A stretch of DNA of 64,000 nt, taken from NCBI RefSeq assembly GCF_900104785.1, contig NZ_LT629733.1, positions 1,644,501 through 1,708,500 of the forward strand, read 5' to 3'. The notes beneath the pieces were generated by a model. It made no database searches and was not told the DNA's origin. It saw only the letters and a program-made list of their open reading frames with translations. Shown piece by piece: positions 1 through 64,000 of the stretch. How positions within the stretch are numbered: the first letter of the stretch is position 1; every line of letters starts with the position of its first letter. The position numbers and the translations under genes are program-made. The stretch comes from Formosa sp. Hel1_31_208 (GTDB lineage: Bacteria; Bacteroidota; Bacteroidia; Flavobacteriales; Flavobacteriaceae).

Positions 1-106
1 TTGATACTTCTTCAAAGCATGTGAAATCCCGTTTAGTGAGTTCATTAATTATCGACGATTTTCCAGTTCCTGGTCCGCCAGTGATGACAATTCGCTTGGT
101 ATTCAA
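1..106 (-). CDS. P-loop AAA-family ATPase, N-terminal fragment
   Basis: Only the first ~35 codons are in the window; the gene runs off the left edge. The visible N-terminus is a short beta strand followed by a Walker A loop, GGPGTGKSS, which binds nucleotide phosphate. An in-frame TAA lies about 24 bases upstream, and the only start codon between that stop and the P-loop is TTG at 106-104, giving a protein beginning MNTKRIVITGG. Small AAA-type ATPases of this shape are common next to DUF493/DUF4290 genes in flavobacteria, but the substrate is unknown. The fold call is secure; the exact start and the function are not. Confidence 0.65.
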   Translation of the reverse strand, partial: MNTKRIVITGGPGTGKSSIINELTKRDFTCFEEVS

Positions 107-170
107 TTTGGCAAGGTTTTGGTTGTAAAATTACTAATAAATAATGCAAAGTAAAATTCAAAGTAAAATG

Positions 171-178
171 TATCTTTG
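171..178 (+). promoter_or_regulatory. -7 promoter element TATCTTTG for the DUF493 gene
   Basis: TATCTTTG matches the Bacteroidota -7 consensus TAnnTTTG exactly and lies 18 bases before the ATG at 197. No TTG is found at the usual -33 distance. The element overlaps a possible upstream ATG at 176, which argues that the true start is 197. Confidence 0.6.
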
Positions 179-196
179 CATCCGAATAAAAACGTT

Positions 197-490
197 ATGA
201 GTACAGAGAAAAAATCAGAAGAATTCTATAATAAACTTAGAATACAACTATATGAGACGGCTAGTTGGCCATCAGAATATTTATATAAGTTTATCATCCC
301 AACAGATCCTGTAAAAATACATCAGATAGAAGACTTATTTAATAATTTAGGAGCTGTAATAACAACAAAAGAATCTGGTAAAGGTACCTATACAAGTATT
401 TCTGTAAATTTACAGATGAAAGATCCAGATGCTGTGATTACAAAATATAAAGAAGTAGCCATCAAAGTGGAAGGTGTAATTTCTTTATAA
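197..490 (+). CDS. DUF493 family protein
   Basis: A 97-residue protein of the DUF493 (YbeD-like) family, which has a small ferredoxin-like alpha/beta fold suggestive of a ligand-binding or regulatory role; the biochemical function is not known. The sequence has the alternating pattern FIIPTDPVKIHQIEDLF ... SVNLQMKDPDAVITKYKEVAIKVEGVISL typical of the family. An upstream in-frame ATG at 176 falls inside the -7 promoter element, so I take the ATG at 197 (MSTEKKSEEFYNKL). The gene is transcribed divergently from the ATPase fragment at the left edge. Confidence 0.8.
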   Translation: MSTEKKSEEFYNKLRIQLYETASWPSEYLYKFIIPTDPVKIHQIEDLFNNLGAVITTKESGKGTYTSISVNLQMKDPDAVITKYKEVAIKVEGVISL

Positions 491-581
491 AAAGCACTTT
501 CAATAACTATTTTTTTGTATTTTGCAAGCATATGCAGAGGTACTTCATGCATCATTTACAAATACTACACAAATATAAATT

Positions 582-1229
582 TTGATAGACGATATAGAAT
601 ACAACACAGAGCGTGAACATTTGATTATTCCTGAGTATGGAAGACATCTTCAAAAAATGGTGAATTACGCTAAAAAATTACCAACAAAGGAAGAACGCAA
701 TAAAGTGGTTAAATCCATCATTAATGTGATGGGAAATATGCAACCTCATTTACGTGATGTGCCAGATTTTCAGCATAAACTATGGGATCAGCTTTTTATA
801 ATCGCTGATTTTGAATTAGATGTAGACTCTCCATATCCAACACCTTCAAGAGAGGAGTTATACGCCCGTCCTGAACCTTTAAAATATCCTCAAAATTTCC
901 CAAAATATCGTTTTTATGGAAACAATATTAAAACGATGATTGATGTAGCTAATACTTGGGAAGAAGGTGAGCTAAAAGAAGCCTTGGTTTATACTATTGC
1001 AAATCACATGAAAAAATGTTTTCTTAATTGGAACAAGGATACTGTTGAAGATGAAGTGATTTATAATCATTTATACGAATTATCTGAGGGTAAAATTAAT
1101 TTAAAAGGAAGTGAAGAGGATCTTTCAGATGCTACGAGCTTGATGCGAAACAAAAAGAAATACACGACCAGCAATACTAAGAAAACGCATCACAAAAAAG
1201 GATCTAACCGAAATAGAAAACGCTACTAA
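582..1229 (+). CDS. DUF4290 domain-containing protein
   Basis: A 215-residue protein of the DUF4290 family, which is restricted to Bacteroidota and has no assigned function. It has a conserved N-terminal half (EYNTEREHLIIPEYGRHLQ, near residues 6-24) and a basic, low-complexity tail of about 35 residues rich in K, R, N and T. The start is TTG at 582: the in-frame codon two positions upstream is TAA, so the family-typical N-terminus can only begin here. The gap to murA is only 9 bases, so the two genes almost certainly form an operon, as commonly seen in flavobacteria. The basic tail could bind RNA or membrane phosphates, but that is a guess. Confidence 0.8.
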   Translation: MIDDIEYNTEREHLIIPEYGRHLQKMVNYAKKLPTKEERNKVVKSIINVMGNMQPHLRDVPDFQHKLWDQLFIIADFELDVDSPYPTPSREELYARPEPLKYPQNFPKYRFYGNNIKTMIDVANTWEEGELKEALVYTIANHMKKCFLNWNKDTVEDEVIYNHLYELSEGKINLKGSEEDLSDATSLMRNKKKYTTSNTKKTHHKKGSNRNRKRY

Positions 1230-1238
1230 CAACAGTTC

Positions 1239-2555
1239 ATGTCAACATTTATTATTGAAGGAGGTCACCAATTAAAAGGAAAAATTCAACCTCAAGGTGC
1301 AAAAAACGAAGCATTACAAATCTTATGTGCAGTTCTTTTAACTGCCGAAGAAATTAGAATAGATAATATTCCAGATATTATTGATGTCAATAAACTCATT
1401 GCTTTACTCAAAAAGCTTGGTGTTAAAGTGAATCATGTTGGTAAGGGCTCATATACCTTTAAAGCTGATGAGGTAAACTTAGAATATCTAGAGTCTGCAG
1501 AGTTTAAAGAAGACGGGAAAGGATTAAGAGGATCTATAATGATTGTTGGTCCATTATTGGGTCGCTTTGGAAAGGGTTATATTCCTAAACCAGGGGGAGA
1601 CAAAATTGGTAGACGTCGACTAGACACCCATTTCGAAGGGTTTATTAACCTTGGAGCTAAATTTAGATACAATAAGGAAGACCATTTTTATGGTGTTGAA
1701 GCAGATGAATTGAAAGGTGCTTTCATGCTGCTTGATGAAGCCTCAGTAACAGGAACAGCCAATATTGTAATGGCGGCTGTACTGGCCAAAGGAAAGACTA
1801 CAATTTACAATGCAGCTTGTGAACCTTATTTACAACAGCTTTGTAGAATGCTCAATAGAATGGGTGCCAAGATAAGGGGTATTGGTTCTAATATGTTGAT
1901 TATTGAAGGTGTCGCCAAACTTGATGGCACAACCCATAAGATGCTTCCTGATATGATTGAAATTGGAAGTTGGATTGGACTCGCGGCAATGACTAAAAGC
2001 GAATTAACAATTACTAATGTAAGTTGGGATGATCTTGGATTAATACCAAATGTATTTAGAAAAATAGGAATTACCGTTGAACGACAAGGTGACGATATTC
2101 ATATTCCAGCCCATAAAGACGGTTACGAAGTTCAAAGCTATATTGACGGCTCTATTTTAACCGTTTCTGATGCACCTTGGCCTGGATTTACTCCAGATCT
2201 ATTGAGTATTGTTTTAGTGGTGCTAACGCAGGCGAGAGGAAGTGCATTAGTGCACCAAAAAATGTTTGAAAGCCGTTTATTCTTTGTGGATAAACTAATT
2301 GATATGGGCGCTAAGATCATACTTTGTGATCCTCATCGTGCTACTGTGATCGGACATGACTTCAAATCGCAATTAAAAGCAACAACAATGACCTCGCCCG
2401 ATATTAGAGCTGGTGTCTCATTATTAATTGCTGCTCTTTCAGCCAAAGGCACGTCTACAATTCATAATATTGAGCAAATAGACAGAGGGTACGAAAATAT
2501 CGATGAGCGTTTAAGAGCTATTGGTGCTAAAATTACTAGAGTTGAAGGGAATTAA
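1239..2555 (+). CDS. murA: UDP-N-acetylglucosamine 1-carboxyvinyltransferase
   Basis: Cytoplasmic enzyme of the first committed step of peptidoglycan synthesis: it transfers the enolpyruvyl group of PEP to UDP-GlcNAc. At 438 residues it has the family's usual length and its two inside-out alpha/beta domains, with the N-terminal GAKNEAL motif that places the UDP-sugar. In the mobile loop, where most bacteria have the fosfomycin-reactive cysteine (Cys115 in E. coli), this protein reads KPGGDKIGRRR. Asp121 (codon 1599-1601) therefore replaces the cysteine, which predicts intrinsic fosfomycin resistance, as known for Asp-type MurA. It is cotranscribed with the DUF4290 gene and ends just before a bidirectional terminator. 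Confidence 0.97.
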   Translation: MSTFIIEGGHQLKGKIQPQGAKNEALQILCAVLLTAEEIRIDNIPDIIDVNKLIALLKKLGVKVNHVGKGSYTFKADEVNLEYLESAEFKEDGKGLRGSIMIVGPLLGRFGKGYIPKPGGDKIGRRRLDTHFEGFINLGAKFRYNKEDHFYGVEADELKGAFMLLDEASVTGTANIVMAAVLAKGKTTIYNAACEPYLQQLCRMLNRMGAKIRGIGSNMLIIEGVAKLDGTTHKMLPDMIEIGSWIGLAAMTKSELTITNVSWDDLGLIPNVFRKIGITVERQGDDIHIPAHKDGYEVQSYIDGSILTVSDAPWPGFTPDLLSIVLVVLTQARGSALVHQKMFESRLFFVDKLIDMGAKIILCDPHRATVIGHDFKSQLKATTMTSPDIRAGVSLLIAALSAKGTSTIHNIEQIDRGYENIDERLRAIGAKITRVEGN

Positions 2556-2581
2556 CCTATTTTCGGAATTATAATACAAAA

Positions 2582-2601
2582 AGCCTCGAACTATCGAGGC
2601 T
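2582..2601. terminator. Bidirectional terminator between murA and phrB
   Basis: An 8-bp perfect stem (agcctcga / tcgaggct, loop acta) is flanked by an A-tract on the left and a T-tract on the right. It can therefore end transcription of murA on the plus strand and of the photolyase operon on the minus strand. Confidence 0.85.
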
Positions 2602-2620
2602 TTTTTACATTGTAGCAGTT

Positions 2621-3925
2621 TTAACTTACAGCTTCTTTATATGTTTTGAGACAACGTTCTCTTGCCATTTTATGGTCAACTATAGGTTGAGGGTAGGTGA
2701 GTTCTTGATATTCAGGAACCCACTTTTTAATATACTCATGGTCTTTATCAAATTTCTGTATTTGAGATGTTGGATTGAAAATTCTGAAATATGGTGCTGC
2801 ATCCACTCCCGAACCGGCAATCCATTGCCAATTCCCAACATTACTCGCCATTTCATAATCATGTAATTTTTCAGCAAAATAAGCTTCGCCCCAACGCCAA
2901 TCTATAAGTAAATGTTTACACAAAAAGCTACCAACTAACATCCGAACTCGATTATGCATAAAACCTGTTGTGTTAAGCTCTCGCATTCCGGCATCTACTA
3001 GTGGATATCCAGTATTACCTTCACACCAGTGCTTAAATTCATCTTCATTGTTACGCCATTCTATACGATCGTATTTAGATTTAAAAGACTTGTCTTTGGT
3101 ATGCGGATAATGCCATAATATTTGCATAAAAAACTCTCTCCATATAAGTTCTTGCCAGAAGATTTCGTTCTCTTCAGCAATTGCCTTTTTTATCATTTTA
3201 CGCACACTTACGGTTCCGAAACGTAAATGTGGACCAAGTTTAGAAGTGGCATCAAGGGCCGGATAATTGCGTTTAGTCTCATAGTTTTGAATGAGACTAG
3301 GTGTTACGGTATACCCAGTAATAGATTGTTGTGATCTCTCAAACCCGATATCTTCCAGACTTAAATTGGGGAGTTTTAAGTCTTTTACTGTTTGGTCTAA
3401 GAAGGAGTGGGAATTCAAAATCTTCAGATTGTAAGTTTTAAATTTTTCCTTCCAAGTTCTCATGAAAGGGGTATAGACAACATAAGGATTACCATCTTTT
3501 TTAACCACTTCATCTTTTTCAAATATCACCTGATCTTTGAAGGTATTAAATGTAATCCCATGATTTGATAAGAAGGTACTTATTTCGGTGTCACGTTTTA
3601 TGGCATAAGGTTCATAATCATGATTTGTATAGACGGCTTTAATCTCATAGTCTGTTATGAGCTGCTTATAAATATCTAAGGGCTTTCCGTGATACATGCC
3701 AATACTACTGTTGTATTCATTCTGTAGATGAGAACGCATGTGTTGCAGTGTATCGTGAATAAAGGTAACACGTGCATCTGTTTTTGGTAGTTTATTTAGA
3801 ATTTCAGAATCAAATATAAAAATGGGTAATACCGGATGATCATTAGTTAAAGCTTTATATAATCCTACATTATCATCGAGTCGTAAATCACGTCTGAACC
3901 AAAAAATACTAACAGGTTTTTTCAT
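2621..3925 (-). CDS. phrB: CPD-type deoxyribodipyrimidine photolyase
   Basis: A 434-residue class I cryptochrome/photolyase-family flavoenzyme that uses FADH- and blue/near-UV light to split cyclobutane pyrimidine dimers. Residues ~4-130 form the Rossmann-like antenna domain (FWFRRDLRLDDN). The C-terminal helical FAD domain has ELIWREFFMQ (dimer-binding tryptophan), GYPLVDAGMRELN, HNRVRM, DWRWGE, and GNWQWIAGSGVDAAPYFRIFNP with the tryptophans of the electron-transfer chain. All the usual photolyase landmarks are present, so repair activity rather than a pure signalling role is likely. It is the last gene of the downstream light-island operon, following SRPBCC and TspO genes. The folE gene in the same operon could feed a folate antenna. 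Confidence 0.95.
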   Translation of the reverse strand: MKKPVSIFWFRRDLRLDDNVGLYKALTNDHPVLPIFIFDSEILNKLPKTDARVTFIHDTLQHMRSHLQNEYNSSIGMYHGKPLDIYKQLITDYEIKAVYTNHDYEPYAIKRDTEISTFLSNHGITFNTFKDQVIFEKDEVVKKDGNPYVVYTPFMRTWKEKFKTYNLKILNSHSFLDQTVKDLKLPNLSLEDIGFERSQQSITGYTVTPSLIQNYETKRNYPALDATSKLGPHLRFGTVSVRKMIKKAIAEENEIFWQELIWREFFMQILWHYPHTKDKSFKSKYDRIEWRNNEDEFKHWCEGNTGYPLVDAGMRELNTTGFMHNRVRMLVGSFLCKHLLIDWRWGEAYFAEKLHDYEMASNVGNWQWIAGSGVDAAPYFRIFNPTSQIQKFDKDHEYIKKWVPEYQELTYPQPIVDHKMARERCLKTYKEAVS

Positions 3926-3940
3926 TAAAATGGTATTAAT

Positions 3941-4408
3941 TTAAGAATTGTAGGTTCCAAATAGTTCTTGTAATTTCTGGGTTCGATAATTAAAAATCTC
4001 ATCCAATTTTGGCTGAACCAAAATAGGGTGAAAAAGTTGTCCAAGAACACCAAAAGGGACTTTGTAATCAATAATGTCTTCCATTTCTACACCGCCATCT
4101 ATTTCATTAATGAAGTGTTTGTGATGCCATAAGGCATAGGGGCCATAGCGCTGTTCATCAACGAAGTAATGTTTGTGTTCAACATGAGTGATTTCCGTTA
4201 CCCATTTGGTTTTTATTCCTAAAATTGGAGTTACAATATATTGAATAATCTGTCCTGCATACATGGGTCTGTCGGCACCTGATAAAATATTAAAACTCAT
4301 ATAATCAGGTGTAATGGTCTTTAGGTTTTTTGGATCTGATAAAAACGCCCAAGCCGCATCCATTGTAATTGGTAAATTTTGCTTTTTGTGCAGTCGATAT
4401 ATTTTCAT
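3941..4408 (-). CDS. SRPBCC (START-like) family protein
   Basis: A 155-residue single-domain protein of the SRPBCC/polyketide-cyclase-like fold, a helix-grip cavity that binds hydrophobic ligands. The conserved face includes AWAFLSDPKNLKTITPDYMSF near residues 19-39 and HYFVDEQRYGPYALWHHKH near residues 80-98. Proteins of this subgroup (ligand-binding SRPBCC) are frequent beside photolyases and TspO in light-induced gene clusters, but the ligand is unknown. Here it lies 15 bases upstream of the phrB start in the same operon. No signal peptide is seen, so it is probably cytoplasmic. Confidence 0.8.
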   Translation of the reverse strand: MKIYRLHKKQNLPITMDAAWAFLSDPKNLKTITPDYMSFNILSGADRPMYAGQIIQYIVTPILGIKTKWVTEITHVEHKHYFVDEQRYGPYALWHHKHFINEIDGGVEMEDIIDYKVPFGVLGQLFHPILVQPKLDEIFNYRTQKLQELFGTYNS

Positions 4409-4429
4409 AATGTTGAGATGGAAATAGGA

Positions 4430-4891
4430 TTAATTATACATATAAATATAAAGATTTAAGGAAGTCGCAATACATAACCAAGCCAAATAAGGGAGAATGA
4501 GTATTGATTTACCTTTTAAATCTTGTACATAAGTGGTGAAAAAAGCGGTCACTATAATCAGTAAAAGCACTAGATTAATTAGACCTGCTGAGATGAAGTG
4601 CTGATTAAAAAACACGAAATTCCAACTGATGTTAAGCACGAATTGAACAATAAATAGTTTCAATACTTTATGTGTGGGTCTCTTTAGGTATAAAAAGCCC
4701 ATATAAGCTGAAAAACAAAGCATTACAGTTGTCCAAGCTGAGCCAAAGACCCAGCCTTCGGGTGTCCATGGTGCTTTCTCTAGTCCTTGATACCAACTAT
4801 CCATTGCGCCATCTGCCATAAGCCATGTGCCAATTCCTAGGGCACCAAAGTTGATGATAAGGAATATGATAAATGACTTCAAGAATTTCAT
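4430..4891 (-). CDS. tspO: TspO/MBR-family tryptophan-rich sensory protein
   Basis: A 153-residue inner-membrane protein with five predicted transmembrane helices. TspO proteins bind porphyrins and related tetrapyrroles and modulate the response to light and oxygen. Family signatures are the segment WYQGLEKAPWTPEGWVFGSAWTT (residues ~33-55) and the helix with NISWNFVFFNQH (residues ~88-99). It sits in the photolyase operon between the SRPBCC gene and a Lacal_2735 gene. A role in limiting porphyrin photosensitisation would fit this context; that role is inferred. Confidence 0.92.
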   Translation of the reverse strand: MKFLKSFIIFLIINFGALGIGTWLMADGAMDSWYQGLEKAPWTPEGWVFGSAWTTVMLCFSAYMGFLYLKRPTHKVLKLFIVQFVLNISWNFVFFNQHFISAGLINLVLLLIIVTAFFTTYVQDLKGKSILILPYLAWLCIATSLNLYIYMYN

Positions 4892-4897
4892 TACAAA

Positions 4898-5065
4898 TTA
4901 CTTTTGTAGCTGCTCTATTTGTTCTAATATTTTTTGAGCTTCAGCATACTTTTTGTCGCTTTCAGCTCTATTTGTTGTAGAAAGACCATGCCAGTCTTTC
5001 ATGAATTTTTCGTATTTCTTCTGAAGTTTATCAATTTCAGAAGTCTTTTTGAATAGTCCGAACAT
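4898..5065 (-). CDS. Lacal_2735 family small protein
   Basis: A 55-residue ORF read as MFGLFKKTSEIDKLQKKYEK followed by a helical, charged stretch ending EQIEQLQK. It matches my recollection of the short flavobacterial family named Lacal_2735, whose N-terminus is MFGLFKKxSE and which carries a STTNRxxSDK motif. Function is unknown. The composition predicts one long amphipathic helix or coiled coil with no membrane segment. It lies between glutathione peroxidase and tspO with gaps of 6 bases on each side, so it is cotranscribed with them. Confidence 0.8.
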   Translation of the reverse strand: MFGLFKKTSEIDKLQKKYEKFMKDWHGLSTTNRAESDKKYAEAQKILEQIEQLQK

Positions 5066-5071
5066 AATTAT

Positions 5072-5611
5072 TTATTTTAGATGTTTCGTGATTTTTGAAC
5101 TGGTTGGCGAGGTCATAGAGAAATAATAATCTATAAGTTCACCCTCTGGATTCACTAAGTATTTTTGGAAATTCCATTTCACACTCGAATCTTTCATACC
5201 GTTTTTCTGTTTTTTAGTCAACCATGCATACAAGGCGTGTTGATTTGTTCCTTTAACATCAATTTTTTCTGTGATAGGAAATGTCACACCGTAATTAATT
5301 TCACAAAATGTTTCGATCGTCTTAGAATCTCCTGGTTCTTGATTTCCAAATTGGTTACAAGGTACACCAACTACCACGAGTTTATCATGATATTTATCAG
5401 CCAATGCTTGTAACTCTTTATATTGAGGTGTAAAGCCGCATTTTGACGCCACATTAACAAACAAAATATATTTCCCCTTAAATTTTGAAAGTTCTAAAGG
5501 CTTACCGTTAAGTGTATTTATTTTGATATCGTACATATCGGTTTTGTTTATGGGTTGAGACCTTGTGCTTTTCGAAAATAATGTCCCTAGAAATAGTTTA
5601 AATGGATTCAT
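5072..5611 (-). CDS. Glutathione peroxidase family (Cys-type peroxidase)
   Basis: A 179-residue thioredoxin-fold peroxidase that reduces peroxides. The active site NVASKCGFTPQY has Cys where animal enzymes have selenocysteine. Further family motifs are the NQFGxQEPG segment with the catalytic Gln and WNFQKYLVNPEG with the catalytic Trp/Asn. Cys-type bacterial members usually use thioredoxin rather than glutathione as reductant. An N-terminal extension of about 25 residues precedes the domain; it is weakly hydrophobic and not a clear signal peptide. The gene is 2 bases downstream of an SDR gene in the photolyase operon, consistent with protection from photo-oxidative stress. Confidence 0.92.
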   Translation of the reverse strand: MNPFKLFLGTLFSKSTRSQPINKTDMYDIKINTLNGKPLELSKFKGKYILFVNVASKCGFTPQYKELQALADKYHDKLVVVGVPCNQFGNQEPGDSKTIETFCEINYGVTFPITEKIDVKGTNQHALYAWLTKKQKNGMKDSSVKWNFQKYLVNPEGELIDYYFSMTSPTSSKITKHLK

Positions 5612-5613
5612 AG

Positions 5614-6297
5614 TTAAATTTTGAAACTTACAATTCCGCAGTCCATTTCAAATACCTGACCTGAAATTGAACTGGACTTCTCAGACAATAAGAATTCGGC
5701 CATCCCAGCGACATCCTCAGGTTGTAGAAATTTCTTCATCGGATGACGTTCTGTTATGTTTTCAATCATTTTATCATTTCTCAGAAGTTTTGAAGCTAAA
5801 TCGGTGTTGGTTACTGTTGGCGCAATGGCATTAATTCTTAGCGTTGTGGCCAACTCAGCACCTAATGATTTCACAAGACCTTCAACTCCCGATTTTGCTG
5901 CTGCTATACTTGCGTGAAAAGGCATGCCTAATTTTGCTGCAACAGTACTAAACAAAACAATAGATGGATCATTTCCGTTTTTAATGACACTCAAGTATTT
6001 TTGGATCGCTTTTACAGCACCAATAACGTTAATTTCATAATCTAATCTGAAATCCTCTAAGCTAAAACGTCCTATCGGTTTTAAATTGATGCTTCCAGGA
6101 CAATACACTAATCCGTCTGCTGCGTCAATATCTGGTAATTCATCAACCAGAATGTCACAATCATAATGCGTTAAATTTGCGTGCGCCTGTTTCGGAGGTG
6201 TTCGACTTAGGTTAATCACGTTATGATGCTCTAGTAAAGTGCTTAAAATAGCGTTGCCAATACCTTTGCTACCACCAATAATGATATATGTTTTCAT
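5614..6297 (-). CDS. SDR-family oxidoreductase lacking the catalytic tyrosine
   Basis: A 227-residue Rossmann-fold short-chain dehydrogenase-like protein. The N-terminal nucleotide-binding motif is GGSKGIG (residues ~7-13). The position of the YxxxK active site reads SIAAAKSGVEG, so the lysine is present but isoleucine (codon ATA) stands where the catalytic tyrosine should be. The start is set at the ATG at 6297, because the 12 residues before it are not SDR-like. SDRs with this altered motif occur, as far as I recall, in photolyase clusters of other bacteria, so the change may be a clade trait. The substrate is unknown; it could be a binding protein or a reductase using another proton donor. 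Confidence 0.85.
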   Translation of the reverse strand: MKTYIIIGGSKGIGNAILSTLLEHHNVINLSRTPPKQAHANLTHYDCDILVDELPDIDAADGLVYCPGSINLKPIGRFSLEDFRLDYEINVIGAVKAIQKYLSVIKNGNDPSIVLFSTVAAKLGMPFHASIAAAKSGVEGLVKSLGAELATTLRINAIAPTVTNTDLASKLLRNDKMIENITERHPMKKFLQPEDVAGMAEFLLSEKSSSISGQVFEMDCGIVSFKI

Positions 6298-6382
6298 GTT
6301 ATTTGTTTTATATAAAGAGCGCAATAGACACACGTTAATTCACGTTATCTACTACGCTCAATACTATTAAATGTGGTTAAGT

Positions 6383-6607
6383 TTATGCCGTTAAAGGGGC
6401 ACCTTTTAAACGTTTTTCAACTTTTCTTTTTATTGCTGTAAGACGTTTCATGATATCCATGATTTGTTGGTCTTTACGCTCTTTATAGATTTGATTTAAA
6501 TCTAAAATTAATGCTTTGGCTTCACGCGAAATTTTAACGCGATCACTAGTTGATAAAGAACGCATTTTTCTTTGTTCGAATTCTAATGCTTTATTTATTA
6601 AATCCAT
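6383..6607 (-). CDS. Small basic helical protein of the photolyase operon
   Basis: A 74-residue, highly charged and mostly helical protein (MDLINKALEFEQRKM ... KRKVEKRLKGAPLTA) with no cysteines, membrane segment or signal peptide. I do not recognise a named domain. It lies four bases downstream of folE and is in the operon orientation, separated from the SDR start by about 85 bases. Its position between folE and an SDR in a photolyase operon suggests a light-response role, but nothing in the sequence shows one. Confidence 0.7.
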   Translation of the reverse strand: MDLINKALEFEQRKMRSLSTSDRVKISREAKALILDLNQIYKERKDQQIMDIMKRLTAIKRKVEKRLKGAPLTA

Positions 6608-6611
6608 AATT

Positions 6612-7307
6612 TTAATTATTTATGTAGTTGTGTAATTCCGTAATTTTTTCTGGTCTATTAAATTGTCCACCGTAATATGTAGTCACTGTTGCAGAGGTAT
6701 CATCTTTAATTCCCCTTGAAGATACACAAAGATGTTTGGCATCAATAATAACAGCAATATCTTCCGTGTTTAAAATAGCTTTCAGCTCTTCAGCAATTTG
6801 ATTAGTTAAACGTTCTTGCACCTGTGGACGCTTAGCGTAATATTGCACAATTCGATTTAACTTTGATAATCCAATCACCTTTCCTGAAGAAATATAAGCC
6901 ACATGAGCTTTTCCTATGATTGGAACAAAATGATGTTCACAATTGGAATAAAAGGTGATATTTTTTTCCACAAGCATTTGATTGTATTGATACTTGTTAT
7001 CAAACAGTGCTACTTTGGGCTTATTTGCTGGATTCAATCCTGAGAAAATCTCGTCAATATACATTTTCGCAACACGTTTTGGTGTGCCTTTAAGGGAATC
7101 ATCAGTCAAATCTAATCCCATGACATCCATAATCTCTTCAAATAAAATTGCTATGCGCTCTTTCTTTTCTTCATCACTTAGTTTAAAAGCATCTGCCTTC
7201 ATTGGTGTTTTAAGACCAGTATATAAGTGATCATCTCCAATTTCAGAAACTGAAAAATCGTTTAATTGGTGATTATTAGTTGTGATGTCTAAAGTGTTTG
7301 TACTCAT
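6612..7307 (-). CDS. folE: GTP cyclohydrolase I
   Basis: A 231-residue enzyme that converts GTP to 7,8-dihydroneopterin triphosphate, the first step of tetrahydrofolate (and other pterin) synthesis. The zinc and active-site motifs are all present: CEHHFVPIIGKAHVAY, IGLSKLNRIVQYYAKRPQVQERL and HLCVSSRGIKDDTSATVTTYYGG. The first ~45 residues are a poorly conserved extension. Finding folE inside a photolyase operon is informative: methenyltetrahydrofolate is the common antenna chromophore of photolyases and CRY-DASH, so this copy may supply extra folate when photolyases are induced. That link is inferred from context. Confidence 0.96.
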   Translation of the reverse strand: MSTNTLDITTNNHQLNDFSVSEIGDDHLYTGLKTPMKADAFKLSDEEKKERIAILFEEIMDVMGLDLTDDSLKGTPKRVAKMYIDEIFSGLNPANKPKVALFDNKYQYNQMLVEKNITFYSNCEHHFVPIIGKAHVAYISSGKVIGLSKLNRIVQYYAKRPQVQERLTNQIAEELKAILNTEDIAVIIDAKHLCVSSRGIKDDTSATVTTYYGGQFNRPEKITELHNYINN

Positions 7308-7361
7308 TTTTAGTCTTTTTAGTGTGCTGTCTCAGGAACTCATCTCCATGAACAAAGCACG

Positions 7362-7634
7362 TTATCGTTTTGATATTGAGTTGTGGGTAATTTGTTTTTG
7401 TCTTGAACATTTAAATCTACCCTCAGCAAATGTTCGTAATTTCTCGTGTTTTGTTTTTCGTCCTTGAACTCTTTTTCGCCACATTTTGAAACTTTTAGGT
7501 TTCATTTCTTTTCGCATGAGTTCAATGACCTCTTGTTCTTTTAATCCAAATTGAAATTTGATGGCGTCAAATGTGGTTCTGTCTTCCCAGGCCATTTCTA
7601 TTACTCTATCTGTCGCTCTAGTATCTAATTCCAT
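7362..7634 (-). CDS. TIGR03643/DUF2805 family protein
   Basis: A 90-residue basic protein of the TIGR03643 (DUF2805) family. Its N-terminal half, with VIEMAWEDRTTFDAIKFQFGLKEQEVIELMRKEM, looks like a helix-turn-helix of the sigma-factor/transposase type. The following segment SFKMWRKRVQGRKTKHE is conserved and strongly basic. This family is repeatedly found next to photolyases in both Bacteroidota and Proteobacteria. Nucleic-acid binding is plausible from the fold and charge but unproven. It is 3 bases downstream of the first gene of the operon. Confidence 0.85.
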   Translation of the reverse strand: MELDTRATDRVIEMAWEDRTTFDAIKFQFGLKEQEVIELMRKEMKPKSFKMWRKRVQGRKTKHEKLRTFAEGRFKCSRQKQITHNSISKR

Positions 7635-7637
7635 ACA

Positions 7638-8066
7638 TTACAAATACTGAAAATTAAACCGTTCATCATAAATTACTTTTGTGTTTAGTAATTTATTGAG
7701 GAAACTTTTATTCTCCTTGAACGTCTTATTGTTTTTAAATTGAACATATTTTCCTTGCGCATGAATGCTTGCACCATTGGTTTTGTAAATGACCAACTGA
7801 TAATTAGGAATGATCCAAGTAAAATTTTTGAGTCCTTTGTTGATATACATAATGATTCCGCCTGGACGCATTTCAATATTCGCATAGTTAATGTCTGCAA
7901 CACTATTCATGTACTGCTTCAGATTTGGACTTACATCTTCAATAATCATACGTTTTGAACCAATACCGCCCATTTTAAAAGATTCTATGAATGAATATGG
8001 CTTACCCACCAAATCATTAATAATGTTTTTGTGTTCTTTATTTGTATACGTTGAATCTAAAATCAT
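7638..8066 (-). CDS. Hypothetical protein, first gene of the downstream light operon
   Basis: A 142-residue soluble protein with alternating short strands (VGKPYSFIESF, IGSKRMIIEDV, NIEMRPGGIIMYINKGL, WIIPNYQLVIYKTNGASIHAQGKYVQF). I do not recognise the family; the pattern is compatible with a small beta-sandwich or PH-like domain. There are no membrane helices and no signal peptide. It is the promoter-proximal gene of the operon that ends with phrB: the conserved 52-bp operator element and its -7 box lie 23-74 bases upstream of the ATG. This makes it the gene most directly exposed to whatever regulator controls the island. Confidence 0.75.
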   Translation of the reverse strand: MILDSTYTNKEHKNIINDLVGKPYSFIESFKMGGIGSKRMIIEDVSPNLKQYMNSVADINYANIEMRPGGIIMYINKGLKNFTWIIPNYQLVIYKTNGASIHAQGKYVQFKNNKTFKENKSFLNKLLNTKVIYDERFNFQYL

Positions 8067-8088
8067 GTCTTTTTCTTTCTTGACATTT

Positions 8089-8140
8089 CAAAGTTACAAA
8101 ATGTTTAACCTTTATAAATATATCTTAAACAAAAATTAAC
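8089..8140 (-). promoter_or_regulatory. Light-island promoter/operator A
   Basis: On the minus strand this 52-bp element ends with the -7 box TAACTTTG (8089-8096), an exact match to TAnnTTTG. Upstream are the half-sites GTTAAAC and GTTTAAG, inverted and 14 bp apart, and then GTTAAT. Compared with the element at 16667-16718, about 42 of 52 positions agree without a gap. It drives the operon from 8066 down to phrB. The binding protein is not identified; the TetR regulator at 15992-16648 or a light-responsive MerR outside the window are candidates. Confidence 0.8.
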
Positions 8141-8198
8141 ATAACGCTATAGATTTTCTTAATAATTAATATAAATACTTGTAAATGAATTAGTTGTA

Positions 8199-9677
8199 TT
8201 ATGTGTTTTTACTTCGAAGCGTGTGTTTTTTGAGAATTCTTTGGTTTTCTTGTTTAACCGTTGTGTTTTTTCGAAGATTCCAGAGTATGTCACTGGCTTT
8301 TTTTCTAGTTTTTTCCATGTTGACGATAGGATGCGGATAGTCTTTTCCCAGATGAAAATTATATAGGTGTTGTTCCATCTCAGTCATTAAGTAGGGCTCA
8401 TGTGCAAAGGGCGTATCTAGCGCTCTTAATTCTGGTACCCACTTTTTTATAAATTTAGCATCAGGATCATGTTCATGGCTGTTTTTAATGGGATTGTAGA
8501 TTCTGAGCATATTTGTTCCTGTTTCACCTGCTTGCATTTGCAACTGCGGAAAATGTATGCCAGGTTCAAAATCTAAAAACATTTGAGATAAATGTTGAGA
8601 GGCAGCTTGCCATGGTTGCCAAAGATTATGTGTAAAGAAAGAGACGACTAAGGCGCGCATTCGGAAATTAAGATATCCAGTTTCATTTAAACAACGCATA
8701 CTAGCGTCAACTAAAGGGTATCCTGTTTGACCTTTTTTCCATGCTTCCTGATACATTTCAGAAATGTCTTTTTTTAATTTTTGAAAACCTTTATTGATAC
8801 TTTCTTGCTCCATGGTATGTTCCATTTCAAATTTTTGAATGAAATGTGACTGCCAGCGTAATCGTGACATGAAAGCTTCTAATGGCTTTTTGTTTTCAGA
8901 TGTTTTCTTAAGCAAATAAGCTTTGCGATATACTTCTCTAACAGAGAGATTTCCCCATGCTAGATATGGAGATATTCTGCTACATCCTGTACGTGCTAAA
9001 TCAGGTTTTGAAATATGAAACATATAATTCACATATCGTTTCTTCAAAAACGAGTTGAGATATTTTAAACCTGTCGTACGCCCTCCTTTTTGAAAGAAAG
9101 TGTTTGCAGGTGTCTCCAGTGAAGGGGTAGCAATCAATGTTTCTAGTTCTTCAATTGCTTTTATTGCTAATAATTGATTGTCTAAAGGTTTAAAATTTAA
9201 GGGCTCAATGTCAAAATATAAATTACATTTTTTTATCCATTCATCCCTGTCTTTCAATCCGCGTTGCACACCATTGTTTATATTTTCGTGCCAGGTAATT
9301 AAATTATTTTTGCAAAACCGTTTAAAAGATTTGTCTCGATTATAGGTGACGAGTATACCTGTTTCTTGATGGGAATATATATCACGAACCGTATAACGTT
9401 CCATTAACTGATTTATAGTGGTAATAATATCAGCTTCTACAGTCAGTACTTTGGTATTGTAAGGCGCTAAACGTTCATTTAAATCTCGAATAGATTCTTT
9501 AATAAAGTTTCTATGTCTTTCGCTATAGTGTTTATCTTCATTGAGCACGGACTCAAATGCATAGACGAGCAAAGCGCTTTCACCAGTAGCCAAAGCATTA
9601 TAAATAGCTTCATTATCTTCTAAACGCAAATCACGTTTAAGCCAAACGACATTTATTTTTGGGACATTAGTAGTCAT
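8199..9677 (-). CDS. Divergent cryptochrome/photolyase-family protein
   Basis: A 492-residue protein with an N-terminal antenna-type Rossmann domain (VVWLKRDLRLEDNEAIYNAL) and a C-terminal FAD-binding helical domain (ISPYLAWGNLS, GYPLVDASMRCLN, RMRALVVSFF, RIYNP). It differs from the other three family members in the FAD pocket: where phrB has NWQWIAGSG, this protein reads QLQMQAGETG, so the flavin-proximal tryptophans appear missing. That would alter photoreduction and could mean a sensory or otherwise specialised role. The basic C-terminal tail of ~40 residues has no recognisable domain. The start overlaps the stop of the upstream iron-sulfur photolyase by 11 bases, indicating translational coupling. 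It is the last gene of the upstream operon. Confidence 0.88.
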   Translation of the reverse strand: MTTNVPKINVVWLKRDLRLEDNEAIYNALATGESALLVYAFESVLNEDKHYSERHRNFIKESIRDLNERLAPYNTKVLTVEADIITTINQLMERYTVRDIYSHQETGILVTYNRDKSFKRFCKNNLITWHENINNGVQRGLKDRDEWIKKCNLYFDIEPLNFKPLDNQLLAIKAIEELETLIATPSLETPANTFFQKGGRTTGLKYLNSFLKKRYVNYMFHISKPDLARTGCSRISPYLAWGNLSVREVYRKAYLLKKTSENKKPLEAFMSRLRWQSHFIQKFEMEHTMEQESINKGFQKLKKDISEMYQEAWKKGQTGYPLVDASMRCLNETGYLNFRMRALVVSFFTHNLWQPWQAASQHLSQMFLDFEPGIHFPQLQMQAGETGTNMLRIYNPIKNSHEHDPDAKFIKKWVPELRALDTPFAHEPYLMTEMEQHLYNFHLGKDYPHPIVNMEKTRKKASDILWNLRKNTTVKQENQRILKKHTLRSKNT

Positions 9678-11199
9678 CTTGATGTTCTATAATATGGGTT
9701 GCTTTTTCTTTGATGTTCTGTAAGTCTTGCTTATCCATTTTATCAAGTAGGCTATACATCATACCCATTCTGAAATTATTTCCTAAATGTTCTCGCTTCT
9801 CATCTAAGAAATTCCAATATAGGCTGTTAAACGGACACGCATCATCACCAATTTTTTTGTTTTTATTATAATAGCAATCACCACAATAATTACTCATTTT
9901 ATTCACATACGAACCTGAGGACACATAAGGTTTAGTTGCGATTTTACCGCCATCTGCAAATTGACTCATTCCACGTGTATTGGTTAATTGCACCCATTCA
10001 ATCGCATCGACGTAAATTCCCAAATACCAGTCATCCACTTCATCGGGATTGGTTTGAGTCAATAATGCGTAATTACCTGTAATCATTAATCGTTGTATGT
10101 GATGGGCGTATCCATTATCTAATGAATTTGTGATAGCATGTTTTAAACAATTCATTTTCGTCTTCCCAGTCCAGAAAAATTTTGGTAATGAGTTATAGTT
10201 CTCTAATGTGTTTTTGCTTTTGTAATCAGGCATAAATGCCCAATACATACCTCGCAAATATTCGCGCCAGCCAATCACCTGGCGTATAAATCCCTCAACC
10301 TGAGATATGGCAATAGTTTGCTCGTGTTTACGATAATAATTCATGACCGTTACAACCACATCTTTAGGTGAAATAAGTTTTAAATTCATGGCGAAGGATA
10401 ATCTCGAATGAAATAAATAAGTTTCATCGGTGTGCATGGCATCTTGATAGTCTCCAAAGTGAATTAAAAGCGCTTCACAGAAATATTTAAGTTGTTCTAA
10501 GCCTTGGGCTCTAGTAATAGGATAGGAGAAGGTCTTGGTGTCAAACCTGCCAATAGTTTCAATGTTAGCTCTATTAATGTCTTCAATTACTTCGGAAACA
10601 TTATTTTTAAACAATTTGTAATTCGGAATATTTATATCTCCTTTCCATTTATTTCTATTGCTCTTATCATAATTCCACTTTCCACCTTCAGGTTGGTCTC
10701 CTACCATCAAGATATCGTATTTTCTTCGCATATCGCGATAGAAATTCTCCATAAGATATTGCTTTTTACCTTTGAAGAAAATCGCTAAGTCGTCTCGATT
10801 GGTGTAAAAGTGTTCTGCGGAAACTATATGATATGGGATATTCAAGGTTTCGCTATACGAACGAAGTTGTTTGTCTAATCTGTATTCATCAGGAAACAGA
10901 TACTCAAAATTAGTGATAGCATGTTTTTCTATAATTTTCGAAAGATTATCAATTAAGTTTTGGTTATTGTTTTGATCATTAATTTTAAAATACACTATGT
11001 GATGTCCTAAGCTTTCCAAATCTGAAGCAAACTGTCGCATAGCAGCGAAAAAACCAATCACTTTCTGAATATGATGCTTTACATAATCTGTTTCTTGGCG
11101 CATTTCAAACAAACAATAAATTACCTCATCGTTTGGTTCATTAAACCACGAGTGTTTGATATTAAGTTGATCACCGAGTATAAGTCTGAGTGTTTTCAT
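9667..11199 (-). CDS. Iron-sulfur (6-4) photolyase-like protein (FeS-BCP/CryB group)
   Basis: A 510-residue member of the FeS-BCP class (deoxyribodipyrimidine photolyase-related), prokaryotic (6-4) photolyases that bind FAD, a ribityl-lumazine antenna and a [4Fe-4S] cluster. The N-terminus [13 protein letters not shown] is typical. Four cysteines at 351, 439, 442 and 455 (TKMNC, YCGDC, ACPFN) sit at the known cluster-ligand spacing. The start is placed at the ATG at 11199, which overlaps the CRY-DASH stop as TAATG; the extra 8 residues upstream are not conserved. It complements the CPD photolyase at 2621, so both main UV lesions can be repaired. Confidence 0.94.
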   Translation of the reverse strand: MKTLRLILGDQLNIKHSWFNEPNDEVIYCLFEMRQETDYVKHHIQKVIGFFAAMRQFASDLESLGHHIVYFKINDQNNNQNLIDNLSKIIEKHAITNFEYLFPDEYRLDKQLRSYSETLNIPYHIVSAEHFYTNRDDLAIFFKGKKQYLMENFYRDMRRKYDILMVGDQPEGGKWNYDKSNRNKWKGDINIPNYKLFKNNVSEVIEDINRANIETIGRFDTKTFSYPITRAQGLEQLKYFCEALLIHFGDYQDAMHTDETYLFHSRLSFAMNLKLISPKDVVVTVMNYYRKHEQTIAISQVEGFIRQVIGWREYLRGMYWAFMPDYKSKNTLENYNSLPKFFWTGKTKMNCLKHAITNSLDNGYAHHIQRLMITGNYALLTQTNPDEVDDWYLGIYVDAIEWVQLTNTRGMSQFADGGKIATKPYVSSGSYVNKMSNYCGDCYYNKNKKIGDDACPFNSLYWNFLDEKREHLGNNFRMGMMYSLLDKMDKQDLQNIKEKATHIIEHQDDY

Positions 11200-12509
11200 T
11201 AAAAAAGTGTTTCTTGTAACCACAAGTTTTGAAAGTTTCCATTGGTATCGTAGCGTTCTGCTTGAAGATCTACATTAAATTTTCGATCTCTAGGATCATT
11301 GCCAACACCGGCAACATACATCCAGTTGCCGTAGTTACTGTGAACGTCATAGTCCACAAGTAACGACTCGAAATACGCCGCTCCAATACGCCAATCTAAT
11401 AGCATGTCTTTAGCAAAAAAAGAAGCGACATTTTGCCGACCTCTATTACTCATCCAGCCTGTTTTTTTTAGTTCTAACATATTTGCGTTAACAAATGATG
11501 ATCTGGTCTCACCATTGATCCATTTTTGAATTTGACCGTCATTAGATTTCCAGTCATACTCTTTACGTAGAATGCCTCCAATTTTAAAAATTTCGTTTTG
11601 ATGTTTTAGAGAAATGTATTTAAAATAATCTCTCCAGATCAACTCGAAAATAAGCCAATACGTAGATTCGTTTTTAAAGTGTTCTCGCTCAAATCGTTTG
11701 ACTTCCCAGTATATGGTTCTCGCCGAAATACTGCCATTAGCCAACCATGCCGAGAATTTTGAGCTAAAATCTTTCCCAACCAAACCATTTCTTGTCTTTT
11801 TATAAACACCAAGTTTTTTGGTTTTAAAAAAATAATCATCGAGACGTTCTAAGGCACTTGATTCGCCACCATCGAAGGGAAATGCAGATTTGAGATGAGG
11901 TTTAAAGGTTTCAAGTCCTAATGTTTCTAGAGTAGGAATGGTTGTATTATTTTCAATGATTACAAACTTGTCACAAGGGCTATTTTTAATGCTCGGTCTA
12001 ATTGCACTATATTTTTCTATTTTTTTTCTAAACGCAGTAAATACTTGTGGAATGTCAGAGAAAGACATATTTATATCTTCCGGGTGATATAAAAATTGAT
12101 CGTAAATCTCATGAATGTTGATATCATTGGAGAGGGTTTCTTTTACTTCTTCTGTAACAAGAGTCTCCTCACTTGTCCATTCTTTCTGTAAATAAATAGA
12201 AGTTATTTTGTAGGTATCAACTAGCGATTTAATTGCTTTTTTTGGTTTATTAGAAACTATGAACAGTTCTATATTAAGCGCTTTGAGATTGTGCTTTAGA
12301 TTGGTTATGGTCTCTATTAAAAATTGGGCTCTAAATTTTTCTGTTTTTTTAAAACCGAATTTTGATACTTCATAATGTCTTGGGTCAAAGCAGTAGCATG
12401 CGATTACCATATCATGTTTGACTATAGCCCTATGAAGTACTGCATTATCTTGAACTCTTAAATCATTTCTAAACCAAACTAATCCTATGTTGTTTTGTTT
12501 CTCCTGCAT
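11199..12509 (-). CDS. DASH-family cryptochrome
   Basis: A 436-residue cryptochrome of the DASH clade. The antenna domain opens with [14 protein letters not shown]. The FAD domain carries [39 protein letters not shown] and [19 protein letters not shown]; the NDPRDRKFN segment and the following QAERYD are diagnostic of DASH. The tryptophan chain appears intact. DASH proteins repair CPD lesions in single-stranded or loop DNA, and some have signalling roles. The gene overlaps the DUF2256 gene upstream by 25 bases and the iron-sulfur photolyase downstream by one base (TAATG), so all three are translated from one message. Confidence 0.94.
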
Positions 12510-12628
12510 TTTTCACTACAATATTTTACTTCTTCCCAATTCTTTTCCCATTTTTTGCGCCAGCTAAAAGGTAAACCACAGGTTGCGCAAATTTTTTCTG
12601 GTAAGTGGTGCTTTTTATGTTTCGACAT
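12485..12628 (-). CDS. DUF2256 zinc-ribbon small protein
   Basis: A 47-residue protein with a CxxC pair (CATC) and a second CxxxC pair (CSEKC), plus a WRKKWEKNW segment between them: the DUF2256 signature. The four cysteines almost certainly bind one zinc ion. The reading frame overlaps the end of the SDR-DUF2867 gene by 14 bases and the start of the CRY-DASH gene by 25 bases. DUF2256 proteins occur widely beside, and sometimes fused to, cryptochromes and photolyases, which supports a shared but still unknown function. Confidence 0.88.
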
Positions 12629-14045
12629 CAACTAATTTATTAATCATACCAGAAAAAATAAATCCGTGAAATGGTAAAACACTATACCAGTATAAGCGAC
12701 CCCATATCCCTCGCGGTCTGAATGTTGCGGTTTGTTTCAGCAGGCCGTCTTCTATTTTAAATTCTAACCAAGCTTCTCCTGGCAATCGCATTTCCGCATA
12801 AAGTAAAAGCTTCTGTTGCGATTTGTCTGCAAATATGACACGCCAGAAATCAAGTGCATCGCCTGCATCTAATTGCGTCTGACTTGTTCTTCCGCGACGT
12901 AAACCGATACCTCCAAAAAGTTTGTCAATATAACCACGTATCTTCCATAAGATTGTGCCATAATACCACCCTGTAGTACCGCCAATACTCCATATTTTAT
13001 CGATAGTTTTTGTGATATCCTTTACAGGGCGTTCTTTATAATCTTTAAAACAGCCAAATGTTGGAACGTTAATATATTTATGAAGGTTGTTTCTAAGTCG
13101 GCCACTACTAATCATGGAATCTTTCCAACTTGATACAATACTATTTTGTTCTATTTTTTCGAATGCTAATTGGACTGCTTGTTTATAGGTTAGAGGATTC
13201 ACCTCAAGTAACTCATTAATATTACTGGCTTTTCCAATAATTTGGACACCCATACTGTCTACAAGAGCAGAGGCTAATTTGTATGAAGTAGAAGTGACAA
13301 AATATAACCAGTACGAGGATAACTTAGGTGTCATCACCGGAACGGTCAAAATATAGCGCTTAAGACCTCTTACTTCTGCAAATTGTAAGAGCATTTGTTT
13401 ATAGGTAAGTATTTCAGGGCCAAAGACGTCATAAGTTTTATTATAAGTTTCTTCATGTCCAACGCTTCTCGAGAGAAAATACAGCACATCTCTAACAGAT
13501 AAGGGTTGTGTTTTAGTATTTAACCATTTTGGAGCAATCATGAAAGGTAGTTTTTCTACGATGTCTCGAATAATTTCAAATGAAGAACTTCCAGAGCCTA
13601 CTATAATTCCTGCTTTAAAAATGGTTAATGCGTATTGATGAGATTTTAGGGTGTCCTCAACATTTTTGCGAGATCGTAAATGTTTTGATAGATGGTCTTC
13701 GTTGGTAATGCCGCTAAGATAGATCACTTGTTTTACATTGGTCGTCTCTATGTAGTTTCTAAAGTTGACTGCACAGCGTTCTTCAAGCGATTCAAAATCT
13801 TGAGAGCCATTTGACATCGAGTGAATGAGGTAAAAGGCGATATCAATATCCTTGGGAATGTTTTGAAGTGTTTCCGGTTTTAGAAAATCGGATTCTACAA
13901 CCTCAATGAATTCATCGTCTTTGTAGCTTTTATCAGCACGTAATTTATCTCGTACACCACAAACAACATGATGGTTTTCATTAGCGAGTAACGGAATTAA
14001 CCGCTTGCCAATGTAACCTGTCGCACCTGTTACAAGAATTTTCAT
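12615..14045 (-). CDS. NAD(P)-binding SDR fused to DUF2867
   Basis: A 476-residue two-part protein. Residues ~1-300 form an extended/atypical SDR Rossmann domain ([16 protein letters not shown] at the N-terminus; the catalytic Tyr/Lys pair of classical SDRs is not obvious). Residues ~320-470 are DUF2867, a START-like lipid-binding domain with conserved [26 protein letters not shown] and [22 protein letters not shown]. Fusions of this kind are common in light-inducible clusters and are presumed to act on a hydrophobic or isoprenoid substrate near the membrane. It lies 11 bases downstream of the flavin reductase gene. Confidence 0.88.
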
Positions 14046-14056
14046 TTGATTTATAA

Positions 14057-14671
14057 TTATTTAGGTCTTTGATAGCCAAAACGCGTCTTTAATTCTGGGA
14101 CTGCATAGCCATCTAAACCGTTGATAGTAGCAATTTTTGCTTTGGATAAGTTAATGAATCCATCGGCTTCTAGCAAATCATCATTAACATATAATCCTAC
14201 GATTTTCCCAATGACTAAAATCGTATTGTTGGATTTGATTTCGCATTCTTCGACATACTGCATAGCCAGCTGCAATGGTGCATCCTTTACAAATGGAGCA
14301 TTAAATTCGTTTTTATATTCTGAATGTAAATTTGTTTTATCAAATTCAGAGATATGAGCATCATATTTTGCTGAGGTGTGATGCGCATCTTCCAAGATAC
14401 TTTCATGTATGTGGTTCACCGTATAGAAACCGGTAGATTTAATATTATCGTAAGTGTTTCTCATGACTGTGGTTGGTCTGAGAAAAAAACCTAGCATTGG
14501 AGGATTCGAACCGATATGCGTGATTGAGCTAAATACAGCTACATTTTCTATGCCTTCAGAGGATTTGGTGCCTAATAAATTAGCAGACTTATAACCAGAG
14601 CAACTGTTGATTAAGTTGATACGATATAAGTGGTGAAAGTTGTCAAGCTGTTCATTGCTAATGTATGTCAT
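14057..14671 (-). CDS. Flavin reductase family (FMN-binding split-barrel) protein
   Basis: A 204-residue split beta-barrel flavoprotein. The conserved region GIENVAVFSSITHIGSNPPMLGFFLRPTTVMRNTYDNI (split here as residues ~40-77) matches the flavin-reductase-like fold, where the backbone binds FMN. These proteins reduce free flavin or supply reduced flavin to a partner enzyme. In a cluster with four flavin-dependent cryptochrome/photolyase proteins it could keep their flavin reduced; that is inferred. The ATG overlaps the stop of the ABC1 kinase gene (TAATG), so the two are translationally coupled. Confidence 0.88.
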   Translation of the reverse strand: MTYISNEQLDNFHHLYRINLINSCSGYKSANLLGTKSSEGIENVAVFSSITHIGSNPPMLGFFLRPTTVMRNTYDNIKSTGFYTVNHIHESILEDAHHTSAKYDAHISEFDKTNLHSEYKNEFNAPFVKDAPLQLAMQYVEECEIKSNNTILVIGKIVGLYVNDDLLEADGFINLSKAKIATINGLDGYAVPELKTRFGYQRPK

Positions 14672-15981
14672 TATAGGGTTTTGAAATTATTGATTTTTAT
14701 GTCTTTTGCTTTGAGATCAAACATCAGATTATATAAACCAAAGAAGGTGCGATTCATATATATGAAATGTTTCGAACCTCTATTGCCATTCATCTTTCTT
14801 AACTCTGCGTTTTTAGAATATTTTTCTCCAAGTTCGGCAATTTTTCCGAAGAAACTAGCATCTGAAAAATCAAAAGTGTCTTCGTGAAATGGTTGTGTAA
14901 ATAAACTCAGCATCTCATGAAAAAGCTCGGTAAAAAACTCTAGTTCTTTCTCACTATCGTCTTCACGTAAGATTTCAAGTTGGTAGAGTTTGTTGACAAA
15001 ATAAGCACGATCTGCAATACTTTCTTTTTTGGCTAATTCAAAATAAGGTATGTAGAACTCGTCTGGAATAGTCTTCATACAACCAAAATCGAGAGCGATG
15101 AGTTTGGCCTCTTCTGAAATTAAAAAATTTCCAGGATGCGGGTCTGCATGAACCTTTTTTACTTTATGGATCTGAAACATGTAAAAATCCCATAAGGCTT
15201 GACCAAGTTTATTGGCACTCTCTTGGTTGGTATTATGAGTAGCGAATTCTGATAAGTGTTCACCTTCCATATAATCCATTGTGATAATACGCTCTGAGGA
15301 TAGTTCTTCATAATATTGAGGAAACAAAAGATTTGGAATATGAGCGCATTTATGAGCAATTTCTTTACTTTGCTTAATTTCCAATATATAATTTGTTTCC
15401 TCAATTAATTTACCTTCAACTTCTTTAAAGTATTTATCAGAATCCTTTCCTTTAATGTTGAACATACTCATTGCAATAGGTTTTACCATAGCAAGGTCTG
15501 ATGCGATACTCTCAGCAACTCCTGGGTATTGGATTTTCACAGCAAGTTTTCTCCCATTTTTTTCTGCAATATGGACTTGTCCAATGCTTGCAGCGTTTAC
15601 AGAAGTTGCGTCGAAGGTATCATATATCTCGTTTGGCATTTTCCCGAAATATTTCTTAAACGTCTTTAAAACCAAAGGCGGTGATAAAGGCGGTACGGAA
15701 AATTGCGCTAACGAAAATTTTTCTACATAGGCTTGAGGTAAAATACTTTTCTCCATACTAAGCATCTGTGCTACTTTAAGTGCACTGCCTTTGAGTTGTT
15801 TCAAACCATCATAAATGTCCTCTGCATTATTTTGGTTTAGGCGTTCTTTAGCTTCAGTTTCAGTTTTAGTCAACTTATCTCCATAATATTTGATATAGTT
15901 GACACCTACTTTAGCACCAGTGGATACCAGTTTTGTAGCGCGTTGTATTTTGGAAGTTGGTATTTTATCAATGGTTTTCAT
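14671..15981 (-). CDS. ABC1/AarF-type atypical kinase (ADCK family)
   Basis: A 436-residue member of the ABC1/UbiB atypical kinase family, which supports isoprenoid-quinone and lipid metabolism. The core motifs are visible: the alanine-rich loop NAASIGQVHIA, the VAIKVQYP-like strand (LAVKIQYPG) with the catalytic lysine, VHADPHPGNFLI and LDFGCMK. The family's N-terminal KxGQ motif reads KVAQ here (LKGSALKVAQMLS), with Gly replaced by Ala. It follows the TetR gene by 10 bases. Members of this family in plastids respond to high light, which fits the context, but the substrate here is unknown. Confidence 0.9.
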   Translation of the reverse strand: MKTIDKIPTSKIQRATKLVSTGAKVGVNYIKYYGDKLTKTETEAKERLNQNNAEDIYDGLKQLKGSALKVAQMLSMEKSILPQAYVEKFSLAQFSVPPLSPPLVLKTFKKYFGKMPNEIYDTFDATSVNAASIGQVHIAEKNGRKLAVKIQYPGVAESIASDLAMVKPIAMSMFNIKGKDSDKYFKEVEGKLIEETNYILEIKQSKEIAHKCAHIPNLLFPQYYEELSSERIITMDYMEGEHLSEFATHNTNQESANKLGQALWDFYMFQIHKVKKVHADPHPGNFLISEEAKLIALDFGCMKTIPDEFYIPYFELAKKESIADRAYFVNKLYQLEILREDDSEKELEFFTELFHEMLSLFTQPFHEDTFDFSDASFFGKIAELGEKYSKNAELRKMNGNRGSKHFIYMNRTFFGLYNLMFDLKAKDIKINNFKTL

Positions 15982-15991
15982 TCAGGGTGTA

Positions 15992-16648
15992 TTAATTCAT
16001 GTGCATTTTTTCTTTGATCAGAAATTTTCCGAGATCGATCAAACTCCTAACAGGTACAATATTTAAAACATCAAAACTTGTATTCACAGATTTCTCAATA
16101 AAAATATCTGTCTTTTCGAATCCTGGTGATGTGTCATCCAACCAAAACTTCATGGTTAACAATAGTTGTAACCATGCCGTTTCTTTAAGACCACGTCGTT
16201 GAATGCGATCAATTTGCTCCTGTTTTATGTCTAGTAATTCAATACCTAAATGTTCTATATAGTTGGTAAAAGACTGTTTCAATTCTGAAAGAGCACCTAA
16301 GCCTTTAAGACTATTTTTATGTTGTTCAAGTGCGTATTTCACATAACTTCTATTCGCTGTTAAGTTTTCAAAAAACGTGAAGTATAAGCTCAATAATTTA
16401 TTACGAGCATCAAACGAATTGTAGTCATCACTTTGTTCTAGGACCTTCAGACTATTTTGAAAAAAGGCATGAAACACATGCTTTTCCACAGCTTCGAAAG
16501 ATCCAAAAAACTCATAGAATTTCTGTTCTTCAAAATTATTTGCCTTTGCAAACGCGTAAACGGTTTTAGGCTTATGATTGTGTTCTAAAACATAATCCAT
16601 GTAAAATGAAATGATGTCGTTGTTTGAAATGTTTTTCTTTTTTGCCAT
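15992..16648 (-). CDS. TetR-family transcriptional regulator
   Basis: A 218-residue, all-helical protein. The N-terminal ~50 residues (IISFYMDYVLEHNHKPKTVYAFAKANNFEEQKFYEFFGSF) form a TetR-type helix-turn-helix, and the remainder is a ligand-binding/dimerisation domain. It is the first gene of the upstream light operon, directly behind operator B. Because operator B contains inverted GTTTAAC/GTTAAAC half-sites and recurs at operator A, this protein is a natural candidate for the island's own regulator, controlling itself and both operons. That is inferred from position and symmetry only. Confidence 0.85.
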   Translation of the reverse strand: MAKKKNISNNDIISFYMDYVLEHNHKPKTVYAFAKANNFEEQKFYEFFGSFEAVEKHVFHAFFQNSLKVLEQSDDYNSFDARNKLLSLYFTFFENLTANRSYVKYALEQHKNSLKGLGALSELKQSFTNYIEHLGIELLDIKQEQIDRIQRRGLKETAWLQLLLTMKFWLDDTSPGFEKTDIFIEKSVNTSFDVLNIVPVRSLIDLGKFLIKEKMHMN

Positions 16649-16666
16649 GTTCTTATAATTCTAATG

Positions 16667-16718
16667 TAAAGATACAAAACGTTTAACCATTTTAAATAAT
16701 AGTTAAACAAAATTTAAC
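16667..16718 (-). promoter_or_regulatory. Light-island promoter/operator B
   Basis: Minus-strand promoter of the TetR-to-cryptochrome operon. The -7 box is TATCTTTA (16667-16674). Upstream are GTTAAAC, then GTTTAAC in inverted orientation 14 bp away, then GTTAAA, so that GTTAAA-N5-TTTAAC forms a perfect inverted repeat. The whole 52 bp aligns without gaps to 8089-8140. The -7 box is 19 bases before the TetR ATG. Confidence 0.8.
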
Positions 16719-17099
16719 AAGACATTATCCGATGGTTACGTAATACACCTTAAATAGGTATTCATACGTTGTTTTTTTGAAAATAGATCGCTTCATACAG
16801 GTTCAATTAGATTTTAAAAATGGTACAATAAAAGCCACTTCAAAGAGGAGATCGTACTCAACCCTGAGTCATGTCAATTTCAGTTCGTGTGTTAGTAATA
16901 TTGGTAATCACGCTTATCGATATGAAAGCACAACCGCAAAATATCCTGAGAGGAGGTTCAATGATTTCGACTAAATACTAAGTATAACAATAATCTGAAT
17001 GAGTGTATACGACTTTAATTTAAGGTTTTGTTAACAAACAAAGGGCTGACTAGTTCGTAATTTTACGTGAAATTTAAAACTAATCAAAATATTAATACA
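16719..17099. other. Intergenic region between the light island and DUF2911
   Basis: About 380 bases between divergent genes. It holds a 36-codon plus-strand ORF (16871-16981) starting MSISVRVLVILVITLIDMKA, which looks like a signal peptide followed by nothing, so it may be a remnant of a secreted-protein gene. A TTGTTAACAA palindrome (17028-17037) and a -7-like TAATTTTA (17058-17065) probably belong to the DUF2911 promoter. I see no RNA gene. Confidence 0.4.
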
Positions 17100-17948
17100 A
17101 TGAAAAAATTATTACTAGTGTTTGCAGTGTTTGCAATGACTTTCACTACTTATGCACAAATTGAAACGCCTCAACCAAGTCCTTTCTCAAAACTGGAGCA
17201 AAAGGTTGGTTTAACAGATGTTACTGTTGAATATTCTCGTCCTAGTGTGAAAGGAAGAACAATATTTGGAGATTTAGAGCCTTTTGGAGGTGTTTGGAGA
17301 ACTGGAGCAAATAAGAATACAATTATCACATTTAGTGATGATGTAACAATTGCTGGTCAGGATGTAAAAGCTGGTTCTTATGCGATGTTTACAAAATTAA
17401 ATTCTGCTAAGCAATGGGATGTTATGTTTTACAGTGATACAGAAAACTGGGGAGTTCCTGCGAACTGGGATGATAGTAAAGTTGTAGCAACTGCTAAAGT
17501 GGATGTGATGGAAATTCCTTTTAGTGTTGAGACAATGTCTATAGATATCAATAATATCACTACTTCTGGTGGAACAATTGATATTATCTGGGAAAAGTCT
17601 TATGTTGGCGTACCTTTTACGGTACCAACAGATAAAACGGTTACAGCTTCAATTGATAAAATAATGGCTGGGCCTAGTGCAAATGATTATTATGCTTCTG
17701 CAGTATATTTCTTAAATGCAGGTAAAGATATTAGTAAAGCTAAAATGTGGATGGATAAGGCGATGTCTATGATTGAAAAACCAGGGTTCTGGCAACTAAG
17801 ACAACAATCTTTAATCTATGCTGCTGCTGGTAATAAGAAAGAAGCAATTAGAATTGCTAAAGAATCAATGGCTGCTGCTAAAGAAGCGGGTAACCAAAAT
17901 TATGTAAAGCAAAACATGGAATCTCTAAAAGAATGGGGTGCAATGTAA
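17100..17948 (+). CDS. Secreted DUF2911 protein
   Basis: A 282-residue exported protein. The signal peptide MKKLLLVFAVFAMTFTTYAQ ends at a typical flavobacterial cleavage site; an upstream ATG at 17067 would place eleven non-signal residues in front, so the start is set at 17100. The DUF2911 domain (residues ~30-170) has RTIFGDLEPFGGVWRTGAN and the ENWGVPANWDDSKV segment; its function is unknown. The C-terminal ~100 residues form TPR-like helices (NDYYASAVYFLNAGKDISKAKMWMDKAM). It ends at a bidirectional terminator facing the Gfo/Idh operon. Confidence 0.88.
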   Translation: MKKLLLVFAVFAMTFTTYAQIETPQPSPFSKLEQKVGLTDVTVEYSRPSVKGRTIFGDLEPFGGVWRTGANKNTIITFSDDVTIAGQDVKAGSYAMFTKLNSAKQWDVMFYSDTENWGVPANWDDSKVVATAKVDVMEIPFSVETMSIDINNITTSGGTIDIIWEKSYVGVPFTVPTDKTVTASIDKIMAGPSANDYYASAVYFLNAGKDISKAKMWMDKAMSMIEKPGFWQLRQQSLIYAAAGNKKEAIRIAKESMAAAKEAGNQNYVKQNMESLKEWGAM

Positions 17949-17995
17949 TATACATTAGAGGATAAAATCAGTTCGCTTTTACAAATCTAAATAAC

Positions 17996-18026
17996 AAAAG
18001 ACCGTTTGATTTTCAAACGGTCTTTT
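17996..18026. terminator. Bidirectional terminator between DUF2911 and the Gfo/Idh gene
   Basis: A 14-bp stem (aaaagaccgtttga / tcaaacggtctttt) with a 3-base loop and A/T tracts on the two sides. It lies between two convergent genes and can serve both. Confidence 0.9.
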
Positions 18027-18027
18027 A

Positions 18028-19014
18028 TTATTCGTAATTGAGTCCAATTTGTGATCTTACTGTATCGAGCAGATGCATGAGTTTTCTGCTAAAATCAAAC
18101 GTCATGATATCACTTTCAGTTTTTTGTTGTCTGATCAATTCGTTAAAATGTACGATTTCAAAACTAAACCCATTAGTCGTGTTATCAAAATCAAATGTTG
18201 TTGTTTTTCCGTCCTCTATAAGGGTCACATTTGAGGGTTCGTTAAAATAAGAGTTAATTTTAATGATTCCCTTGTCGCAGTAGAATATTGCTTCGGTGGG
18301 TATTTGTTCCATTAATGTACTCTTTAATTGCGCAGTTGTACCATGTTTATAGGTGAATAGCATTTGGCAAGATGTATCTATGCCGTTTTCTAAGAACGTA
18401 GCTGTTGATTCAATTTTAATTGGTTCGCCCAAGGTAGATAAGGCTGCAAAAATAGGGTAGATGCCAATATCGAGTAAACTTCCGCCTCCAAGTGATTTAT
18501 TGAACAAACGCGAAGCCATATCCATTTCTGGTTTGAAGCCAAAATCTACTTCTAATTTTTGAATTTCACCAAAAGTTTTTTCACGTACTTGCTTCAGTAC
18601 AAATTGATAATGTGGAAGGAAATAGGTCCATAAAGCTTCCATTAATAATACATTATTAGTTTGAGCAGCTGTGATCATGTCTTCCACCTCGTTGCCATTC
18701 ATTGCAAAAGGTTTCTCACATAACACGGCTTTTTTCTGATTTAAACATAAGATAGAATTGGCTTTATGAAACACATGTGGTGTCGCTATATAGACCGCAT
18801 CAATATTAGGATCTAGTGCTAATGAGTTATAATCACCATAGGCCCTTTTAGCGTTGTAACGATTTGCGAAATCAGTGGCTATGTCCTGATTTCTAGAGGC
18901 AACCGCATATAATTGTACATTCTCAATAGCGTTCAGGTCTTGGGCAAATTTATGAGCAATTTTACCGAGACCTATAATTCCCCAATTTATTGTTTTAGGC
19001 TTTGATGTATCCAT
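18028..19014 (-). CDS. Gfo/Idh/MocA family oxidoreductase
   Basis: A 328-residue NAD(P)-dependent sugar or polyol dehydrogenase. The N-terminal Rossmann motif is GIIGLGKIAHKFAQDL, followed by the family motif CEKPFAMN (residues ~96-103) containing the catalytic lysine, and the C-terminal Gfo/Idh beta domain with GGGSLLDIGIYPI. Specificity cannot be read from the sequence. It is the last gene of an operon PIG-L deacetylase - small membrane protein - symporter - Gfo/Idh and overlaps the symporter gene by 20 bases. A catabolic route for a sugar or amino-sugar derivative is likely. Confidence 0.92.
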   Translation of the reverse strand: MDTSKPKTINWGIIGLGKIAHKFAQDLNAIENVQLYAVASRNQDIATDFANRYNAKRAYGDYNSLALDPNIDAVYIATPHVFHKANSILCLNQKKAVLCEKPFAMNGNEVEDMITAAQTNNVLLMEALWTYFLPHYQFVLKQVREKTFGEIQKLEVDFGFKPEMDMASRLFNKSLGGGSLLDIGIYPIFAALSTLGEPIKIESTATFLENGIDTSCQMLFTYKHGTTAQLKSTLMEQIPTEAIFYCDKGIIKINSYFNEPSNVTLIEDGKTTTFDFDNTTNGFSFEIVHFNELIRQQKTESDIMTFDFSRKLMHLLDTVRSQIGLNYE

Positions 19015-20698
19015 TTTTCGGACTCATAGATTGAATGATACTTGCTATAGCGATGACGATGACACAACCTACAAAATTCAACCATAAGAAAGGCAGGTTA
19101 ATAATTTCATACTCATTCAACAAGAAGAGTCCTATAACGATGACCTGTGTAATTAAAGCTGCTGTAAAAACAGCATTCCCTTTGACAAATTTGAAAAAGA
19201 AGGCTAGAAGGAAAATCCCAAGTACATTTCCGTAGAAAATAGAGCCAATGATATTTACAAGTTGAATCAGGTTTTCTGCAAGATTCGCGACACAAGCCAC
19301 ACCAATAGCAATAATCCCCCAGGCTAAAGTAAAAAGTCTCGAGGCTTTTACCATTTCAGAATCTGACTTTTCAGTAGAATTTCTTTTGTACAAATCCATT
19401 GCAGTTGTGCTTGCCAAGGCATTTAACTCACTTGATGTACTGGACATAGCTGCACTTAAAATAACAGCTAATAATAAGCCAATTAAACCGCGTGGTAAAT
19501 TGTTTAAGATAAAATGAATAAATACGTAATCTTTATCGTTGCTTTCTACTTTGAGGTTTCTTGAATCTCCTGCCTTCTCTATTAATTCTCGAGCGTCTGT
19601 TCTTAATTTGTCACTCTGTATATTGTAATCAGCAATCAAATCAGCAGATACCTTACCATTGGTATTCATGTACTCATTAATCGTAGCTTTTTTCATTTCA
19701 AACACTTCACGTTGTTGCGTTTGAATGGCCATATAATCGTCGGCATATTTCGAGTTGAGAACAACATCTGTTGCTGTTGGATTAAAATTTACGGGTGCTT
19801 GATTGAATTGATAGAATACAAACACCATAACACCAACTAGTAAAATAAAGAATTGCATTGGCACTTTTAGGAGCCCGTTGAACATCATCCCAATTTGCAT
19901 TTCTCTCAATGATTTTCCAGAAAGGTACCGTTGTACTTGACTTTGGTCGGTACCAAAATAGGATAGCATTAAAAATGTACCACCAATAAGTCCGCTCCAA
20001 ACGGTGTAGCGGTTATTCAGATTAAAAGAGAAATCGAGAACCTCCATTTTACCACTTGCTCCTGCGATATCTAGTGCTTTAGTGAAGGTAATACCTTCGG
20101 GTAGCTTATCAATGATTAGGCAAAAGGCGATAATCATTCCTGTAAAGATGACGACCATTTGATGTTTCTGTGTAACATTTACGGCCTTCGTACCTCCAGA
20201 AACGGTATATATAATGACCAAGACGCCAATAATGACATTTAAGAGCAGTAAATTCCAACCGAGAACAGCTGATAAGATAATGGCTGGCGCGAATATGGTA
20301 ATACCCGCTGCCAATCCACGTTGAATTAAAAATAGAATTGCTGTTAGTGTTCTGGTTTTAAGATCAAATCTGTTTTCAAGAAATTCGTAAGCCGTATATA
20401 CCTTTAATCTATGGTATAATGGTATGAACACCATACAAATAACGACCATGGCTATTGGTAGTCCGAAATAAAACTGAACAAATCCCATTCCGTCATTAAA
20501 GGCTTGTCCAGGTGTTGATAAAAAGGTAATGGCACTCGCTTGTGTAGCCATAACCGACAACCCTATTGTCCACCATTTTGAAGTGTTTCCGCCTTTTAAA
20601 TAGTCTTTAACATTCTTGCTTCCACGTGACTGATAAGTTCCGTAAACTACTATCAGTAATAAGGTTCCAGTAAGTACTATCCAATCTAAATTCTGCAT
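18995..20698 (-). CDS. Sodium:solute symporter (SSS/SLC5 family)
   Basis: A 567-residue inner-membrane transporter with about 13-14 hydrophobic helices, of the sodium/solute symporter family. Recognisable segments are KGGNTSKWWTIGLSVMATQASAITFLSTPGQAF near residues 36-68 and the SSELNALASTTAMDLYKR segment near residues 420-437. A soluble, charged insertion of about 80 residues lies between two membrane segments (around residues 305-395). The substrate is unknown; the operon partners (deacetylase and Gfo/Idh dehydrogenase) point to a sugar or sugar acid. It starts one base after a 31-residue membrane peptide gene. Confidence 0.92.
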   Translation of the reverse strand: MQNLDWIVLTGTLLLIVVYGTYQSRGSKNVKDYLKGGNTSKWWTIGLSVMATQASAITFLSTPGQAFNDGMGFVQFYFGLPIAMVVICMVFIPLYHRLKVYTAYEFLENRFDLKTRTLTAILFLIQRGLAAGITIFAPAIILSAVLGWNLLLLNVIIGVLVIIYTVSGGTKAVNVTQKHQMVVIFTGMIIAFCLIIDKLPEGITFTKALDIAGASGKMEVLDFSFNLNNRYTVWSGLIGGTFLMLSYFGTDQSQVQRYLSGKSLREMQIGMMFNGLLKVPMQFFILLVGVMVFVFYQFNQAPVNFNPTATDVVLNSKYADDYMAIQTQQREVFEMKKATINEYMNTNGKVSADLIADYNIQSDKLRTDARELIEKAGDSRNLKVESNDKDYVFIHFILNNLPRGLIGLLLAVILSAAMSSTSSELNALASTTAMDLYKRNSTEKSDSEMVKASRLFTLAWGIIAIGVACVANLAENLIQLVNIIGSIFYGNVLGIFLLAFFFKFVKGNAVFTAALITQVIVIGLFLLNEYEIINLPFLWLNFVGCVIVIAIASIIQSMSPKNGYIKA

Positions 20699-20699
20699 C

Positions 20700-20795
20700 T
20701 TAAAAAGCTTTAGTGATCAAATAAAATGCGATGATGTAAATGATGTTGGCCAGAAGTACTAGGGTGTACATGCGATTCCACTTATACTTTTCCAT
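20700..20795 (-). CDS. 31-residue single-helix membrane protein
   Basis: A short ORF reading MEKYKWNRMYTLVLLANIIY and ending IAFYLITKAF. A basic N-terminus is followed by one hydrophobic helix of about 20 residues, as in a small inner-membrane protein. Its ATG overlaps the stop codon of the PIG-L gene (TAATG) and its stop lies one base before the symporter ATG. This tight packing on both sides argues for a translated gene rather than chance. It may be a small accessory subunit of the symporter, as known for some other solute transporters. Confidence 0.65.
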   Translation of the reverse strand: MEKYKWNRMYTLVLLANIIYIIAFYLITKAF

Positions 20796-23320
20796 TAGTT
20801 TTTGATTTGATTAGTTGGATTGATGTCATTTTTTCCAAGGGATAACATATTGGCAAATAGGCGATAAGCACCAGAAACGCCAGCAGGAAACTCTCTAAAA
20901 AAGCTTAATCCAGTGTAAATATAGTATCCTTTGCCGTATGGCGCTACCAATAAACTTCCTGTTTTTGGCGATTCCCCTTTATCATTCATTGATAAAATAG
21001 GTGTGAATTCATCTGCCCAATTGTCAGGGAAATAGAGCCCACGCTCTTGTGTCCAGCCGTTAAAATCTGTTGAAGTGATTTTATTCGGAAAGTTTAAAAC
21101 TTCATGATCTGTCGCTAATAACTCTACTTCTGCATATTCATCAGTGACACGATCCCGCGAAAGTTTAAGCTCGTATGGAGCAATCTGATCTACTTTCAAA
21201 CGTCTATTAGTGTTGTACTGTACTATCATATTTCCACCTTGTTCCACATAATCAAATAAGAGTTGCTGCTTAAATTTTAAATTGTCTACTGTATTGTATG
21301 CTCTAATTCCGACAACAATAGCATCGAAGCGTTTTAAATTTTCTGCTGAAATATCTTCAGGGTTTATAACCGCTACATTATAGCCAATTTGTCGCAAGCT
21401 TTCGGGAACTACATCACCAGCACCTTCTATATAACCAATGTTTTCACCACGTTTCTGTATGTCTAACCTAACGACTTTACTTTCACTCGGCAATAGCACG
21501 GTTTGAAATGGAATATGATCATAATCTATTTCTATGAGTTCTCGTGTATATACATTATCATCAATATGAACCATTGGGGTAATTAAACCTTCACTTTGTG
21601 CTTTTGGTGGAATTACAGTAAATATGAGACGCTGTTCCTGTCCTTTATCATTAATAGCTATTTTTTGTTGTTTTGGATACACGCTCCATCCGTCCGGATG
21701 TGCAATTTGAACAAAGCCTTCAATATTATCACGTCCAGATTTCACGAAAACTTCAATATCACGTTGTGCCTCACTATCGATAATAATTACTTTTTCCGAA
21801 ATTTTAACAGACGCTTCTGGTATAATTTCAAAAGGTTTATAAACCTCACCTTTTACAGGATCGTTGGTTTTAAATACAATGGGTTTGATATACGATAAAA
21901 CAACATTCTCAATACTCAAATTAAAGGTCACATTCAGAGCTCTAGGAGTTTCCGGCTTACCAATCAAACTTTGGTCCTCGACATTGTACATTCCTAAGGT
22001 GCCTTTTTTAGTGAGCCAATATGGTGTCGAGACCTCTTGACTGCTTTTAATATTTAAAGTTTCTTTAAAATCATAGTCCGTATTGTTTTCTAGAGTTATG
22101 TTTTTATCAATTTGAATTCCATTTGGATTAACAATACTTATCAAAGATATATTGGCGTCACTGCGATTAATCACTTCGATATTAAGGTCTATACTAGCTC
22201 CCGCACTGGCATGATTTGTATTAGCTGCAGCTTCAAGAAACAAGCCTGCACAAGCTGCAATAATTGATTTAATCTCTTTAGTTTTAATAGATTTCCAATG
22301 TTCGTCGTTTAAATTTTGGATGGCTTTATATGCCCGCATTAATTCTGGGATAGATGCTGACGGGTTTCTGAAATCGTAGCGTTCTTGTACGGCATACAAA
22401 ATATCTCCAACGACCTTTCCGCCTTCAACACGGTTCCAAGAGGTATCTATTCCATCAAAAAGATTGTCTTTATTAGTTGGTAAATCGCCTTTGATTAATT
22501 CAATATATTCTGCTTGCGAACCGCGACTTCCTGTGCTACCAAAGCCTTGAGATTTGTGCTGACTTCGACTTAGTGCCGCGATTTCTGGATTACTCAAGCC
22601 ACTACTTGGGAAATACACACCGGTATCAATTTCGAGTAAATTGGTTTTATCGGCTTTTTCAAAATTTTCACGACTTCCGTAGAACCACCAAGACGTATTA
22701 AAAAAGAGTCGTTTAGGTTGCCACGTATTTATAGTTTTGAGTTGGTCTGAATAGGCAGTTTTATCACCAACTACATCGAAAGCTTCGATACTCAACATGG
22801 CCGAACTCGTATGATGACCGTGAGTTGTTCCTGGGTTTCTATGATTAAATCGATTAATAATTATATCGGGTTTAAAGCGGCGTATGGCCAAAACTACGTC
22901 ACCTAAAACGTCTTTTTTATTCCAAATAGCTAATGTTTCATCAGGATGTTTAGAATATCCAAAATCATTGGCTCTGGTAAACATTTGCTCACCTCCATCG
23001 GTGCGACGTGCCGCAAGTAATTCTTGTGTACGAATGACACCTAAAAGCTCTCTAATTTCCGGGCCCACTAAGTTTTGTCCGCCATCACCACGCGTAAGAG
23101 AAAGATAAGCCGTTCGGGCTTTAATTTCGTTAGACATGTATGAAATGAGACGCGTGTTTTCATCGTCAGGATGCGCAGCAACATATAAAACAGAACCTAA
23201 AAAATTTAGCTTTTTTATGGATTCATGAATATCAGAAGCGGTAGGTTTTTTGGGTTGTTGTGCTGAAAGCACTGTAGCTGATAGGAAAAATAAAAACAGT
23301 AAGCGTAATTTGGTTTGCAT
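20795..23320 (-). CDS. Secreted PIG-L (LmbE-like) family deacetylase
   Basis: An 841-residue exported protein. The signal peptide (MQTKLRLLFLFFLSATVLSA) sets the start at 23320. The N-terminal catalytic domain (residues ~40-270) contains the zinc motif AAHPDDE (residues 48-54) and HGHHTSS, typical of N-acetylglucosamine-type deacetylases. The middle ~350 residues look like beta-rich, immunoglobulin-like segments. The C-terminal ~200 residues resemble a glutamine-amidotransferase-like Rossmann domain (KRFDAIVVGIRAYNTVDNL). It heads the operon with a small membrane protein, a symporter and a Gfo/Idh dehydrogenase, suggesting extracytoplasmic deacetylation followed by uptake. Confidence 0.9.
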   Translation of the reverse strand: MQTKLRLLFLFFLSATVLSAQQPKKPTASDIHESIKKLNFLGSVLYVAAHPDDENTRLISYMSNEIKARTAYLSLTRGDGGQNLVGPEIRELLGVIRTQELLAARRTDGGEQMFTRANDFGYSKHPDETLAIWNKKDVLGDVVLAIRRFKPDIIINRFNHRNPGTTHGHHTSSAMLSIEAFDVVGDKTAYSDQLKTINTWQPKRLFFNTSWWFYGSRENFEKADKTNLLEIDTGVYFPSSGLSNPEIAALSRSQHKSQGFGSTGSRGSQAEYIELIKGDLPTNKDNLFDGIDTSWNRVEGGKVVGDILYAVQERYDFRNPSASIPELMRAYKAIQNLNDEHWKSIKTKEIKSIIAACAGLFLEAAANTNHASAGASIDLNIEVINRSDANISLISIVNPNGIQIDKNITLENNTDYDFKETLNIKSSQEVSTPYWLTKKGTLGMYNVEDQSLIGKPETPRALNVTFNLSIENVVLSYIKPIVFKTNDPVKGEVYKPFEIIPEASVKISEKVIIIDSEAQRDIEVFVKSGRDNIEGFVQIAHPDGWSVYPKQQKIAINDKGQEQRLIFTVIPPKAQSEGLITPMVHIDDNVYTRELIEIDYDHIPFQTVLLPSESKVVRLDIQKRGENIGYIEGAGDVVPESLRQIGYNVAVINPEDISAENLKRFDAIVVGIRAYNTVDNLKFKQQLLFDYVEQGGNMIVQYNTNRRLKVDQIAPYELKLSRDRVTDEYAEVELLATDHEVLNFPNKITSTDFNGWTQERGLYFPDNWADEFTPILSMNDKGESPKTGSLLVAPYGKGYYIYTGLSFFREFPAGVSGAYRLFANMLSLGKNDINPTNQIKN

Positions 23321-23420
23321 ATCATCATGGTTAGTTACGACCAAATATAATGAAGTATGCTAGGGCAGTGATGGGTTTTAGATTTTCTTTAACGTTACAA
23401 ATAAAGTTGTGTTTTATAGG

Positions 23421-23765
23421 TTATTCAGACCAAACCGCTAGTTCATTCCCAGAAGGATCGAGAAAATGAAAGCGCTGACCACCAGGAAAGGAAAAAATAT
23501 CGACTGAAATACTTCCGCCTGCCTTGATAATGGTTTGCTTAATTGTATTAAGGTTATTATGGTATAAGACAACTAAAACACCATTGACAATTGGTTGGGT
23601 AGTTTTTTCAAAACCTCCAGCTATTCCGCTATATTCAAATGCACAATAATCAGGCCCATAAGCCGTGAATTTCCATCCAAAAGCTTTTGTGTAGAATTGC
23701 TTTATGGCTTCTAAATCATGTGCTTTAAATTCGATGTAATCTATATGGTTGTTTGTTTGTCCCAT
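23421..23765 (-). CDS. VOC family protein (glyoxalase-like)
   Basis: A 114-residue single vicinal-oxygen-chelate domain. It starts with HIDYIEFKAHDLEAIKQFYTKAFGWKF and ends with FSFPGGQRFHFLDPSGNELAVW, the two strands that normally carry metal ligands (H9 and the late Glu are present). Small VOC proteins dimerise to make the active site and include glyoxalases, dioxygenases and resistance proteins; nothing here fixes which. It is 11 bases downstream of the small MscS gene. Confidence 0.88.
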   Translation of the reverse strand: MGQTNNHIDYIEFKAHDLEAIKQFYTKAFGWKFTAYGPDYCAFEYSGIAGGFEKTTQPIVNGVLVVLYHNNLNTIKQTIIKAGGSISVDIFSFPGGQRFHFLDPSGNELAVWSE

Positions 23766-23776
23766 CTTTAAAAATA

Positions 23777-24322
23777 TTATATTGAATCTCCACCATCATC
23801 CATTAAACTTTCAATGGCATCTTTTTCGATTAAGGTCACTGCTTTCTGTAAAAGCAAATTATTTGGGTAGGTCACCAAATCTCCATTATCCAGTCGAAGA
23901 TGTAAATGAAATGCTCTAATGTCTTCAATGATGCATTCAATGGGGAAATCACTATCGTGAATTTGAATTTTGTCACCTACTTTATAAGGAAATGAGAAGA
24001 ACATAATTATACCCGAAGTCACATTACTAAGAATGGACCAAATGGCAAATAATCCGGTACCTATCACAGCGAAGACAGAGGATAAAATAAAGGTCATGTC
24101 TTTTAATTCAGCGCCTAAAACAACAGATTCTATAGTTAAAGCTAGAATAAATAAAGTCACTGTTATATATCTGCATATCAAATGTATGCGGGCTTCATTT
24201 ATTCCGCTTTTTCGCCCAATACGTTTCACAAGTGTATGGCTCAAATAGCGTACAATCAATAAAACAAGAATAAGAATTCCAGTCGTAATAAGCTCAGTTT
24301 GATAGGTCTTAAGAAAATGCAT
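23777..24322 (-). CDS. Small mechanosensitive ion channel (MscS family)
   Basis: A 181-residue MscS-like channel with three membrane helices and only the beta domain after them (FFSFPYKVGDKIQIHDSDFPIECIIEDIRAFHLHLRLDNGDLVTYPNNLLLQKAV). The pore-lining helix region is FAVIGTGLFAIWSILSNVTSGIIM. It is shorter than E. coli MscS (286 residues), lacking most of the C-terminal cytoplasmic vestibule. It presumably opens on membrane tension to release solutes under hypo-osmotic shock. A TTGGTTgtTTAACCAA near-palindrome lies just upstream, of unknown meaning. Confidence 0.87.
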   Translation of the reverse strand: MHFLKTYQTELITTGILILVLLIVRYLSHTLVKRIGRKSGINEARIHLICRYITVTLFILALTIESVVLGAELKDMTFILSSVFAVIGTGLFAIWSILSNVTSGIIMFFSFPYKVGDKIQIHDSDFPIECIIEDIRAFHLHLRLDNGDLVTYPNNLLLQKAVTLIEKDAIESLMDDGGDSI

Positions 24323-24371
24323 TTTTAAATTGGTTGTTTAACCAAATATACATCACAAATTTAATAATCAA

Positions 24372-25325
24372 TTATTTTAATTGAAGAGTTTCACGCAAAG
24401 TTTCGTCGGCATTAGAATTCTTTCTCCAATAGGCAGATTTGATGGTTTTGAGTTTTGTGGCTTTAGTTGTTAGTATGGCAGCATTAATACCATATCCGTC
24501 TTTATACGTTTCTTCCCAGCCTAAAATATCAAAGGGGAAATTCATATTGAAGTTGATATTTAACGTACGACCTAATTCAGGATAGGTTATTGAATAGTTG
24601 TTCGATTTTAATACTGCAATTGCCTTATAAGCTCTACATTCAATGTGTTTAAGTCGGATGAATTCCATAGACGGAATAACATTTAATTCTCCTAATGGTA
24701 AGCTCTTCGGGTCTAATCGTAACTGTGCCCATAATTCATTTTCCAGAATCGTTTTATCTAGTGTAACGTTTTGATCGGCTTCCCGTTCAAAATAGCTATG
24801 CGTCTTAATTTCAAATTGATCTTTATTATTAAGTTGTGTATAGGCGTGGCCACACCATTCTTGTACTGAACAACTTACCTTTATTGCATGTTTTGTATTG
24901 CTTACGGGATAAAACGTGGACTGCATAATGGAATATGGATAGATTCCGGTATTAAATTTTTTGGTGGCATTAAGTTTTAATACTGAAATGTTCGACGTAT
25001 TGAAATTATCGGCTTTCACTTGTTTTTCTGGAAGAAAATCTTCGGTGACATAAACTAAAACGGCAGAACCGTCATGTATCTCACCATAGCGGACTTGTTC
25101 TAATTGATATGAAGATATTTCGGCTTCACCTGCATACCAATAGGAGATAAATTCTTCCGATTGTTCAAATGGGGGTTTATTGGAAAAATTGATAACTGTT
25201 TCTGTCATTGTTTCGCTGTTCAAGACAAGGTTTTCTGCGTTTGCTTTTTCGTTACAAGATGTGAATATTCCGAAGACGCATAACATGAACACAGTGCCTA
25301 TAGTTTTAAGTGCAATCTTTGTCAT
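24372..25325 (-). CDS. Hypothetical lipoprotein upstream of mscS
   Basis: A 317-residue exported lipoprotein. The N-terminus MTKIALKTIGTVFMLCVFGI ends in the lipobox FTSC, so Cys24 should be lipidated. The mature part is beta-rich and has no catalytic motif that I recognise; three cysteines (CSVQEWC and HIEC) may pair. It lies about 35 bases downstream of the maf gene, and this gene pair is conserved in flavobacteria as far as I recall. No function can be given. Confidence 0.8.
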   Translation of the reverse strand: MTKIALKTIGTVFMLCVFGIFTSCNEKANAENLVLNSETMTETVINFSNKPPFEQSEEFISYWYAGEAEISSYQLEQVRYGEIHDGSAVLVYVTEDFLPEKQVKADNFNTSNISVLKLNATKKFNTGIYPYSIMQSTFYPVSNTKHAIKVSCSVQEWCGHAYTQLNNKDQFEIKTHSYFEREADQNVTLDKTILENELWAQLRLDPKSLPLGELNVIPSMEFIRLKHIECRAYKAIAVLKSNNYSITYPELGRTLNINFNMNFPFDILGWEETYKDGYGINAAILTTKATKLKTIKSAYWRKNSNADETLRETLQLK

Positions 25326-25360
25326 AAAATTTTTTTGACAACAAATTTACGATTGAATTC

Positions 25361-25948
25361 TTACAGAACCATGCTGTTTAACGTTTTGTAAACGAGATGT
25401 GTTGGTAAGCCTACTACATTAGTATAGGAGCCTTCAACCTTGGTAATGCCAATTTGCCCAATCCATTCTTGAATACCATAAGCGCCTGCTTTATCGAAGG
25501 GTTTAAAGGTGTCAATATAGTAATTGATTTCTTCGTCGGTCAACGATTTAAAGGTGACTTTAGTAATAGCATTAAGCGTTTTTTGGGACGATTTAGTTGT
25601 AAAGCAAACCGATGTGATTACTTCGTGTGTTGCACCACTCATGGAAGCAATCATATCAAAAGCTTCAATATTATCTTTTGGTTTCCCTAATGCTTTGTCG
25701 TTATGCCAAACAATGGTGTCACTAGTAATTAGAATGTCATGCGCTTGCAATTCGTCTTTAAAAGGTAAGGATTTTAATTGTGCCAGATAATCACTAATCT
25801 CAAAATGCCGGAGTCGTTCTGGGTATTCTTCATTAATGGGTTTTAGTCGAATTTCAAACTGTAAGCCTAATTCCTTGAAGAACTGTTGACGTCGAGGAGA
25901 TCCTGATGCCAAAATGAGATGATAGTCTTTTAGTTTGTCGTTGAGCAT
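25361..25948 (-). CDS. maf: Maf-family nucleotide pyrophosphatase
   Basis: A 195-residue house-cleaning nucleotide pyrophosphatase of the Maf/YhdE group, which hydrolyses dTTP/UTP or modified NTPs. The N-terminal signature ILASGSPRRQQFFKELGL and the downstream SDTIVWHNDKALGKPKD and DKAGAYGIQEWIG motifs are intact. It lies 4 bases downstream of the UbiA prenyltransferase gene and is part of a run with kdsC and the DUF2520 gene. Confidence 0.95.
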   Translation of the reverse strand: MLNDKLKDYHLILASGSPRRQQFFKELGLQFEIRLKPINEEYPERLRHFEISDYLAQLKSLPFKDELQAHDILITSDTIVWHNDKALGKPKDNIEAFDMIASMSGATHEVITSVCFTTKSSQKTLNAITKVTFKSLTDEEINYYIDTFKPFDKAGAYGIQEWIGQIGITKVEGSYTNVVGLPTHLVYKTLNSMVL

Positions 25949-25952
25949 GAGT

Positions 25953-26870
25953 TTAAGATTTCAAAAATATAGGATACAAAATCAATGATAAAATACCTAA
26001 AAACATAACGAATTTATAGGTGTTACTGATCTGTTGGAAATGCTTCGGATGTTCGGCACTAAATATTTTGATGGTTGCATAAATCAATGGTGCGACAATA
26101 CACACTAAAAAGTATATGGCAATTACTTGTTGCTTGTATAAGTAAGTCACAATAAAATAGATGACAGTACCAATAGGAATCATACTCACAGCAAACGCAA
26201 TTTTATTGGCACGCTCGCGACCAAGCGCAATGGGCAAAGTATTCATTCCTGCTTTGTGATCACCATCCACATCCTGAATATCTTTGATGATTTCTCTCAC
26301 TAAATTGATGAGAAATGCAAAAACCGCATAGTCGACAACAATTTCAAAAAAGGTGAGTTGTGCTAATCTGTTTTGAGTAGTGATGACTGGTAACAAATCA
26401 AAAATACCCACGATTAATAGACTCATACCTACTAAAAATGAAATGAGCACATTTCCGAAGAGTACGGTCCCTTTCAAATAAGAGGCATACACATACAGGG
26501 CTAATGAGATAATAACGAAAATGGCGAAGAACGCTGATTTTCCGACACTATGAGATAAATAAAACCCTATTGCAATCCCTATAATATTGAGAATGAAAAA
26601 TAAATTATAAGCGACTTTCTCAGATACAGCTTTCCCAATGACCACGTCGTCTGGCTTATTGACGGTATCCGTTTCTACATCATAAATATCGTTAATAATA
26701 TTACCAGCTGCAGCAATACTCGTTGTGGCAATAACGAGTAATATAAAGCCTAAGGTGTTTAAAGTGACCTGTACATTAAACGATTCAAAAAGCGCATATT
26801 TTATAAGGGTTTGCGCTATGATGATCATCAACAGGTTTTTCCAGCGGATCAATTTTAAAATGCTTTGCAT
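25953..26870 (-). CDS. UbiA-family prenyltransferase (geranylgeranylglycerol-phosphate type)
   Basis: A 305-residue membrane protein with about eight to nine helices. The two aspartate-rich motifs, NIINDIYDVETDTVNKPDD and IKDIQDVDGDHKAGMNTLP, coordinate Mg-prenyl diphosphate. Flavobacterial members of this subgroup are usually annotated as geranylgeranylglycerol-phosphate geranylgeranyltransferase, but the acceptor has not been shown and other aromatic or phospho-acceptors are possible. It belongs to the conserved run DUF2520 - kdsC-like - ubiA - maf. Confidence 0.88.
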   Translation of the reverse strand: MQSILKLIRWKNLLMIIIAQTLIKYALFESFNVQVTLNTLGFILLVIATTSIAAAGNIINDIYDVETDTVNKPDDVVIGKAVSEKVAYNLFFILNIIGIAIGFYLSHSVGKSAFFAIFVIISLALYVYASYLKGTVLFGNVLISFLVGMSLLIVGIFDLLPVITTQNRLAQLTFFEIVVDYAVFAFLINLVREIIKDIQDVDGDHKAGMNTLPIALGRERANKIAFAVSMIPIGTVIYFIVTYLYKQQVIAIYFLVCIVAPLIYATIKIFSAEHPKHFQQISNTYKFVMFLGILSLILYPIFLKS

Positions 26871-26895
26871 TTACAGTAAAAGGTATCGTTAGTTG

Positions 26896-27426
26896 TTAAT
26901 CGTATTTGGCATCAAAATTTCCGTCCCATTTGTCTTGTACTTTCATCACCTGCTCAATAATATCTCGTACAGCGCCTTTTCCGCCAAATTTGTGGGAAAT
27001 GTAATTACTAATCGCTTTGACTTCAACAGCTGCATCTTGCGGACAAGTAGCTAAGCCCACCAATTTCATCACAGGAATGTCTGGAATATCATCACCCATA
27101 TATAACACCTGATCTGGTGTGATATTGTTGTTACTGAGATAATCATTGTACTGATTTATTTTATGATGTGCACCTAAATAGATGTCGGTAATACCAAGTC
27201 CTTCCAAACGTTTTTGAACCCCTAAATTGGTGCCTCCCGAAATAATGCAAATATTAAAACCTGCATCTTTAGCTGTTTTTAAGGCATAACCGTCTTTAAT
27301 ATTCATGCGTCTCAGCATGTCACCATTAGTCATGATGGTTACGGTTCCATCGGTAAGTACCCCGTCTACATCAAAAATGAAGGTGGTGATATGTGATAAA
27401 TATTCTTTATAACTCTTATCGTCCAT
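26896..27426 (-). CDS. KdsC-like HAD phosphatase (KDO-8-phosphate phosphatase)
   Basis: A 176-residue HAD hydrolase without a cap domain. It has the nucleophile motif FIFDVDGVLTDGT (residues ~16-28), the SGG motif, and MGDDIPDIPVMKLVG for Mg binding. These match 3-deoxy-D-manno-octulosonate 8-phosphate phosphatase, which makes KDO for lipopolysaccharide, and the length fits. Related cap-less HADs dephosphorylate other sugars, so the substrate is likely but not certain. Its start overlaps the DUF2520 gene by 11 bases. Confidence 0.9.
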   Translation of the reverse strand: MDDKSYKEYLSHITTFIFDVDGVLTDGTVTIMTNGDMLRRMNIKDGYALKTAKDAGFNICIISGGTNLGVQKRLEGLGITDIYLGAHHKINQYNDYLSNNNITPDQVLYMGDDIPDIPVMKLVGLATCPQDAAVEVKAISNYISHKFGGKGAVRDIIEQVMKVQDKWDGNFDAKYD

Positions 27427-28174
27427 GTGTATCTTGTATTAAAGCGGTTAGTAATTTATAAAGGTCTTTATGATGCTCGCTTTTTAGTAATTTCAAATGC
27501 TTTTTAATCGTTTTTTTATCATTGCGTTTGGCTGGTCCTGTTTGGGCCTTGAAAGGTGATAAGTCCTGAACCTTATTTGCTGTTTCTATAATTAATGGTT
27601 TCAGTAAATCAAATTCAGCACCTTCAGCCTCGGTAATTTCATGTGCTACGCGATACAGCTGATTAGTAAAATTATTCACAAATACAGCTGCCAAATGCAA
27701 GGCAGCACGCTGATCACTATTCACGCGTTTGGTGATGGTAGTTATGGCAGTAGCTACCGATTTTAAAAGCGCATAGTCTGTCTTTCTTAAACTTTCTAAG
27801 CAAATAGGTACCTGTGAGAAATCAATATCTGCAGCTTTCGAAAATGTCTGTAGCGGATAAAACACACCACGTCGGTTCTTTTTGTCTAAGTCGTATGCAG
27901 TCGCACTTCCCGAAGTATGCACGACCAAACGATCTTCAAATGGTAGCCGCTTAGATAAGTCTGTAATTGCATCGTCACTAACGGCGATGATATAGATATC
28001 AGCTTTGGTGAGTTCAGAAAGGTTATCGGTAATAGCGACTTCGTTTTTAAAGGTTTCTATAGTTTTAAGATGTCGGTTGTACCATTGTTTGACCTTAACT
28101 GCTTTCGAAGCAGAAAACGCTTTGTATAAATGGTGAGCCACATTACCAGCTCCGAGAATAACGACTGAAATCAT
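27416..28174 (-). CDS. Rossmann-like / DUF2520 protein
   Basis: A 252-residue protein with an N-terminal NAD(P)-binding Rossmann domain (MISVVILGAGNVAHHL, which sets the start at 28174) and a C-terminal helical DUF2520 domain (RAALHLAAVFVNNFTNQLYRVA). It resembles ketopantoate-reductase/pyrroline-carboxylate-reductase type dehydrogenases. The substrate is unknown. It is the promoter-proximal gene of the kdsC-ubiA-maf run and is transcribed divergently from the truncated globin gene. Confidence 0.88.
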   Translation of the reverse strand: MISVVILGAGNVAHHLYKAFSASKAVKVKQWYNRHLKTIETFKNEVAITDNLSELTKADIYIIAVSDDAITDLSKRLPFEDRLVVHTSGSATAYDLDKKNRRGVFYPLQTFSKAADIDFSQVPICLESLRKTDYALLKSVATAITTITKRVNSDQRAALHLAAVFVNNFTNQLYRVAHEITEAEGAEFDLLKPLIIETANKVQDLSPFKAQTGPAKRNDKKTIKKHLKLLKSEHHKDLYKLLTALIQDTHGR

Positions 28175-28257
28175 GCTGCTAAAATACAATAGAAATACGA
28201 ATTACAAATGATGATTATTAATCAATCATTCACATTATTCGATTATATTAGCATACC

Positions 28258-28659
28258 ATGAAGCAGGATATTCAAAATAGAGCTGATATTTTTCAATTGG
28301 TGACTCGGTTTTATGATAAGGTAAGAGCTAACGATGTTCTTGGTCCGTTTTTTAATGAGACTATCACCGATTGGGACACGCATTTAGAACATCTTACCAC
28401 CTTTTGGGAAAGCAGTTTATTTATGACGCGACAATTAGAGCACAAATATCAGGGAGATCCATTAGCGGCACACGTGAAAGTAGATAAGCGCTATAATCAT
28501 CGTATTACTGAAATGCACTTCGGAATCTGGCTCAATCTATGGTACGAAACATTAGAAGCCTTATTTGAAGGTGAGATAACGGAAAATGCAAAGCGAAGAG
28601 CTCGAAAAATGGGTACCTTCATCTATCTGAAAATTTTTGAAGCACGTCAAAAGAATTGA
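28258..28659 (+). CDS. Group III truncated hemoglobin
   Basis: A 133-residue truncated globin of group III. The aromatic-rich early helices (FQLVTRFYDKVRANDVLGPFF), the TFWESSLF segment and EMHFGIWLNLWYETL with the proximal histidine are visible. These cytoplasmic heme proteins bind O2 or NO and probably serve in NO/redox chemistry. A TGATTATTAATCA palindrome and a -7-like TATATTAG lie upstream, but their spacing differs from the FNR-like promoters in the right half of the window. Confidence 0.92.
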   Translation: MKQDIQNRADIFQLVTRFYDKVRANDVLGPFFNETITDWDTHLEHLTTFWESSLFMTRQLEHKYQGDPLAAHVKVDKRYNHRITEMHFGIWLNLWYETLEALFEGEITENAKRRARKMGTFIYLKIFEARQKN

Positions 28660-28739
28660 GAACTCCTATTTAAAAAATAATGTAGGATTTTAACACATTT
28701 TTGATGCTATATGTCCCAGTCTAAACAAACTAAATTGGT

Positions 28740-28747
28740 TATCTTTG
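28740..28747 (+). promoter_or_regulatory. -7 promoter element TATCTTTG for ccsBA
   Basis: An exact TAnnTTTG match 27 bases before the ATG at 28775. It overlaps an upstream in-frame ATG (28745), which is therefore unlikely to be used. No TTG is seen at the standard -33 distance. Confidence 0.6.
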
Positions 28748-28774
28748 CACAACAAAAAAATAAGCTGTCGCGCT

Positions 28775-31700
28775 ATGCAAAAGAAACTTGCTAATATTTT
28801 ATTTTCTACACGTCTTACAGGTATTTTATTTATTGTTTACGCAGCTGCCATGATTACTGGTACGTTTTTAGACGCAGGACAAGAAACTTCACCAACACCA
28901 TATACCAGACATTACATATACAACGCATGGTGGTTTGAAGGGATTATGGTGATGTTTGTGATTAATTTCATTGGAAATATCTTCAGATATCGACTCTTTA
29001 GAAAAGAAAAATGGGCAACACTCACCTTACATTTAGCCTTTATTTTTATTCTTTTAGGTGCAGGAATTACGCGCTATGTCGGATTTGAAGGATGGATGCC
29101 TATTGCTGAAGGCGAAACTGAAAGTTCATTTCTAACAAGAGATATATACATAACAACCTTTATTGATGGTGACCTAGTGATTGATGGTCAGCAACAACGA
29201 CGTGTGGTACAAGAACGTGTGGATTTTTCCGAGCGCTTAGCTAATGATTATGTACATACAACCAAATACAATGGGACACCTGTCACCATTGAAGTTAAAA
29301 AATTTGTAAAAGATGCTGAGTTGGATATTATTCCTGATGATGAAGGTGAATCTTATTTGAAATTAGTAGAAGCAGGAGATGAAGCCTCTCATAGTCATTA
29401 TATTAAAGATGGTGATGATGAGCTGATACATAATGTGGTCTTCACTTTGAATAATCCGAAACCAGGAGCCATAAACATCACAACGAAAGACGGACAGCTC
29501 TTTATGGAATCGCCTTTTGAAGGTGATTATATGACTATGGCAACTCAGGCCACAGGTAAAGTGGTTAAAGACTCTATTCAGCCTTTAGCTTTGCGATCAC
29601 GTTATCAAATAGGAACTATGGCCATGGTATTTCCAAAGCCTGTCGTTCAAGGAAAATTTGGGGTAGTGAAAAAATCGCAGCTTTTACGTAGCCGTGAAGA
29701 TGGCCTTGTGGTAGATGTGACAGCCAATGGTGAAACTAAAACTGTAAATTTACTTGGTGGACAATATGTAAACGGACGTTTTGAGCAGGTAAAGGTGGGT
29801 GGACTAGATGTCGCTGTGAAGTATGGTTCTATCGTAAAACAATTACCGTTTAGCATTAAACTCAACGATTTTATAGCCGAGCGTTATCCTGGAACAGAGG
29901 ATAACTTTTCAGCTTTTGCCAGTGAGGTGACCGTTATGAAACCTAATGAAGCGCCTTACGATTATCGCATTTTCATGAATAATATTCTCGATGAAGAGGG
30001 ATATCGTTTCTTTCAGGCGAGTTTTTTTCCAGATGAAAAAGGAACTAAACTCTCGGTAAATCATGACAAATGGGGAACTTGGGTGACCTATTTTGGGTAC
30101 TTCTTATTGTACTTCGGACTTATGGCCATTCTCTTTGATCGGAAAACGCGATTTGCCGATTTAAAACGGATGTTGGAAAAAGTTAAAGACAAAAAATCAA
30201 AGCTCTTAACGGTTCTGTTATTGAGTTTCAGTTTGGTTGGTTTCTCACAGGAACATTCCGAAGATGATGGGCACAATCATACGCCAATCACCCAAACACA
30301 AGACGAACATTTTGAAGGAGATGGTCATGATCATAATACACAAGTAGATTTTGAGAAACCTACCAAAGCCGCAATAGATTCTGTTATACGTGCCAATATT
30401 GTTCCTAAAGCACATTCAGATAAGTTTGGGGAATTGGTGATTCAGGATTACAGCGGAAGAATGATGCCAATGAATACGTTTGCTTCGGAAATCTTACGTA
30501 AACTCAGTAAAAGAGATCACTACGAAGAGCTTGATGCTAATCAGGTTTTATTGTCCATGCAGGAGAGTCCGTTGTTTTGGTACAACGTTCCAGTTATTTA
30601 TTTAGCGAAACGCAAAGGCGATTCCATCAGAAATATTATTGGAGTTGATAAGGACCAGAAGTATGTGGCGATTACCGATTTCCTAACCGAAGACGGTAGA
30701 AACAAATTAGGGCCATACCTTGAAGAAGCGTATGCAGCTGAGGTACCTAACGGATTTCAAAAAGAATTTAAAGAAGCCTACGACCGTATGAGCCTATTAT
30801 TTAATACACTTGATGGTCGTTCAATAAAAGTGTTTCCAGTGCCAGATGATGAGAAAGATACATGGATCTCATCTGTAGAATACAAGGAAGATTACCGTAC
30901 ACAAATTAAAGACACACTCTACGGAAAGTTTATCGAAAATAGTTTTGGTTACTACTTAGGAGAACTCTATAAAGCAAGAGAGTCGGGAGATTGGTCTCGG
31001 GCAGATCGCTTATTAGACGGATTTAAAAAGAATCAGCAGCAGGAGGGTAGTGAAGTGATGTTATCTGACGATAAGATTAAAACCGAAATCTTGTACAATA
31101 AGTACGATATCTTTAAACGTATCTATGCCTATTATATGCTGGCAGGAGCGCTATTATTCATTTTATTAGTAGTGCAAATCTTCAAGTCTAGAAGTAAGGC
31201 TTTAGATGTCATTGTGAAGGTATTAGCTGTTTCGATATTTGCGCTATTCCTAGTGCATACAGCAGGATTGATTGTGCGATGGTACATTTCGGGTCACGCA
31301 CCATGGAGTGACGCTTACGAATCGATGATTTATGTAGCTTGGGCAACGATGTTCTTCGGATTAGCTTTCGGACGAAAAAGTATGTTGACATTAGCTGCGA
31401 CCGCCTTTGTGACGTCTATGATTTTAATGGTCGCGCATTGGAACTGGATGGATCCCGCTATTGCTAATTTACAACCTGTATTAGATAGTTACTGGCTCAT
31501 GATTCATGTCGCTGTTATTGTAGCGAGTTACGGACCTTTCGCTCTGGGAATGATTTTAGGAGTGACGGTATTGTTACTCATGATCTTTACAACCAAAGAC
31601 AATAAAGTCAAAATGGACCTGAACATTAAGGAGCTAACACTCATTAATGAAATGGCTCTAACCGTTGGGTTGGTGATGTTGACCATAGGAAATTTCTTAG

Positions 31701-32035
31701 GAGGGATGTGGGCTAATGAAAGTTGGGGACGTTATTGGGGTTGGGATCCAAAAGAAACATGGGCACTGATTAGTATAATGATTTATGCCTTTGTGATACA
31801 TATGCGTTTAATTCCAGGAATGCGAGGTCGCTACGGCTTTAATTTAGGCGCTATATTAGCATTTGCAAGTATTTTATTTACTTATTTCGGTGTGAATTTC
31901 TACTTATCAGGATTACACTCATACCAATCTGGACAGCAAATATTAAGTTATCAATATATCGCTATAACTATAGGTATTGTGGCACTTCTGGGGTTCTTGG
32001 CCTATCGTAAATACGCGAAGTATTACAGGAAATAA
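28775..32035 (+). CDS. ccsBA: Fused cytochrome c biogenesis protein (ResB-CcsA fusion)
   Basis: A 1086-residue inner-membrane protein of system II cytochrome c maturation, which delivers heme and ligates it to apocytochrome c in the periplasm. The N-terminal ~430 residues are the ResB/CcsB half with membrane helices and a large periplasmic domain. An internal segment (KSKLLTVLLLSFSLVGFSQ) resembles a signal peptide at the join, followed by a His/Asp-rich stretch of about 30 residues. The C-terminal ~300 residues are CcsA, with the heme-handling WWD motif WGRYWGWDPKETW and conserved histidines. The start at 28775 is chosen because the earlier ATG lies in the promoter. Confidence 0.93.
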   Translation: MQKKLANILFSTRLTGILFIVYAAAMITGTFLDAGQETSPTPYTRHYIYNAWWFEGIMVMFVINFIGNIFRYRLFRKEKWATLTLHLAFIFILLGAGITRYVGFEGWMPIAEGETESSFLTRDIYITTFIDGDLVIDGQQQRRVVQERVDFSERLANDYVHTTKYNGTPVTIEVKKFVKDAELDIIPDDEGESYLKLVEAGDEASHSHYIKDGDDELIHNVVFTLNNPKPGAINITTKDGQLFMESPFEGDYMTMATQATGKVVKDSIQPLALRSRYQIGTMAMVFPKPVVQGKFGVVKKSQLLRSREDGLVVDVTANGETKTVNLLGGQYVNGRFEQVKVGGLDVAVKYGSIVKQLPFSIKLNDFIAERYPGTEDNFSAFASEVTVMKPNEAPYDYRIFMNNILDEEGYRFFQASFFPDEKGTKLSVNHDKWGTWVTYFGYFLLYFGLMAILFDRKTRFADLKRMLEKVKDKKSKLLTVLLLSFSLVGFSQEHSEDDGHNHTPITQTQDEHFEGDGHDHNTQVDFEKPTKAAIDSVIRANIVPKAHSDKFGELVIQDYSGRMMPMNTFASEILRKLSKRDHYEELDANQVLLSMQESPLFWYNVPVIYLAKRKGDSIRNIIGVDKDQKYVAITDFLTEDGRNKLGPYLEEAYAAEVPNGFQKEFKEAYDRMSLLFNTLDGRSIKVFPVPDDEKDTWISSVEYKEDYRTQIKDTLYGKFIENSFGYYLGELYKARESGDWSRADRLLDGFKKNQQQEGSEVMLSDDKIKTEILYNKYDIFKRIYAYYMLAGALLFILLVVQIFKSRSKALDVIVKVLAVSIFALFLVHTAGLIVRWYISGHAPWSDAYESMIYVAWATMFFGLAFGRKSMLTLAATAFVTSMILMVAHWNWMDPAIANLQPVLDSYWLMIHVAVIVASYGPFALGMILGVTVLLLMIFTTKDNKVKMDLNIKELTLINEMALTVGLVMLTIGNFLGGMWANESWGRYWGWDPKETWALISIMIYAFVIHMRLIPGMRGRYGFNLGAILAFASILFTYFGVNFYLSGLHSYQSGQQILSYQYIAITIGIVALLGFLAYRKYAKYYRK

Positions 32036-32175
32036 GTGCGTCTCTTCTATTATGGGATGGGATGATGACTATAAAGCTATAGTGTTGTCAGCATTTGAAG
32101 CACGAGTTCGTTACCCGAGGGTAGGGAGAGTGTTTACAAAATGGAAGAAAGATCATAGGTCTATATCCAATTCAG

Positions 32176-32206
32176 TTGTTTTAATTCATAGATTCAAATA
32201 CCTTTG
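32176..32206 (+). promoter_or_regulatory. Flavobacterial promoter for mscL
   Basis: TTG (32176-32178), 20 bp, then TACCTTTG (32199-32206), an exact Bacteroidota -33/-7 pair. It lies 27 bases before the ATG at 32234 and excludes the in-frame ATG at 32204. Confidence 0.75.
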
Positions 32207-32233
32207 CCATCGTTCAATTATAAATACAATACC

Positions 32234-32674
32234 ATGAAGTTTTTAAAGGAATTCAAGGAGTTTGCGATCAAAGGCAATATGATGGATATGGCCATTGGCA
32301 TTATTATAGGCGCCGCTTTCAACAAAGTCATTGATGTGCTCGTAAAAAAAGTGTTCTTACCACCATTGTCATTGATGACCGATGGACTTAATTTTCAGGA
32401 TCAGAAATATGTGGTTAGGGAGTCAATTATTAATACTCAAGGAGAGGTCATAGTTAAAGAAGTAGCGGTAGAATACGGAGTACTTGTTGAAACCTTTTTA
32501 GACTTTTTAATTGTGGGCTTAACCGTGTTTATAGTCGTAAAGGCTATGAACAAACTGCGGAGTAAAGCTCAAGACCCCAAAAACGAAGTGGTAGCAACAC
32601 CTAAAGATATTGAGCTACTCTCCAAACTCACCGATTTAATGGAAGAGCAAAATGTGTTGTTGAAGGGGAAATAA
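32234..32674 (+). CDS. mscL: Large-conductance mechanosensitive channel
   Basis: A 146-residue channel protein, two membrane helices per subunit, that opens under extreme membrane tension to vent solutes. The N-terminal helix and first membrane segment (FKEFAIKGNMMDMAIGIIIGAAFNKVI) and the second (FLDFLIVGLTVFIVVKAMNKL) match MscL. The periplasmic loop is somewhat longer than in E. coli. The start follows a clear promoter at 32176-32206. With the small MscS at 23777, the window encodes two osmotic safety valves. Confidence 0.95.
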   Translation: MKFLKEFKEFAIKGNMMDMAIGIIIGAAFNKVIDVLVKKVFLPPLSLMTDGLNFQDQKYVVRESIINTQGEVIVKEVAVEYGVLVETFLDFLIVGLTVFIVVKAMNKLRSKAQDPKNEVVATPKDIELLSKLTDLMEEQNVLLKGK

Positions 32675-32747
32675 ATTTCAACTTGTCTTCTAAATTTATC
32701 GTTCAGAATTCATGCTTCCTGTAAGGAGATTGGAAAAAGCTTTGAGG

Positions 32748-33164
32748 TTACAGTTGCAATGCTTCAATCAAACTCCAAAGAAATAACGCAGACCATAAAA
32801 TAGTCCGAATCCAATTTCGCATGATCAATTGTACTAATGTTTTATAGGTATGTTGATTACCGTTAATTTGTTGATGCAAGGGCACAAACTGTACAAATGT
32901 GGAGACCCAAAGTAAGATGACGATTGTGAGCCCGAGAATTGAAAACAAATTTTGCGACACAAACACCTGATAGAAATAAATAATGAGCTGCCCAAACATC
33001 AAAGGCATTACAATGATAGCAATGTTTTTTGTATACCTACTGTGCCATTGTAACAAACCATCTCTAGAATAGTGTTTAAATGATGGGTATACGGTCAATT
33101 GTACCATCCAGATAAGAATTACTAATCCGAAATCAATTATAACTCTAGCAAGGTCTATGATCAT
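32748..33164 (-). CDS. Hypothetical four-helix membrane protein
   Basis: A 138-residue protein with four predicted membrane helices and short loops (VIIDFGLVILIWMVQLTVYPSF near the N-terminus; WIRTILWSALFLWSLIEAL near the C-terminus). It is reminiscent of DUF1772-type small membrane proteins but I cannot assign it with confidence. It is monocistronic, convergent with mscL and in the same direction as the DUF2452 gene. Confidence 0.7.
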   Translation of the reverse strand: MIIDLARVIIDFGLVILIWMVQLTVYPSFKHYSRDGLLQWHSRYTKNIAIIVMPLMFGQLIIYFYQVFVSQNLFSILGLTIVILLWVSTFVQFVPLHQQINGNQHTYKTLVQLIMRNWIRTILWSALFLWSLIEALQL

Positions 33165-33312
33165 TTGTGAAAATATGTTTCTAAATCAAAGGTACTATAT
33201 AAAAGTATGCCTTCTAATATTTCAAAAACTTCAATGGTTCTCAAAACACATGACAAACGCACTAGAAATATGAAGACCTTTTTTTATCCATGGAAAAAAG
33301 ATTAATAAAGAT

Positions 33313-33720
33313 TTATAAGTCTATTTTTTTCCACATCTGCTCGCTATTGAGCTGGAAACTTCCTATATAATCAAAGGTGCAATGTTTGGGTGCGATGATA
33401 GAGAGAAAAGGTTGCTCGTTTTTATCACGATAGAGGTGATAGGTTTCTCCAACTATAGGTTCAAAATTAAAGCGAGCGCTATACACGAGGTTGTTGAATT
33501 CTAGCTCTTCAATCATTTTATCGTATTCGGCTTTAATTTCGAGGTATTTGGCTTTGAGTTGCTTATTGGCTTTGTGGACATTGCGCTTTTTCCAAGCAGA
33601 GGTGTCGGTCACTTGTATGGCAGGTGCACCTACATTAGTGGCATAAGGTTTTAATGCCGCATCGTAAGTTTCAGTCTGTTCATTATAAACGACCTGGTCT
33701 GGTTTTTTGTCTTTGGACAT
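33313..33720 (-). CDS. DUF2452 domain-containing protein
   Basis: A 135-residue cytoplasmic protein of the DUF2452 family, of unknown function, common in Bacteroidota and some gammaproteobacteria. The pattern PYATNVGAPAIQVTDTSAWKKRNV, and the later ARFNFEPIVGETYHLY and LSIIAPKHCTFDYIGSFQLNSEQMW, are conserved in the family as I recall it. A central charged helix may form a coiled coil. It is a single gene with no clear operon partner. Confidence 0.85.
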   Translation of the reverse strand: MSKDKKPDQVVYNEQTETYDAALKPYATNVGAPAIQVTDTSAWKKRNVHKANKQLKAKYLEIKAEYDKMIEELEFNNLVYSARFNFEPIVGETYHLYRDKNEQPFLSIIAPKHCTFDYIGSFQLNSEQMWKKIDL

Positions 33721-33821
33721 GTAGCGCTGTTTTTTACAAAGATAAAACAGCTTTTTCGGTTGGATATGTTAAAGCAACGTTATTTTTTTTTAACTTGTGA
33801 GACTTAACAAATCAATTATTA

Positions 33822-34007
33822 ATGAATTTTATTAAAAAAATAGGACCCTCCAATCTCTTTATGTTAGCGCTTACGGCGTTAATCATTTTGGTAGCCGAAT
33901 ATTTGTTTCTCAGAGGTGAACAGCTTCACGGGATTTTTATCGGACTCTGGGCACCGACCCTCCTCGGCATAGTCATCTTTATAAAACAAATCAAAAATGG
34001 ACGCTAA
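33822..34007 (+). CDS. Small two-helix membrane protein
   Basis: A 61-residue protein with two hydrophobic helices (LFMLALTALIILVAEYLFL and GIFIGLWAPTLLGIVIFI) joined by a short charged loop. There is no recognisable family. The coding region overlaps by 11 bases the next small ORF (33997-34107), also a membrane peptide, which supports translation of both. The pair may form a small membrane complex; nothing shows a function. Confidence 0.6.
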   Translation: MNFIKKIGPSNLFMLALTALIILVAEYLFLRGEQLHGIFIGLWAPTLLGIVIFIKQIKNGR

Positions 34008-34107
34008 CGACATCGTACTCTACTTTTCTGGCTTTGTCTCTTTTTGCGTGGTTATATGGGCTGTGGTGATTATCCGTGTTTATAATCGTATTGATAAGGA
34101 TAACTAA
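33997..34107 (+). CDS. 36-residue single-helix membrane protein
   Basis: A short ORF (MDANDIVLYFSGFVSFCVVI, ending YNRIDKDN) with one hydrophobic helix and a charged C-terminus. It overlaps the end of the 61-residue membrane protein gene by 11 bases and lies 30 bases upstream of the DUF4255 gene, so the three may be cotranscribed. Confidence 0.5.
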   Translation: MDANDIVLYFSGFVSFCVVIWAVVIIRVYNRIDKDN

Positions 34108-34137
34108 GACTTTTCGTATTTATTTCAAACTAAACTT

Positions 34138-34629
34138 ATGATTGAAACCACTTTGGGGTATCTCACCTTACGACTAAATGAAGACATCAAAAGGCAACTA
34201 AAAACCACTGATGATATACTCAGTTTAGCGCGCGTCTCAGATGCGAGTGTGAGAACACCTTTATTGCTGAGTGTGATACAAGTAAATGAAGATACTAGTA
34301 TATCTAATGCGGCACTTACCAGAACAATAAGTCAAAACGTTGAACGGATTGCAGCACCACAAGTATTGAAATTACATGTGCTCATCTCAGTAAATACACA
34401 AATAAATTATAAAGAAGGATTGCGCTATCTGTCTCAGGCCATGAACAGCATTAATGCCCACCCAGTCATGACCCTTCAAAATACGGTCAACTTACCTCAA
34501 GATATTTCCAAAATATATATAGAAACAATGACATTCGATCTCGACCAACAAGCACTGCTTTGGCAAAGCTTGAAAGTCGCCTATCAGCCTTCAATAGTCT
34601 ATAAGTTGCGTGTGATAGGACGTGAGTAG
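34138..34629 (+). CDS. Orphan DUF4255 (Pvc16-like) protein
   Basis: A 163-residue protein that fits the DUF4255/Pvc16 N-terminal family: an N-terminal helix of the LTLRLNEDIKRQL type, the central block LKLHVLISVNTQINYKEGLRYLSQAMNSINAHPVM and the C-terminal LWQSLKVAYQPSIVYKLRVIG. In extracellular contractile injection systems and related phage tails this protein caps or terminates the tail tube. No sheath, tube, baseplate or AAA gene is nearby. This is either a lone remnant, a recruited protein with a new role, or the partner of a system elsewhere in the genome. Confidence 0.75.
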   Translation: MIETTLGYLTLRLNEDIKRQLKTTDDILSLARVSDASVRTPLLLSVIQVNEDTSISNAALTRTISQNVERIAAPQVLKLHVLISVNTQINYKEGLRYLSQAMNSINAHPVMTLQNTVNLPQDISKIYIETMTFDLDQQALLWQSLKVAYQPSIVYKLRVIGRE

Positions 34630-34663
34630 GGATTTAATTTGGTGAAATGAAAACGGTGAATGC

Positions 34664-34807
34664 CTAACCTTTCGCTTTTTTAATAATCGCTTTAAGACGC
34701 TCTTTTCTTAACACTTCTTCAGCTTTTTTCTTATTCTTTTTTTGAGCCATGAGCTTGGAGTGCTTGGCCTTGTTATTACCGTTTTTTTGTCCTTTAGGTT
34801 TTGGCAT
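34664..34807 (-). CDS. 47-residue lysine-rich protein
   Basis: A short ORF reading MPKPKGQKNGNNKAKHSKLM and ending RLKAIIKKAKG, with about 40% Lys/Arg and no acidic cluster. The composition suggests nucleic-acid or ribosome binding. I recall similar short basic proteins in flavobacteria but can name no family. It lies downstream of the DUF2188 gene, separated from it by a terminator-like hairpin at 34905-34935. Confidence 0.5.
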   Translation of the reverse strand: MPKPKGQKNGNNKAKHSKLMAQKKNKKKAEEVLRKERLKAIIKKAKG

Positions 34808-34904
34808 GTGAGTTTATTTTAGCAGTCCATATGCGAATATATTGTGTTTTTTTATTTTTTGCCATTTAATGGATAGATACCCTTATAAATTAGCATTTAA
34901 AGAT

Positions 34905-34935
34905 AAAAAAAGCCCTTGAGCTCGCAAGAGTTTTT
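34905..34935 (-). terminator. Terminator downstream of the DUF2188 gene
   Basis: On the minus strand, CTCTTG and CAAGGG pair (six base pairs, one G-T) around a 6-base loop, followed after one base by a run of seven T. It is modest in strength but in the right place. Confidence 0.5.
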
Positions 34936-34969
34936 CTTTGAAGTATTGGAGTACTACAAATAAATGATA

Positions 34970-35260
34970 TTAGTCATCCTGATAACTTATGCGCTCGCGA
35001 ATGCCACCATTGCCACGATGAATAATCACGTCTGCCTTGTAACGTTTCGCTAAGGTTTTAGCTTTGCGTATCGCAGTGCTTTGTTTTCTATGTTTAGAGG
35101 TGATGCGTTTATTACCCTCTCGACGCACAGCCCAACCGTCTTTATTAGGAACTACATGCTGGTGCCAAGTCCGTTTTCTGCCAGCCTCTTTACCTAATGT
35201 TTTGAGAATGGCTTCGATGAGTTGTTGTATGGCGTTGGTTAAGGTGTTTTGCTTGGGCAT
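34970..35260 (-). CDS. DUF2188 domain-containing protein
   Basis: A 96-residue basic protein. The C-terminal ~60 residues are DUF2188: WHQHVVPNKDGWAVRREGNKR, then a helix of alternating Lys/Arg and Ala, then ADVIIHRGNGGIRERISY. The family is small, widespread and of unknown function; the positive charge suggests nucleic-acid contact. The gene starts only 3 bases after the stop of the HAD gene in the same orientation. Confidence 0.85.
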   Translation of the reverse strand: MPKQNTLTNAIQQLIEAILKTLGKEAGRKRTWHQHVVPNKDGWAVRREGNKRITSKHRKQSTAIRKAKTLAKRYKADVIIHRGNGGIRERISYQDD

Positions 35261-35263
35261 GGG

Positions 35264-35935
35264 TTAAACGTTGGTTGCTGTGGAGTACATTTTTAATTTC
35301 TCAAAAGTTATATCCCTAAAACTAGACACAACTAAATCTGCTTTCGAATAATCTTGATCTTCGCTGTGCAAGCTGTCATAGCCAATACAAAAAATATTGG
35401 CTGCTTTGGCGGCTGCAATGCCATTGGTAGAATCTTCAATCACGAAGCAGTCTTTAGGCTCATGACCAGACAATGCTGCGGCTTTAATAAAAATCTCAGG
35501 ATGCGGCTTCGACGCTTTTAAGTCGGCACCAGAAATCTTAGCCACAAAGTATTGGTCTAAATCAAAACGGTTAAAAATACGGTTGATGTTTTTCATAGAG
35601 GCGGAAGAAGCTAGAACCAAAACTATCCCATGACTGTAATAATCTTTGATGAGGTCTAACACACCATCGAGTAAGTGCAAGTCGGTATCAGTATCAAACA
35701 ACTGCTTGAAGTGGTGACGCTTGATATCCACTAATGTCTGTGGACCTAAAGGCAGCTTGAACTGACGCACCAGCTCTTGGCAAATCTCTAATGTGGACTT
35801 CCCAGTGAAGGAAGCGTAAAGATCATCGGAAACGTGAATGTTTACGTCGTCAAACATTTGGTAATAGGCTTTATTGTGTAATGGCTCCGAGTCTACGATA
35901 ACGCCATCCATATCGAATAAGGCTGATTTGAACAT
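35264..35935 (-). CDS. HAD-family phosphatase (beta-phosphoglucomutase-like)
   Basis: A 223-residue subfamily I HAD enzyme with an alpha-helical cap. The nucleophile motif is ALFDMDGVIVDSEP (start set at 35935 so that this motif lies at the N-terminus), followed by LVLASSASMKNINRI and the acidic motif CFVIEDSTNGIAAAKAANI. Such enzymes act on sugar phosphates as phosphatases or mutases; the substrate is not evident. The DUF2188 gene follows at 3 bases. Confidence 0.9.
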   Translation of the reverse strand: MFKSALFDMDGVIVDSEPLHNKAYYQMFDDVNIHVSDDLYASFTGKSTLEICQELVRQFKLPLGPQTLVDIKRHHFKQLFDTDTDLHLLDGVLDLIKDYYSHGIVLVLASSASMKNINRIFNRFDLDQYFVAKISGADLKASKPHPEIFIKAAALSGHEPKDCFVIEDSTNGIAAAKAANIFCIGYDSLHSEDQDYSKADLVVSSFRDITFEKLKMYSTATNV

Positions 35936-36293
35936 GTTGAATTGATTTAATAGCGTTACGAATATAAATAAATACCTATTGATTATCAATACTTTTAGAG
36001 GACATTTCTGGATTGTGGCAGTTTATTGGTGTTTATGTTCGACTAATGGTATTTTTTCTTTTTTGAATTTTTCTTTTTCGTCAGACCAAAAAAAGAAACA
36101 AAAATGACTAGTCACTGGCAGAGCTAATTATCAAAACAAAACCCTAATTTTGAAATTAGAAAAAAATATCGCACTTTTAAGGTCTTATGATTGTTTTAGA
36201 CTAACCTTTCGAACTAGATCACAAATTTTGTGATATTTCTTATAAGCTAGTAGCTTACGCTGTTGGTTAATGTTATATTTATTCCTAACAATC
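35936..36293. other. Intergenic region upstream of the MATE transporter
   Basis: About 360 bases between divergent genes. It is AT-rich with a T-run/A-run pair (36058-36105) that could fold into a weak hairpin. TATATTTA at 36274-36281 is a possible -7 element for the MATE gene. I see no gene here; an apparent minus-strand reading frame running into the MATE gene is antisense noise. Confidence 0.35.
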
Positions 36294-37700
36294 ATGTCAA
36301 AATCAACCATATCGTTTAAACAATTCATTACGTATTTCAGACTAGCTATTTCTGGTCGGGAACAAGAATTCACGTCGGGTAGCATTCGAAGGGCTGTATT
36401 TATGCTCTCCATTCCTATGATTCTCGAAATGCTTATGGAATCCATTTTTGCAGTGGTCGATATTTTTTACGTCTCCAAAGTAAGTGTCAATGCTGTAGCG
36501 ACCATCGGGCTTACCGAATCAGTAGTGACGCTCGTATATGCGGTCGCTATCGGACTAAGTATGGCGGCAACAGCCATAGTTGCAAGACGGATAGGAGAAA
36601 AGGATCGGGAAGGTGCTTCTAAAGCAGCCGTTCAGGTCATTTTTCTTGGAATTGCTGTGTCAATCATTATTAGTGTTTTTGGTATTTTATTTCCGAAGGA
36701 GATATTGGAATTGATGGGTGGAGAACCCGATCTCATTGCTGAAGGATTTGGCTATACTCAAGTGCTGCTCGGTGGCAATGTAACTATCATGCTCCTGTTT
36801 CTCATTAATGCTGTATTTCGCGGTGCTGGTGATGCCTCCATCGCGATGTGGACGCTTATTCTTTCCAACGGATTAAATATCATTTTGGATCCTATGTTTA
36901 TTTTTGGATTCGGACCTATTCCAGGATTTGGTGTTGAAGGTGCTGCCATAGCGACAACCATTGGCAGAGGCTCGGCCGTAGTTTTTCAACTCGTCGTTTT
37001 ATTTTATGGCTGGTCGAAAATAAAAATCGGATTCAAAGATCTTGTCTTACGAATTGGGGTCATGATTAATTTAATAAAGGTCTCTTTGGGTGGTATCGGA
37101 CAATTTTTAATAGGTACCTCCTCATGGGTATTTCTCATGCGTCTTATGAGTGAATTTGGAAGTGAAGTGCTAGCTGGATATACCATTGCTATTCGCGTCA
37201 TGATGTTTACATTTATGCCTGCTTGGGGTATGAGTAATGCAGCAGCCACATTGGTTGGGCAAAATCTCGGTGCTCAACAACCTGAACGGGCTGAGCAATC
37301 GGTTTGGAAGACAGGTAAATATTGCGCCATCTTTATGGGCGTAGTTTCTTTGGCTTATTTGTTTTTTGCACCTCAAATTATTGGTTGGTTTACTATTGAG
37401 CCCAGCGTGATTGAAAACGGAAGTTTGTGCCTGCGTGTCATTGCTGCAGGGTACGTGTTTTATGCCTATGGTATGGTGGTTATCAACTCTTTTAATGGTG
37501 CTGGTGACACTGGAACACCAACCATCATCAACTTTGTTTGTTTCTGGTTGTTCCAATTGCCATTTGCTTATCTTATGGCAATCACCTTCGATTTTGGTCC
37601 TACAGGTGTGTTTTTAGCTATTGTATTAGCTGAAGTACTCATCTCCATTCTTGCGATTGTCTGGTTTAAAAAAGGCCGATGGAAATTGAAAGAGGTGTAG
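36294..37700 (+). CDS. MATE family efflux transporter
   Basis: A 468-residue inner-membrane protein with about 12 helices, of the MATE (multidrug and toxic compound extrusion) family. These antiporters use Na+ or H+ gradients to expel cationic drugs and dyes. The repeated MATE half-motifs are seen in MILEMLMESIFAVVDIFYVSKV in the N-half and MFTFMPAWGMSNAAATLVGQNLGAQQPERAEQ in the C-half. The start is taken at 36294; an ATG eight codons earlier overlaps the likely promoter. Confidence 0.93.
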   Translation: MSKSTISFKQFITYFRLAISGREQEFTSGSIRRAVFMLSIPMILEMLMESIFAVVDIFYVSKVSVNAVATIGLTESVVTLVYAVAIGLSMAATAIVARRIGEKDREGASKAAVQVIFLGIAVSIIISVFGILFPKEILELMGGEPDLIAEGFGYTQVLLGGNVTIMLLFLINAVFRGAGDASIAMWTLILSNGLNIILDPMFIFGFGPIPGFGVEGAAIATTIGRGSAVVFQLVVLFYGWSKIKIGFKDLVLRIGVMINLIKVSLGGIGQFLIGTSSWVFLMRLMSEFGSEVLAGYTIAIRVMMFTFMPAWGMSNAAATLVGQNLGAQQPERAEQSVWKTGKYCAIFMGVVSLAYLFFAPQIIGWFTIEPSVIENGSLCLRVIAAGYVFYAYGMVVINSFNGAGDTGTPTIINFVCFWLFQLPFAYLMAITFDFGPTGVFLAIVLAEVLISILAIVWFKKGRWKLKEV

Positions 37701-37739
37701 GATTTATTTGTAAATTTAGGCTCCTTAAAAGATGAAGAG

Positions 37740-38906
37740 ATGTCAAAGAAAAAACTCGGTTTAAATACCATTTGCACACATGTTGGCGAGATTAAAGATG
37801 AGCAGTTTAAAGGCGCCATTTCACCTATCTATTTATCAACCTCTTATGAGTTTGATAATGTTGATGTGAAGCGCTACCCACGTTATTTTAATACGCCTAA
37901 TCAGGAATATCTCGCTAAGAAAATAGCGGCTTTAGAACATACTGAAACCGCAATGATTTTTGGAAGTGGAATGGCTGCCATTAGCCATATGTTCTTAGCT
38001 TTTTTACAGCAAGGTGATCATATCGTTGTTCAGAATACTTTATATGGAGGCACGAGTAATTTTATTAGAGAGGAATTTCCAAAATATGGTATTGAATTTA
38101 GCTTTACTGATGGTTATGCGGTGTCCGATTTTGAAGCAGCTATACAACCCAATACGAAACTGATACATATTGAAACGCCTTCCAATCCTTTGCTTACGGT
38201 AACCGATATCAAAGGTGTAGCCGATTTGGCAAAATCGAAAAGAATCGTCACGACCATAGACAATACTTTTGCAAGTCCGGTGAACCAAAATCCCATCGAC
38301 TTTGGTATTGACATCGTCATGCATTCGGCGACGAAGTATTTGGGAGGGCATTCTGATATTCTCGCAGGAGCCGTTGCTAGTACTCAAGAACATATGGATC
38401 GTATTTGGAATGTGTCTAAAAATCTGGGAGGAAGCTTGAGTGACTTTACAGTTTGGATGTTAGAGCGCAGTATGAAAACATTGGCCTTGCGCGTAAAAGC
38501 TCAGACAAAAAATGCCAAGAAGTTGGCTAAATTCTTAGATAAGCATGATGATGTTGCTAAGGTTTACTATCCAGGTTTAAAATCACATCCTGAACATAAA
38601 TTAGCAAAAACTCAGATGCATGATTTTGGTGCTATGCTATCCTTTGAACTTAATGAAGGTATTGATGCTATGGCATTTCAGAAGCAACTAGAGTTGATCA
38701 AATCATCAATGAGTTTGGCAGGAGTAGAGAGTACTATGTTATTACCTTCGGAAACCTCACATGCTTTATTAACACCAGAACAGCGCGCTGCTGTAGGTAT
38801 CAGTGATCAATTGATTCGTTTTTCTGTCGGCATAGAAACCTTAAAAGATTTGAAACAAGATATCGAGCAAGCCATTACAAAAACTAAAGTCGCTTCTTTT
38901 GCATAA
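37740..38906 (+). CDS. Trans-sulfuration PLP enzyme (Cys/Met metabolism family)
   Basis: A 388-residue fold-type I PLP enzyme of the Cys/Met metabolism family (cystathionine gamma-synthase, gamma- or beta-lyase, homoserine sulfhydrylase). The PLP-lysine lies in HSATKYLGGHSD, with the preceding IDNTFASPVNQNPIDFGIDIVMHSATK segment, and the N-terminal block ISPIYLSTSYEFDN is typical. The exact reaction cannot be read from sequence; a homoserine-derived substrate is most likely. It overlaps the rlmF gene by 8 bases, so the two are coupled. Confidence 0.9.
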   Translation: MSKKKLGLNTICTHVGEIKDEQFKGAISPIYLSTSYEFDNVDVKRYPRYFNTPNQEYLAKKIAALEHTETAMIFGSGMAAISHMFLAFLQQGDHIVVQNTLYGGTSNFIREEFPKYGIEFSFTDGYAVSDFEAAIQPNTKLIHIETPSNPLLTVTDIKGVADLAKSKRIVTTIDNTFASPVNQNPIDFGIDIVMHSATKYLGGHSDILAGAVASTQEHMDRIWNVSKNLGGSLSDFTVWMLERSMKTLALRVKAQTKNAKKLAKFLDKHDDVAKVYYPGLKSHPEHKLAKTQMHDFGAMLSFELNEGIDAMAFQKQLELIKSSMSLAGVESTMLLPSETSHALLTPEQRAAVGISDQLIRFSVGIETLKDLKQDIEQAITKTKVASFA

Positions 38907-39795
38907 GCGCAACAAACATAGAGACGGTTATGATTTTCCTGCTCTAGCGACCACTTATGCCGAGTTAGAAGATTATATGTTCCATAATAACTTTGGAAAT
39001 TTGAGCATTGATTTCGCTAATCCGAAGGCCGTAAAAGCCTTAAATACCGCATTACTAAAACATCATTACGGTATTACATACTGGGAATTCCCCGATGCGC
39101 ATTTATGTCCGCCAATTCCAGGACGTGTTGAATACATTCATTTGATACAAGATTTACTTAGCGACATTGGTATTAGTAAAGCAGTCACTGTTTTAGATAT
39201 TGGAACAGGAGCCACTTGCATTTATCCCATATTAGGACATGCCGAATATAATTGGCATTTTATAGCCTCGGAAATTGATCAACAAGCGTTTAAGAACGCG
39301 CAAAAGATTATTGCTAAAAATAAATTAGAGAAAGGGATAGAACTACGATTTCAGAAGGATGCACAGGATATTCTTACAGGGATATTAAACCCTTCAGAAC
39401 AGATAACCGTTGCTATATGTAATCCACCATTTTTTAAGAACGAAACCGAAGCCATCGCAGCGACGACTCGAAAACTAAAAGGGCTGCAAAAGGATGTAGA
39501 TGGTCTGGTGAGAAATTTCAGCGGTACGGCTAAAGAATTATGCTATTTAGGCGGTGAGAAGGCTTTTTTACACAATTACTTGTATCAAAGTTCACTATTA
39601 AAAAGCAATTGTATATGGTACACTAGTTTGGTTTCTAAAAAGGAACATATAAATTCTATGCGAACTTCACTTGATAAACTAGGGGCTAAAAAGGTTAAGG
39701 TTTTAGAACTTTCATTAGGGAATAAAATAAGTAGAGTAGTAGCTTGGACATTTTTATCTGACCAAGCCCTACAAAACTTTAAAAAAGAAAAATGA
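38899..39795 (+). CDS. rlmF: 23S rRNA (adenine-1618-N6)-methyltransferase
   Basis: A 298-residue SAM-dependent methyltransferase that modifies A1618 in 23S rRNA. The N-terminal HKRNKHRDGYDFPAL, the SAM motif VLDIGTGATCIYPILG and the catalytic CNPPFF (NPPF-type, as in N6-adenine methyltransferases) are all present. The start is TTG at 38899, inside the end of the PLP enzyme gene; no ATG would preserve the conserved N-terminus. Confidence 0.95.
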   Translation: MHKRNKHRDGYDFPALATTYAELEDYMFHNNFGNLSIDFANPKAVKALNTALLKHHYGITYWEFPDAHLCPPIPGRVEYIHLIQDLLSDIGISKAVTVLDIGTGATCIYPILGHAEYNWHFIASEIDQQAFKNAQKIIAKNKLEKGIELRFQKDAQDILTGILNPSEQITVAICNPPFFKNETEAIAATTRKLKGLQKDVDGLVRNFSGTAKELCYLGGEKAFLHNYLYQSSLLKSNCIWYTSLVSKKEHINSMRTSLDKLGAKKVKVLELSLGNKISRVVAWTFLSDQALQNFKKEK

Positions 39796-39855
39796 GGCTG
39801 ACAAAAATTTGATGAATTAACCTTTTATTACTATGTGGATGCCAACCTCATTTTT
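39788..39855. terminator. Possible bidirectional terminator between rlmF and pckA
   Basis: A 10-bp stem (aaaaatgagg / cctcattttt) encloses a long loop of about 48 bases between two convergent genes. The A/T tracts suit termination in both directions, but the large loop makes it less certain. Confidence 0.4.
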
Positions 39856-39860
39856 ATATG

Positions 39861-41492
39861 TTATACATGATCGTTTAAATGGTGGTGTTCATCAATTAAG
39901 GGGCCACCTTCTATAATTTGCTGAGACGCTTGACTCGCAAATTTTTCAAAATTTAAATGGAATGAATGCGCGAGTTGAATGGACTTGCTAATGTAAGCGC
40001 CTTTATCAGACCAGGTATTCATTGGGTCAAGAATTTCTGTTGGTACGCCTTCACATGTTTTTGGCATAAATAATCCAAAAATTGGATGCTGATTAAAGTC
40101 GGTGTTATCCAATTTCCCTTCTAAGATAGCCGTAATCATTGCTCTAGTATATTTTAGTTTGATACGAGATCCAACACCATAAGGTCCTGCACTCCAGCCT
40201 GTATTTATCAACCATACATTAACACCGGCTTCTGTCATTTTTTTACTGAGCATTTCGGCATATGTTGTTGGGTGCAATGGCATAAAGGGTTCTCCAAAAC
40301 ATGCAGAGAATGATGGTACAGGTTCTGTGATTCCTGCCTCAGTACCAGCTACTTTTGCTGTATATCCTGAAATAAAGTGGTATGCTGCTTGTCCAGGTGT
40401 GAGTTTAGACACAGGAGGTAGTACACCAAAAGCATCACAGGTTAGGAAGAAAATATTAGTCGGATTTCCAGCATATGATGGCTCTTGAATATTATCAATA
40501 TGATAAATAGGATAACTTACACGGGTGTTTTGTGTGATAGAGCTATCCATATAATCAACGTCTCCGTTATCTTTAAAAATAACATTTTCTAAGATCGCAC
40601 CAGGTTTAATAGCGCGATAGATGTCTGGTTCTTTATCTTCGGTAAGGTCAATTACTTTGGCGTAGCATCCGCCTTCAAAGTTAAAGATGTTATTATTTGC
40701 AGTCCAACCATGCTCATCATCACCAATCAATTTACGTTTAGGATCGGCAGATAAAGTAGTTTTACCCGTTCCAGATAAACCGAAGAAAATGGCGGTATCG
40801 CCAGCTTCACCAACATTAGCAGAACAGTGCATTGGTAGCACATTTTTTTCAACAGGTAGAATGAAATTTAAGGCAGAGAAAATCCCTTTTTTCATCTCTC
40901 CAGTATAGGCAGAACCACCTACTAAAGCAATTTTTTTGGTAAAGTTTAAGATAGAGAAATTACCTTGTCTTAAACCATGTTTTGCAGGCTCCGGACATTC
41001 GTATCCAGGTGCACAAAGCACTAACCATTCTTCTTTGAAGTTTTTAAGTTCTTCAGCCTCTGGGCGCAAGAACATATTGTAAATAAACATATTAGACCAT
41101 GGATATTCGGTAATAGTTCTCACATTCATTTTGTATTCAGGATCGGCACACACATAACCGTCTCTTACGTAGATTTCTTTTCCGCTGAGGTATTTTTCAA
41201 TTTCAGATTGAAGAAAGTCAAAGTTTTCAGCAGAGATGCCTTTATTGGTTTTTCCCCACCATACTTTATCAGTCGTATAGTTGTCTTTCACTAAAAAGCG
41301 ATCTTGAGGTGATCTCCCTGTGAATTTACCAGTATTTATGGCTAGTGTGCCATTATTGGTTTCTTTTCCCATGCCTTTTTCAACAGTAATGCGTTGAAGT
41401 TCTTCAGGAGAAAGATTCCAATGAGCTGTTACGTCTTTTAGGTTGTAGACACTCAGATCGGAGTTCTTGGGAGTGATTGTTAGATGTTTCAT
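39861..41492 (-). CDS. pckA: Phosphoenolpyruvate carboxykinase (ATP)
   Basis: A 543-residue enzyme interconverting oxaloacetate + ATP and phosphoenolpyruvate + CO2 + ADP, used for gluconeogenesis or, in many Bacteroidota, for CO2 fixation toward succinate. The P-loop FFGLSGTGKTTLSAD, the RKLIGDDEHGW segment and the ATP-type oxaloacetate-binding residues (GRSPQDRF) are intact. It lies 28 bases downstream of the SLC13 transporter gene and is probably cotranscribed with it from the FNR-like promoter at 43389-43431. Confidence 0.97.
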   Translation of the reverse strand: MKHLTITPKNSDLSVYNLKDVTAHWNLSPEELQRITVEKGMGKETNNGTLAINTGKFTGRSPQDRFLVKDNYTTDKVWWGKTNKGISAENFDFLQSEIEKYLSGKEIYVRDGYVCADPEYKMNVRTITEYPWSNMFIYNMFLRPEAEELKNFKEEWLVLCAPGYECPEPAKHGLRQGNFSILNFTKKIALVGGSAYTGEMKKGIFSALNFILPVEKNVLPMHCSANVGEAGDTAIFFGLSGTGKTTLSADPKRKLIGDDEHGWTANNNIFNFEGGCYAKVIDLTEDKEPDIYRAIKPGAILENVIFKDNGDVDYMDSSITQNTRVSYPIYHIDNIQEPSYAGNPTNIFFLTCDAFGVLPPVSKLTPGQAAYHFISGYTAKVAGTEAGITEPVPSFSACFGEPFMPLHPTTYAEMLSKKMTEAGVNVWLINTGWSAGPYGVGSRIKLKYTRAMITAILEGKLDNTDFNQHPIFGLFMPKTCEGVPTEILDPMNTWSDKGAYISKSIQLAHSFHLNFEKFASQASQQIIEGGPLIDEHHHLNDHV

Positions 41493-41520
41493 AATATTTG
41501 TAATTTAAAAGGTTAACAAT

Positions 41521-43359
41521 TTAAAATGGCCAAATCAATGGCACTAATAGGACAGTTGTGGCTAGAAACAATAAGAGTAACGGAAACCCAACTTTGAAAT
41601 AATCTGAAAACTTATAGCCTCCTGCAGCTAAGACCATGGCATTTGTTGTTGTACCAATTGGTGTTAGAAAAGCAGTAGAAGCGCTAATAGCGACAGTAAT
41701 CATTAAAGGTTCTGGTGCAATTTGTAGTGAACTTGCTGCCAATATGACTATTGGAGCCATTAATACAGCAGTTGCTGAATTATTAATAAATTGGCTGAAC
41801 ATGGTCGTCAAGAGAAAGACACCTGCAACGAGATATATTGGACTTGCATTTCCGAGGAAGCTAATGATGCCATCGGCTATAACTTGAGCAGTTCCTGTTT
41901 TTTGAAGTGCGATGCCCATTGGGATCATGGCGGCAATCATAATGACACTCATCCAACTGATGCTTTTATATGCCTTACTAATAGGGACACATCCCGTTAA
42001 AAGCACTATGCCTGCTGAAATGAGTGCGGCAATTGCACCCGGAACTAGATCAATCACTAAAAGGACGATCATGATGGCTAAAGCCGCCAATGCGATAAAC
42101 GATTTTGGTGTAATGTTATCGACGTTTTTTGCCATCCCTTCGGGACTCCCAACAATAACAACATTCTCGTGTTGATCTTTAAGTTGCTCAATATCTTGCC
42201 ATTGTCCGCGAATTATAAACCCATCACCAGCTTCAACGCGCATGATGTCTTTTATGAAAGGTTTTCTATGTCTTGATGTGGCTAATAATTGAATTCCAAA
42301 ACGTTTGAAATACTCACTAAGTTTGATGTTTTTTCCAACTAAAAAGGATTTAGGAGTCACTAATACTTCTGCCATTCCTACCTCCTGATTGATAAGGTTA
42401 TTTCTCAATTCGTCTTTGATAGGCTCTACGGGAAGCAGGCCTAAGCGGAATTTAATCATTAATCTGTTAATGGCTTCTGTATCCCCTTTAACCGTTAATA
42501 TGTCATGGTACCGCATCTCGGTATCTGGACTCGGGAATTCTATAAAAGGTTTATTACCTTTTAAGATATTTGGGTGACGACGTTGCAATCGGATGATATG
42601 CACATTAAATGCCGTTTCAAAATCCCAATCGCTAAGCGTAGTATTGATTAATGGAGACACCGAACGTATTCTTAGACGGTAGTAATCATTTTCAATTTTA
42701 TAAGCTTCGATCCATTGGTGAAGTGTGGTATGTATATCAACAGGTTTGTTATTAGTTTTATGTTTGGGTAAAAGTTTAAATCCGATATATCTGAAATACA
42801 GAATAGCAATAATAAGTAATGGAATACCTATGAGTGAGAATTCAAAAAATGAGAAGCCTTGATAACCAGCTTCAATAAGTGCGTTATTTGCAATGATGTT
42901 AGGCGGTGTTCCTGTTAAGGTGAGTAAACCTCCAGTATTAGAGCCAAAAGCCATTGGCATTAGGATTTTTGAAGGCATGGTTCCAATACTCCAAGCAGAA
43001 GAAATGGTTGCTGGTAATAGGGTAGCCACGGTTCCTGTATTACTTACAAAGCCAGATAAAATTCCAGCACCTAAGGTGATAATGACTAATAGTTTTGGCA
43101 CACTTTTACCAGCCCATTCAATTAATTTTTTACCCGCTAAAGCGGTCCATCCCGTTTGAGATAACCCTTCACCAATAATAAATAAAGAGGCGATCATGAT
43201 GACGGTAGGATTACTAAATCCGCTTAGTGTTTCATTAAGATCTAAGATGCCAAATAGAAATAAACTCACCATAGATAATAAGGCTACAATGTCTGGAGTA
43301 AATTTTCCCCAGACGAAAAACCCAATGGTAATAATTAATATAGTAAGCATAAGATACAT
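41521..43359 (-). CDS. SLC13-family anion permease with TrkA-C domains
   Basis: A 612-residue transporter: membrane helices at both ends enclose two TrkA-C (RCK_C) regulatory domains around residues 210-410 (LSDWDFETAFNVHIIRLQRRHPNIL; GMAEVLVTPKSFLVGKNIKLSEYFKRFGI). The second half contains the DASS/SLC13 signature segment with SATAVLMAPIVILAASSLQ. The family moves dicarboxylates, sulfate or citrate with Na+. It lies upstream of pckA, so a C4-dicarboxylate role would make metabolic sense. A TGAC-type FNR-like box and TAACTTTA -7 element lie directly upstream. Confidence 0.9.
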   Translation of the reverse strand: MYLMLTILIITIGFFVWGKFTPDIVALLSMVSLFLFGILDLNETLSGFSNPTVIMIASLFIIGEGLSQTGWTALAGKKLIEWAGKSVPKLLVIITLGAGILSGFVSNTGTVATLLPATISSAWSIGTMPSKILMPMAFGSNTGGLLTLTGTPPNIIANNALIEAGYQGFSFFEFSLIGIPLLIIAILYFRYIGFKLLPKHKTNNKPVDIHTTLHQWIEAYKIENDYYRLRIRSVSPLINTTLSDWDFETAFNVHIIRLQRRHPNILKGNKPFIEFPSPDTEMRYHDILTVKGDTEAINRLMIKFRLGLLPVEPIKDELRNNLINQEVGMAEVLVTPKSFLVGKNIKLSEYFKRFGIQLLATSRHRKPFIKDIMRVEAGDGFIIRGQWQDIEQLKDQHENVVIVGSPEGMAKNVDNITPKSFIALAALAIMIVLLVIDLVPGAIAALISAGIVLLTGCVPISKAYKSISWMSVIMIAAMIPMGIALQKTGTAQVIADGIISFLGNASPIYLVAGVFLLTTMFSQFINNSATAVLMAPIVILAASSLQIAPEPLMITVAISASTAFLTPIGTTTNAMVLAAGGYKFSDYFKVGFPLLLLFLATTVLLVPLIWPF

Positions 43360-43388
43360 ATAGATATCTATTAAGATTTATAATACAA

Positions 43389-43431
43389 TAAAGTTATACT
43401 GACAGGTAAGGAATTCATATGACATATATCA
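43389..43431 (-). promoter_or_regulatory. FNR-like promoter of SLC13-pckA
   Basis: Minus strand: TGATATATGTCA (43420-43431, one mismatch to TGATnnnnATCA), centred 33 bp upstream of the centre of the -7 element TAACTTTA (43389-43396). The ATG at 43359 follows after about 24 untranslated bases. The same spacing recurs at six promoters of the right-end stress regulon. Confidence 0.65.
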
Positions 43432-43651
43432 TAGAATGCGGCTTCCTGTTACTTTTGTGATATTACTTATTTTTGACACCTATTATTGCATAAATTATTT
43501 ACGAAAACGAGTGAGTAGTATTGAGTTATAAATGCTAGCTTTGTTTTATGATAAAATTATGGGTCGTCTATAATGCTTTGCGACACATTTTTTAAGATGT
43601 ATTGAATGTAAAACGGCGATTAGAGCTTTAACTCTTAAATATTTTGAACAC

Positions 43652-44368
43652 ATGAAATTAGATATATTAGCTTTTGGAGCGCATCCAGATGATGTAGAAT
43701 TAGGATGTGGAGCAACGATAGCGAAAGAAGTTGCCCGAGGTAAAATGGTCGGAATTATTGATTTGACACGTGGTGAATTAGGCACTCGCGGAACTGCTCA
43801 AACACGAGATGAAGAGGCTAGACAAGCCGCTAATATATTGGGTGTTGACGTTAGGGAGAACCTAGGTTTTGCCGATGGGTTTTTTGTAAATGACCAAGAG
43901 CATCAATTAGAGATTATTAAAATGGTGCGCAAGTATCAACCAGATATGGTATTATGTAATGCCATTGATGATAGGCATATTGATCATGGCAAAGGGAGCA
44001 GGCTAGTGAGTGATGCTTGCTTTTTAAGTGGTTTGTTGAAAATTGAAACCCAACTGGATGGTAAGGTTCAAGACAAATGGCGACCAAAACAGATATATCA
44101 TTATATACAATGGAAAAATATAGAGCCCGATATAGCGGTCGATGTCACAGGATATATAGATACTAAGATGGCTTCAGTTTTGGCTTATAAAACACAGTTT
44201 TATGATCCAGAGAGTAAAGAGCCGCAAACTCCAATATCAAGTAAGAATTTTACAGACAGCATCAAATATAGAGCTAGAGATCTTGGTCGGTTAATTGGCA
44301 CTGAATACGCAGAAGGCTTTAATGTTGAGCGTTATGCAGCTGTAGATAGTTTGTTTGATTTGATCTAA
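43652..44368 (+). CDS. bshB1: Bacillithiol biosynthesis deacetylase BshB1
   Basis: A 238-residue zinc-dependent N-deacetylase of the LmbE/PIG-L family. BshB1 removes the acetyl group from GlcNAc-malate in bacillithiol synthesis. The zinc motif GAHPDDVELGCG (residues 9-20) and the active-site DLTRGELGTRGT, DRHIDHGKG segments match BshB1 closely. It implies the organism uses bacillithiol as a major thiol. It is transcribed divergently from SLC13-pckA. Confidence 0.93.
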   Translation: MKLDILAFGAHPDDVELGCGATIAKEVARGKMVGIIDLTRGELGTRGTAQTRDEEARQAANILGVDVRENLGFADGFFVNDQEHQLEIIKMVRKYQPDMVLCNAIDDRHIDHGKGSRLVSDACFLSGLLKIETQLDGKVQDKWRPKQIYHYIQWKNIEPDIAVDVTGYIDTKMASVLAYKTQFYDPESKEPQTPISSKNFTDSIKYRARDLGRLIGTEYAEGFNVERYAAVDSLFDLI

Positions 44369-44387
44369 TAATTTTAAAAAAAAGTCT

Positions 44388-44417
44388 TTGTAGTAACTTC
44401 GAAATAATTTACATTTG
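44388..44417 (+). promoter_or_regulatory. tRNA-His promoter
   Basis: TTG (44388-44390), 19 bp, TACATTTG (44410-44417): the best -33/-7 match in the window. The predicted transcription start is about 80 bases before the tRNA. Confidence 0.8.
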
Positions 44418-44503
44418 CAGTCCAATTTAAACGGTGGTTCTTTCTTTAGGGTTAGAGCATTCCTTTTATAAGGTTTTTATAACACTTATAATAAATACTA
44501 CAT

Positions 44504-44578
44504 GGTGGTTGTAGCTCAGTTGGTTAGAGCGTCGGTTTGTGGTACCGAAAGTCGCCGGTTCGAGCCCGGTCTTCCACC
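44504..44578 (+). tRNA. tRNA-His (GTG anticodon)
   Basis: A complete cloverleaf. The D arm, the anticodon arm (stem tcggt/accga, anticodon GTG at 44539-44541) and the T arm (gccgg-ttcgagc-ccggt) are all formed. G at 44504 is the extra G-1 that identifies histidine tRNAs, opposite C73. The acceptor stem GTGGTTG/CTTCCAC has two adjacent T-T mismatches at positions 5-68 and 6-67. A full CCA end is not encoded. Confidence 0.95.
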
Positions 44579-44586
44579 CAGATTAC

Positions 44587-44617
44587 AAAGCTTCTCAGAA
44601 ATGAGGAGCTTTTTTTG
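44587..44617 (+). terminator. tRNA-His terminator
   Basis: An 11-bp stem with one G-T pair (aaagcttctca / tgaggagcttt), a gaaa tetraloop and a T-run. It begins nine bases after the tRNA. Confidence 0.85.
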
Positions 44618-44650
44618 TGGTTGTAATTGCAGTTTATGATATAAAGCATA

Positions 44651-44680
44651 AAAGCGTTGCTCAATTAAGAGCAACGCTTT
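44651..44680. terminator. Second hairpin between tRNA-His and the M28 gene
   Basis: A perfect 12-bp stem (aaagcgttgctc / gagcaacgcttt) with an aattaa loop. The position suggests a bidirectional terminator for the tRNA and the convergent M28 peptidase gene. Confidence 0.6.
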
Positions 44681-44802
44681 TGCGTTAGTGATAGTAGCGG
44701 TATCCTTTTTATGTTTTGTAAAAAGATTTAGCGAATAGCACGACCTCAATTTTAAGCAACGTTTTGTTGCGTGAATGAGGTAACGCCCAACTACTTATTA
44801 GA

Positions 44803-46377
44803 TTATTTTGTTTCAGCTTTATCGGCAACGATTTTTCCCTCACGATTAGCTACTTCCCAAGCGGTATAGAACACCAAACGCGTTCTGTTCTCTAATAGGT
44901 CATACTCAATTTTATCTGGTGTGTCACTAGGTTGGTGGTAATCATCATGTGTTCCGTTAAAGTAAAAAATGATAGGAATATTGTTTTTAGCAAAGTTATA
45001 GTGATCACTTCTATAGTAGAAACGATTTGGATCATTCTCATCATTATAGGTATAATCTAAAGTGATGTTCATGTATTTTGCGTTGATTTCTTCAGATAGG
45101 TTATGTAACTCTGTACTGAGTTTATCACTACCAATAAGGTATATATAATTTCTTTCGCCTTCACGTTTTGGATCGGTACGACCAATCATATCAATATTTA
45201 AATTGGCCACTGTATTTGCTAATGGAAATATTGGATCGTTATCAGTATAATGTCTAGATCCTAAAAGGCCTTTTTCCTCTCCTGTAACATGTAAGAATAG
45301 GATAGAACGCTTTGGACCGTAACCTTCATCGGCAGCTTGTTTAAACGCTTCAGCAATTTCAACAAGGGCTACGGTTCCAGAACCGTCATCATCGGCTCCG
45401 TTATAAACTTTACCATCTTTAATTCCTTCATGATCTAAGTGTGCAGAAATGACTAAGATTTCATCTGGTTTTTCTGTCCCTCTAATAAAAGCGACTACGT
45501 TTTCAGAATCTACTTTATCTGACTGGCTAGCGATACTTCCTGTAATTTCTGTGGAAACGGTTTTTGACGCATCTGATGTCATCATCTCTGCATAAATAGC
45601 CTTTCCAATTTTTTCACCTATCATCATAAACAGCATTGGCGATTCGTTACTTTTTAACGAGATACGTCCTGCTCTGCCAGATTCGGCGAGTTGCTTATAG
45701 TAAGCTCCATATTGACCAAGCATAGTTTCATTCATAAACATAATTGCTTTAGCACCATGTTCTTTCGCTGCGTCACGCTTAGATGATATAGACTGTCGTC
45801 CGGCGCTCCATTTGGTATCTTCGGTTGAACCAGAAGTGACATAATTACCGTCAGCATCTTTTGGTTCGCCAGCTTTCACGAGTACGATTTTACCTTTAAC
45901 ATCTAGATTTTTATAATCTGAATAACTGTCTGCATCAATACCATAACCAGCGTAAACCACTTCTTTGATATTAAGTTGTTGTGAATCGGCACTTCCTAAC
46001 ATTAAAAAATCTGAATAATTCTCCATGGCCATTCCATTAACGGAGAGGGCAACGTTTGGAGCTTTTTGGCGTTCTAATGGCACTTCTTGAAAATAGTCAT
46101 CACCATTAAGAGGTGAAGGAATACCCATTGCTACATATTGGTCTTTAAGGTAGTTTACGGCTTTCTTTTGTCCAGGCTCTCCCGTTTCACGACCTTCAAA
46201 CTCATCAGAAGCGTAAGTATACAAAAGTTCTTTAAGTTCATCTGAAGTAATGGTATTACCATATACTGTAGGATCTGCAGGAGGTTTAGGTGCAGTTTGT
46301 TTTGTTGCATTTTGATTGGAGCTACCGCAGCCGACTATAAGTAGAGCAGCGGCGAAAATACGTAAAGAATTTTTCAT
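44803..46377 (-). CDS. M28-family zinc peptidase lipoprotein with PA domain
   Basis: A 524-residue exported lipoprotein (start set at 46377 by its signal peptide; lipobox VGC near residue 17). The M28 aminopeptidase-type zinc ligands are seen in SAHLDHEG, GADDDGSG, TGEEKGLLGS, IDMIGR and YYRSDHYNF. A protease-associated (PA) domain of about 180 residues is inserted before the first zinc ligand (LNIKEVVYAGYGIDADSYSDY and following). It is one of two tandem M28 genes; its neighbour at 46560 lacks the PA insertion. The substrate is likely to be peptides at the cell surface. Confidence 0.92.
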   Translation of the reverse strand: MKNSLRIFAAALLIVGCGSSNQNATKQTAPKPPADPTVYGNTITSDELKELLYTYASDEFEGRETGEPGQKKAVNYLKDQYVAMGIPSPLNGDDYFQEVPLERQKAPNVALSVNGMAMENYSDFLMLGSADSQQLNIKEVVYAGYGIDADSYSDYKNLDVKGKIVLVKAGEPKDADGNYVTSGSTEDTKWSAGRQSISSKRDAAKEHGAKAIMFMNETMLGQYGAYYKQLAESGRAGRISLKSNESPMLFMMIGEKIGKAIYAEMMTSDASKTVSTEITGSIASQSDKVDSENVVAFIRGTEKPDEILVISAHLDHEGIKDGKVYNGADDDGSGTVALVEIAEAFKQAADEGYGPKRSILFLHVTGEEKGLLGSRHYTDNDPIFPLANTVANLNIDMIGRTDPKREGERNYIYLIGSDKLSTELHNLSEEINAKYMNITLDYTYNDENDPNRFYYRSDHYNFAKNNIPIIFYFNGTHDDYHQPSDTPDKIEYDLLENRTRLVFYTAWEVANREGKIVADKAETK

Positions 46378-46559
46378 TTGTTTTGTTTGTTGTTTTTTAG
46401 TGATCTGCTGAAACATCAATACATTAGTTGCACTATGACTGTAGTGCTTAGGCGATTAAAGTTTCAAAATTAAGTGTTACAATTTTTGCAGGCTAATATT
46501 ACGAAAATTCTTGTTCATATTAGTTTTAAGGTATCAGTCTTTAAGCAAAGTTTAACAAC

Positions 46560-47597
46560 TTAAGAAGCGTCTTTATCGACGACAATACGGTTTTTAGAGT
46601 TTGCCAAATACCAAGCAGTTGCAAAAATAAGTCTGGTACGTTTTTCTAATAAAGGGTAGTTGATCTTATCTGGTGTATCTGTAGGCTCGTGATAATCTTC
46701 ATGTTCACCATTAAAATAAAAAATTACTGGAACCCCTTTTTGCGCAAAATTGTAGTGGTCTGATCGGTAGTAATAGCGATTAGGGTCATTGTCTTTATTA
46801 AGCCTATAGTCTAACTCTAAATTGGTAAATTGTTCGTTAGCCTCTTCAGAGATATAATGTAATTGGGTACTCAAACGATCTGCACCAATTACATACACAT
46901 AATCTTCATTATCGCTATGCGCATCGTCTACGCGACCTATCATATCGATATTAAGATTAGCCACTGTGTTTTTCATTGAGAACACAGGATACTGTGCGTA
47001 ATATCGGGAGCCATTAAGTCCAACTTCTTCTCCTGTTAGGTGTAGGAACACGATACTGCGTTTTGGTCGGTAACCCTCTGCGGCTGCTATTTTAAAAGCT
47101 TGAGCCATTTCTAAAACAGCTGCGGTTCCAGAACCATTATCGTCAGCACCATTATATATGTCTGTATCTGTAAAACCCTCATGATCAGAGTGTGCTGAGA
47201 TAATTATGACTTCGTCAGGTTGTTCACTACCTTCAATATAGGCAATGACATTTTGAGAATCTTTAATCCCTTCCGAAAAGTAAGCTTCGGGGATGTATTG
47301 ATAGTATTTAGAGCCCAGAGGTGATTTTATACCTTCCTGAATGTAAAAATCTTTTATAAATTTTGTCGCTTTATGATGCCCAATTTCACCAGCTCGTCTT
47401 CCTTGGAAATCATCAGATGAAAAGGTATAGACGTGAGATTTTAAATCGTCTTCGGTGATGGTGTTTAAATAGGTCTTTACGGTTTGAGAATCTTCAAATA
47501 CGATACTTGCTTTGAGGTTTTCTATTTTTTTTGTGTGCCTCAGTGTGGCACAAGAACCTACTAAGGTTAGAGATAAAGCAACAAGTTGAACTTTCAT
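46560..47597 (-). CDS. M28-family zinc peptidase lipoprotein, short paralog
   Basis: A 345-residue exported lipoprotein (N-terminus MKVQLVALSLTLVGSC, with a lipobox). The zinc-ligand motifs SAHSDHEG, GADDNGSG, TGEEVGLNGS, IDMIGR and YYRSDHYNF are present, so it should be active. It aligns along its length with the neighbouring 524-residue peptidase apart from the absent PA domain; the C-terminal 100 residues are especially similar. This looks like a tandem duplication followed by loss (or gain) of the PA domain. Confidence 0.92.
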   Translation of the reverse strand: MKVQLVALSLTLVGSCATLRHTKKIENLKASIVFEDSQTVKTYLNTITEDDLKSHVYTFSSDDFQGRRAGEIGHHKATKFIKDFYIQEGIKSPLGSKYYQYIPEAYFSEGIKDSQNVIAYIEGSEQPDEVIIISAHSDHEGFTDTDIYNGADDNGSGTAAVLEMAQAFKIAAAEGYRPKRSIVFLHLTGEEVGLNGSRYYAQYPVFSMKNTVANLNIDMIGRVDDAHSDNEDYVYVIGADRLSTQLHYISEEANEQFTNLELDYRLNKDNDPNRYYYRSDHYNFAQKGVPVIFYFNGEHEDYHEPTDTPDKINYPLLEKRTRLIFATAWYLANSKNRIVVDKDAS

Positions 47598-47688
47598 TCT
47601 GAGATGTAATAGGTATCTGATTTGGATTCAAATAAAATAAAAAAAAAGATAATACCGAAGCATTACCTGATTTAATTTGTGGACTGAG

Positions 47689-48018
47689 TTACTCGTCGAT
47701 TTCTAATCCTTCAAGCTCTTGAATGGTTTCTTCCTCAAGCTGCTCTCCAGTTTGTTCTAATTGTTCTGTATCACCTACTTCAACAGTATTGAATATGGCT
47801 TTGTATGTAGTCAATACTAATGCAATAATAGTCATTAAAAAAACCAGTTGGATAGATTTCTTTAATTGCGGATGATTTTTTGAGGTCAATAATGCAATAA
47901 CACCAGAAATTAATGCTAAAACAGCAGGAATATAGGCTATTTTAGATAAGGGTGTTACTGCTAATATTAAAGCGAATATAGAGGTGATAAAACCTAAAAT
48001 TACAAAAAGTTTTTTCAT
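47689..48018 (-). CDS. Small membrane protein with acidic tail
   Basis: A 109-residue protein with three hydrophobic helices (FVILGFITSIFALILAVTPL, IAYIPAVLALISGVIALL, LVFLMTIIALVLTTYKAI) and a Glu/Asp-rich C-terminal tail. I do not recognise a family. It lies six bases downstream of the broken DUF3108 gene in the same direction. Confidence 0.7.
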   Translation of the reverse strand: MKKLFVILGFITSIFALILAVTPLSKIAYIPAVLALISGVIALLTSKNHPQLKKSIQLVFLMTIIALVLTTYKAIFNTVEVGDTEQLEQTGEQLEEETIQELEGLEIDE

Positions 48019-48024
48019 GATGAT

Positions 48025-48808
48025 CTAGTATTTAAGTCCGCTTGCAGATTTGATTTTCAACTCACCGTTTCCGACAGGTATTTTGAATTTTGCATAGACA
48101 GGCACTTTGTTTTGATCGGCAGTTAACCATATCAGATTGTCGTTATTTCCTTTGAGCACGTTACTGTTATTTAAAGTAATAGCGAGTTTATAGCATTCTT
48201 TTCTTCCTAGAGCTGTATTGATGGTTTCTTTGCTTAAATAGGTGATTTTCACAACGGTTTCTTCATTGTCGAAAAGGACTGTAAAGTTTTGGCTCTCGCC
48301 AATAGCGGCTTTATGGATATCTAAATTTCTGATATGATATAAAGTTGTTACTAAGTCACGAGTGGAATTTCCAATTTTAACTGATTTCTTTTCTTCCCAA
48401 TATTTACCAGCTCTGTTTTTTTTTACGCTTGAGGCTTGCGACAGTGTTCGTTTTATGGTTGAATTTATATTTCATGAACTTCTCGTAGCCACCTTCATTT
48501 ATGTCGCGATTGTATAGGTATGGGGTTAAATTACTCGGACTTACATAGCTTTCATAGAGATCTCTTATTTTAAAGAAACTATCCCATTTACTGTAGGTTG
48601 CTGCAGTGCATTTTAATTTTAATAAGGTCGTTTTAGAGGTTTTTACCTCGCTCGTTTCCATTGTGACTTGAGCTAGTTCAGTTAATAAACCAGACATATT
48701 ATAGGAGGCACTAAAGGTTAATTTTTCTCCAGCAGCAATCGTTTTGTTTTGAGCGTTTATCGCCAATGTGAATAATAATAGTAAGGTTGATACTAGTAAT
48801 TTCATCAT
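48025..48808 (-). pseudogene. DUF3108 protein gene with a frameshift at an A9 run
   Basis: Two reading frames together make a single DUF3108 protein of about 260 residues with a signal peptide (MMKLLVSTLLLLFTLAINAQ). The N-terminal frame (48808 down to 48404) ends shortly after KRKKKQSW. The C-terminal frame continues as NRAGKYWEEKKSVKIGNSTRDLV and ends KSASGLKY at 48025. The break lies at a run of nine A in the mRNA sense (plus-strand T at 48416-48424); eight A would restore a single open frame. This could be a true inactivation, a sequencing error at a homopolymer, or a slippage site that yields the full-length protein some of the time. Confidence 0.8.
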
Positions 48809-48922
48809 GATTCGTTTAGTTTAATAACGATTTAATAAGCATTTATTGTGCCGAAAATACAATGCCAAAGTCTTTCAAACTAATTTTTTTATTGTTTTAA
48901 TACCTATCAAGTTTGGTAGACC

Positions 48923-48965
48923 TGACTTTTATCATTATTTTTTTCTTAAGTTGTAAGTACCTTAG
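48923..48965 (+). promoter_or_regulatory. FNR-like promoter of the USP gene at 48990
   Basis: TGACTTTTATCA (48923-48934), one mismatch to TGATnnnnATCA, centred 33 bp upstream of the centre of TACCTTAG (48958-48965, 7 of 8 to TAnnTTTG). The ATG at 48990 follows after about 20 bases. It is the only plus-strand member of the set. Confidence 0.65.
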
Positions 48966-48989
48966 AGTATCATCAAAGTTGTATGCATT

Positions 48990-49847
48990 ATGAAAAAGAT
49001 ATTACTACCCACAGATTTTTCTGAAAACTCCATGAATGCTATTCATTACGCTATGGCCTATTTTGAGTCTGAAGCCTGTACGTTTTATATTCTTAATGTA
49101 CAGAAAGTATCAGCCTTTGTAACTGATGATTTGATGGCGATGCAGCCTTCAGAAACCATTTTTAATTCATTAGTAGATGCAGCTAAACAAAAAGTAGGGC
49201 GTTTAATTCGTGAAATACAAGATCAATATCATAATGAGTTACATCAGTTTGAGTCTAAGGTAGATTATGATAATTTTATTGATGCTATCAACCAACTCAT
49301 CGCATTGGAGGAGATTGATTTGATTGTTATGGGAACTAAAGGTGCATCAAATATTGCTATGACTTTTTTAGGGTCTAATGCGGCAAGAGTCATACAGCGC
49401 GCCAATTGTCCAGTTTTGGCAATACCTAACGACTATCAGTTTAAAAGTATAGAACGTATAGCATTTCCGTCTAATTACTTTACCGATTATAATCCTGAAA
49501 ATTTAAAACCTTTACTTTCTATGGCAGAGCGAGATGCATGCACTATAGACGTTCTGCATGTTAAAGATGGTGAGCACTTGACTCAATTTCAGGAAAATAA
49601 TAGAGCATTTTTAGACGCGTCATTCTCTAAATTAAATCATTCATTTATTGAATTGGAACAAGGTAATTTGTTCAAGAAGATTACGAATTATATTCTAGAG
49701 CATGATATCGATTTGCTTGCCATGATGAGTAGAAAACACTCGTTTTTAGAACGCCTGTTCGTTAGACATCCCGCAGAGAGTTTTGCGTTTGATTTGAAAG
49801 TACCGCTTCTTGTTATGGAAAATACTGGAAATTTTTATATTAAATAA
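48990..49847 (+). CDS. Tandem-domain universal stress protein (1)
   Basis: A 285-residue protein of two UspA domains. The N-terminal domain (residues ~1-145) starts KKILLPTDFSENS and contains the ATP-binding loop GTKGAS...GSNAARVI...CPVLAIP (GxxG-x9-GS type). The C-terminal domain lacks the ATP motif and has MMSRKHSFLERLF instead. Universal stress proteins bind ATP or sense energy/redox state and aid survival in anaerobiosis or starvation. It is convergent with the lipoprotein gene at 49855 and has its own FNR-like promoter. Confidence 0.92.
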   Translation: MKKILLPTDFSENSMNAIHYAMAYFESEACTFYILNVQKVSAFVTDDLMAMQPSETIFNSLVDAAKQKVGRLIREIQDQYHNELHQFESKVDYDNFIDAINQLIALEEIDLIVMGTKGASNIAMTFLGSNAARVIQRANCPVLAIPNDYQFKSIERIAFPSNYFTDYNPENLKPLLSMAERDACTIDVLHVKDGEHLTQFQENNRAFLDASFSKLNHSFIELEQGNLFKKITNYILEHDIDLLAMMSRKHSFLERLFVRHPAESFAFDLKVPLLVMENTGNFYIK

Positions 49848-49854
49848 TTGGTCA

Positions 49855-50529
49855 TTAATTACTTACAGTGTCTTGTAAATTTTCTTGTGTGTCCAAATCT
49901 ATGCGTTTAACGAGTTGTTCTTCTTCCAAAACAACAATTGTTAATCGGACATAATCCTTTATGGTCTGTTCCACATTTGTTGGATCGGTAATATCGATAT
50001 AGCCTTTCCAAATGAGTTCTCTGTCTTTTGTAGGACATATACAATACATGGAAGTTTCGGCATGATAAATAGTATATTCTGAGTAATATTCAGGATTATA
50101 AAAGACATCCTGATACATTAGGTATTCTTCTGTAAATCGCCTTCTAGTTTCGTCATATCCTCCATAATCTTGGCGGTAAGCGATTTTATCATCTACACCA
50201 ATAATTTTTGTGAGTAAAATGGTATCGTATTCATCAAGAATGAGTTGGGTTTCGAGAGCATCTAAATCGGCTTCCGTTAGGCGTTCGGTTTTTTGTTTAT
50301 CTGTCAAGATATTGAGACTCATCGATGCTTGAGTGCCTCTGAGTTCAAATTCTTTTTTTAGTTGTTTTTCAAATTGTGTTCTGGCTTCTATATCTGAGGT
50401 TAGACCAACAATGAGCACTTTATAAGGTTCATAAGTGTCAATTTCTGGGTTTTTCCAGCTTTCTACCAATTGTGTAGAAGAGCAGCTGTACAAAAACACG
50501 AATATAAGTATGATGCGAATTGTTTTCAT
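49855..50529 (-). CDS. Hypothetical lipoprotein of the stress regulon
   Basis: A 224-residue exported lipoprotein (MKTIRIILIFVFLYSC, lipobox LYSC). The mature sequence begins SSTQLVESWKNPEIDTYEPYKVLIVGLTSDIEART and is alpha/beta in character, somewhat like DUF4136-type lipoproteins but not clearly assigned. It is the third gene after hsp20 in the same direction (15 bases after the coiled-coil gene), so it is probably part of the hsp20 transcript if the weak hairpin at 51017-51049 is read through. Confidence 0.75.
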   Translation of the reverse strand: MKTIRIILIFVFLYSCSSTQLVESWKNPEIDTYEPYKVLIVGLTSDIEARTQFEKQLKKEFELRGTQASMSLNILTDKQKTERLTEADLDALETQLILDEYDTILLTKIIGVDDKIAYRQDYGGYDETRRRFTEEYLMYQDVFYNPEYYSEYTIYHAETSMYCICPTKDRELIWKGYIDITDPTNVEQTIKDYVRLTIVVLEEEQLVKRIDLDTQENLQDTVSN

Positions 50530-50544
50530 TATGTTGGGTATTCG

Positions 50545-50994
50545 TTACTTTTTATCAATAAGATGTTTCTGTTTTTCTTCTTTTTTTATAGTTTTAATCG
50601 TATCAAATAATTTTAATTTGAGTGTCTTATAATCGTTTAAAAAATCATTTATTATCGTAACGAGTTGTAGGTGCTCTTTTGTATATGCATCTTCTTTTTT
50701 TAATTCGTTGACACCATCCACCATGATTTGAAGATCATTTTCATGGGTTTGAACAGTTTCGATAAGTAGCTTGTTTCGTTTTTGCGATTTGTTAATGGCT
50801 TCAATAAGGGCTTTACTTTCCGTAAATTTCTTGCCTTCTATCAGTTGAAGGGTATACGAGGTGACAAGATCTTCAAAGAATAAGTGCTCATCATTTATAA
50901 ATTTGAGTTCAGATAACCACTCTTGAGAGGCATTATGCATTTCGTCTGCACTTAACCATTCAATATAACGTGCATGTGTTTGTATCGTTTTCAT
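50545..50994 (-). CDS. Coiled-coil hypothetical protein
   Basis: A 149-residue, almost entirely helical protein with heptad-like stretches (EDLVTSYTLQLIEGKKFTESKALIEAI; HENDLQIMVDGVNELKKEDAYTKEHLQLV). There is no membrane segment or recognised family. The start at 50994 is chosen (MKTIQTHARYIEWL) because the 14 residues before it lie over the terminator-like hairpin. It follows hsp20 in the same direction and could be a structural or chaperone-linked partner; no evidence beyond position. Confidence 0.65.
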   Translation of the reverse strand: MKTIQTHARYIEWLSADEMHNASQEWLSELKFINDEHLFFEDLVTSYTLQLIEGKKFTESKALIEAINKSQKRNKLLIETVQTHENDLQIMVDGVNELKKEDAYTKEHLQLVTIINDFLNDYKTLKLKLFDTIKTIKKEEKQKHLIDKK

Positions 50995-51016
50995 AGTATT
51001 ATATTTAACGAAAGAA

Positions 51017-51049
51017 AGCAGAGAGTTCATCCTCAAAATGCTCTCTGCT
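51017..51049 (-). terminator. Weak hairpin downstream of hsp20
   Basis: A 9-bp stem (agcagagag / ctctctgct) with a 15-base loop, followed in the minus direction by a broken T-run. It may attenuate rather than fully terminate transcription between hsp20 and the coiled-coil gene. Confidence 0.45.
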
Positions 51050-51059
51050 CTCTCAATTA

Positions 51060-51512
51060 TTACAGAATTTCAATCACCCTCTTCGATTGATCTTTTGTCT
51101 CTTCTTTCTTCTTAAGATTTAGTTTTAAAATACCATCACGATATTTTGCTTTCACATCCTGATCCATATTGATAGATTTTGGAAGTGTTAATGATCGTTT
51201 AAAGGAACTATAACTAAATTCACGTCGTTTATAGTCTTCGTCTTTTTCTTCATGTTCTTTTTTCTTTTCACCACGAACATTAAGGACATTGTCATCAATT
51301 GTAACTTCAAAATCTTTTTTTGTAAAGCCAGGTGCTGCAAATTCAATTTCAAAATCTTTGTCATGTTCTATGACATTCATTGCTGGCATCATACTATCTT
51401 CTTCAAGAAAGAAGTCATTTTTAAAGAAATCATCGTCGCTTAAAAAGCTTTTTAGACCTTCATTAGTCCAAGGGTGAAGTCTGTTACGTTTGTTAAATTT
51501 GATAAGTGACAT
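51060..51512 (-). CDS. Small heat-shock protein, Hsp20/alpha-crystallin
   Basis: A 150-residue ATP-independent holdase. The alpha-crystallin domain (residues ~45-140) has DFEIEFAAPGFTKKDFEVTIDDNVLNVRGEKK and RSLTLPKSINMDQDVKAKYRDGILKLNLKKKE. The C-terminal VIEIL provides the IxI motif for oligomer assembly. It is led by an FNR-like box at 51578-51589, so it belongs to the USP regulon. Additionally, TTTGATATCAAA lies just upstream of the box. Confidence 0.95.
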   Translation of the reverse strand: MSLIKFNKRNRLHPWTNEGLKSFLSDDDFFKNDFFLEEDSMMPAMNVIEHDKDFEIEFAAPGFTKKDFEVTIDDNVLNVRGEKKKEHEEKDEDYKRREFSYSSFKRSLTLPKSINMDQDVKAKYRDGILKLNLKKKEETKDQSKRVIEIL

Positions 51513-51546
51513 AATTAATATATTTAGAGTTAAACTTTATTACCTT

Positions 51547-51589
51547 TCAATTTACAATACAAACGGTATTTCTAAAATGATATATATCA
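51547..51589 (-). promoter_or_regulatory. FNR-like promoter of hsp20
   Basis: A perfect 12-bp palindrome TGATATATATCA (51578-51589) centred 33 bp upstream of the centre of the -7 element TAAATTGA (51547-51554), about 29 bases before the ATG. A second palindrome, TTTGATATCAAA (51591-51602), abuts it upstream. Confidence 0.75.
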
Positions 51590-51673
51590 GTTTGATATCA
51601 AAGAGACTCTGTATTTAATAACCTAAAAAACAGTAGCTTGCAGTGTTATCTACTGGTGTTAGCCTAGATTTTA

Positions 51674-53047
51674 TTAGAGTATAATTTTATCAACATCTGT
51701 GAGTTTTGGAATGGTTGCATTCCAATTAAACGTATCTTTTAGTTTCACTCTAAAGGCATCTAATGCCGTTGCTTCCCCGTGAACCAGATAGACTTTTTCC
51801 GGATAGTTTTTAATACGACTTAACCATTTTATTAAATCGTTTTGATCAGCATGAGCTGATAAACTTTCGATATTTTGTATGCTGGCTTTTACGGGATAGT
51901 ATTTACCGAAAAAGCGAATTTCATGCGCACCATCTTGTAGTTGCCTTCCTCGCGTTCCTTCAGCTTGATAACCTACCAATAATACAGTTGTTGAAGGTTC
52001 ATCAATAAGCTGCTGTAAGTAGGTGAGTACACGACCGCCAGTCACCATTCCACTTCCAGCGATTACAATTTTGGAGCGCTTGTCATCTATGGTTTCCCAA
52101 GTTTCTTTGTATGACTGTATAATGTTTATGTGATTGCACATGGCGTTGTAATCTTGCATTGATAATTTATGCCACTCTGGGAAATTTCTAAAAACGTCGA
52201 GCACGTTATTACCCATCGGACTGTCAATAAAAATCGGAATATTAGGAATTCGGTGTTGTTTGTATAGTTTCCATAAAATATACATGAGTGTTTGAAGGCG
52301 TTCTACTGCAAAACTTGGAATGATGAGGTTCCCTTTTTTATGAATGGTATCTTTAATAAGAGTAGCTAAGCGCTCTTCTACATCTTCAATTGGGTGCAGC
52401 TTGTTACCGTAAGTCCCTTCAATAAATAAGAAATCTGCCCATTCAGGGGTTTTAGGATCATTTAACAAATAGTCATTACATCGCCCCACATCTCCAGAAA
52501 AAACAAAACGTTTTCCGTTGATATTTATGTCGATAAACGTGGCTCCAATAATATGGCCATTGTATTGAAATCGGTATTTAATATGCTTAGATAAATGAAT
52601 CCATTTGCCTTCAGTTTCTCCTTTGAATTGTCTTATTGTATGCTCGGCATCCTTAACAGTATAAAACGGTAAAGCAGGCTGATGACTGCTATATTTTTCT
52701 TTATTGGCTTTTTCAGCGTCTTCTTCATGAATTTTCGCACTATCCATAAGAATAATTTCAGCGATGGCTAAAGTAGGAGGTGTCCCAATGATTTTACCAG
52801 TAAACCCTTGTTGTATTAATCGTGGTAAGTAACCTACGTGATCCAAATGACCATGAGTAAGGAGTACCACATCAATATCGCCCACCTTAATTGGGAGATC
52901 GTTCCAATTGAGTTCGCGAAGTTCTTTAAGACCTTGAAACATGCCGCAATCAATCATGATGTTCTGTTCAGAGGTTTCAATCAGAAATTTGGAGCCAGTA
53001 ACGACTCCGGCTGCTCCTAAAAAGTTGATTTTTGCAAAACTGTCCAT
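51674..53047 (-). CDS. Metallo-beta-lactamase/beta-CASP ribonuclease-like protein
   Basis: A 457-residue MBL-fold enzyme of the beta-CASP group, related to CPSF-73-type and archaeal/bacterial RNases. The MBL zinc motif is LTHGHLDHVG (residues ~62-71). The beta-CASP motifs follow: the acidic FIEGTYGNK, IPIFIDSPMG, AGSGMVTGGR, SLSAHADQ and VHGE. It is expected to cut RNA endo- or exonucleolytically in the cytoplasm. It lies 12 bases downstream of the ATP-cone/endonuclease gene, and the gene pair lies in the stress regulon, suggesting RNA turnover or stress remodelling. Confidence 0.9.
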   Translation of the reverse strand: MDSFAKINFLGAAGVVTGSKFLIETSEQNIMIDCGMFQGLKELRELNWNDLPIKVGDIDVVLLTHGHLDHVGYLPRLIQQGFTGKIIGTPPTLAIAEIILMDSAKIHEEDAEKANKEKYSSHQPALPFYTVKDAEHTIRQFKGETEGKWIHLSKHIKYRFQYNGHIIGATFIDININGKRFVFSGDVGRCNDYLLNDPKTPEWADFLFIEGTYGNKLHPIEDVEERLATLIKDTIHKKGNLIIPSFAVERLQTLMYILWKLYKQHRIPNIPIFIDSPMGNNVLDVFRNFPEWHKLSMQDYNAMCNHINIIQSYKETWETIDDKRSKIVIAGSGMVTGGRVLTYLQQLIDEPSTTVLLVGYQAEGTRGRQLQDGAHEIRFFGKYYPVKASIQNIESLSAHADQNDLIKWLSRIKNYPEKVYLVHGEATALDAFRVKLKDTFNWNATIPKLTDVDKIIL

Positions 53048-53059
53048 TATAATATAAGT

Positions 53060-53899
53060 TTAAGTGCATAGCTTAGAGATCTCATATAGAATTTTTTCTT
53101 TTCTGACATCAGAAATTCCTAAATGATCTAAATAAAATTTATCATGTAATAGTTCTCTGCACAGCACAATATCGCGACTCAGGAGAAATTGTTTTTCTCT
53201 ATTTGATAATAAAGTGGATACCGTAATTGGGTATAATCCTAAACGATCAATTCGGTCCTTAAGCGCTTCGTCTTTTGGATAATTCCAACTCAGTAAATAC
53301 AACCCACAGCATTTGCCGTATTGTAAAGCGTCTTGGGTGAATTTTGTATTTGTCACTACCCATCCTTTGGTTAGTGTGCTGCTATATTTTGAATTCGTTT
53401 CCCAAGCTGCTTTCACATCGTTGTACCTTGAATTGATGTATAACGGAACCTTAACATTACATTTTAGACCTTGTTCACCATGAAATTTACATTCGATAAT
53501 TGTGGTATGTGTATTTTTATTTGCAATAATGTCGATTTCATGAGACACACATACGCCTTTTAGAATCTCACCGACTTTGGTTTTATACCCAGAATAGGTT
53601 AATACAGCACTGACAAAGCGTTCAAAAGGGAATCCTGTTGGACCTAATTCATAAATAGCCTTTTTAAGCTTGTATTTAGAAGCAAAATAGCTCTTTTTCT
53701 TTTTAAGAAGTGCAAAGGCTCTATTATAGATTTCCTTAGTAGAAATCCCTTGGTATAGCTCATCACGAACTTTATCAATGATTTGATCTATAGTGGCTTT
53801 GTCGGCTCCTGTGCGTTTTAACGAGGCTCGCAATTTGTCTAATGAAAATTTAACGATTTCACCAGAAGATTTTGTAATATCTATTTTTTGGATTTCCAT
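53060..53899 (-). CDS. ATP-cone domain fused to a Mrr-like restriction-endonuclease fold
   Basis: A 279-residue two-domain protein. Residues ~1-90 resemble an ATP-cone (ITKSSGEIVKFSLDKLRASLKRTGAD), the nucleotide-sensing module of ribonucleotide reductases and NrdR. Residues ~95-190 resemble the Mrr-type endonuclease core: FERFVSAVLTYSGYKTKV, then HEIDIIAN and TIIECKFHG, giving the D...ExK nuclease triad. The remainder is helical. It is not a modification-linked restriction system, as no methyltransferase is nearby. Possible roles are DNA damage processing or nucleotide-controlled cleavage; both are inference. It precedes the beta-CASP gene. Confidence 0.8.
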   Translation of the reverse strand: MEIQKIDITKSSGEIVKFSLDKLRASLKRTGADKATIDQIIDKVRDELYQGISTKEIYNRAFALLKKKKSYFASKYKLKKAIYELGPTGFPFERFVSAVLTYSGYKTKVGEILKGVCVSHEIDIIANKNTHTTIIECKFHGEQGLKCNVKVPLYINSRYNDVKAAWETNSKYSSTLTKGWVVTNTKFTQDALQYGKCCGLYLLSWNYPKDEALKDRIDRLGLYPITVSTLLSNREKQFLLSRDIVLCRELLHDKFYLDHLGISDVRKEKILYEISKLCT

Positions 53900-53911
53900 G
53901 TGTTCTATTTA

Positions 53912-53947
53912 AAAACTGCCAAAACCACTACAGATTTTGGCAGTTTT
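53912..53947 (-). terminator. Terminator between the baeRF-like and ATP-cone genes
   Basis: A 13-bp stem (aaaactgccaaaa / ttttggcagtttt, 10-base loop) followed by T-run on the minus strand. It ends only 12 bases before the start of the ATP-cone gene, leaving no room for a promoter after it, so expression of that gene depends on readthrough or on a promoter inside the hairpin. Confidence 0.8.
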
Positions 53948-53975
53948 GATCACCAACTACTTCGAATTCCGAAAT

Positions 53976-54383
53976 TTAATTCAACTTAAAAAAATCTCTA
54001 ACCCAAGCTATCAGCTGATTATGAGTCATGCTATCTGCTTTTAGAACACCTTTGATTTTACTGCTCAAAAAATTATAGTTTTTGTCGACTTCATTTTTAA
54101 ATTTTTCGTTTGTTTGAGCAGGTCCAAAAATAACCAAATCATCTATGTCTGTTAGTTTTGATGCAATAGATTTAAAGTAGTCTTTTAGTTGCTGTTTTTC
54201 GTGTGCCAAAAAAGTACTATCCTTAATGATATCCTGCGGACCACTTTTAAAACGGTTTCCAGTACCACCGTGTGGTCGATGTTTTTCAACAGCAGAAGCT
54301 ACCGTTTCTACAGTAGCTGATTCACCATCAATAGTTATAATATGAGCTTTTTCTTTATCGATCCAAATTCCTGTATGTTTCAT
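53976..54383 (-). CDS. Release-factor-like (baeRF-like) small protein
   Basis: A 135-residue protein that begins with MKHTGIWIDKEKAHIITIDG and continues with a variable basic region (HRPHGGTGNRFKSG) and LKDYFKSIASKLTDIDDLVIFGPAQTNEKFKNEV. This pattern resembles bacterial archaeo-eukaryotic release-factor-like (baeRF) and host-attachment-type proteins, an RNase H-related fold seen near stress genes. The assignment is tentative. It lies 12 bases downstream of a universal stress protein gene in the same operon. Confidence 0.6.
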   Translation of the reverse strand: MKHTGIWIDKEKAHIITIDGESATVETVASAVEKHRPHGGTGNRFKSGPQDIIKDSTFLAHEKQQLKDYFKSIASKLTDIDDLVIFGPAQTNEKFKNEVDKNYNFLSSKIKGVLKADSMTHNQLIAWVRDFFKLN

Positions 54384-54395
54384 GATTTTTTTGTT

Positions 54396-55250
54396 TTAAT
54401 TTCTTAAATCGTGCATTACTAAAATGGGTACTTTAGAGTGAAATGTAATTCCTTTAACTAGAGGTTTTGTAAAAACACTTCCAAAAAACAAATGCTTCTT
54501 ATTAATGAAAGCTACCATATCACTATCACGACTTTCCACAAAAATGTTGATAGCAGTCTCTACAGAATTTACCGATAAGAAGTGGTAGTTATAATTCACA
54601 TCTTCAAAAATTTCTTCTAACAATGTTTTATTTGCTTCTTGTTCACCATCTAAGGTCTTATCCTCGGAAATGTGAAGGATTGCAATGGTTGAATTACATG
54701 TTTTCGCAATGTCTGTAAGATATTTTAATTCACGTCTTTTATAATGTGTTTTGAAACTCGTTGGAAAAACGATTTCCTTAGGGAGTGCTGTTTTTGCTTT
54801 TGAAGGGACGACAATCACAGGACAATTTCTTACTTTCTCCATGACATATACAGCAGTACTTCCGAAGAAAGAATCATCGGCATCCGTCTCACCTTTGGTG
54901 CCCATTACGATCATCTCTATGTCTTTCTTTTCTACAATATTTTTAATGGCTTCAATAGGATTGTTAAATACGGAAATCGTCTCAAAATGATGTTTCGGAT
55001 TGTCATAATCACTCATTGCTATCATGTCATATACCTTAGCGAGACCATTTTCCGAATGCAACTTAGCCGATTCATATAATTCACTACCTGGTTCAATATT
55101 CAATAAACTGTCAAAAATATTACTTGTAGCGGAAAAGACATTTAAAATAAAAAAGTCACATGCATCTTGTTTATAAAGTTCCTGCGCATAGCGAATGGCA
55201 TGATGTGCATGTTTTGAAAAGTCTGTAGGTAGTAAAATCTTGCGTCGCAT
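54396..55250 (-). CDS. Tandem-domain universal stress protein (2)
   Basis: A 284-residue protein with two UspA domains; the first starts RKILLPTDFSKHAHHA and has the ATP loop GTKGETDADDSFFGSTAVYVM. The second domain ends with FINKKHLFFGSVFTKPLVKGITF and lacks the ATP motif. It is the promoter-proximal gene of an operon continuing to the baeRF-like gene, driven by the FNR-like promoter at 55276-55318. Confidence 0.92.
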   Translation of the reverse strand: MRRKILLPTDFSKHAHHAIRYAQELYKQDACDFFILNVFSATSNIFDSLLNIEPGSELYESAKLHSENGLAKVYDMIAMSDYDNPKHHFETISVFNNPIEAIKNIVEKKDIEMIVMGTKGETDADDSFFGSTAVYVMEKVRNCPVIVVPSKAKTALPKEIVFPTSFKTHYKRRELKYLTDIAKTCNSTIAILHISEDKTLDGEQEANKTLLEEIFEDVNYNYHFLSVNSVETAINIFVESRDSDMVAFINKKHLFFGSVFTKPLVKGITFHSKVPILVMHDLRN

Positions 55251-55275
55251 TGTACTTACTATTAATTAATTGAAC

Positions 55276-55318
55276 TAAAGTTACATCCTTGACCAGAGGA
55301 TTAAAATGATATATATCA
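55276..55318 (-). promoter_or_regulatory. FNR-like promoter of the USP gene at 54396
   Basis: TGATATATATCA (55307-55318), a perfect palindrome, centred 33 bp upstream of the centre of TAACTTTA (55276-55283). The ATG at 55250 lies 20-25 bases beyond the predicted start of transcription. Confidence 0.8.
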
Positions 55319-55323
55319 ACTTG

Positions 55324-56154
55324 TTAATCAGGAATGACATAAAATGGAACTATTGGATGAAATCCTATTTTGTTAATCACAGGTTCTTTGATAATGCCTT
55401 CAATAAAACTGTGCTTATAATTCACCATTACTAACATATTAATCTCTAAGAGTTCAATAAAATCATTAATTTCTTCAGTCTTTTTCGCATAATTTGGCAT
55501 GAAATGAAAACTGTAATCATAATTTTCAATATAGCTTTCGAGCATGGTCATATTATATTCTTGGACACCAGTTAGTTTATCTTTAGACAGGATACAAACC
55601 ACTCTAAGTTTTGAGTCATAGAGTTCAATAAGCTCTCTTAAATATTTTAATTCTCTATCGGAATAATGCCGAGTAAAGTCTGTTGGAAATGCGATTTGAC
55701 TTGGTATTTCAAAATTGAAATTATCAGGAACGATTAACAGTGGGCATTGTTTTGTTTTTTTAATAACACGAACGGTATTGCTTCCAAAAAAAATCTCCTT
55801 GGCGCCTGTAGCACCTTTAGTTCCCATAACCACCAAATTAATATGATGTTTTGCAATCGCAAGGTCAATAGCAACTTGTATATCTGCGGCACTTAGAATA
55901 ATTTCAAAAGTATGATTAGCATTTGCATTTGTAGTTTCTGCCATCTCCTTTAATTCGGTCAGGTTATCTAATGCAGTTCTAGACATCGCCTCTAATAATC
56001 TATTAGATATATTAGACATAGATGACGCTTTCATTTTAGTAGAATTTAAAAAGTAAAATGTACACTCTTCATCATTAAAAAGTTTTAAAGCATAAACCGT
56101 AGCGCTCCAGGCATTATCTGAAAAATCTGTGGGTAAAAGAATATGTTTTTTCAT
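55324..56154 (-). CDS. Tandem-domain universal stress protein (3)
   Basis: A 276-residue protein with two UspA domains. The first domain carries KKHILLPTDFSDNAW and the ATP loop GTKGATGAKEIFFGSNTVRVIKK...CPLLIVP. The second ends MLVMVNYKHSFIEGIIKEPVINKIGFH, without an ATP motif. It lies 32 bases downstream of the USP gene at 56187 and is probably the last gene of a three-USP operon starting at 57933. Confidence 0.92.
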   Translation of the reverse strand: MKKHILLPTDFSDNAWSATVYALKLFNDEECTFYFLNSTKMKASSMSNISNRLLEAMSRTALDNLTELKEMAETTNANANHTFEIILSAADIQVAIDLAIAKHHINLVVMGTKGATGAKEIFFGSNTVRVIKKTKQCPLLIVPDNFNFEIPSQIAFPTDFTRHYSDRELKYLRELIELYDSKLRVVCILSKDKLTGVQEYNMTMLESYIENYDYSFHFMPNYAKKTEEINDFIELLEINMLVMVNYKHSFIEGIIKEPVINKIGFHPIVPFYVIPD

Positions 56155-56186
56155 GACTTTAATTATTTTAATTTCTCATTCGATGT

Positions 56187-57029
56187 CTATAGATTTGATG
56201 GGATCACTAAAAAAGGTACATTTAAATGAAAACCAATGTGCTTGATGTTAGATTTGAAAAATAGATTTTCAAAAAATGAATGTTTATTATTGATCATTAC
56301 AAGCAAATTGATGCGTGATTTTTGTTGAAATTCTGCAATAGCTTCAGGAATATAATTATTTCTGACATTATGAAATAAATGAGTCGTCTCCTTGAAGTGT
56401 GTTTTCAGTTGTTCTTGATTGTATTTTTGAATTGATGTTAATTCAGGTCGAGTTGAAATATGTAAGACATTAACACGCGCTTGAAATTGTTTGGCAATAC
56501 TTATAATAGATCCTAATTGTTTCTTATTAAAACTGATCAAATAATCTGAAGGAAACAGTATTTCATGTGGCGGTTCAAATTCATAATCATTCGGCACTGC
56601 CAATACAGGACATTTCGCTTTGTTAATGACATGAATAGTATTAGAACCAAATAGGATTTCTTTAACTCCGGAAGCACCTTGGGTGCCCATGATAATCATA
56701 TCCATCACATTACCATCATTTAAGGCATTAATCTCTTCGGTTAATGTATTGAATGCTGAACTGTACGCGATGATATGTTTTGGGTTATTAAATTCTTTTT
56801 CGATACGATTTTTGAGTTGTTCTAAGCCGTTTTCAGAGACTTCTTTCATGGCATCTTGTAGTCCGAATTGAGCGGCACTCAATTGAGCCGATTCCAGCTG
56901 ATAGATAATAGGTGTATAGGTGTTTAAAAGGGTAAATGTACAGGTTTGGTCTTTAAATAACTGAAGCGCATAACTAATAGCATTCCAAGAATTTTGCGAG
57001 AAATCGGTGGGTAATAGAATTCGTTTCAT
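56187..57029 (-). CDS. Tandem-domain universal stress protein (4)
   Basis: A 280-residue two-domain USP. Motifs: KRILLPTDFSQNSW, ATP loop GTQGASGVKEILFGSNTIHVINK...CPVLAVP, and the degenerate second domain LLVMINNKHSFFENLFFKSNIKHIGFH. It is the middle gene of the three-USP run 57933-55324. It has no FNR-like box of its own. Confidence 0.92.
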   Translation of the reverse strand: MKRILLPTDFSQNSWNAISYALQLFKDQTCTFTLLNTYTPIIYQLESAQLSAAQFGLQDAMKEVSENGLEQLKNRIEKEFNNPKHIIAYSSAFNTLTEEINALNDGNVMDMIIMGTQGASGVKEILFGSNTIHVINKAKCPVLAVPNDYEFEPPHEILFPSDYLISFNKKQLGSIISIAKQFQARVNVLHISTRPELTSIQKYNQEQLKTHFKETTHLFHNVRNNYIPEAIAEFQQKSRINLLVMINNKHSFFENLFFKSNIKHIGFHLNVPFLVIPSNL

Positions 57030-57084
57030 GGTACTAGAGATTTAATTTGAGTTTTATAATGCGGTCATCGTATTCTTAAATGTC

Positions 57085-57933
57085 TTAACGTTTAATGTTT
57101 TGCAATGCTAAAAATGGGATATCGAGATGAAGCGACATTTCATCAATAGTAGAATGAAACAGCATCTGCTCTAAAAAGGAATGTCGGGAATTGACCATGA
57201 CTAACATGTCGATATTATTTTCTTTGATATAGGTGAATATTGCATTCACAATACTTTTGCTTTCAATGGTTTTATAGTTGAGACTGTTTTTACAAAGTTC
57301 ATGAGATAGAAAGTCTTTGTTATCTTCTTGTCGTCTCGATAGTTTTTCGCTTTTAGAAATATAAACCATGTCTATAACAGCTCTGTAAGGGGATGCCATT
57401 TCACACAGTAAATTGAGTTCTCTTCGTTTATAAGGAATCATATAATTAGTAGGAAATAGGATATGCTTTGGTTGGGTGTAATCATAATTCGCGGGAATTG
57501 ATAAAACCGGACAACTTACATATTTAAGTACTTGAAGTGTGTTACTTCCAAAAGTAAGGGACCTGTCATTGGTTTTACCTTTTGTTCCCATCACAATGAT
57601 ATCTATGTTTTTTCCTTCTGAAAGGAGATCAATTTCATCAACTAGCGCATTATAGGCTGAAATCTTGTGATATCGATGCCTTGGGTTTGGCCAAATACCG
57701 CTAACGGTCGCTAAAAGTGATTTAAGTTGTTCCTCTGAACGACTGCGACATGATTCAATCAACGGTTCAATAGCATCATTATTTAGCAATTCAATCTCTT
57801 TGTATACCTCATCTTGATATGTATGTAGAAAATAGATTTCGGCTTTTTCATATTTAAAAAGCTCTAATGCATATTTTACGGCATTCATAGCATTATCTGA
57901 AAAGTCTGTTGGAATTAATATTTGTCGCATCAC
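57085..57933 (-). CDS. Tandem-domain universal stress protein (5)
   Basis: A 282-residue two-domain USP. The N-terminal domain carries RQILIPTDFSDNAM and the ATP loop GTKGKTNDRSLTFGSNTLQVLKY...CPVLSIP. The second domain has the replacement motif NSRHSFLEQMLFHSTIDEM. The gene heads the three-USP run; an FNR-like box (57979-57990) and the -7 element TAAATTGA lie directly upstream. The start could be the first or second Met, one codon apart. Confidence 0.92.
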   Translation of the reverse strand: MMRQILIPTDFSDNAMNAVKYALELFKYEKAEIYFLHTYQDEVYKEIELLNNDAIEPLIESCRSRSEEQLKSLLATVSGIWPNPRHRYHKISAYNALVDEIDLLSEGKNIDIIVMGTKGKTNDRSLTFGSNTLQVLKYVSCPVLSIPANYDYTQPKHILFPTNYMIPYKRRELNLLCEMASPYRAVIDMVYISKSEKLSRRQEDNKDFLSHELCKNSLNYKTIESKSIVNAIFTYIKENNIDMLVMVNSRHSFLEQMLFHSTIDEMSLHLDIPFLALQNIKR

Positions 57934-57947
57934 ATTTTATTTTGATA

Positions 57948-57990
57948 TCAATTTACTATCTAATTGGCTTGAAAACAATGACAAATATCA
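57948..57990 (-). promoter_or_regulatory. FNR-like promoter of the three-USP operon
   Basis: Minus strand TGATATTTGTCA (57979-57990), one mismatch to TGATnnnnATCA, centred 33 bp from the centre of TAAATTGA (57948-57955). The palindrome TTTGATATCAA overlaps the -7 region. Confidence 0.6.
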
Positions 57991-58003
57991 GGCAATACTT
58001 TTG

Positions 58004-59722
58004 TTAACAACCCTTATCATTATTAAGACTACATGTTTGCAGTACTTGATGGTCTCTACTACCGTATCTATATACCGTAATTCCCTTTAAATTATATGTC
58101 CAAGCCTGATAAAAAATGTTTGAGACATCTTCTTTAGTCGCAGCTTCAGGAAGGTTTATAGTCTTTGAAACGGCATTGTCTGTGTATTTTTGAAATGCCT
58201 CTTGATGACGTAAGTGATATGACCAGTGGATATCTAAACTTGTTTGAAAGATAGCTTTTACCGAATCAGGAATAGTATCACAATTTTGGATACTTCCAGT
58301 TGTTAAGACTTCATGTTCGACAGTAGATGACCATAAGTCTAACATTTTCATTTTTTTCAGAAACACACTATTGATTTCTGTTTGAGTTTGATTACCGAGA
58401 ATTCCTGTTCTGTTATAAGCTAGTGCAAACAAAGGCTCTATAGAGTAGGAGGTGTTAGCGATTACCGAAATTGTTCCTGTTGGCGCAATACTATTACATG
58501 TTGCATTTCGCAGTTTTGTTTTTGGATAGTAGACGCTGTTTTTCCATAGGGGAAAACAATCGCGTTCTTGAGCTAATTCATTAGAAGCTTTATAGCTTTC
58601 GGTTTTAATAAATTTCATAAGCTGATCTCCTAGTTGAATCGCTTTTTCAGAAGTATAAGGTAGTTCGAGTAGCATTAATAGCTCTGCCCAGCCCATGACA
58701 CCTAATCCTATTTTACGATGAGCCATAGTTATGCGTTTAATTTCGGGTAGTACATAATGATTCACTGTTATAATATTATCTAAAAACCGAATTGCAAGTT
58801 TTACGGATTGCGCAAGTCCCTCCCAATCAATGTCGTAAATATTGTTGTTTAGTATTACCATTTTTGAAACATTAATAGAACCTAAGTTGCAGCTCTCATA
58901 ATCTAAAAGCGGTACTTCACCACAAGGATTAGTACTTTGAATCTTACCTTGTTGCGGTGTTGGATTGAATGCATTTATCGTATCAAAAAATATTAAACCA
59001 GGGTCACCAGTTGACCAGGCCTCATGTACGATAAGATTCCATAATGATTTTGCTGAAACCGTTTTAGAAATTTTTCGCGTTCTAGGATTGATTAAATGCC
59101 AATGGTCATCTTGAGAAACGGCTTGCATAAATGTATTCGAGATGCCTACAGAAATATTAAAATTCTGGATGGCATTTTTAGACGATTTTGATGTGATGAA
59201 TGCTTCAATATCAGGATGGTCAACATTAAGAATGCCCATATTAGCACCTCTGCGTTTTCCGCCTTGTTTGATGTATTCTGTGGCTGCATTATAAACTTTC
59301 ATAAAGGCTACAGGTCCCGAGGTTGTCCCTTTTGTTGAACTCAACATATCATCTTTGGGGCGTAATTTGGAAAAATTAAAACCAGTACCACCTCCACTTT
59401 GATGAATTAGTGCGGCATTTTTTAAGGTGGTAAAGATGCTATCTAAACTGTCTTCAATAGGCAATACAAAACAAGCACTCAGTTGTCCGTTTTTGCATCC
59501 TGCATTCATAAGAGTTGGTGAGTTCGGAAGAAATTTTAATGCGCTTAGTAAGCTGTAAAAAGCAGATTCGTAAAACGTGGTTTTATCATTTTCACAGCTC
59601 GCTACAAATGCTGCAACGCGCCTTAAAAGCTCATCTGGTGTTTCAATAATCACACCGTATTTGTTTTTTAGGAGATAGCGATCTTCTAAAATTTGAATGG
59701 CGTTATCTGAAAAAATGGTCAT
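58004..59722 (-). CDS. nrdJ: Adenosylcobalamin-dependent (class II) ribonucleotide reductase
   Basis: A 572-residue class II (NrdJ) reductase that makes deoxynucleotides with or without oxygen using coenzyme B12. Active-site features: the conserved loop LPNSPTLMNAGC, NPCGEVPLLDYESCNLGSIN with the thiyl-radical cysteine, and a C-terminal Cys pair (QTCSLNNDKGC). There is no ATP-cone at the N-terminus, unlike many reductases; a separate ATP-cone protein is encoded at 53060. An FNR-like box and a ~160-base leader with a 16-bp hairpin lie upstream. A class II enzyme fits low-oxygen growth. Confidence 0.94.
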   Translation of the reverse strand: MTIFSDNAIQILEDRYLLKNKYGVIIETPDELLRRVAAFVASCENDKTTFYESAFYSLLSALKFLPNSPTLMNAGCKNGQLSACFVLPIEDSLDSIFTTLKNAALIHQSGGGTGFNFSKLRPKDDMLSSTKGTTSGPVAFMKVYNAATEYIKQGGKRRGANMGILNVDHPDIEAFITSKSSKNAIQNFNISVGISNTFMQAVSQDDHWHLINPRTRKISKTVSAKSLWNLIVHEAWSTGDPGLIFFDTINAFNPTPQQGKIQSTNPCGEVPLLDYESCNLGSINVSKMVILNNNIYDIDWEGLAQSVKLAIRFLDNIITVNHYVLPEIKRITMAHRKIGLGVMGWAELLMLLELPYTSEKAIQLGDQLMKFIKTESYKASNELAQERDCFPLWKNSVYYPKTKLRNATCNSIAPTGTISVIANTSYSIEPLFALAYNRTGILGNQTQTEINSVFLKKMKMLDLWSSTVEHEVLTTGSIQNCDTIPDSVKAIFQTSLDIHWSYHLRHQEAFQKYTDNAVSKTINLPEAATKEDVSNIFYQAWTYNLKGITVYRYGSRDHQVLQTCSLNNDKGC

Positions 59723-59801
59723 AGCATTCAGTTTAAAAATGATGTCTATAAGTTTGTTATGAAAAGTAATTTTATTTCAAACGGAGTAAATCCCATGAAC
59801 C

Positions 59802-59837
59802 AAGAAAGCCAAACTTAAAACTAAGTTTGGCTTTCTT
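59802..59837 (-). terminator. 16-bp perfect hairpin in the nrdJ leader
   Basis: A perfect 16-bp inverted repeat (stem from aagaaagcc to ggctttctt, loop aaac) between the FNR-like promoter and nrdJ. There is no clean T-run on the minus side, so it may be an RNA stability or attenuation element rather than a full terminator. An 11-codon ORF (59836-59871, MSIESGDSLLF) ends at its left edge. Confidence 0.55.
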
Positions 59838-59887
59838 AAAATAATAGAGAATCCCCACTCTCAATAGACATATTTAAATGACATTTT

Positions 59888-59930
59888 CAAATGTAGCTAA
59901 TGGTGATTTATTTAGAAATGATATATATCA
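59888..59930 (-). promoter_or_regulatory. FNR-like promoter upstream of nrdJ
   Basis: TGATATATATCA (59919-59930) centred 33 bp upstream of the centre of TACATTTG (59888-59895), which matches TAnnTTTG at 8 of 8. The predicted transcript starts near 59882, about 160 bases before the nrdJ ATG. Confidence 0.85.
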
Positions 59931-59947
59931 GTTTTTGAGTAATTTCA

Positions 59948-60334
59948 TTAAATAATCACGATGCCATAGGCTGTATTAAGCAGAAACAAACCTATAAAAA
60001 AGAGAAGCATATAAATAACTTGTACGAGTTTGATGTTTATATATTCTAGCCAATTCACCGTGGGTTTTGGAAAGATAAATAAGGCCAAGCCTATAAATAA
60101 AGCCAACCACCCAATAAGTGTAATGATAAGTTTATAGCTCAATTCCCAAAAGTTATGAAATTGGATATTGATTAACCCAATAATAATAGAAATAAAAGCA
60201 GCAATGAGCAGAAACTTTTCGTCATTAAGGTCTTTGAATATCTGTTTAATTCGTTTCGGATTAAGACTTAGAATTAAAAAGAATATTAAGAGGTACCAAC
60301 CCCAGAACTTTGCTAAAAATAATGAAACATCCAT
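59948..60334 (-). CDS. Hypothetical four-helix membrane protein of the stress regulon
   Basis: A 128-residue inner-membrane protein with four predicted helices (ILSLNPKRIKQIFKDL is the main charged loop). No family is recognised. It starts 12 bases after the stop of the USP gene at 60347, so it is transcribed from the same FNR-like promoter. Confidence 0.7.
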   Translation of the reverse strand: MDVSLFLAKFWGWYLLIFFLILSLNPKRIKQIFKDLNDEKFLLIAAFISIIIGLINIQFHNFWELSYKLIITLIGWLALFIGLALFIFPKPTVNWLEYINIKLVQVIYMLLFFIGLFLLNTAYGIVII

Positions 60335-60346
60335 AATATTTGATTT

Positions 60347-61189
60347 CTATTCGTGTAATACTAAAAATGGAATAAGCGTATGATAGCTTATTTTTTCTAC
60401 TCTTGAGTGAAATAGGATATGCTGAAAATAATTGAGGTTCTTTGCCACCATTACTATGATATCAATATCTCGACTTTCTACAAAACATTGGATGGCATCT
60501 TCTACCTTATTATTGGTTAAGTAATGAAAACTAAGATCAATGCCATCAAAAAAGTCTTCTAATATTTCTTTATTGCTTTCTTGTTCCATATTCAATATTG
60601 CATTTTTTTTTGTGATATGGAGAACTCGTAAATAAGCATGTTTACTCTGTACTAATTCTGAAATGGGTTGTAAGGTTTGTATATCATAAGACATTGAAAA
60701 ATCAGTAGGGAAAGCCAACTCTTTTAATTGCTTATATTTTGCGTTTTCAGGAACAATCAAGGTGGTGCATTTGACTTTTGTAATGACATCACCAGCATTG
60801 CTTCCAATAATATATTCCTTTAAACCAGAAGCACCTTTAGTACCCATGACGATTATATCTATTCTTTTCTCATCAACATGTTTTCTAATAGATTCTATTA
60901 TAAAACTATAGTCTGTAAGCGTATAGAATTTATGATTTTTGTTCGTCTTAAACGTATCACTAATACGTTTAAGTATCTTTCTGAGTTTAAGTTTAGAAGG
61001 GTTGATATATATATTTTCAATCTCTTGTTGTGTAGGGATATAAGCGGTGTCACCAACAATTAAATTATCAAGTGTATTTACATGTAGTACATAGAAATTG
61101 CACGTTTTGTTTTCAAAAAATTTAATAGCGTACTCTATGGCATTCCATGAGTTTTCTGAAAAATCTGTGGGTAGTAAAACATTCTTCAT
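60347..61189 (-). CDS. Tandem-domain universal stress protein (6)
   Basis: A 280-residue two-domain USP. The first domain carries KNVLLPTDFSENSW and the ATP loop GTKGASGLKEYIIGSNAGDVITK...CTTLIVP. The second is the most divergent of the six (VAKNLNYFQHILFHSRVEKISYH). The start is set at 61189: the longer reading frame from 61225 would begin upstream of the predicted transcription start (~61217) of the FNR-like promoter. It lies between that promoter and the four-helix membrane protein gene. Confidence 0.92.
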   Translation of the reverse strand: MKNVLLPTDFSENSWNAIEYAIKFFENKTCNFYVLHVNTLDNLIVGDTAYIPTQQEIENIYINPSKLKLRKILKRISDTFKTNKNHKFYTLTDYSFIIESIRKHVDEKRIDIIVMGTKGASGLKEYIIGSNAGDVITKVKCTTLIVPENAKYKQLKELAFPTDFSMSYDIQTLQPISELVQSKHAYLRVLHITKKNAILNMEQESNKEILEDFFDGIDLSFHYLTNNKVEDAIQCFVESRDIDIIVMVAKNLNYFQHILFHSRVEKISYHTLIPFLVLHE

Positions 61190-61222
61190 CTTCAATCTAT
61201 TTTCATCTTGTCTCTCATGCAA

Positions 61223-61265
61223 CAAAACTAAGTAGTAGATTAATTTTATAAAATGATATCTATCA
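61223..61265 (-). promoter_or_regulatory. FNR-like promoter of the USP gene at 60347
   Basis: Minus strand TGATAGATATCA (61254-61265), a match to TGATnnnnATCA, centred 33 bp upstream of the centre of TAGTTTTG (61223-61230), an exact TAnnTTTG match. Confidence 0.85.
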
Positions 61266-61288
61266 TCTTTCGGTATAAATTCTTTGTA

Positions 61289-62341
61289 TTAATACATATG
61301 TTGTAACGATTCTAGATCGACAATTTTTATATTTCTACCTTCCATTTCAATAAGTCCCTGTTTTTTAAAATCTGTCATGGTTCTAATTAAGGTTTCTGTA
61401 GCTATGCCCGCAACGCTAGCGAGATCGCTACGCGAAATCTTTATTGGGTCTTCAGGTCGTGGATTCATTTTTTGGGCAAATTTCACAATCGTAGCAGCTG
61501 TTTTTTTATGAACAGAACTATAAGCCATCTGTAATAATTGGTCTTTAATTCCTGTTAAATCATTGGTTAATAATTGTATCAATTCTAAAGTGACTTTGTG
61601 ATTTAAGTCTAAAATTTTACGTAATTCACTTTTTGTGATTCCAACAGCTTCTGTGTCTTTTAAGGCTGTGGCAGTTTCTTGATAAGGGATGTTTTGAGTA
61701 AAGGAGGTAAATCCAAATAAATCATCTTCTTTATGTAAAGCTGTAGTTAATTCTTTCCCTTTTTCATCAAAAATGTAGCATTTCACCAAACCTTTTAAAA
61801 TAAGGTATATATAACTTGAACTTTGGCCTTCAGAATAAATAACGTCGCCTTTACTATAACTGAAACTCTCACCATTATCATCAAAATAATTCTTTAAATC
61901 GTTTAAGGTTTTGAGTTCATCCTCTTGCTTGATAGGCTGCGTAATTGTTGATTCACGCTGTTCTTTTAATATAGAAACTTTTGCTAACCGACTTTCAATA
62001 GCACTTATTAATTCATCTTCAAAGAAAGGTTTTGTGATGTAATCATCGGCGCCTAAATTCATCCCTTTACGAACATCTTGCCGTTCGGTTTTGGCCGAAA
62101 GAAAAATAAAAGGAATATGCTTTGTCATTTTATTTGCTGCGAGTTGTTCAAGTACACTATAACCATCTAAAACGGGCATCATGATATCACAAATGATAAT
62201 ATCGGGAATGACTTTGATTGCTTTGTCGACCCCAATTTTACCATTTGAAGCTGTAACAACTTTATAGCTTGCGAGTTCTAAAATTTCGGCTGTATTTTCA
62301 CGCAATACTTGATCATCTTCAATTAAAAGTACTTTTCTCAT
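61289..62341 (-). CDS. Response regulator fused to a CRP/FNR-type DNA-binding module
   Basis: A 350-residue fusion. Residues ~1-120 are a receiver domain with acidic D9/D10, phospho-acceptor D52 (IICDIMMP), S82 and K104. Residues ~150-275 are a cyclic-nucleotide-binding-like beta-barrel; the usual cAMP-contacting Arg is absent (QETATA), and there is no N-terminal cysteine cluster as in FNR. Residues ~285-345 are a CRP-type winged helix (SRSDLASVAGIATETLIRTM) with E316 and R320 at the positions that read TGA in FNR/CRP. It overlaps the LOV kinase stop as TAATG. It is the obvious candidate to bind the TGATnnnnATCA boxes. Confidence 0.93.
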   Translation of the reverse strand: MRKVLLIEDDQVLRENTAEILELASYKVVTASNGKIGVDKAIKVIPDIIICDIMMPVLDGYSVLEQLAANKMTKHIPFIFLSAKTERQDVRKGMNLGADDYITKPFFEDELISAIESRLAKVSILKEQRESTITQPIKQEDELKTLNDLKNYFDDNGESFSYSKGDVIYSEGQSSSYIYLILKGLVKCYIFDEKGKELTTALHKEDDLFGFTSFTQNIPYQETATALKDTEAVGITKSELRKILDLNHKVTLELIQLLTNDLTGIKDQLLQMAYSSVHKKTAATIVKFAQKMNPRPEDPIKISRSDLASVAGIATETLIRTMTDFKKQGLIEMEGRNIKIVDLESLQHMY

Positions 62342-64000
62342 TATTTTGCTTTATTGGGTAATTCAATCGTAAATATGGATCCGTTATGTTCTTTGCTCTC
62401 AAAATAAATGTTACCGTTTAAATTTTCAATATGATCCTTGATAATATTAAGTCCGATACCAGTACCTTGGGTCAATAGCACATTTTCTGCCCTAAAGTAG
62501 CGTTCAAAAATATGTTTTTGATCAGCTATAGGTATACCGATACCATTGTCTTTGACTTTTAAAATAGTAAGCTCATCGTTTTGTTGGATGTCAATGTCTA
62601 TTATAGTGTGTTCTGATGAGTACTTGATCGCATTGTTAACGAGATTGGTGAGTGCTAGTTCTAGTATTTTTTCGTCTTGATATAAGGATAAATCGTCTAT
62701 GTTATCTGGGTAATTGATGTGTTGACCATCTTTTAAAAGCATATTGGCATTATAAACCACTTCATTAATTACTTTACTTATTTTAAACGTACTGAATTTA
62801 TAATTCACTTTCCCTTTTTCTATTTTTTCAAGAGACAGAAAATCATTAATAATATTATTGAGGTAATTAATCTTATCTGAAATTGTTTTGATATGCTTAT
62901 CTCGTTTAGGTTGTTGCGCTTCTAAAGTATATTTGCTGAGTAAAATCGCAGAGGTTTGTATAGCACTCAACGGAGTTTTAAATTCATGAGACACTAAAGA
63001 TAAAAATTTAGTTTTTAATTCATTTAGTTCACGCTCTGATGCCAGTGCCACTCTTAATTCTTGTGTGCGTTCTCCAACAGTTTGTTCTAATCGTTTGGTA
63101 TAGTTTTTCTGTTCTGTAATGTCTAAACATATGGCCACGTAAATATTCTGATCACCTAAAGTTGTGCGCTGCAGATGGATACTTACAGGATATGTGCTCC
63201 CAGATTTACGTTGGTGTAAGGTTTCAAATTCTATTTTATCTACATTGTCTTTTTCTAATAGAGAAATTTCTTTCCTAAACTGGACTTCATTATAATGAGG
63301 TTTAATATCGATTGGTGTCATATGTACTAGCTCTTCTAAGCTATAGCCAAGGTTTTGCTGTGCACCATTATTAACGTTTAAGAATTTTAAAGTTTCAGCA
63401 TGTATTACATATATCTCATTGAGTGATTCATGAAATATATTAGCAAAATGATTTCGTTCTGCTTCTGCTACTTTTCGTTTGGTGACATCATTTTGTATAC
63501 CAATAAAATGGGTGAGTACTCCTTTTTTATTTACAATTGGCATGATGTATAAATCGTTCCAAAATGGGGTGCCGTCTTTTTTATAATTCCGAATAGTAAC
63601 TTGACAGCTCTCTCCTTTTTTTATAGCTTTTCTCAAGACTTTTAGTGGTTCTTGATCTCTATCATCTCCTTGCAAAAACCGACAATTTTGATTGAGGATG
63701 TCTTTACTAGAATAGCCTGTAAGTTTTTGAAATGCCGGATTAAAATAAATAATGGGATTATCCTTTTTAAGGGCGTCAGTGATGATAATTCCATTATTAG
63801 CAGATTGTAAAGCACTGCTTTTTAGCATGAGATCTTTTTCAGTTTGTTTTATTTCTGAAATATCTTTAATCAAAGCCAGTACATATTTTTTGTGATATAC
63901 CTCGAACGGATTTAGTTCGACTTCAATTTCAATGATATCCCCTGTTTTAGTTAGACCATAAATATCACGAGCTTTACCCATGCTGCGCGCTTTACCTTTT
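62341..64000 (-). CDS. LOV-domain histidine kinase (N-terminus off the window)
   Basis: At least 552 residues are visible; the frame is still open at the right edge, and the in-frame ATG at 63981 is not the true start. Numbering from that ATG: the end of a PAS domain (~1-45), a LOV domain (~55-165), a second PAS (~175-295), HisKA with phospho-acceptor His332 (SHEFKTPL) and a HATPase domain (NLVNNAIKYS, DNGIGI, GTGIGLN). The LOV core has NCRFLQ with the flavin-adduct Cys100 (codon 63682-63684), NYKKDGTPFWN and the IGIQND Gln. It should form a blue-light flavin-cysteinyl adduct and signal to the adjacent response regulator. Confidence 0.93.
   Translation of the reverse strand, partial: KGKARSMGKARDIYGLTKTGDIIEIEVELNPFEVYHKKYVLALIKDISEIKQTEKDLMLKSSALQSANNGIIITDALKKDNPIIYFNPAFQKLTGYSSKDILNQNCRFLQGDDRDQEPLKVLRKAIKKGESCQVTIRNYKKDGTPFWNDLYIMPIVNKKGVLTHFIGIQNDVTKRKVAEAERNHFANIFHESLNEIYVIHAETLKFLNVNNGAQQNLGYSLEELVHMTPIDIKPHYNEVQFRKEISLLEKDNVDKIEFETLHQRKSGSTYPVSIHLQRTTLGDQNIYVAICLDITEQKNYTKRLEQTVGERTQELRVALASERELNELKTKFLSLVSHEFKTPLSAIQTSAILLSKYTLEAQQPKRDKHIKTISDKINYLNNIINDFLSLEKIEKGKVNYKFSTFKISKVINEVVYNANMLLKDGQHINYPDNIDDLSLYQDEKILELALTNLVNNAIKYSSEHTIIDIDIQQNDELTILKVKDNGIGIPIADQKHIFERYFRAENVLLTQGTGIGLNIIKDHIENLNGNIYFESKEHNGSIFTIELPNKAK

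Follow-up and report, generated by a model that had tools for sequence, protein, structure and literature searches.

The analysed window, a stretch of 64,000 nucleotides from Formosa sp. Hel1_31_208, carried a gene for a regulator with receiver, cNMP-binding and Crp-type HTH domains (receiver-CRP) next to a histidine kinase gene. The same window encoded universal stress proteins (usp), hsp20, a class II ribonucleotide reductase (RNR), and an SLC13-type transporter together with pckA. Boxes resembling FNR sites were located before these genes (Table 1). For the usp gene beside the regulator, the ATG at 61189 was preferred over the TTG at 61225 because the latter was upstream of the predicted +1.

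Table 1. Boxes, -7 elements, genes and the predicted small RNA in the window
Feature	Positions	Strand	Remark
Box TGATATATGTCA, TCAT-A type, before SLC13-pckA	43420..43431	-	predicted +1 43384
-7 element TAACTTTA of SLC13-pckA promoter	43389..43396	-	
SLC13-type transporter (41521-43359) and pckA (39861-41492)	39861..43359	-	
Box TGACTTTTATCA before usp	48923..48934	+	predicted +1 48970
-7 element TACCTTAG	48958..48965	+	
Universal stress protein	48990..49847	+	
Box TGATATATATCA before hsp20	51578..51589	-	predicted +1 51542
-7 element TAAATTGA of hsp20 promoter	51547..51554	-	
hsp20	51060..51512	-	
Box TGATATATATCA before usp	55307..55318	-	predicted +1 55271
-7 element TAACTTTA of usp promoter	55276..55283	-	
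Universal stress protein	54396..55250	-	
Box TGATATTTGTCA before usp	57979..57990	-	predicted +1 57943
-7 element TAAATTGA of usp promoter	57948..57955	-	
Universal stress protein	57085..57933	-	
Box TGATATATATCA of predicted small-RNA promoter	59919..59930	-	predicted +1 59883
-7 element TACATTTG of predicted small-RNA promoter	59888..59895	-	
Predicted small RNA, ~85 nt, 18-pair hairpin at its end	59799..59883	-	fold z -5.48
Class II ribonucleotide reductase (NrdJ/Z), downstream of small RNA	58004..59722	-	
Box TGATAGATATCA between receiver-CRP stop and usp	61254..61265	-	predicted +1 61218
-7 element TAGTTTTG	61223..61230	-	
Universal stress protein	60347..61189	-	ATG at 61189
Receiver - cNMP-binding - Crp-type HTH regulator	61289..62341	-	350 aa
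Histidine kinase: haem-type PAS, LOV, PAS, HisKA, HATPase	62341..64000	-	~625 aa; 5' end outside window

All seven boxes reported in an earlier sequence-only reading were found at their coordinates, and the fixed spacing that it had claimed was confirmed: each of the seven promoters consisted of TGAYNNNNRTCA, exactly 23 bp and TANNTT. The window contained 24 oriented TGAYNNNNRTCA sites, with TANNTT at offset 23 in 8 of them and at every other offset (0-43) in one at most. The eighth match at this offset (5388-5399) was inside an ORF and was probably due to chance. The description of some boxes as one-mismatch forms was inaccurate, since in comparison to TGATATATATCA the box at 48923 had three mismatches and that at 57979 had two; both matched TGAYNNNNRTCA. 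If the -7 element is placed at -12..-5, as in PMC9723704, the box spans -47..-36 from the predicted start sites and its centre is at -41.5. This agreed with the class II position near -41 proposed earlier: the activator box of class II CRP/FNR promoters is located near -41.5 and abuts the polymerase site. The T's noticed after the box proved to be a general feature, as T was present at -35 in 96% of 376 relatives' promoters, a position that was not part of the search pattern. A sigma-70 scan modelled another promoter type and was uninformative here. By their geometry, the boxes appeared to sit on ordinary Bacteroidota sigma-A promoters as class II activator sites. The same spacing was observed in 80 relatives' loci picked by the receiver-CRP protein alone, without using the box: 377 of 932 oriented boxes were at offset 23 and 4-30 at other offsets. 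The peak was tested on the window and on two locus sets, which shared some genomes and one of which included our own locus.

A genome scan of the kind proposed in the sequence-only reading, run at the one fixed spacing, supported its expectation, returning 42 matches to the full pattern versus 5 to a reversed-pattern control, with sites before stress and low-oxygen genes. From this control, about 0.1 match was expected per 64 kb versus 8 observed in the window. Nineteen of the 42 matches were packed into 56 kb, forming an island that extended beyond the window and contained the usp genes and a P-type ATPase gene; the P value for this clustering rested on an interval picked after the sites had been seen. 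By reading of the sites, an ORF or small RNA was downstream of 36 matches and neither was found for the other 6; about three dozen genes of the genome thus had the box upstream at an identical distance. Other predicted targets included ccoNO, hemN, CBS proteins and an HlyD/FtsX exporter, and none of the 42 matches faced the kinase gene.

The box at 59919 had been assigned to the class II RNR gene. The box was real, but a short predicted RNA with its own terminator came next, and the box apparently drives this conserved RNA of about 85 nt rather than simply the RNR gene. Locus L110 had a near-identical RNA and L154 a similar one, both with no RNR after them, while the RNR gene was downstream of the RNA in our genome and in L111. 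At the equivalent position, other loci had RNAs with different terminators. In an alignment of nine sequences, hand-picked from our own and 22 others, the terminator hairpin had 12 aligned pairs, four of them with two-sided changes. No Rfam family reached the gathering score in the small-RNA region. For this candidate trans-acting small RNA we saw a promoter, a terminator and conservation. Since the small RNA and its terminator intervened and the RNA was kept without the RNR, we rejected the view that this box acts directly on the RNR alone; RNR transcription may occur only by read-through past the terminator. Alternatively, the box could serve as the promoter of the RNR, with the hairpin acting as an attenuator in the RNR leader instead of ending a small RNA. 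This explanation would fit the RNR following in two genomes and the fact that no second full-pattern match separated RNR and box in the window; however, the RNAs of L110 and L154 and the other terminators at the same place made it rather unlikely.

The receiver-CRP was present in 66 of 149 family genomes (83 were without it). A box promoter was found within 200 bp past the regulator stop in 72 of 79 relatives, 66 of these within 60 bp; one of the 80 loci, with the regulator too close to the contig end, was left out of this count. In a separate set of 30 loci including our own, a promoter followed the regulator gene in 28 (absent from L078 and L079). The boxes could be divided by their following bases into TCATT sites (box then TT) and TCAT-A/G sites, a split framed from our genome and part of the relatives' sites and recorded before the group comparison. 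Among genomes at least 90% complete, the density of TCATT sites was 3.33/Mb with the receiver-CRP (63 genomes) and 0.47/Mb without it (63 genomes), about a sevenfold difference, with reversed-pattern controls of 0.14 and 0.13/Mb. A same-genus genome lacking the regulator had 1 TCATT site versus 22 in ours. Since TCAT-A/G sites were also denser with the regulator (3.86 versus 1.58/Mb, 2.4-fold; controls 0.12 and 0.21), the split was a bias and no clean code, and its strict form ('only') was dropped. Accordingly, 24 of the 72 promoters just past the regulator gene were of the A type. Six complete regulator-positive genomes (G071, G094, G134, G121, G096, G130) had only 2-4 TCATT sites each, and three less complete regulator-negative ones (G062, G147, G048) had 11-23. 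The related genomes in these comparisons were not independent.

For hsp20, 43 genomes lacking the regulator (of 83) and 43 having it (of 66) were chosen for completeness and searched. A match was obtained in 30 and 41, respectively, and 30 loci per group, one per genome, were compared. The box preceded hsp20 in 23 of 30 genomes with the receiver-CRP, being absent from 7, and in 0 of 30 without it. Regulator-negative genomes had hsp20 genes solely of distant types, and with one locus per genome the 0/30 therefore meant that the box and this type of gene go together with the regulator, rather than that one and the same gene had lost its box. Thus, the suggestion that the adjacent receiver-CRP is the regulator gained comparative support for the usp and hsp20 promoters but not for all seven boxes.

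The idea of one regulon for all seven boxes was rejected because of SLC13-pckA. In a survey of 60 family genomes, 8 of 11 SLC13 loci (at least 61% identity, our own included; a twelfth copy without a locus was left out) had the box. In all eight it was a TCAT-A/G site, and the receiver-CRP was missing from 5 of these 8 genomes. Therefore, this box probably belongs to an FNR-like regulator linked to the cbb3 oxidase genes (C1:2910660). The protein had N-terminal cysteines and a recognition helix similar to that of the receiver-CRP, and was nearest to Fnr in NCBIfam with a score below the cut-off. FNR proper has four cluster cysteines; the receiver-CRP had two cysteines in all, one adjoining the likely phosphorylation site. 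Of the two proteins, the one linked to cbb3 is the more plausible candidate for FNR. It might even serve all the boxes while the receiver-CRP binds something else, as its helix, cysteines and nearness to Fnr would allow, together with same-spacing boxes in genomes without the receiver-CRP. We considered this improbable given the hsp20 comparison and the TCATT densities of 0.62/Mb in 32 regulator-negative versus 3.37/Mb in 60 positive genomes (at least 90% complete, at least 2.6 Mb and at least four TCAT-A/G sites).

The ORF adjacent to the regulator was obtained from 77 of the 80 loci (L169 and L182 were short). A haem-type PAS was present in 76 of these 77 kinase ORFs, and 76 entered the PAS alignment, where His occupied the haem position in 73 and Arg was present in 51 (absent from 25); we took these to be the proximal His and distal Arg of the haem pocket. 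Our kinase had both, and the best matches of its first PAS were DosP and FixL, so that judging from two residues this domain would bind haem. Its LOV domain carried the NCRFLQ motif with the predicted photo-reactive Cys; the best PDB match (E 4.8e-37) was an entry named 'sensory box protein', and phototropin and 'LOV domain' entries ranked below it. Since 15 of 77 kinase ORFs showed a LOV motif, whereas 73 of 76 aligned PAS domains had the haem-type His, light was probably not the common signal. Blue light as the main input, with oxygen secondary, would suit the LOV domain of our kinase, but this distribution and the low-oxygen genes among the co-regulated ones left it with a small likelihood. 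Finally, a mere composition-driven palindrome beside promoters, as might be suspected from the GC content of 35% and the AT-rich box, was almost certainly not the explanation given the reversed control and a spacing peak of single-base sharpness.

We propose that CRP/FNR-type regulators use these boxes as class II activator sites, and that at the promoters of usp, hsp20 and the small RNA the most likely activator is the neighbouring receiver-CRP. The adjacent kinase would phosphorylate the receiver-CRP; the haem-PAS of the kinase probably frees kinase activity at low oxygen, and its LOV flavin domain may modulate it. This would represent a cascade of the FixL-FixJ-FixK type in which a single protein combines the receiver (FixJ role) with the DNA-binding part (FixK role). 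The second, FNR-like protein would use the same box and is probably responsible for much of the TCAT-A/G subset, SLC13-pckA among it. While the sequences themselves show the geometry, enrichment, conservation and co-occurrence, we infer from them binding, activation, phosphorylation, haem and the oxygen signal, and consider this whole pathway likely. It was a more tentative possibility that Flavobacteriaceae in general have such a compressed oxygen pathway, in which a kinase with haem and, in some lineages, LOV blue-light sensing acts through a fused FixJ-FixK on usp, hsp20 and its own conserved small RNA, sharing box and geometry with a separate FNR, with the two regulators distinguished by the bases after the box. 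Our results suggest that a fused two-part regulator, under a probable oxygen-sensing kinase, switches on stress genes and a small RNA via the box. No description of such a regulon was among the matches listed from open-licence PubMed Central literature. For a large bacterial family, the analysis offers a testable low-oxygen regulon with its promoter code and its candidate regulators, as well as natural examples of a cascade shortened from two steps to a single protein, of two regulators on one box and of a promoter-linked small RNA.

In common with FNR and FnrL regulons were the box, the class II position and the cbb3 oxidase, hemN and usp targets; the flavobacterial receiver-CRP differed in having merely two cysteines. 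In the DosR dormancy regulon of mycobacteria, a haem-sensing two-component system likewise controls a class II RNR, a small heat-shock protein and many usp genes. The likeness was in gene content only, since DosR belongs to the NarL/FixJ-type regulators and recognizes a different box. In enterobacteria, the small RNA FnrS is under an FNR-type box, a likeness of arrangement that we do not claim as sequence relation. According to PMC11841059, NmpRSTU of Myxococcus xanthus also has a haem-requiring kinase and two-component control of low-oxygen genes (cbb3 oxidase, HemN), but uses a protoglobin sensor, a hybrid-kinase relay and an NtrC-like regulator. The MalR-like CRP/FNR proteins of Bacteroidota include a homologue from a Flavobacteriales genome, with carbon sensing predicted; the word 'receiver' was absent from the available part of PMC8510549, and the homologue was therefore not known from it to be the receiver-CRP described here.

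The FixL-FixJ-FixK system of alphaproteobacteria shared a haem-PAS kinase, a receiver and a CRP/FNR-type protein without Fe-S cysteines. The FixK box is TTGAT-N4-ATCAA. The predicted FixK core regulon (PMC2908626, Table 1) includes Hsp20, HlyD, ABC permease, CBS protein, FixL and FixJ, the first four of which overlapped with the predicted flavobacterial targets. The usp genes and P-type ATPase, located in the island here, go with FNR in PMC2908626: its FixK list has neither of them, while the FNR list has UspA and the P-type ATPase, and the DNR list also has one UspA. Unlike FixLJ-K, the flavobacterial system had a Bacteroidota sigma-A promoter and, in some kinases, a LOV domain. FixLJ-K has a separate FixJ whose own DNA-binding domain switches on fixK, whereas here the receiver was fused to the CRP part, so that both the FixJ-type DNA-binding domain and the intermediate fixK step were missing. 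Thus, rather than being filed as a member of FixLJ-K, the fused regulator may work like it.

All seven boxes for which the sequence-only reading had claimed a fixed spacing were present in the window, with TANNTT starting exactly 23 bp past each of them. Altogether, the window held 24 oriented TGAYNNNNRTCA sites, and TANNTT stood at offset 23 in eight and at any other offset in at most one. In the strain's own genome (a single contig of 3,098,671 bases, with the window at 1644501-1708500), the full pattern matched 42 times versus 5 for the reversed pattern used as control. Nineteen of the 42 sites were located between positions 1687891 and 1743559 (binomial 2e-22, the interval being picked post hoc), and therefore this island extends about 35 kb beyond the window. 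By our own reading, 36 sites were upstream of an ORF or a predicted small RNA, and most start codons lay at 57-90 bp, counted from where the box begins, while six had neither behind them, a number about as the control predicts. In the island, the full-pattern search also found three palindromes flanked by matching -7 elements on either side.

PMC9723704 places the Flavobacterium psychrophilum sigma-A -7 box, TAnnTTTG, at -12 to -5 relative to mapped starts. With starts placed by this geometry, the box would span -47 to -36 with its centre at -41.5, which agrees with the class II position near -41 suggested earlier. Among 376 promoters of relatives, T was found at -35 (the base after the box) in 96% and A or G at -5 in 95%, neither being required by the search pattern. 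Thus, the TTT first remarked on behind some boxes was a general part of the site; presumably it sits about at the position of the -33 element.

The relatives' loci were picked via the receiver-CRP gene alone and were therefore unselected for the box. Offset 23 occurred in 61 of 148 oriented boxes at 30 such loci, own included (other offsets, 0-8), and in 377 of 932 at 80 named loci, nearly all from Flavobacteriaceae judging by title (other offsets, 4-30). A box promoter followed the receiver-CRP stop codon within 200 bp in 72 of 79 loci, and within 60 bp in 66. The gene behind it was usp in 18 of the 20 annotated loci; locus L109 had an unknown 158-aa ORF there, and L105, one of the 20, had no such promoter after receiver-CRP.

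The proposal of one regulon for all seven boxes was only partly sustained. The hsp20 box was present in 23 of 30 receiver-CRP-positive versus 0 of 30 negative genomes, the hsp20 genes of the latter being more distant. Of 11 SLC13 loci with at least 61% identity (own included), eight had the box, always with TA or TG after it, and five of these eight genomes lacked receiver-CRP. Because of these distributions the set was split: usp and hsp20 went with receiver-CRP, and SLC13-pckA with an FNR-like network.

The own genome gave four matches to the Crp-type HTH (PF13545). Receiver-CRP had an intact receiver, by our own reading, and two cysteines only; a 226-aa protein near ccoNO had N-terminal cysteines, and its nearest NCBIfam model was Fnr, below cut-off. 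Their recognition helices had Glu and Arg in common, at the sites by which FNR recognizes TGA. Full receiver-CRP was encoded in 66 of 149 family genomes (best E <=7.1e-76) and absent from 83 (next best 1.4e-35); in a phylum sample, 17 of 118 genomes (own included), all of the same class, had matches at E <=1e-60. Among genomes at least 90% complete, 63 with and 63 without receiver-CRP, sites with TT after the box numbered 3.33 versus 0.47 per Mb (reversed-pattern control, 0.14 and 0.13; Mann-Whitney 3.5e-20) and TA/TG sites 3.86 versus 1.58 (control 0.12 and 0.21; 1.9e-12), with exceptional genomes in both groups. The own genome had 22 TT sites versus one in a same-genus genome without receiver-CRP. 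Its 19 island sites included 15 TT and 2 TA/TG, and the 23 others 7 TT and 11 TA/TG.

The kinase adjoining receiver-CRP was about 625 aa long, reaching past the window end. The best solved-structure matches of its first PAS domain were DosP (E 3.9e-15) and FixL (E 5.2e-12), and a His and an Arg aligned to DosP residues that we take as the haem His and the Arg in contact with oxygen. Adjacent kinases kept the His in 73 of 76 cases and the Arg in 51 of 76. A LOV-type domain followed the first PAS (E 4.8e-37), the LOV motif being present in 15 of 77 adjacent kinases. Because of these His and LOV counts, oxygen would be the likelier common signal, with light optional.

The class II RNR was confirmed by NCBIfam NrdJ_Z (687 bits against a cut-off of 400). 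Between its gene and the box at 59919 we predicted an RNA of about 85 nt ending in an 18-pair hairpin (fold z -5.48); locus L110, from a Psychroserpens MAG, had a near-identical RNA in the equivalent place with no RNR behind. Read-through from this promoter may serve the RNR gene. In relatives, a terminator-like hairpin came after 22 of 377 promoters (19 of 80 loci) without an intervening ORF of at least 40 codons. Twenty of these started 1.5-2.7 kb past the receiver-CRP start, behind the first usp or a small membrane-protein gene. Two terminator kinds recurred among the RNA candidates, AAGCCA.. and AACAGGAAG.., and the terminator in nine aligned sequences had 12 pairs with two-sided changes in 4. 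Some box-controlled first genes were very small ORFs (48-62 codons) missed by ORF cut-offs.

Features at and around the boxes; targets outside the window are examples, and other sites exist
Feature	Position	Strand	Remark
Box, SLC13-pckA	window 43420
Boxes, usp	window 48923, 55307, 57979, 61254
Box, hsp20	window 51578
Box, small RNA/RNR	window 59919
Eighth correctly spaced box	window 5388-5399		within ORF; probably chance
Receiver-CRP	window 61289-62341	-
Flavo-1 RNA (Rfam RF01705)	window 44677-44749	+	54.8 bits; directly behind tRNA at 44505-44578
Beta-CASP nuclease	window 51674-53047	-	best NCBIfam type VII CRISPR Cas14 and archaeal aCPSF1, both below cut-off; near usp genes in 8/20 annotated loci
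ccoNO (cbb3 oxidase)	outside window		box upstream; 62-codon ORF in between
hemN; PPK2; formate-tetrahydrofolate ligase	outside window		box upstream of each
Two CBS-domain proteins	outside window		box upstream
ArsC/Spx-like gene, then heavy-metal P-type ATPase	outside window		box upstream
WG-repeat/HlyD/FtsX exporter cluster	outside window		box upstream
Proteins without Pfam match	outside window		box upstream
Box pair, locus L036	7518-7904		about 375 bp apart, -7 elements face to face; one upstream of a 51-codon ORF, other without evident target
Very small ORF, locus L046	~1823	+
Very small ORF, locus L050	~1049	+
Two tandem box-driven RNA candidates, locus L105 (genome G143)	~8107, ~8436	-	AACAGG-type terminator
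Two tandem box-driven RNA candidates, locus L111	~10390, ~10545	+	AAGCCA-type terminator

Among the matches listed from the open-licence literature, we found no description of the present system. A CRP/FNR homologue from a Flavobacteriales genome has been predicted to sense carbon, and the word 'receiver' was absent from that account (PMC8510549). According to PMC2908626, alphaproteobacterial FNR, FixK and DNR have one box in common; in its Table 1 the predicted FixK core regulon included FixL, FixJ, Hsp20, an HlyD protein, ABC permeases and a CBS protein, and the FNR list included cbb3, hemN, a P-type ATPase and one UspA. The split of the present network was partly similar, but here, unlike there, the usp genes and the P-type ATPase belonged to the receiver-CRP island. 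FixK itself is described in PMC4999443 as lacking an Fe-S cluster and receiving its input from FixLJ. Unlike FixLJ-FixK, the present system has its receiver fused to the CRP part.
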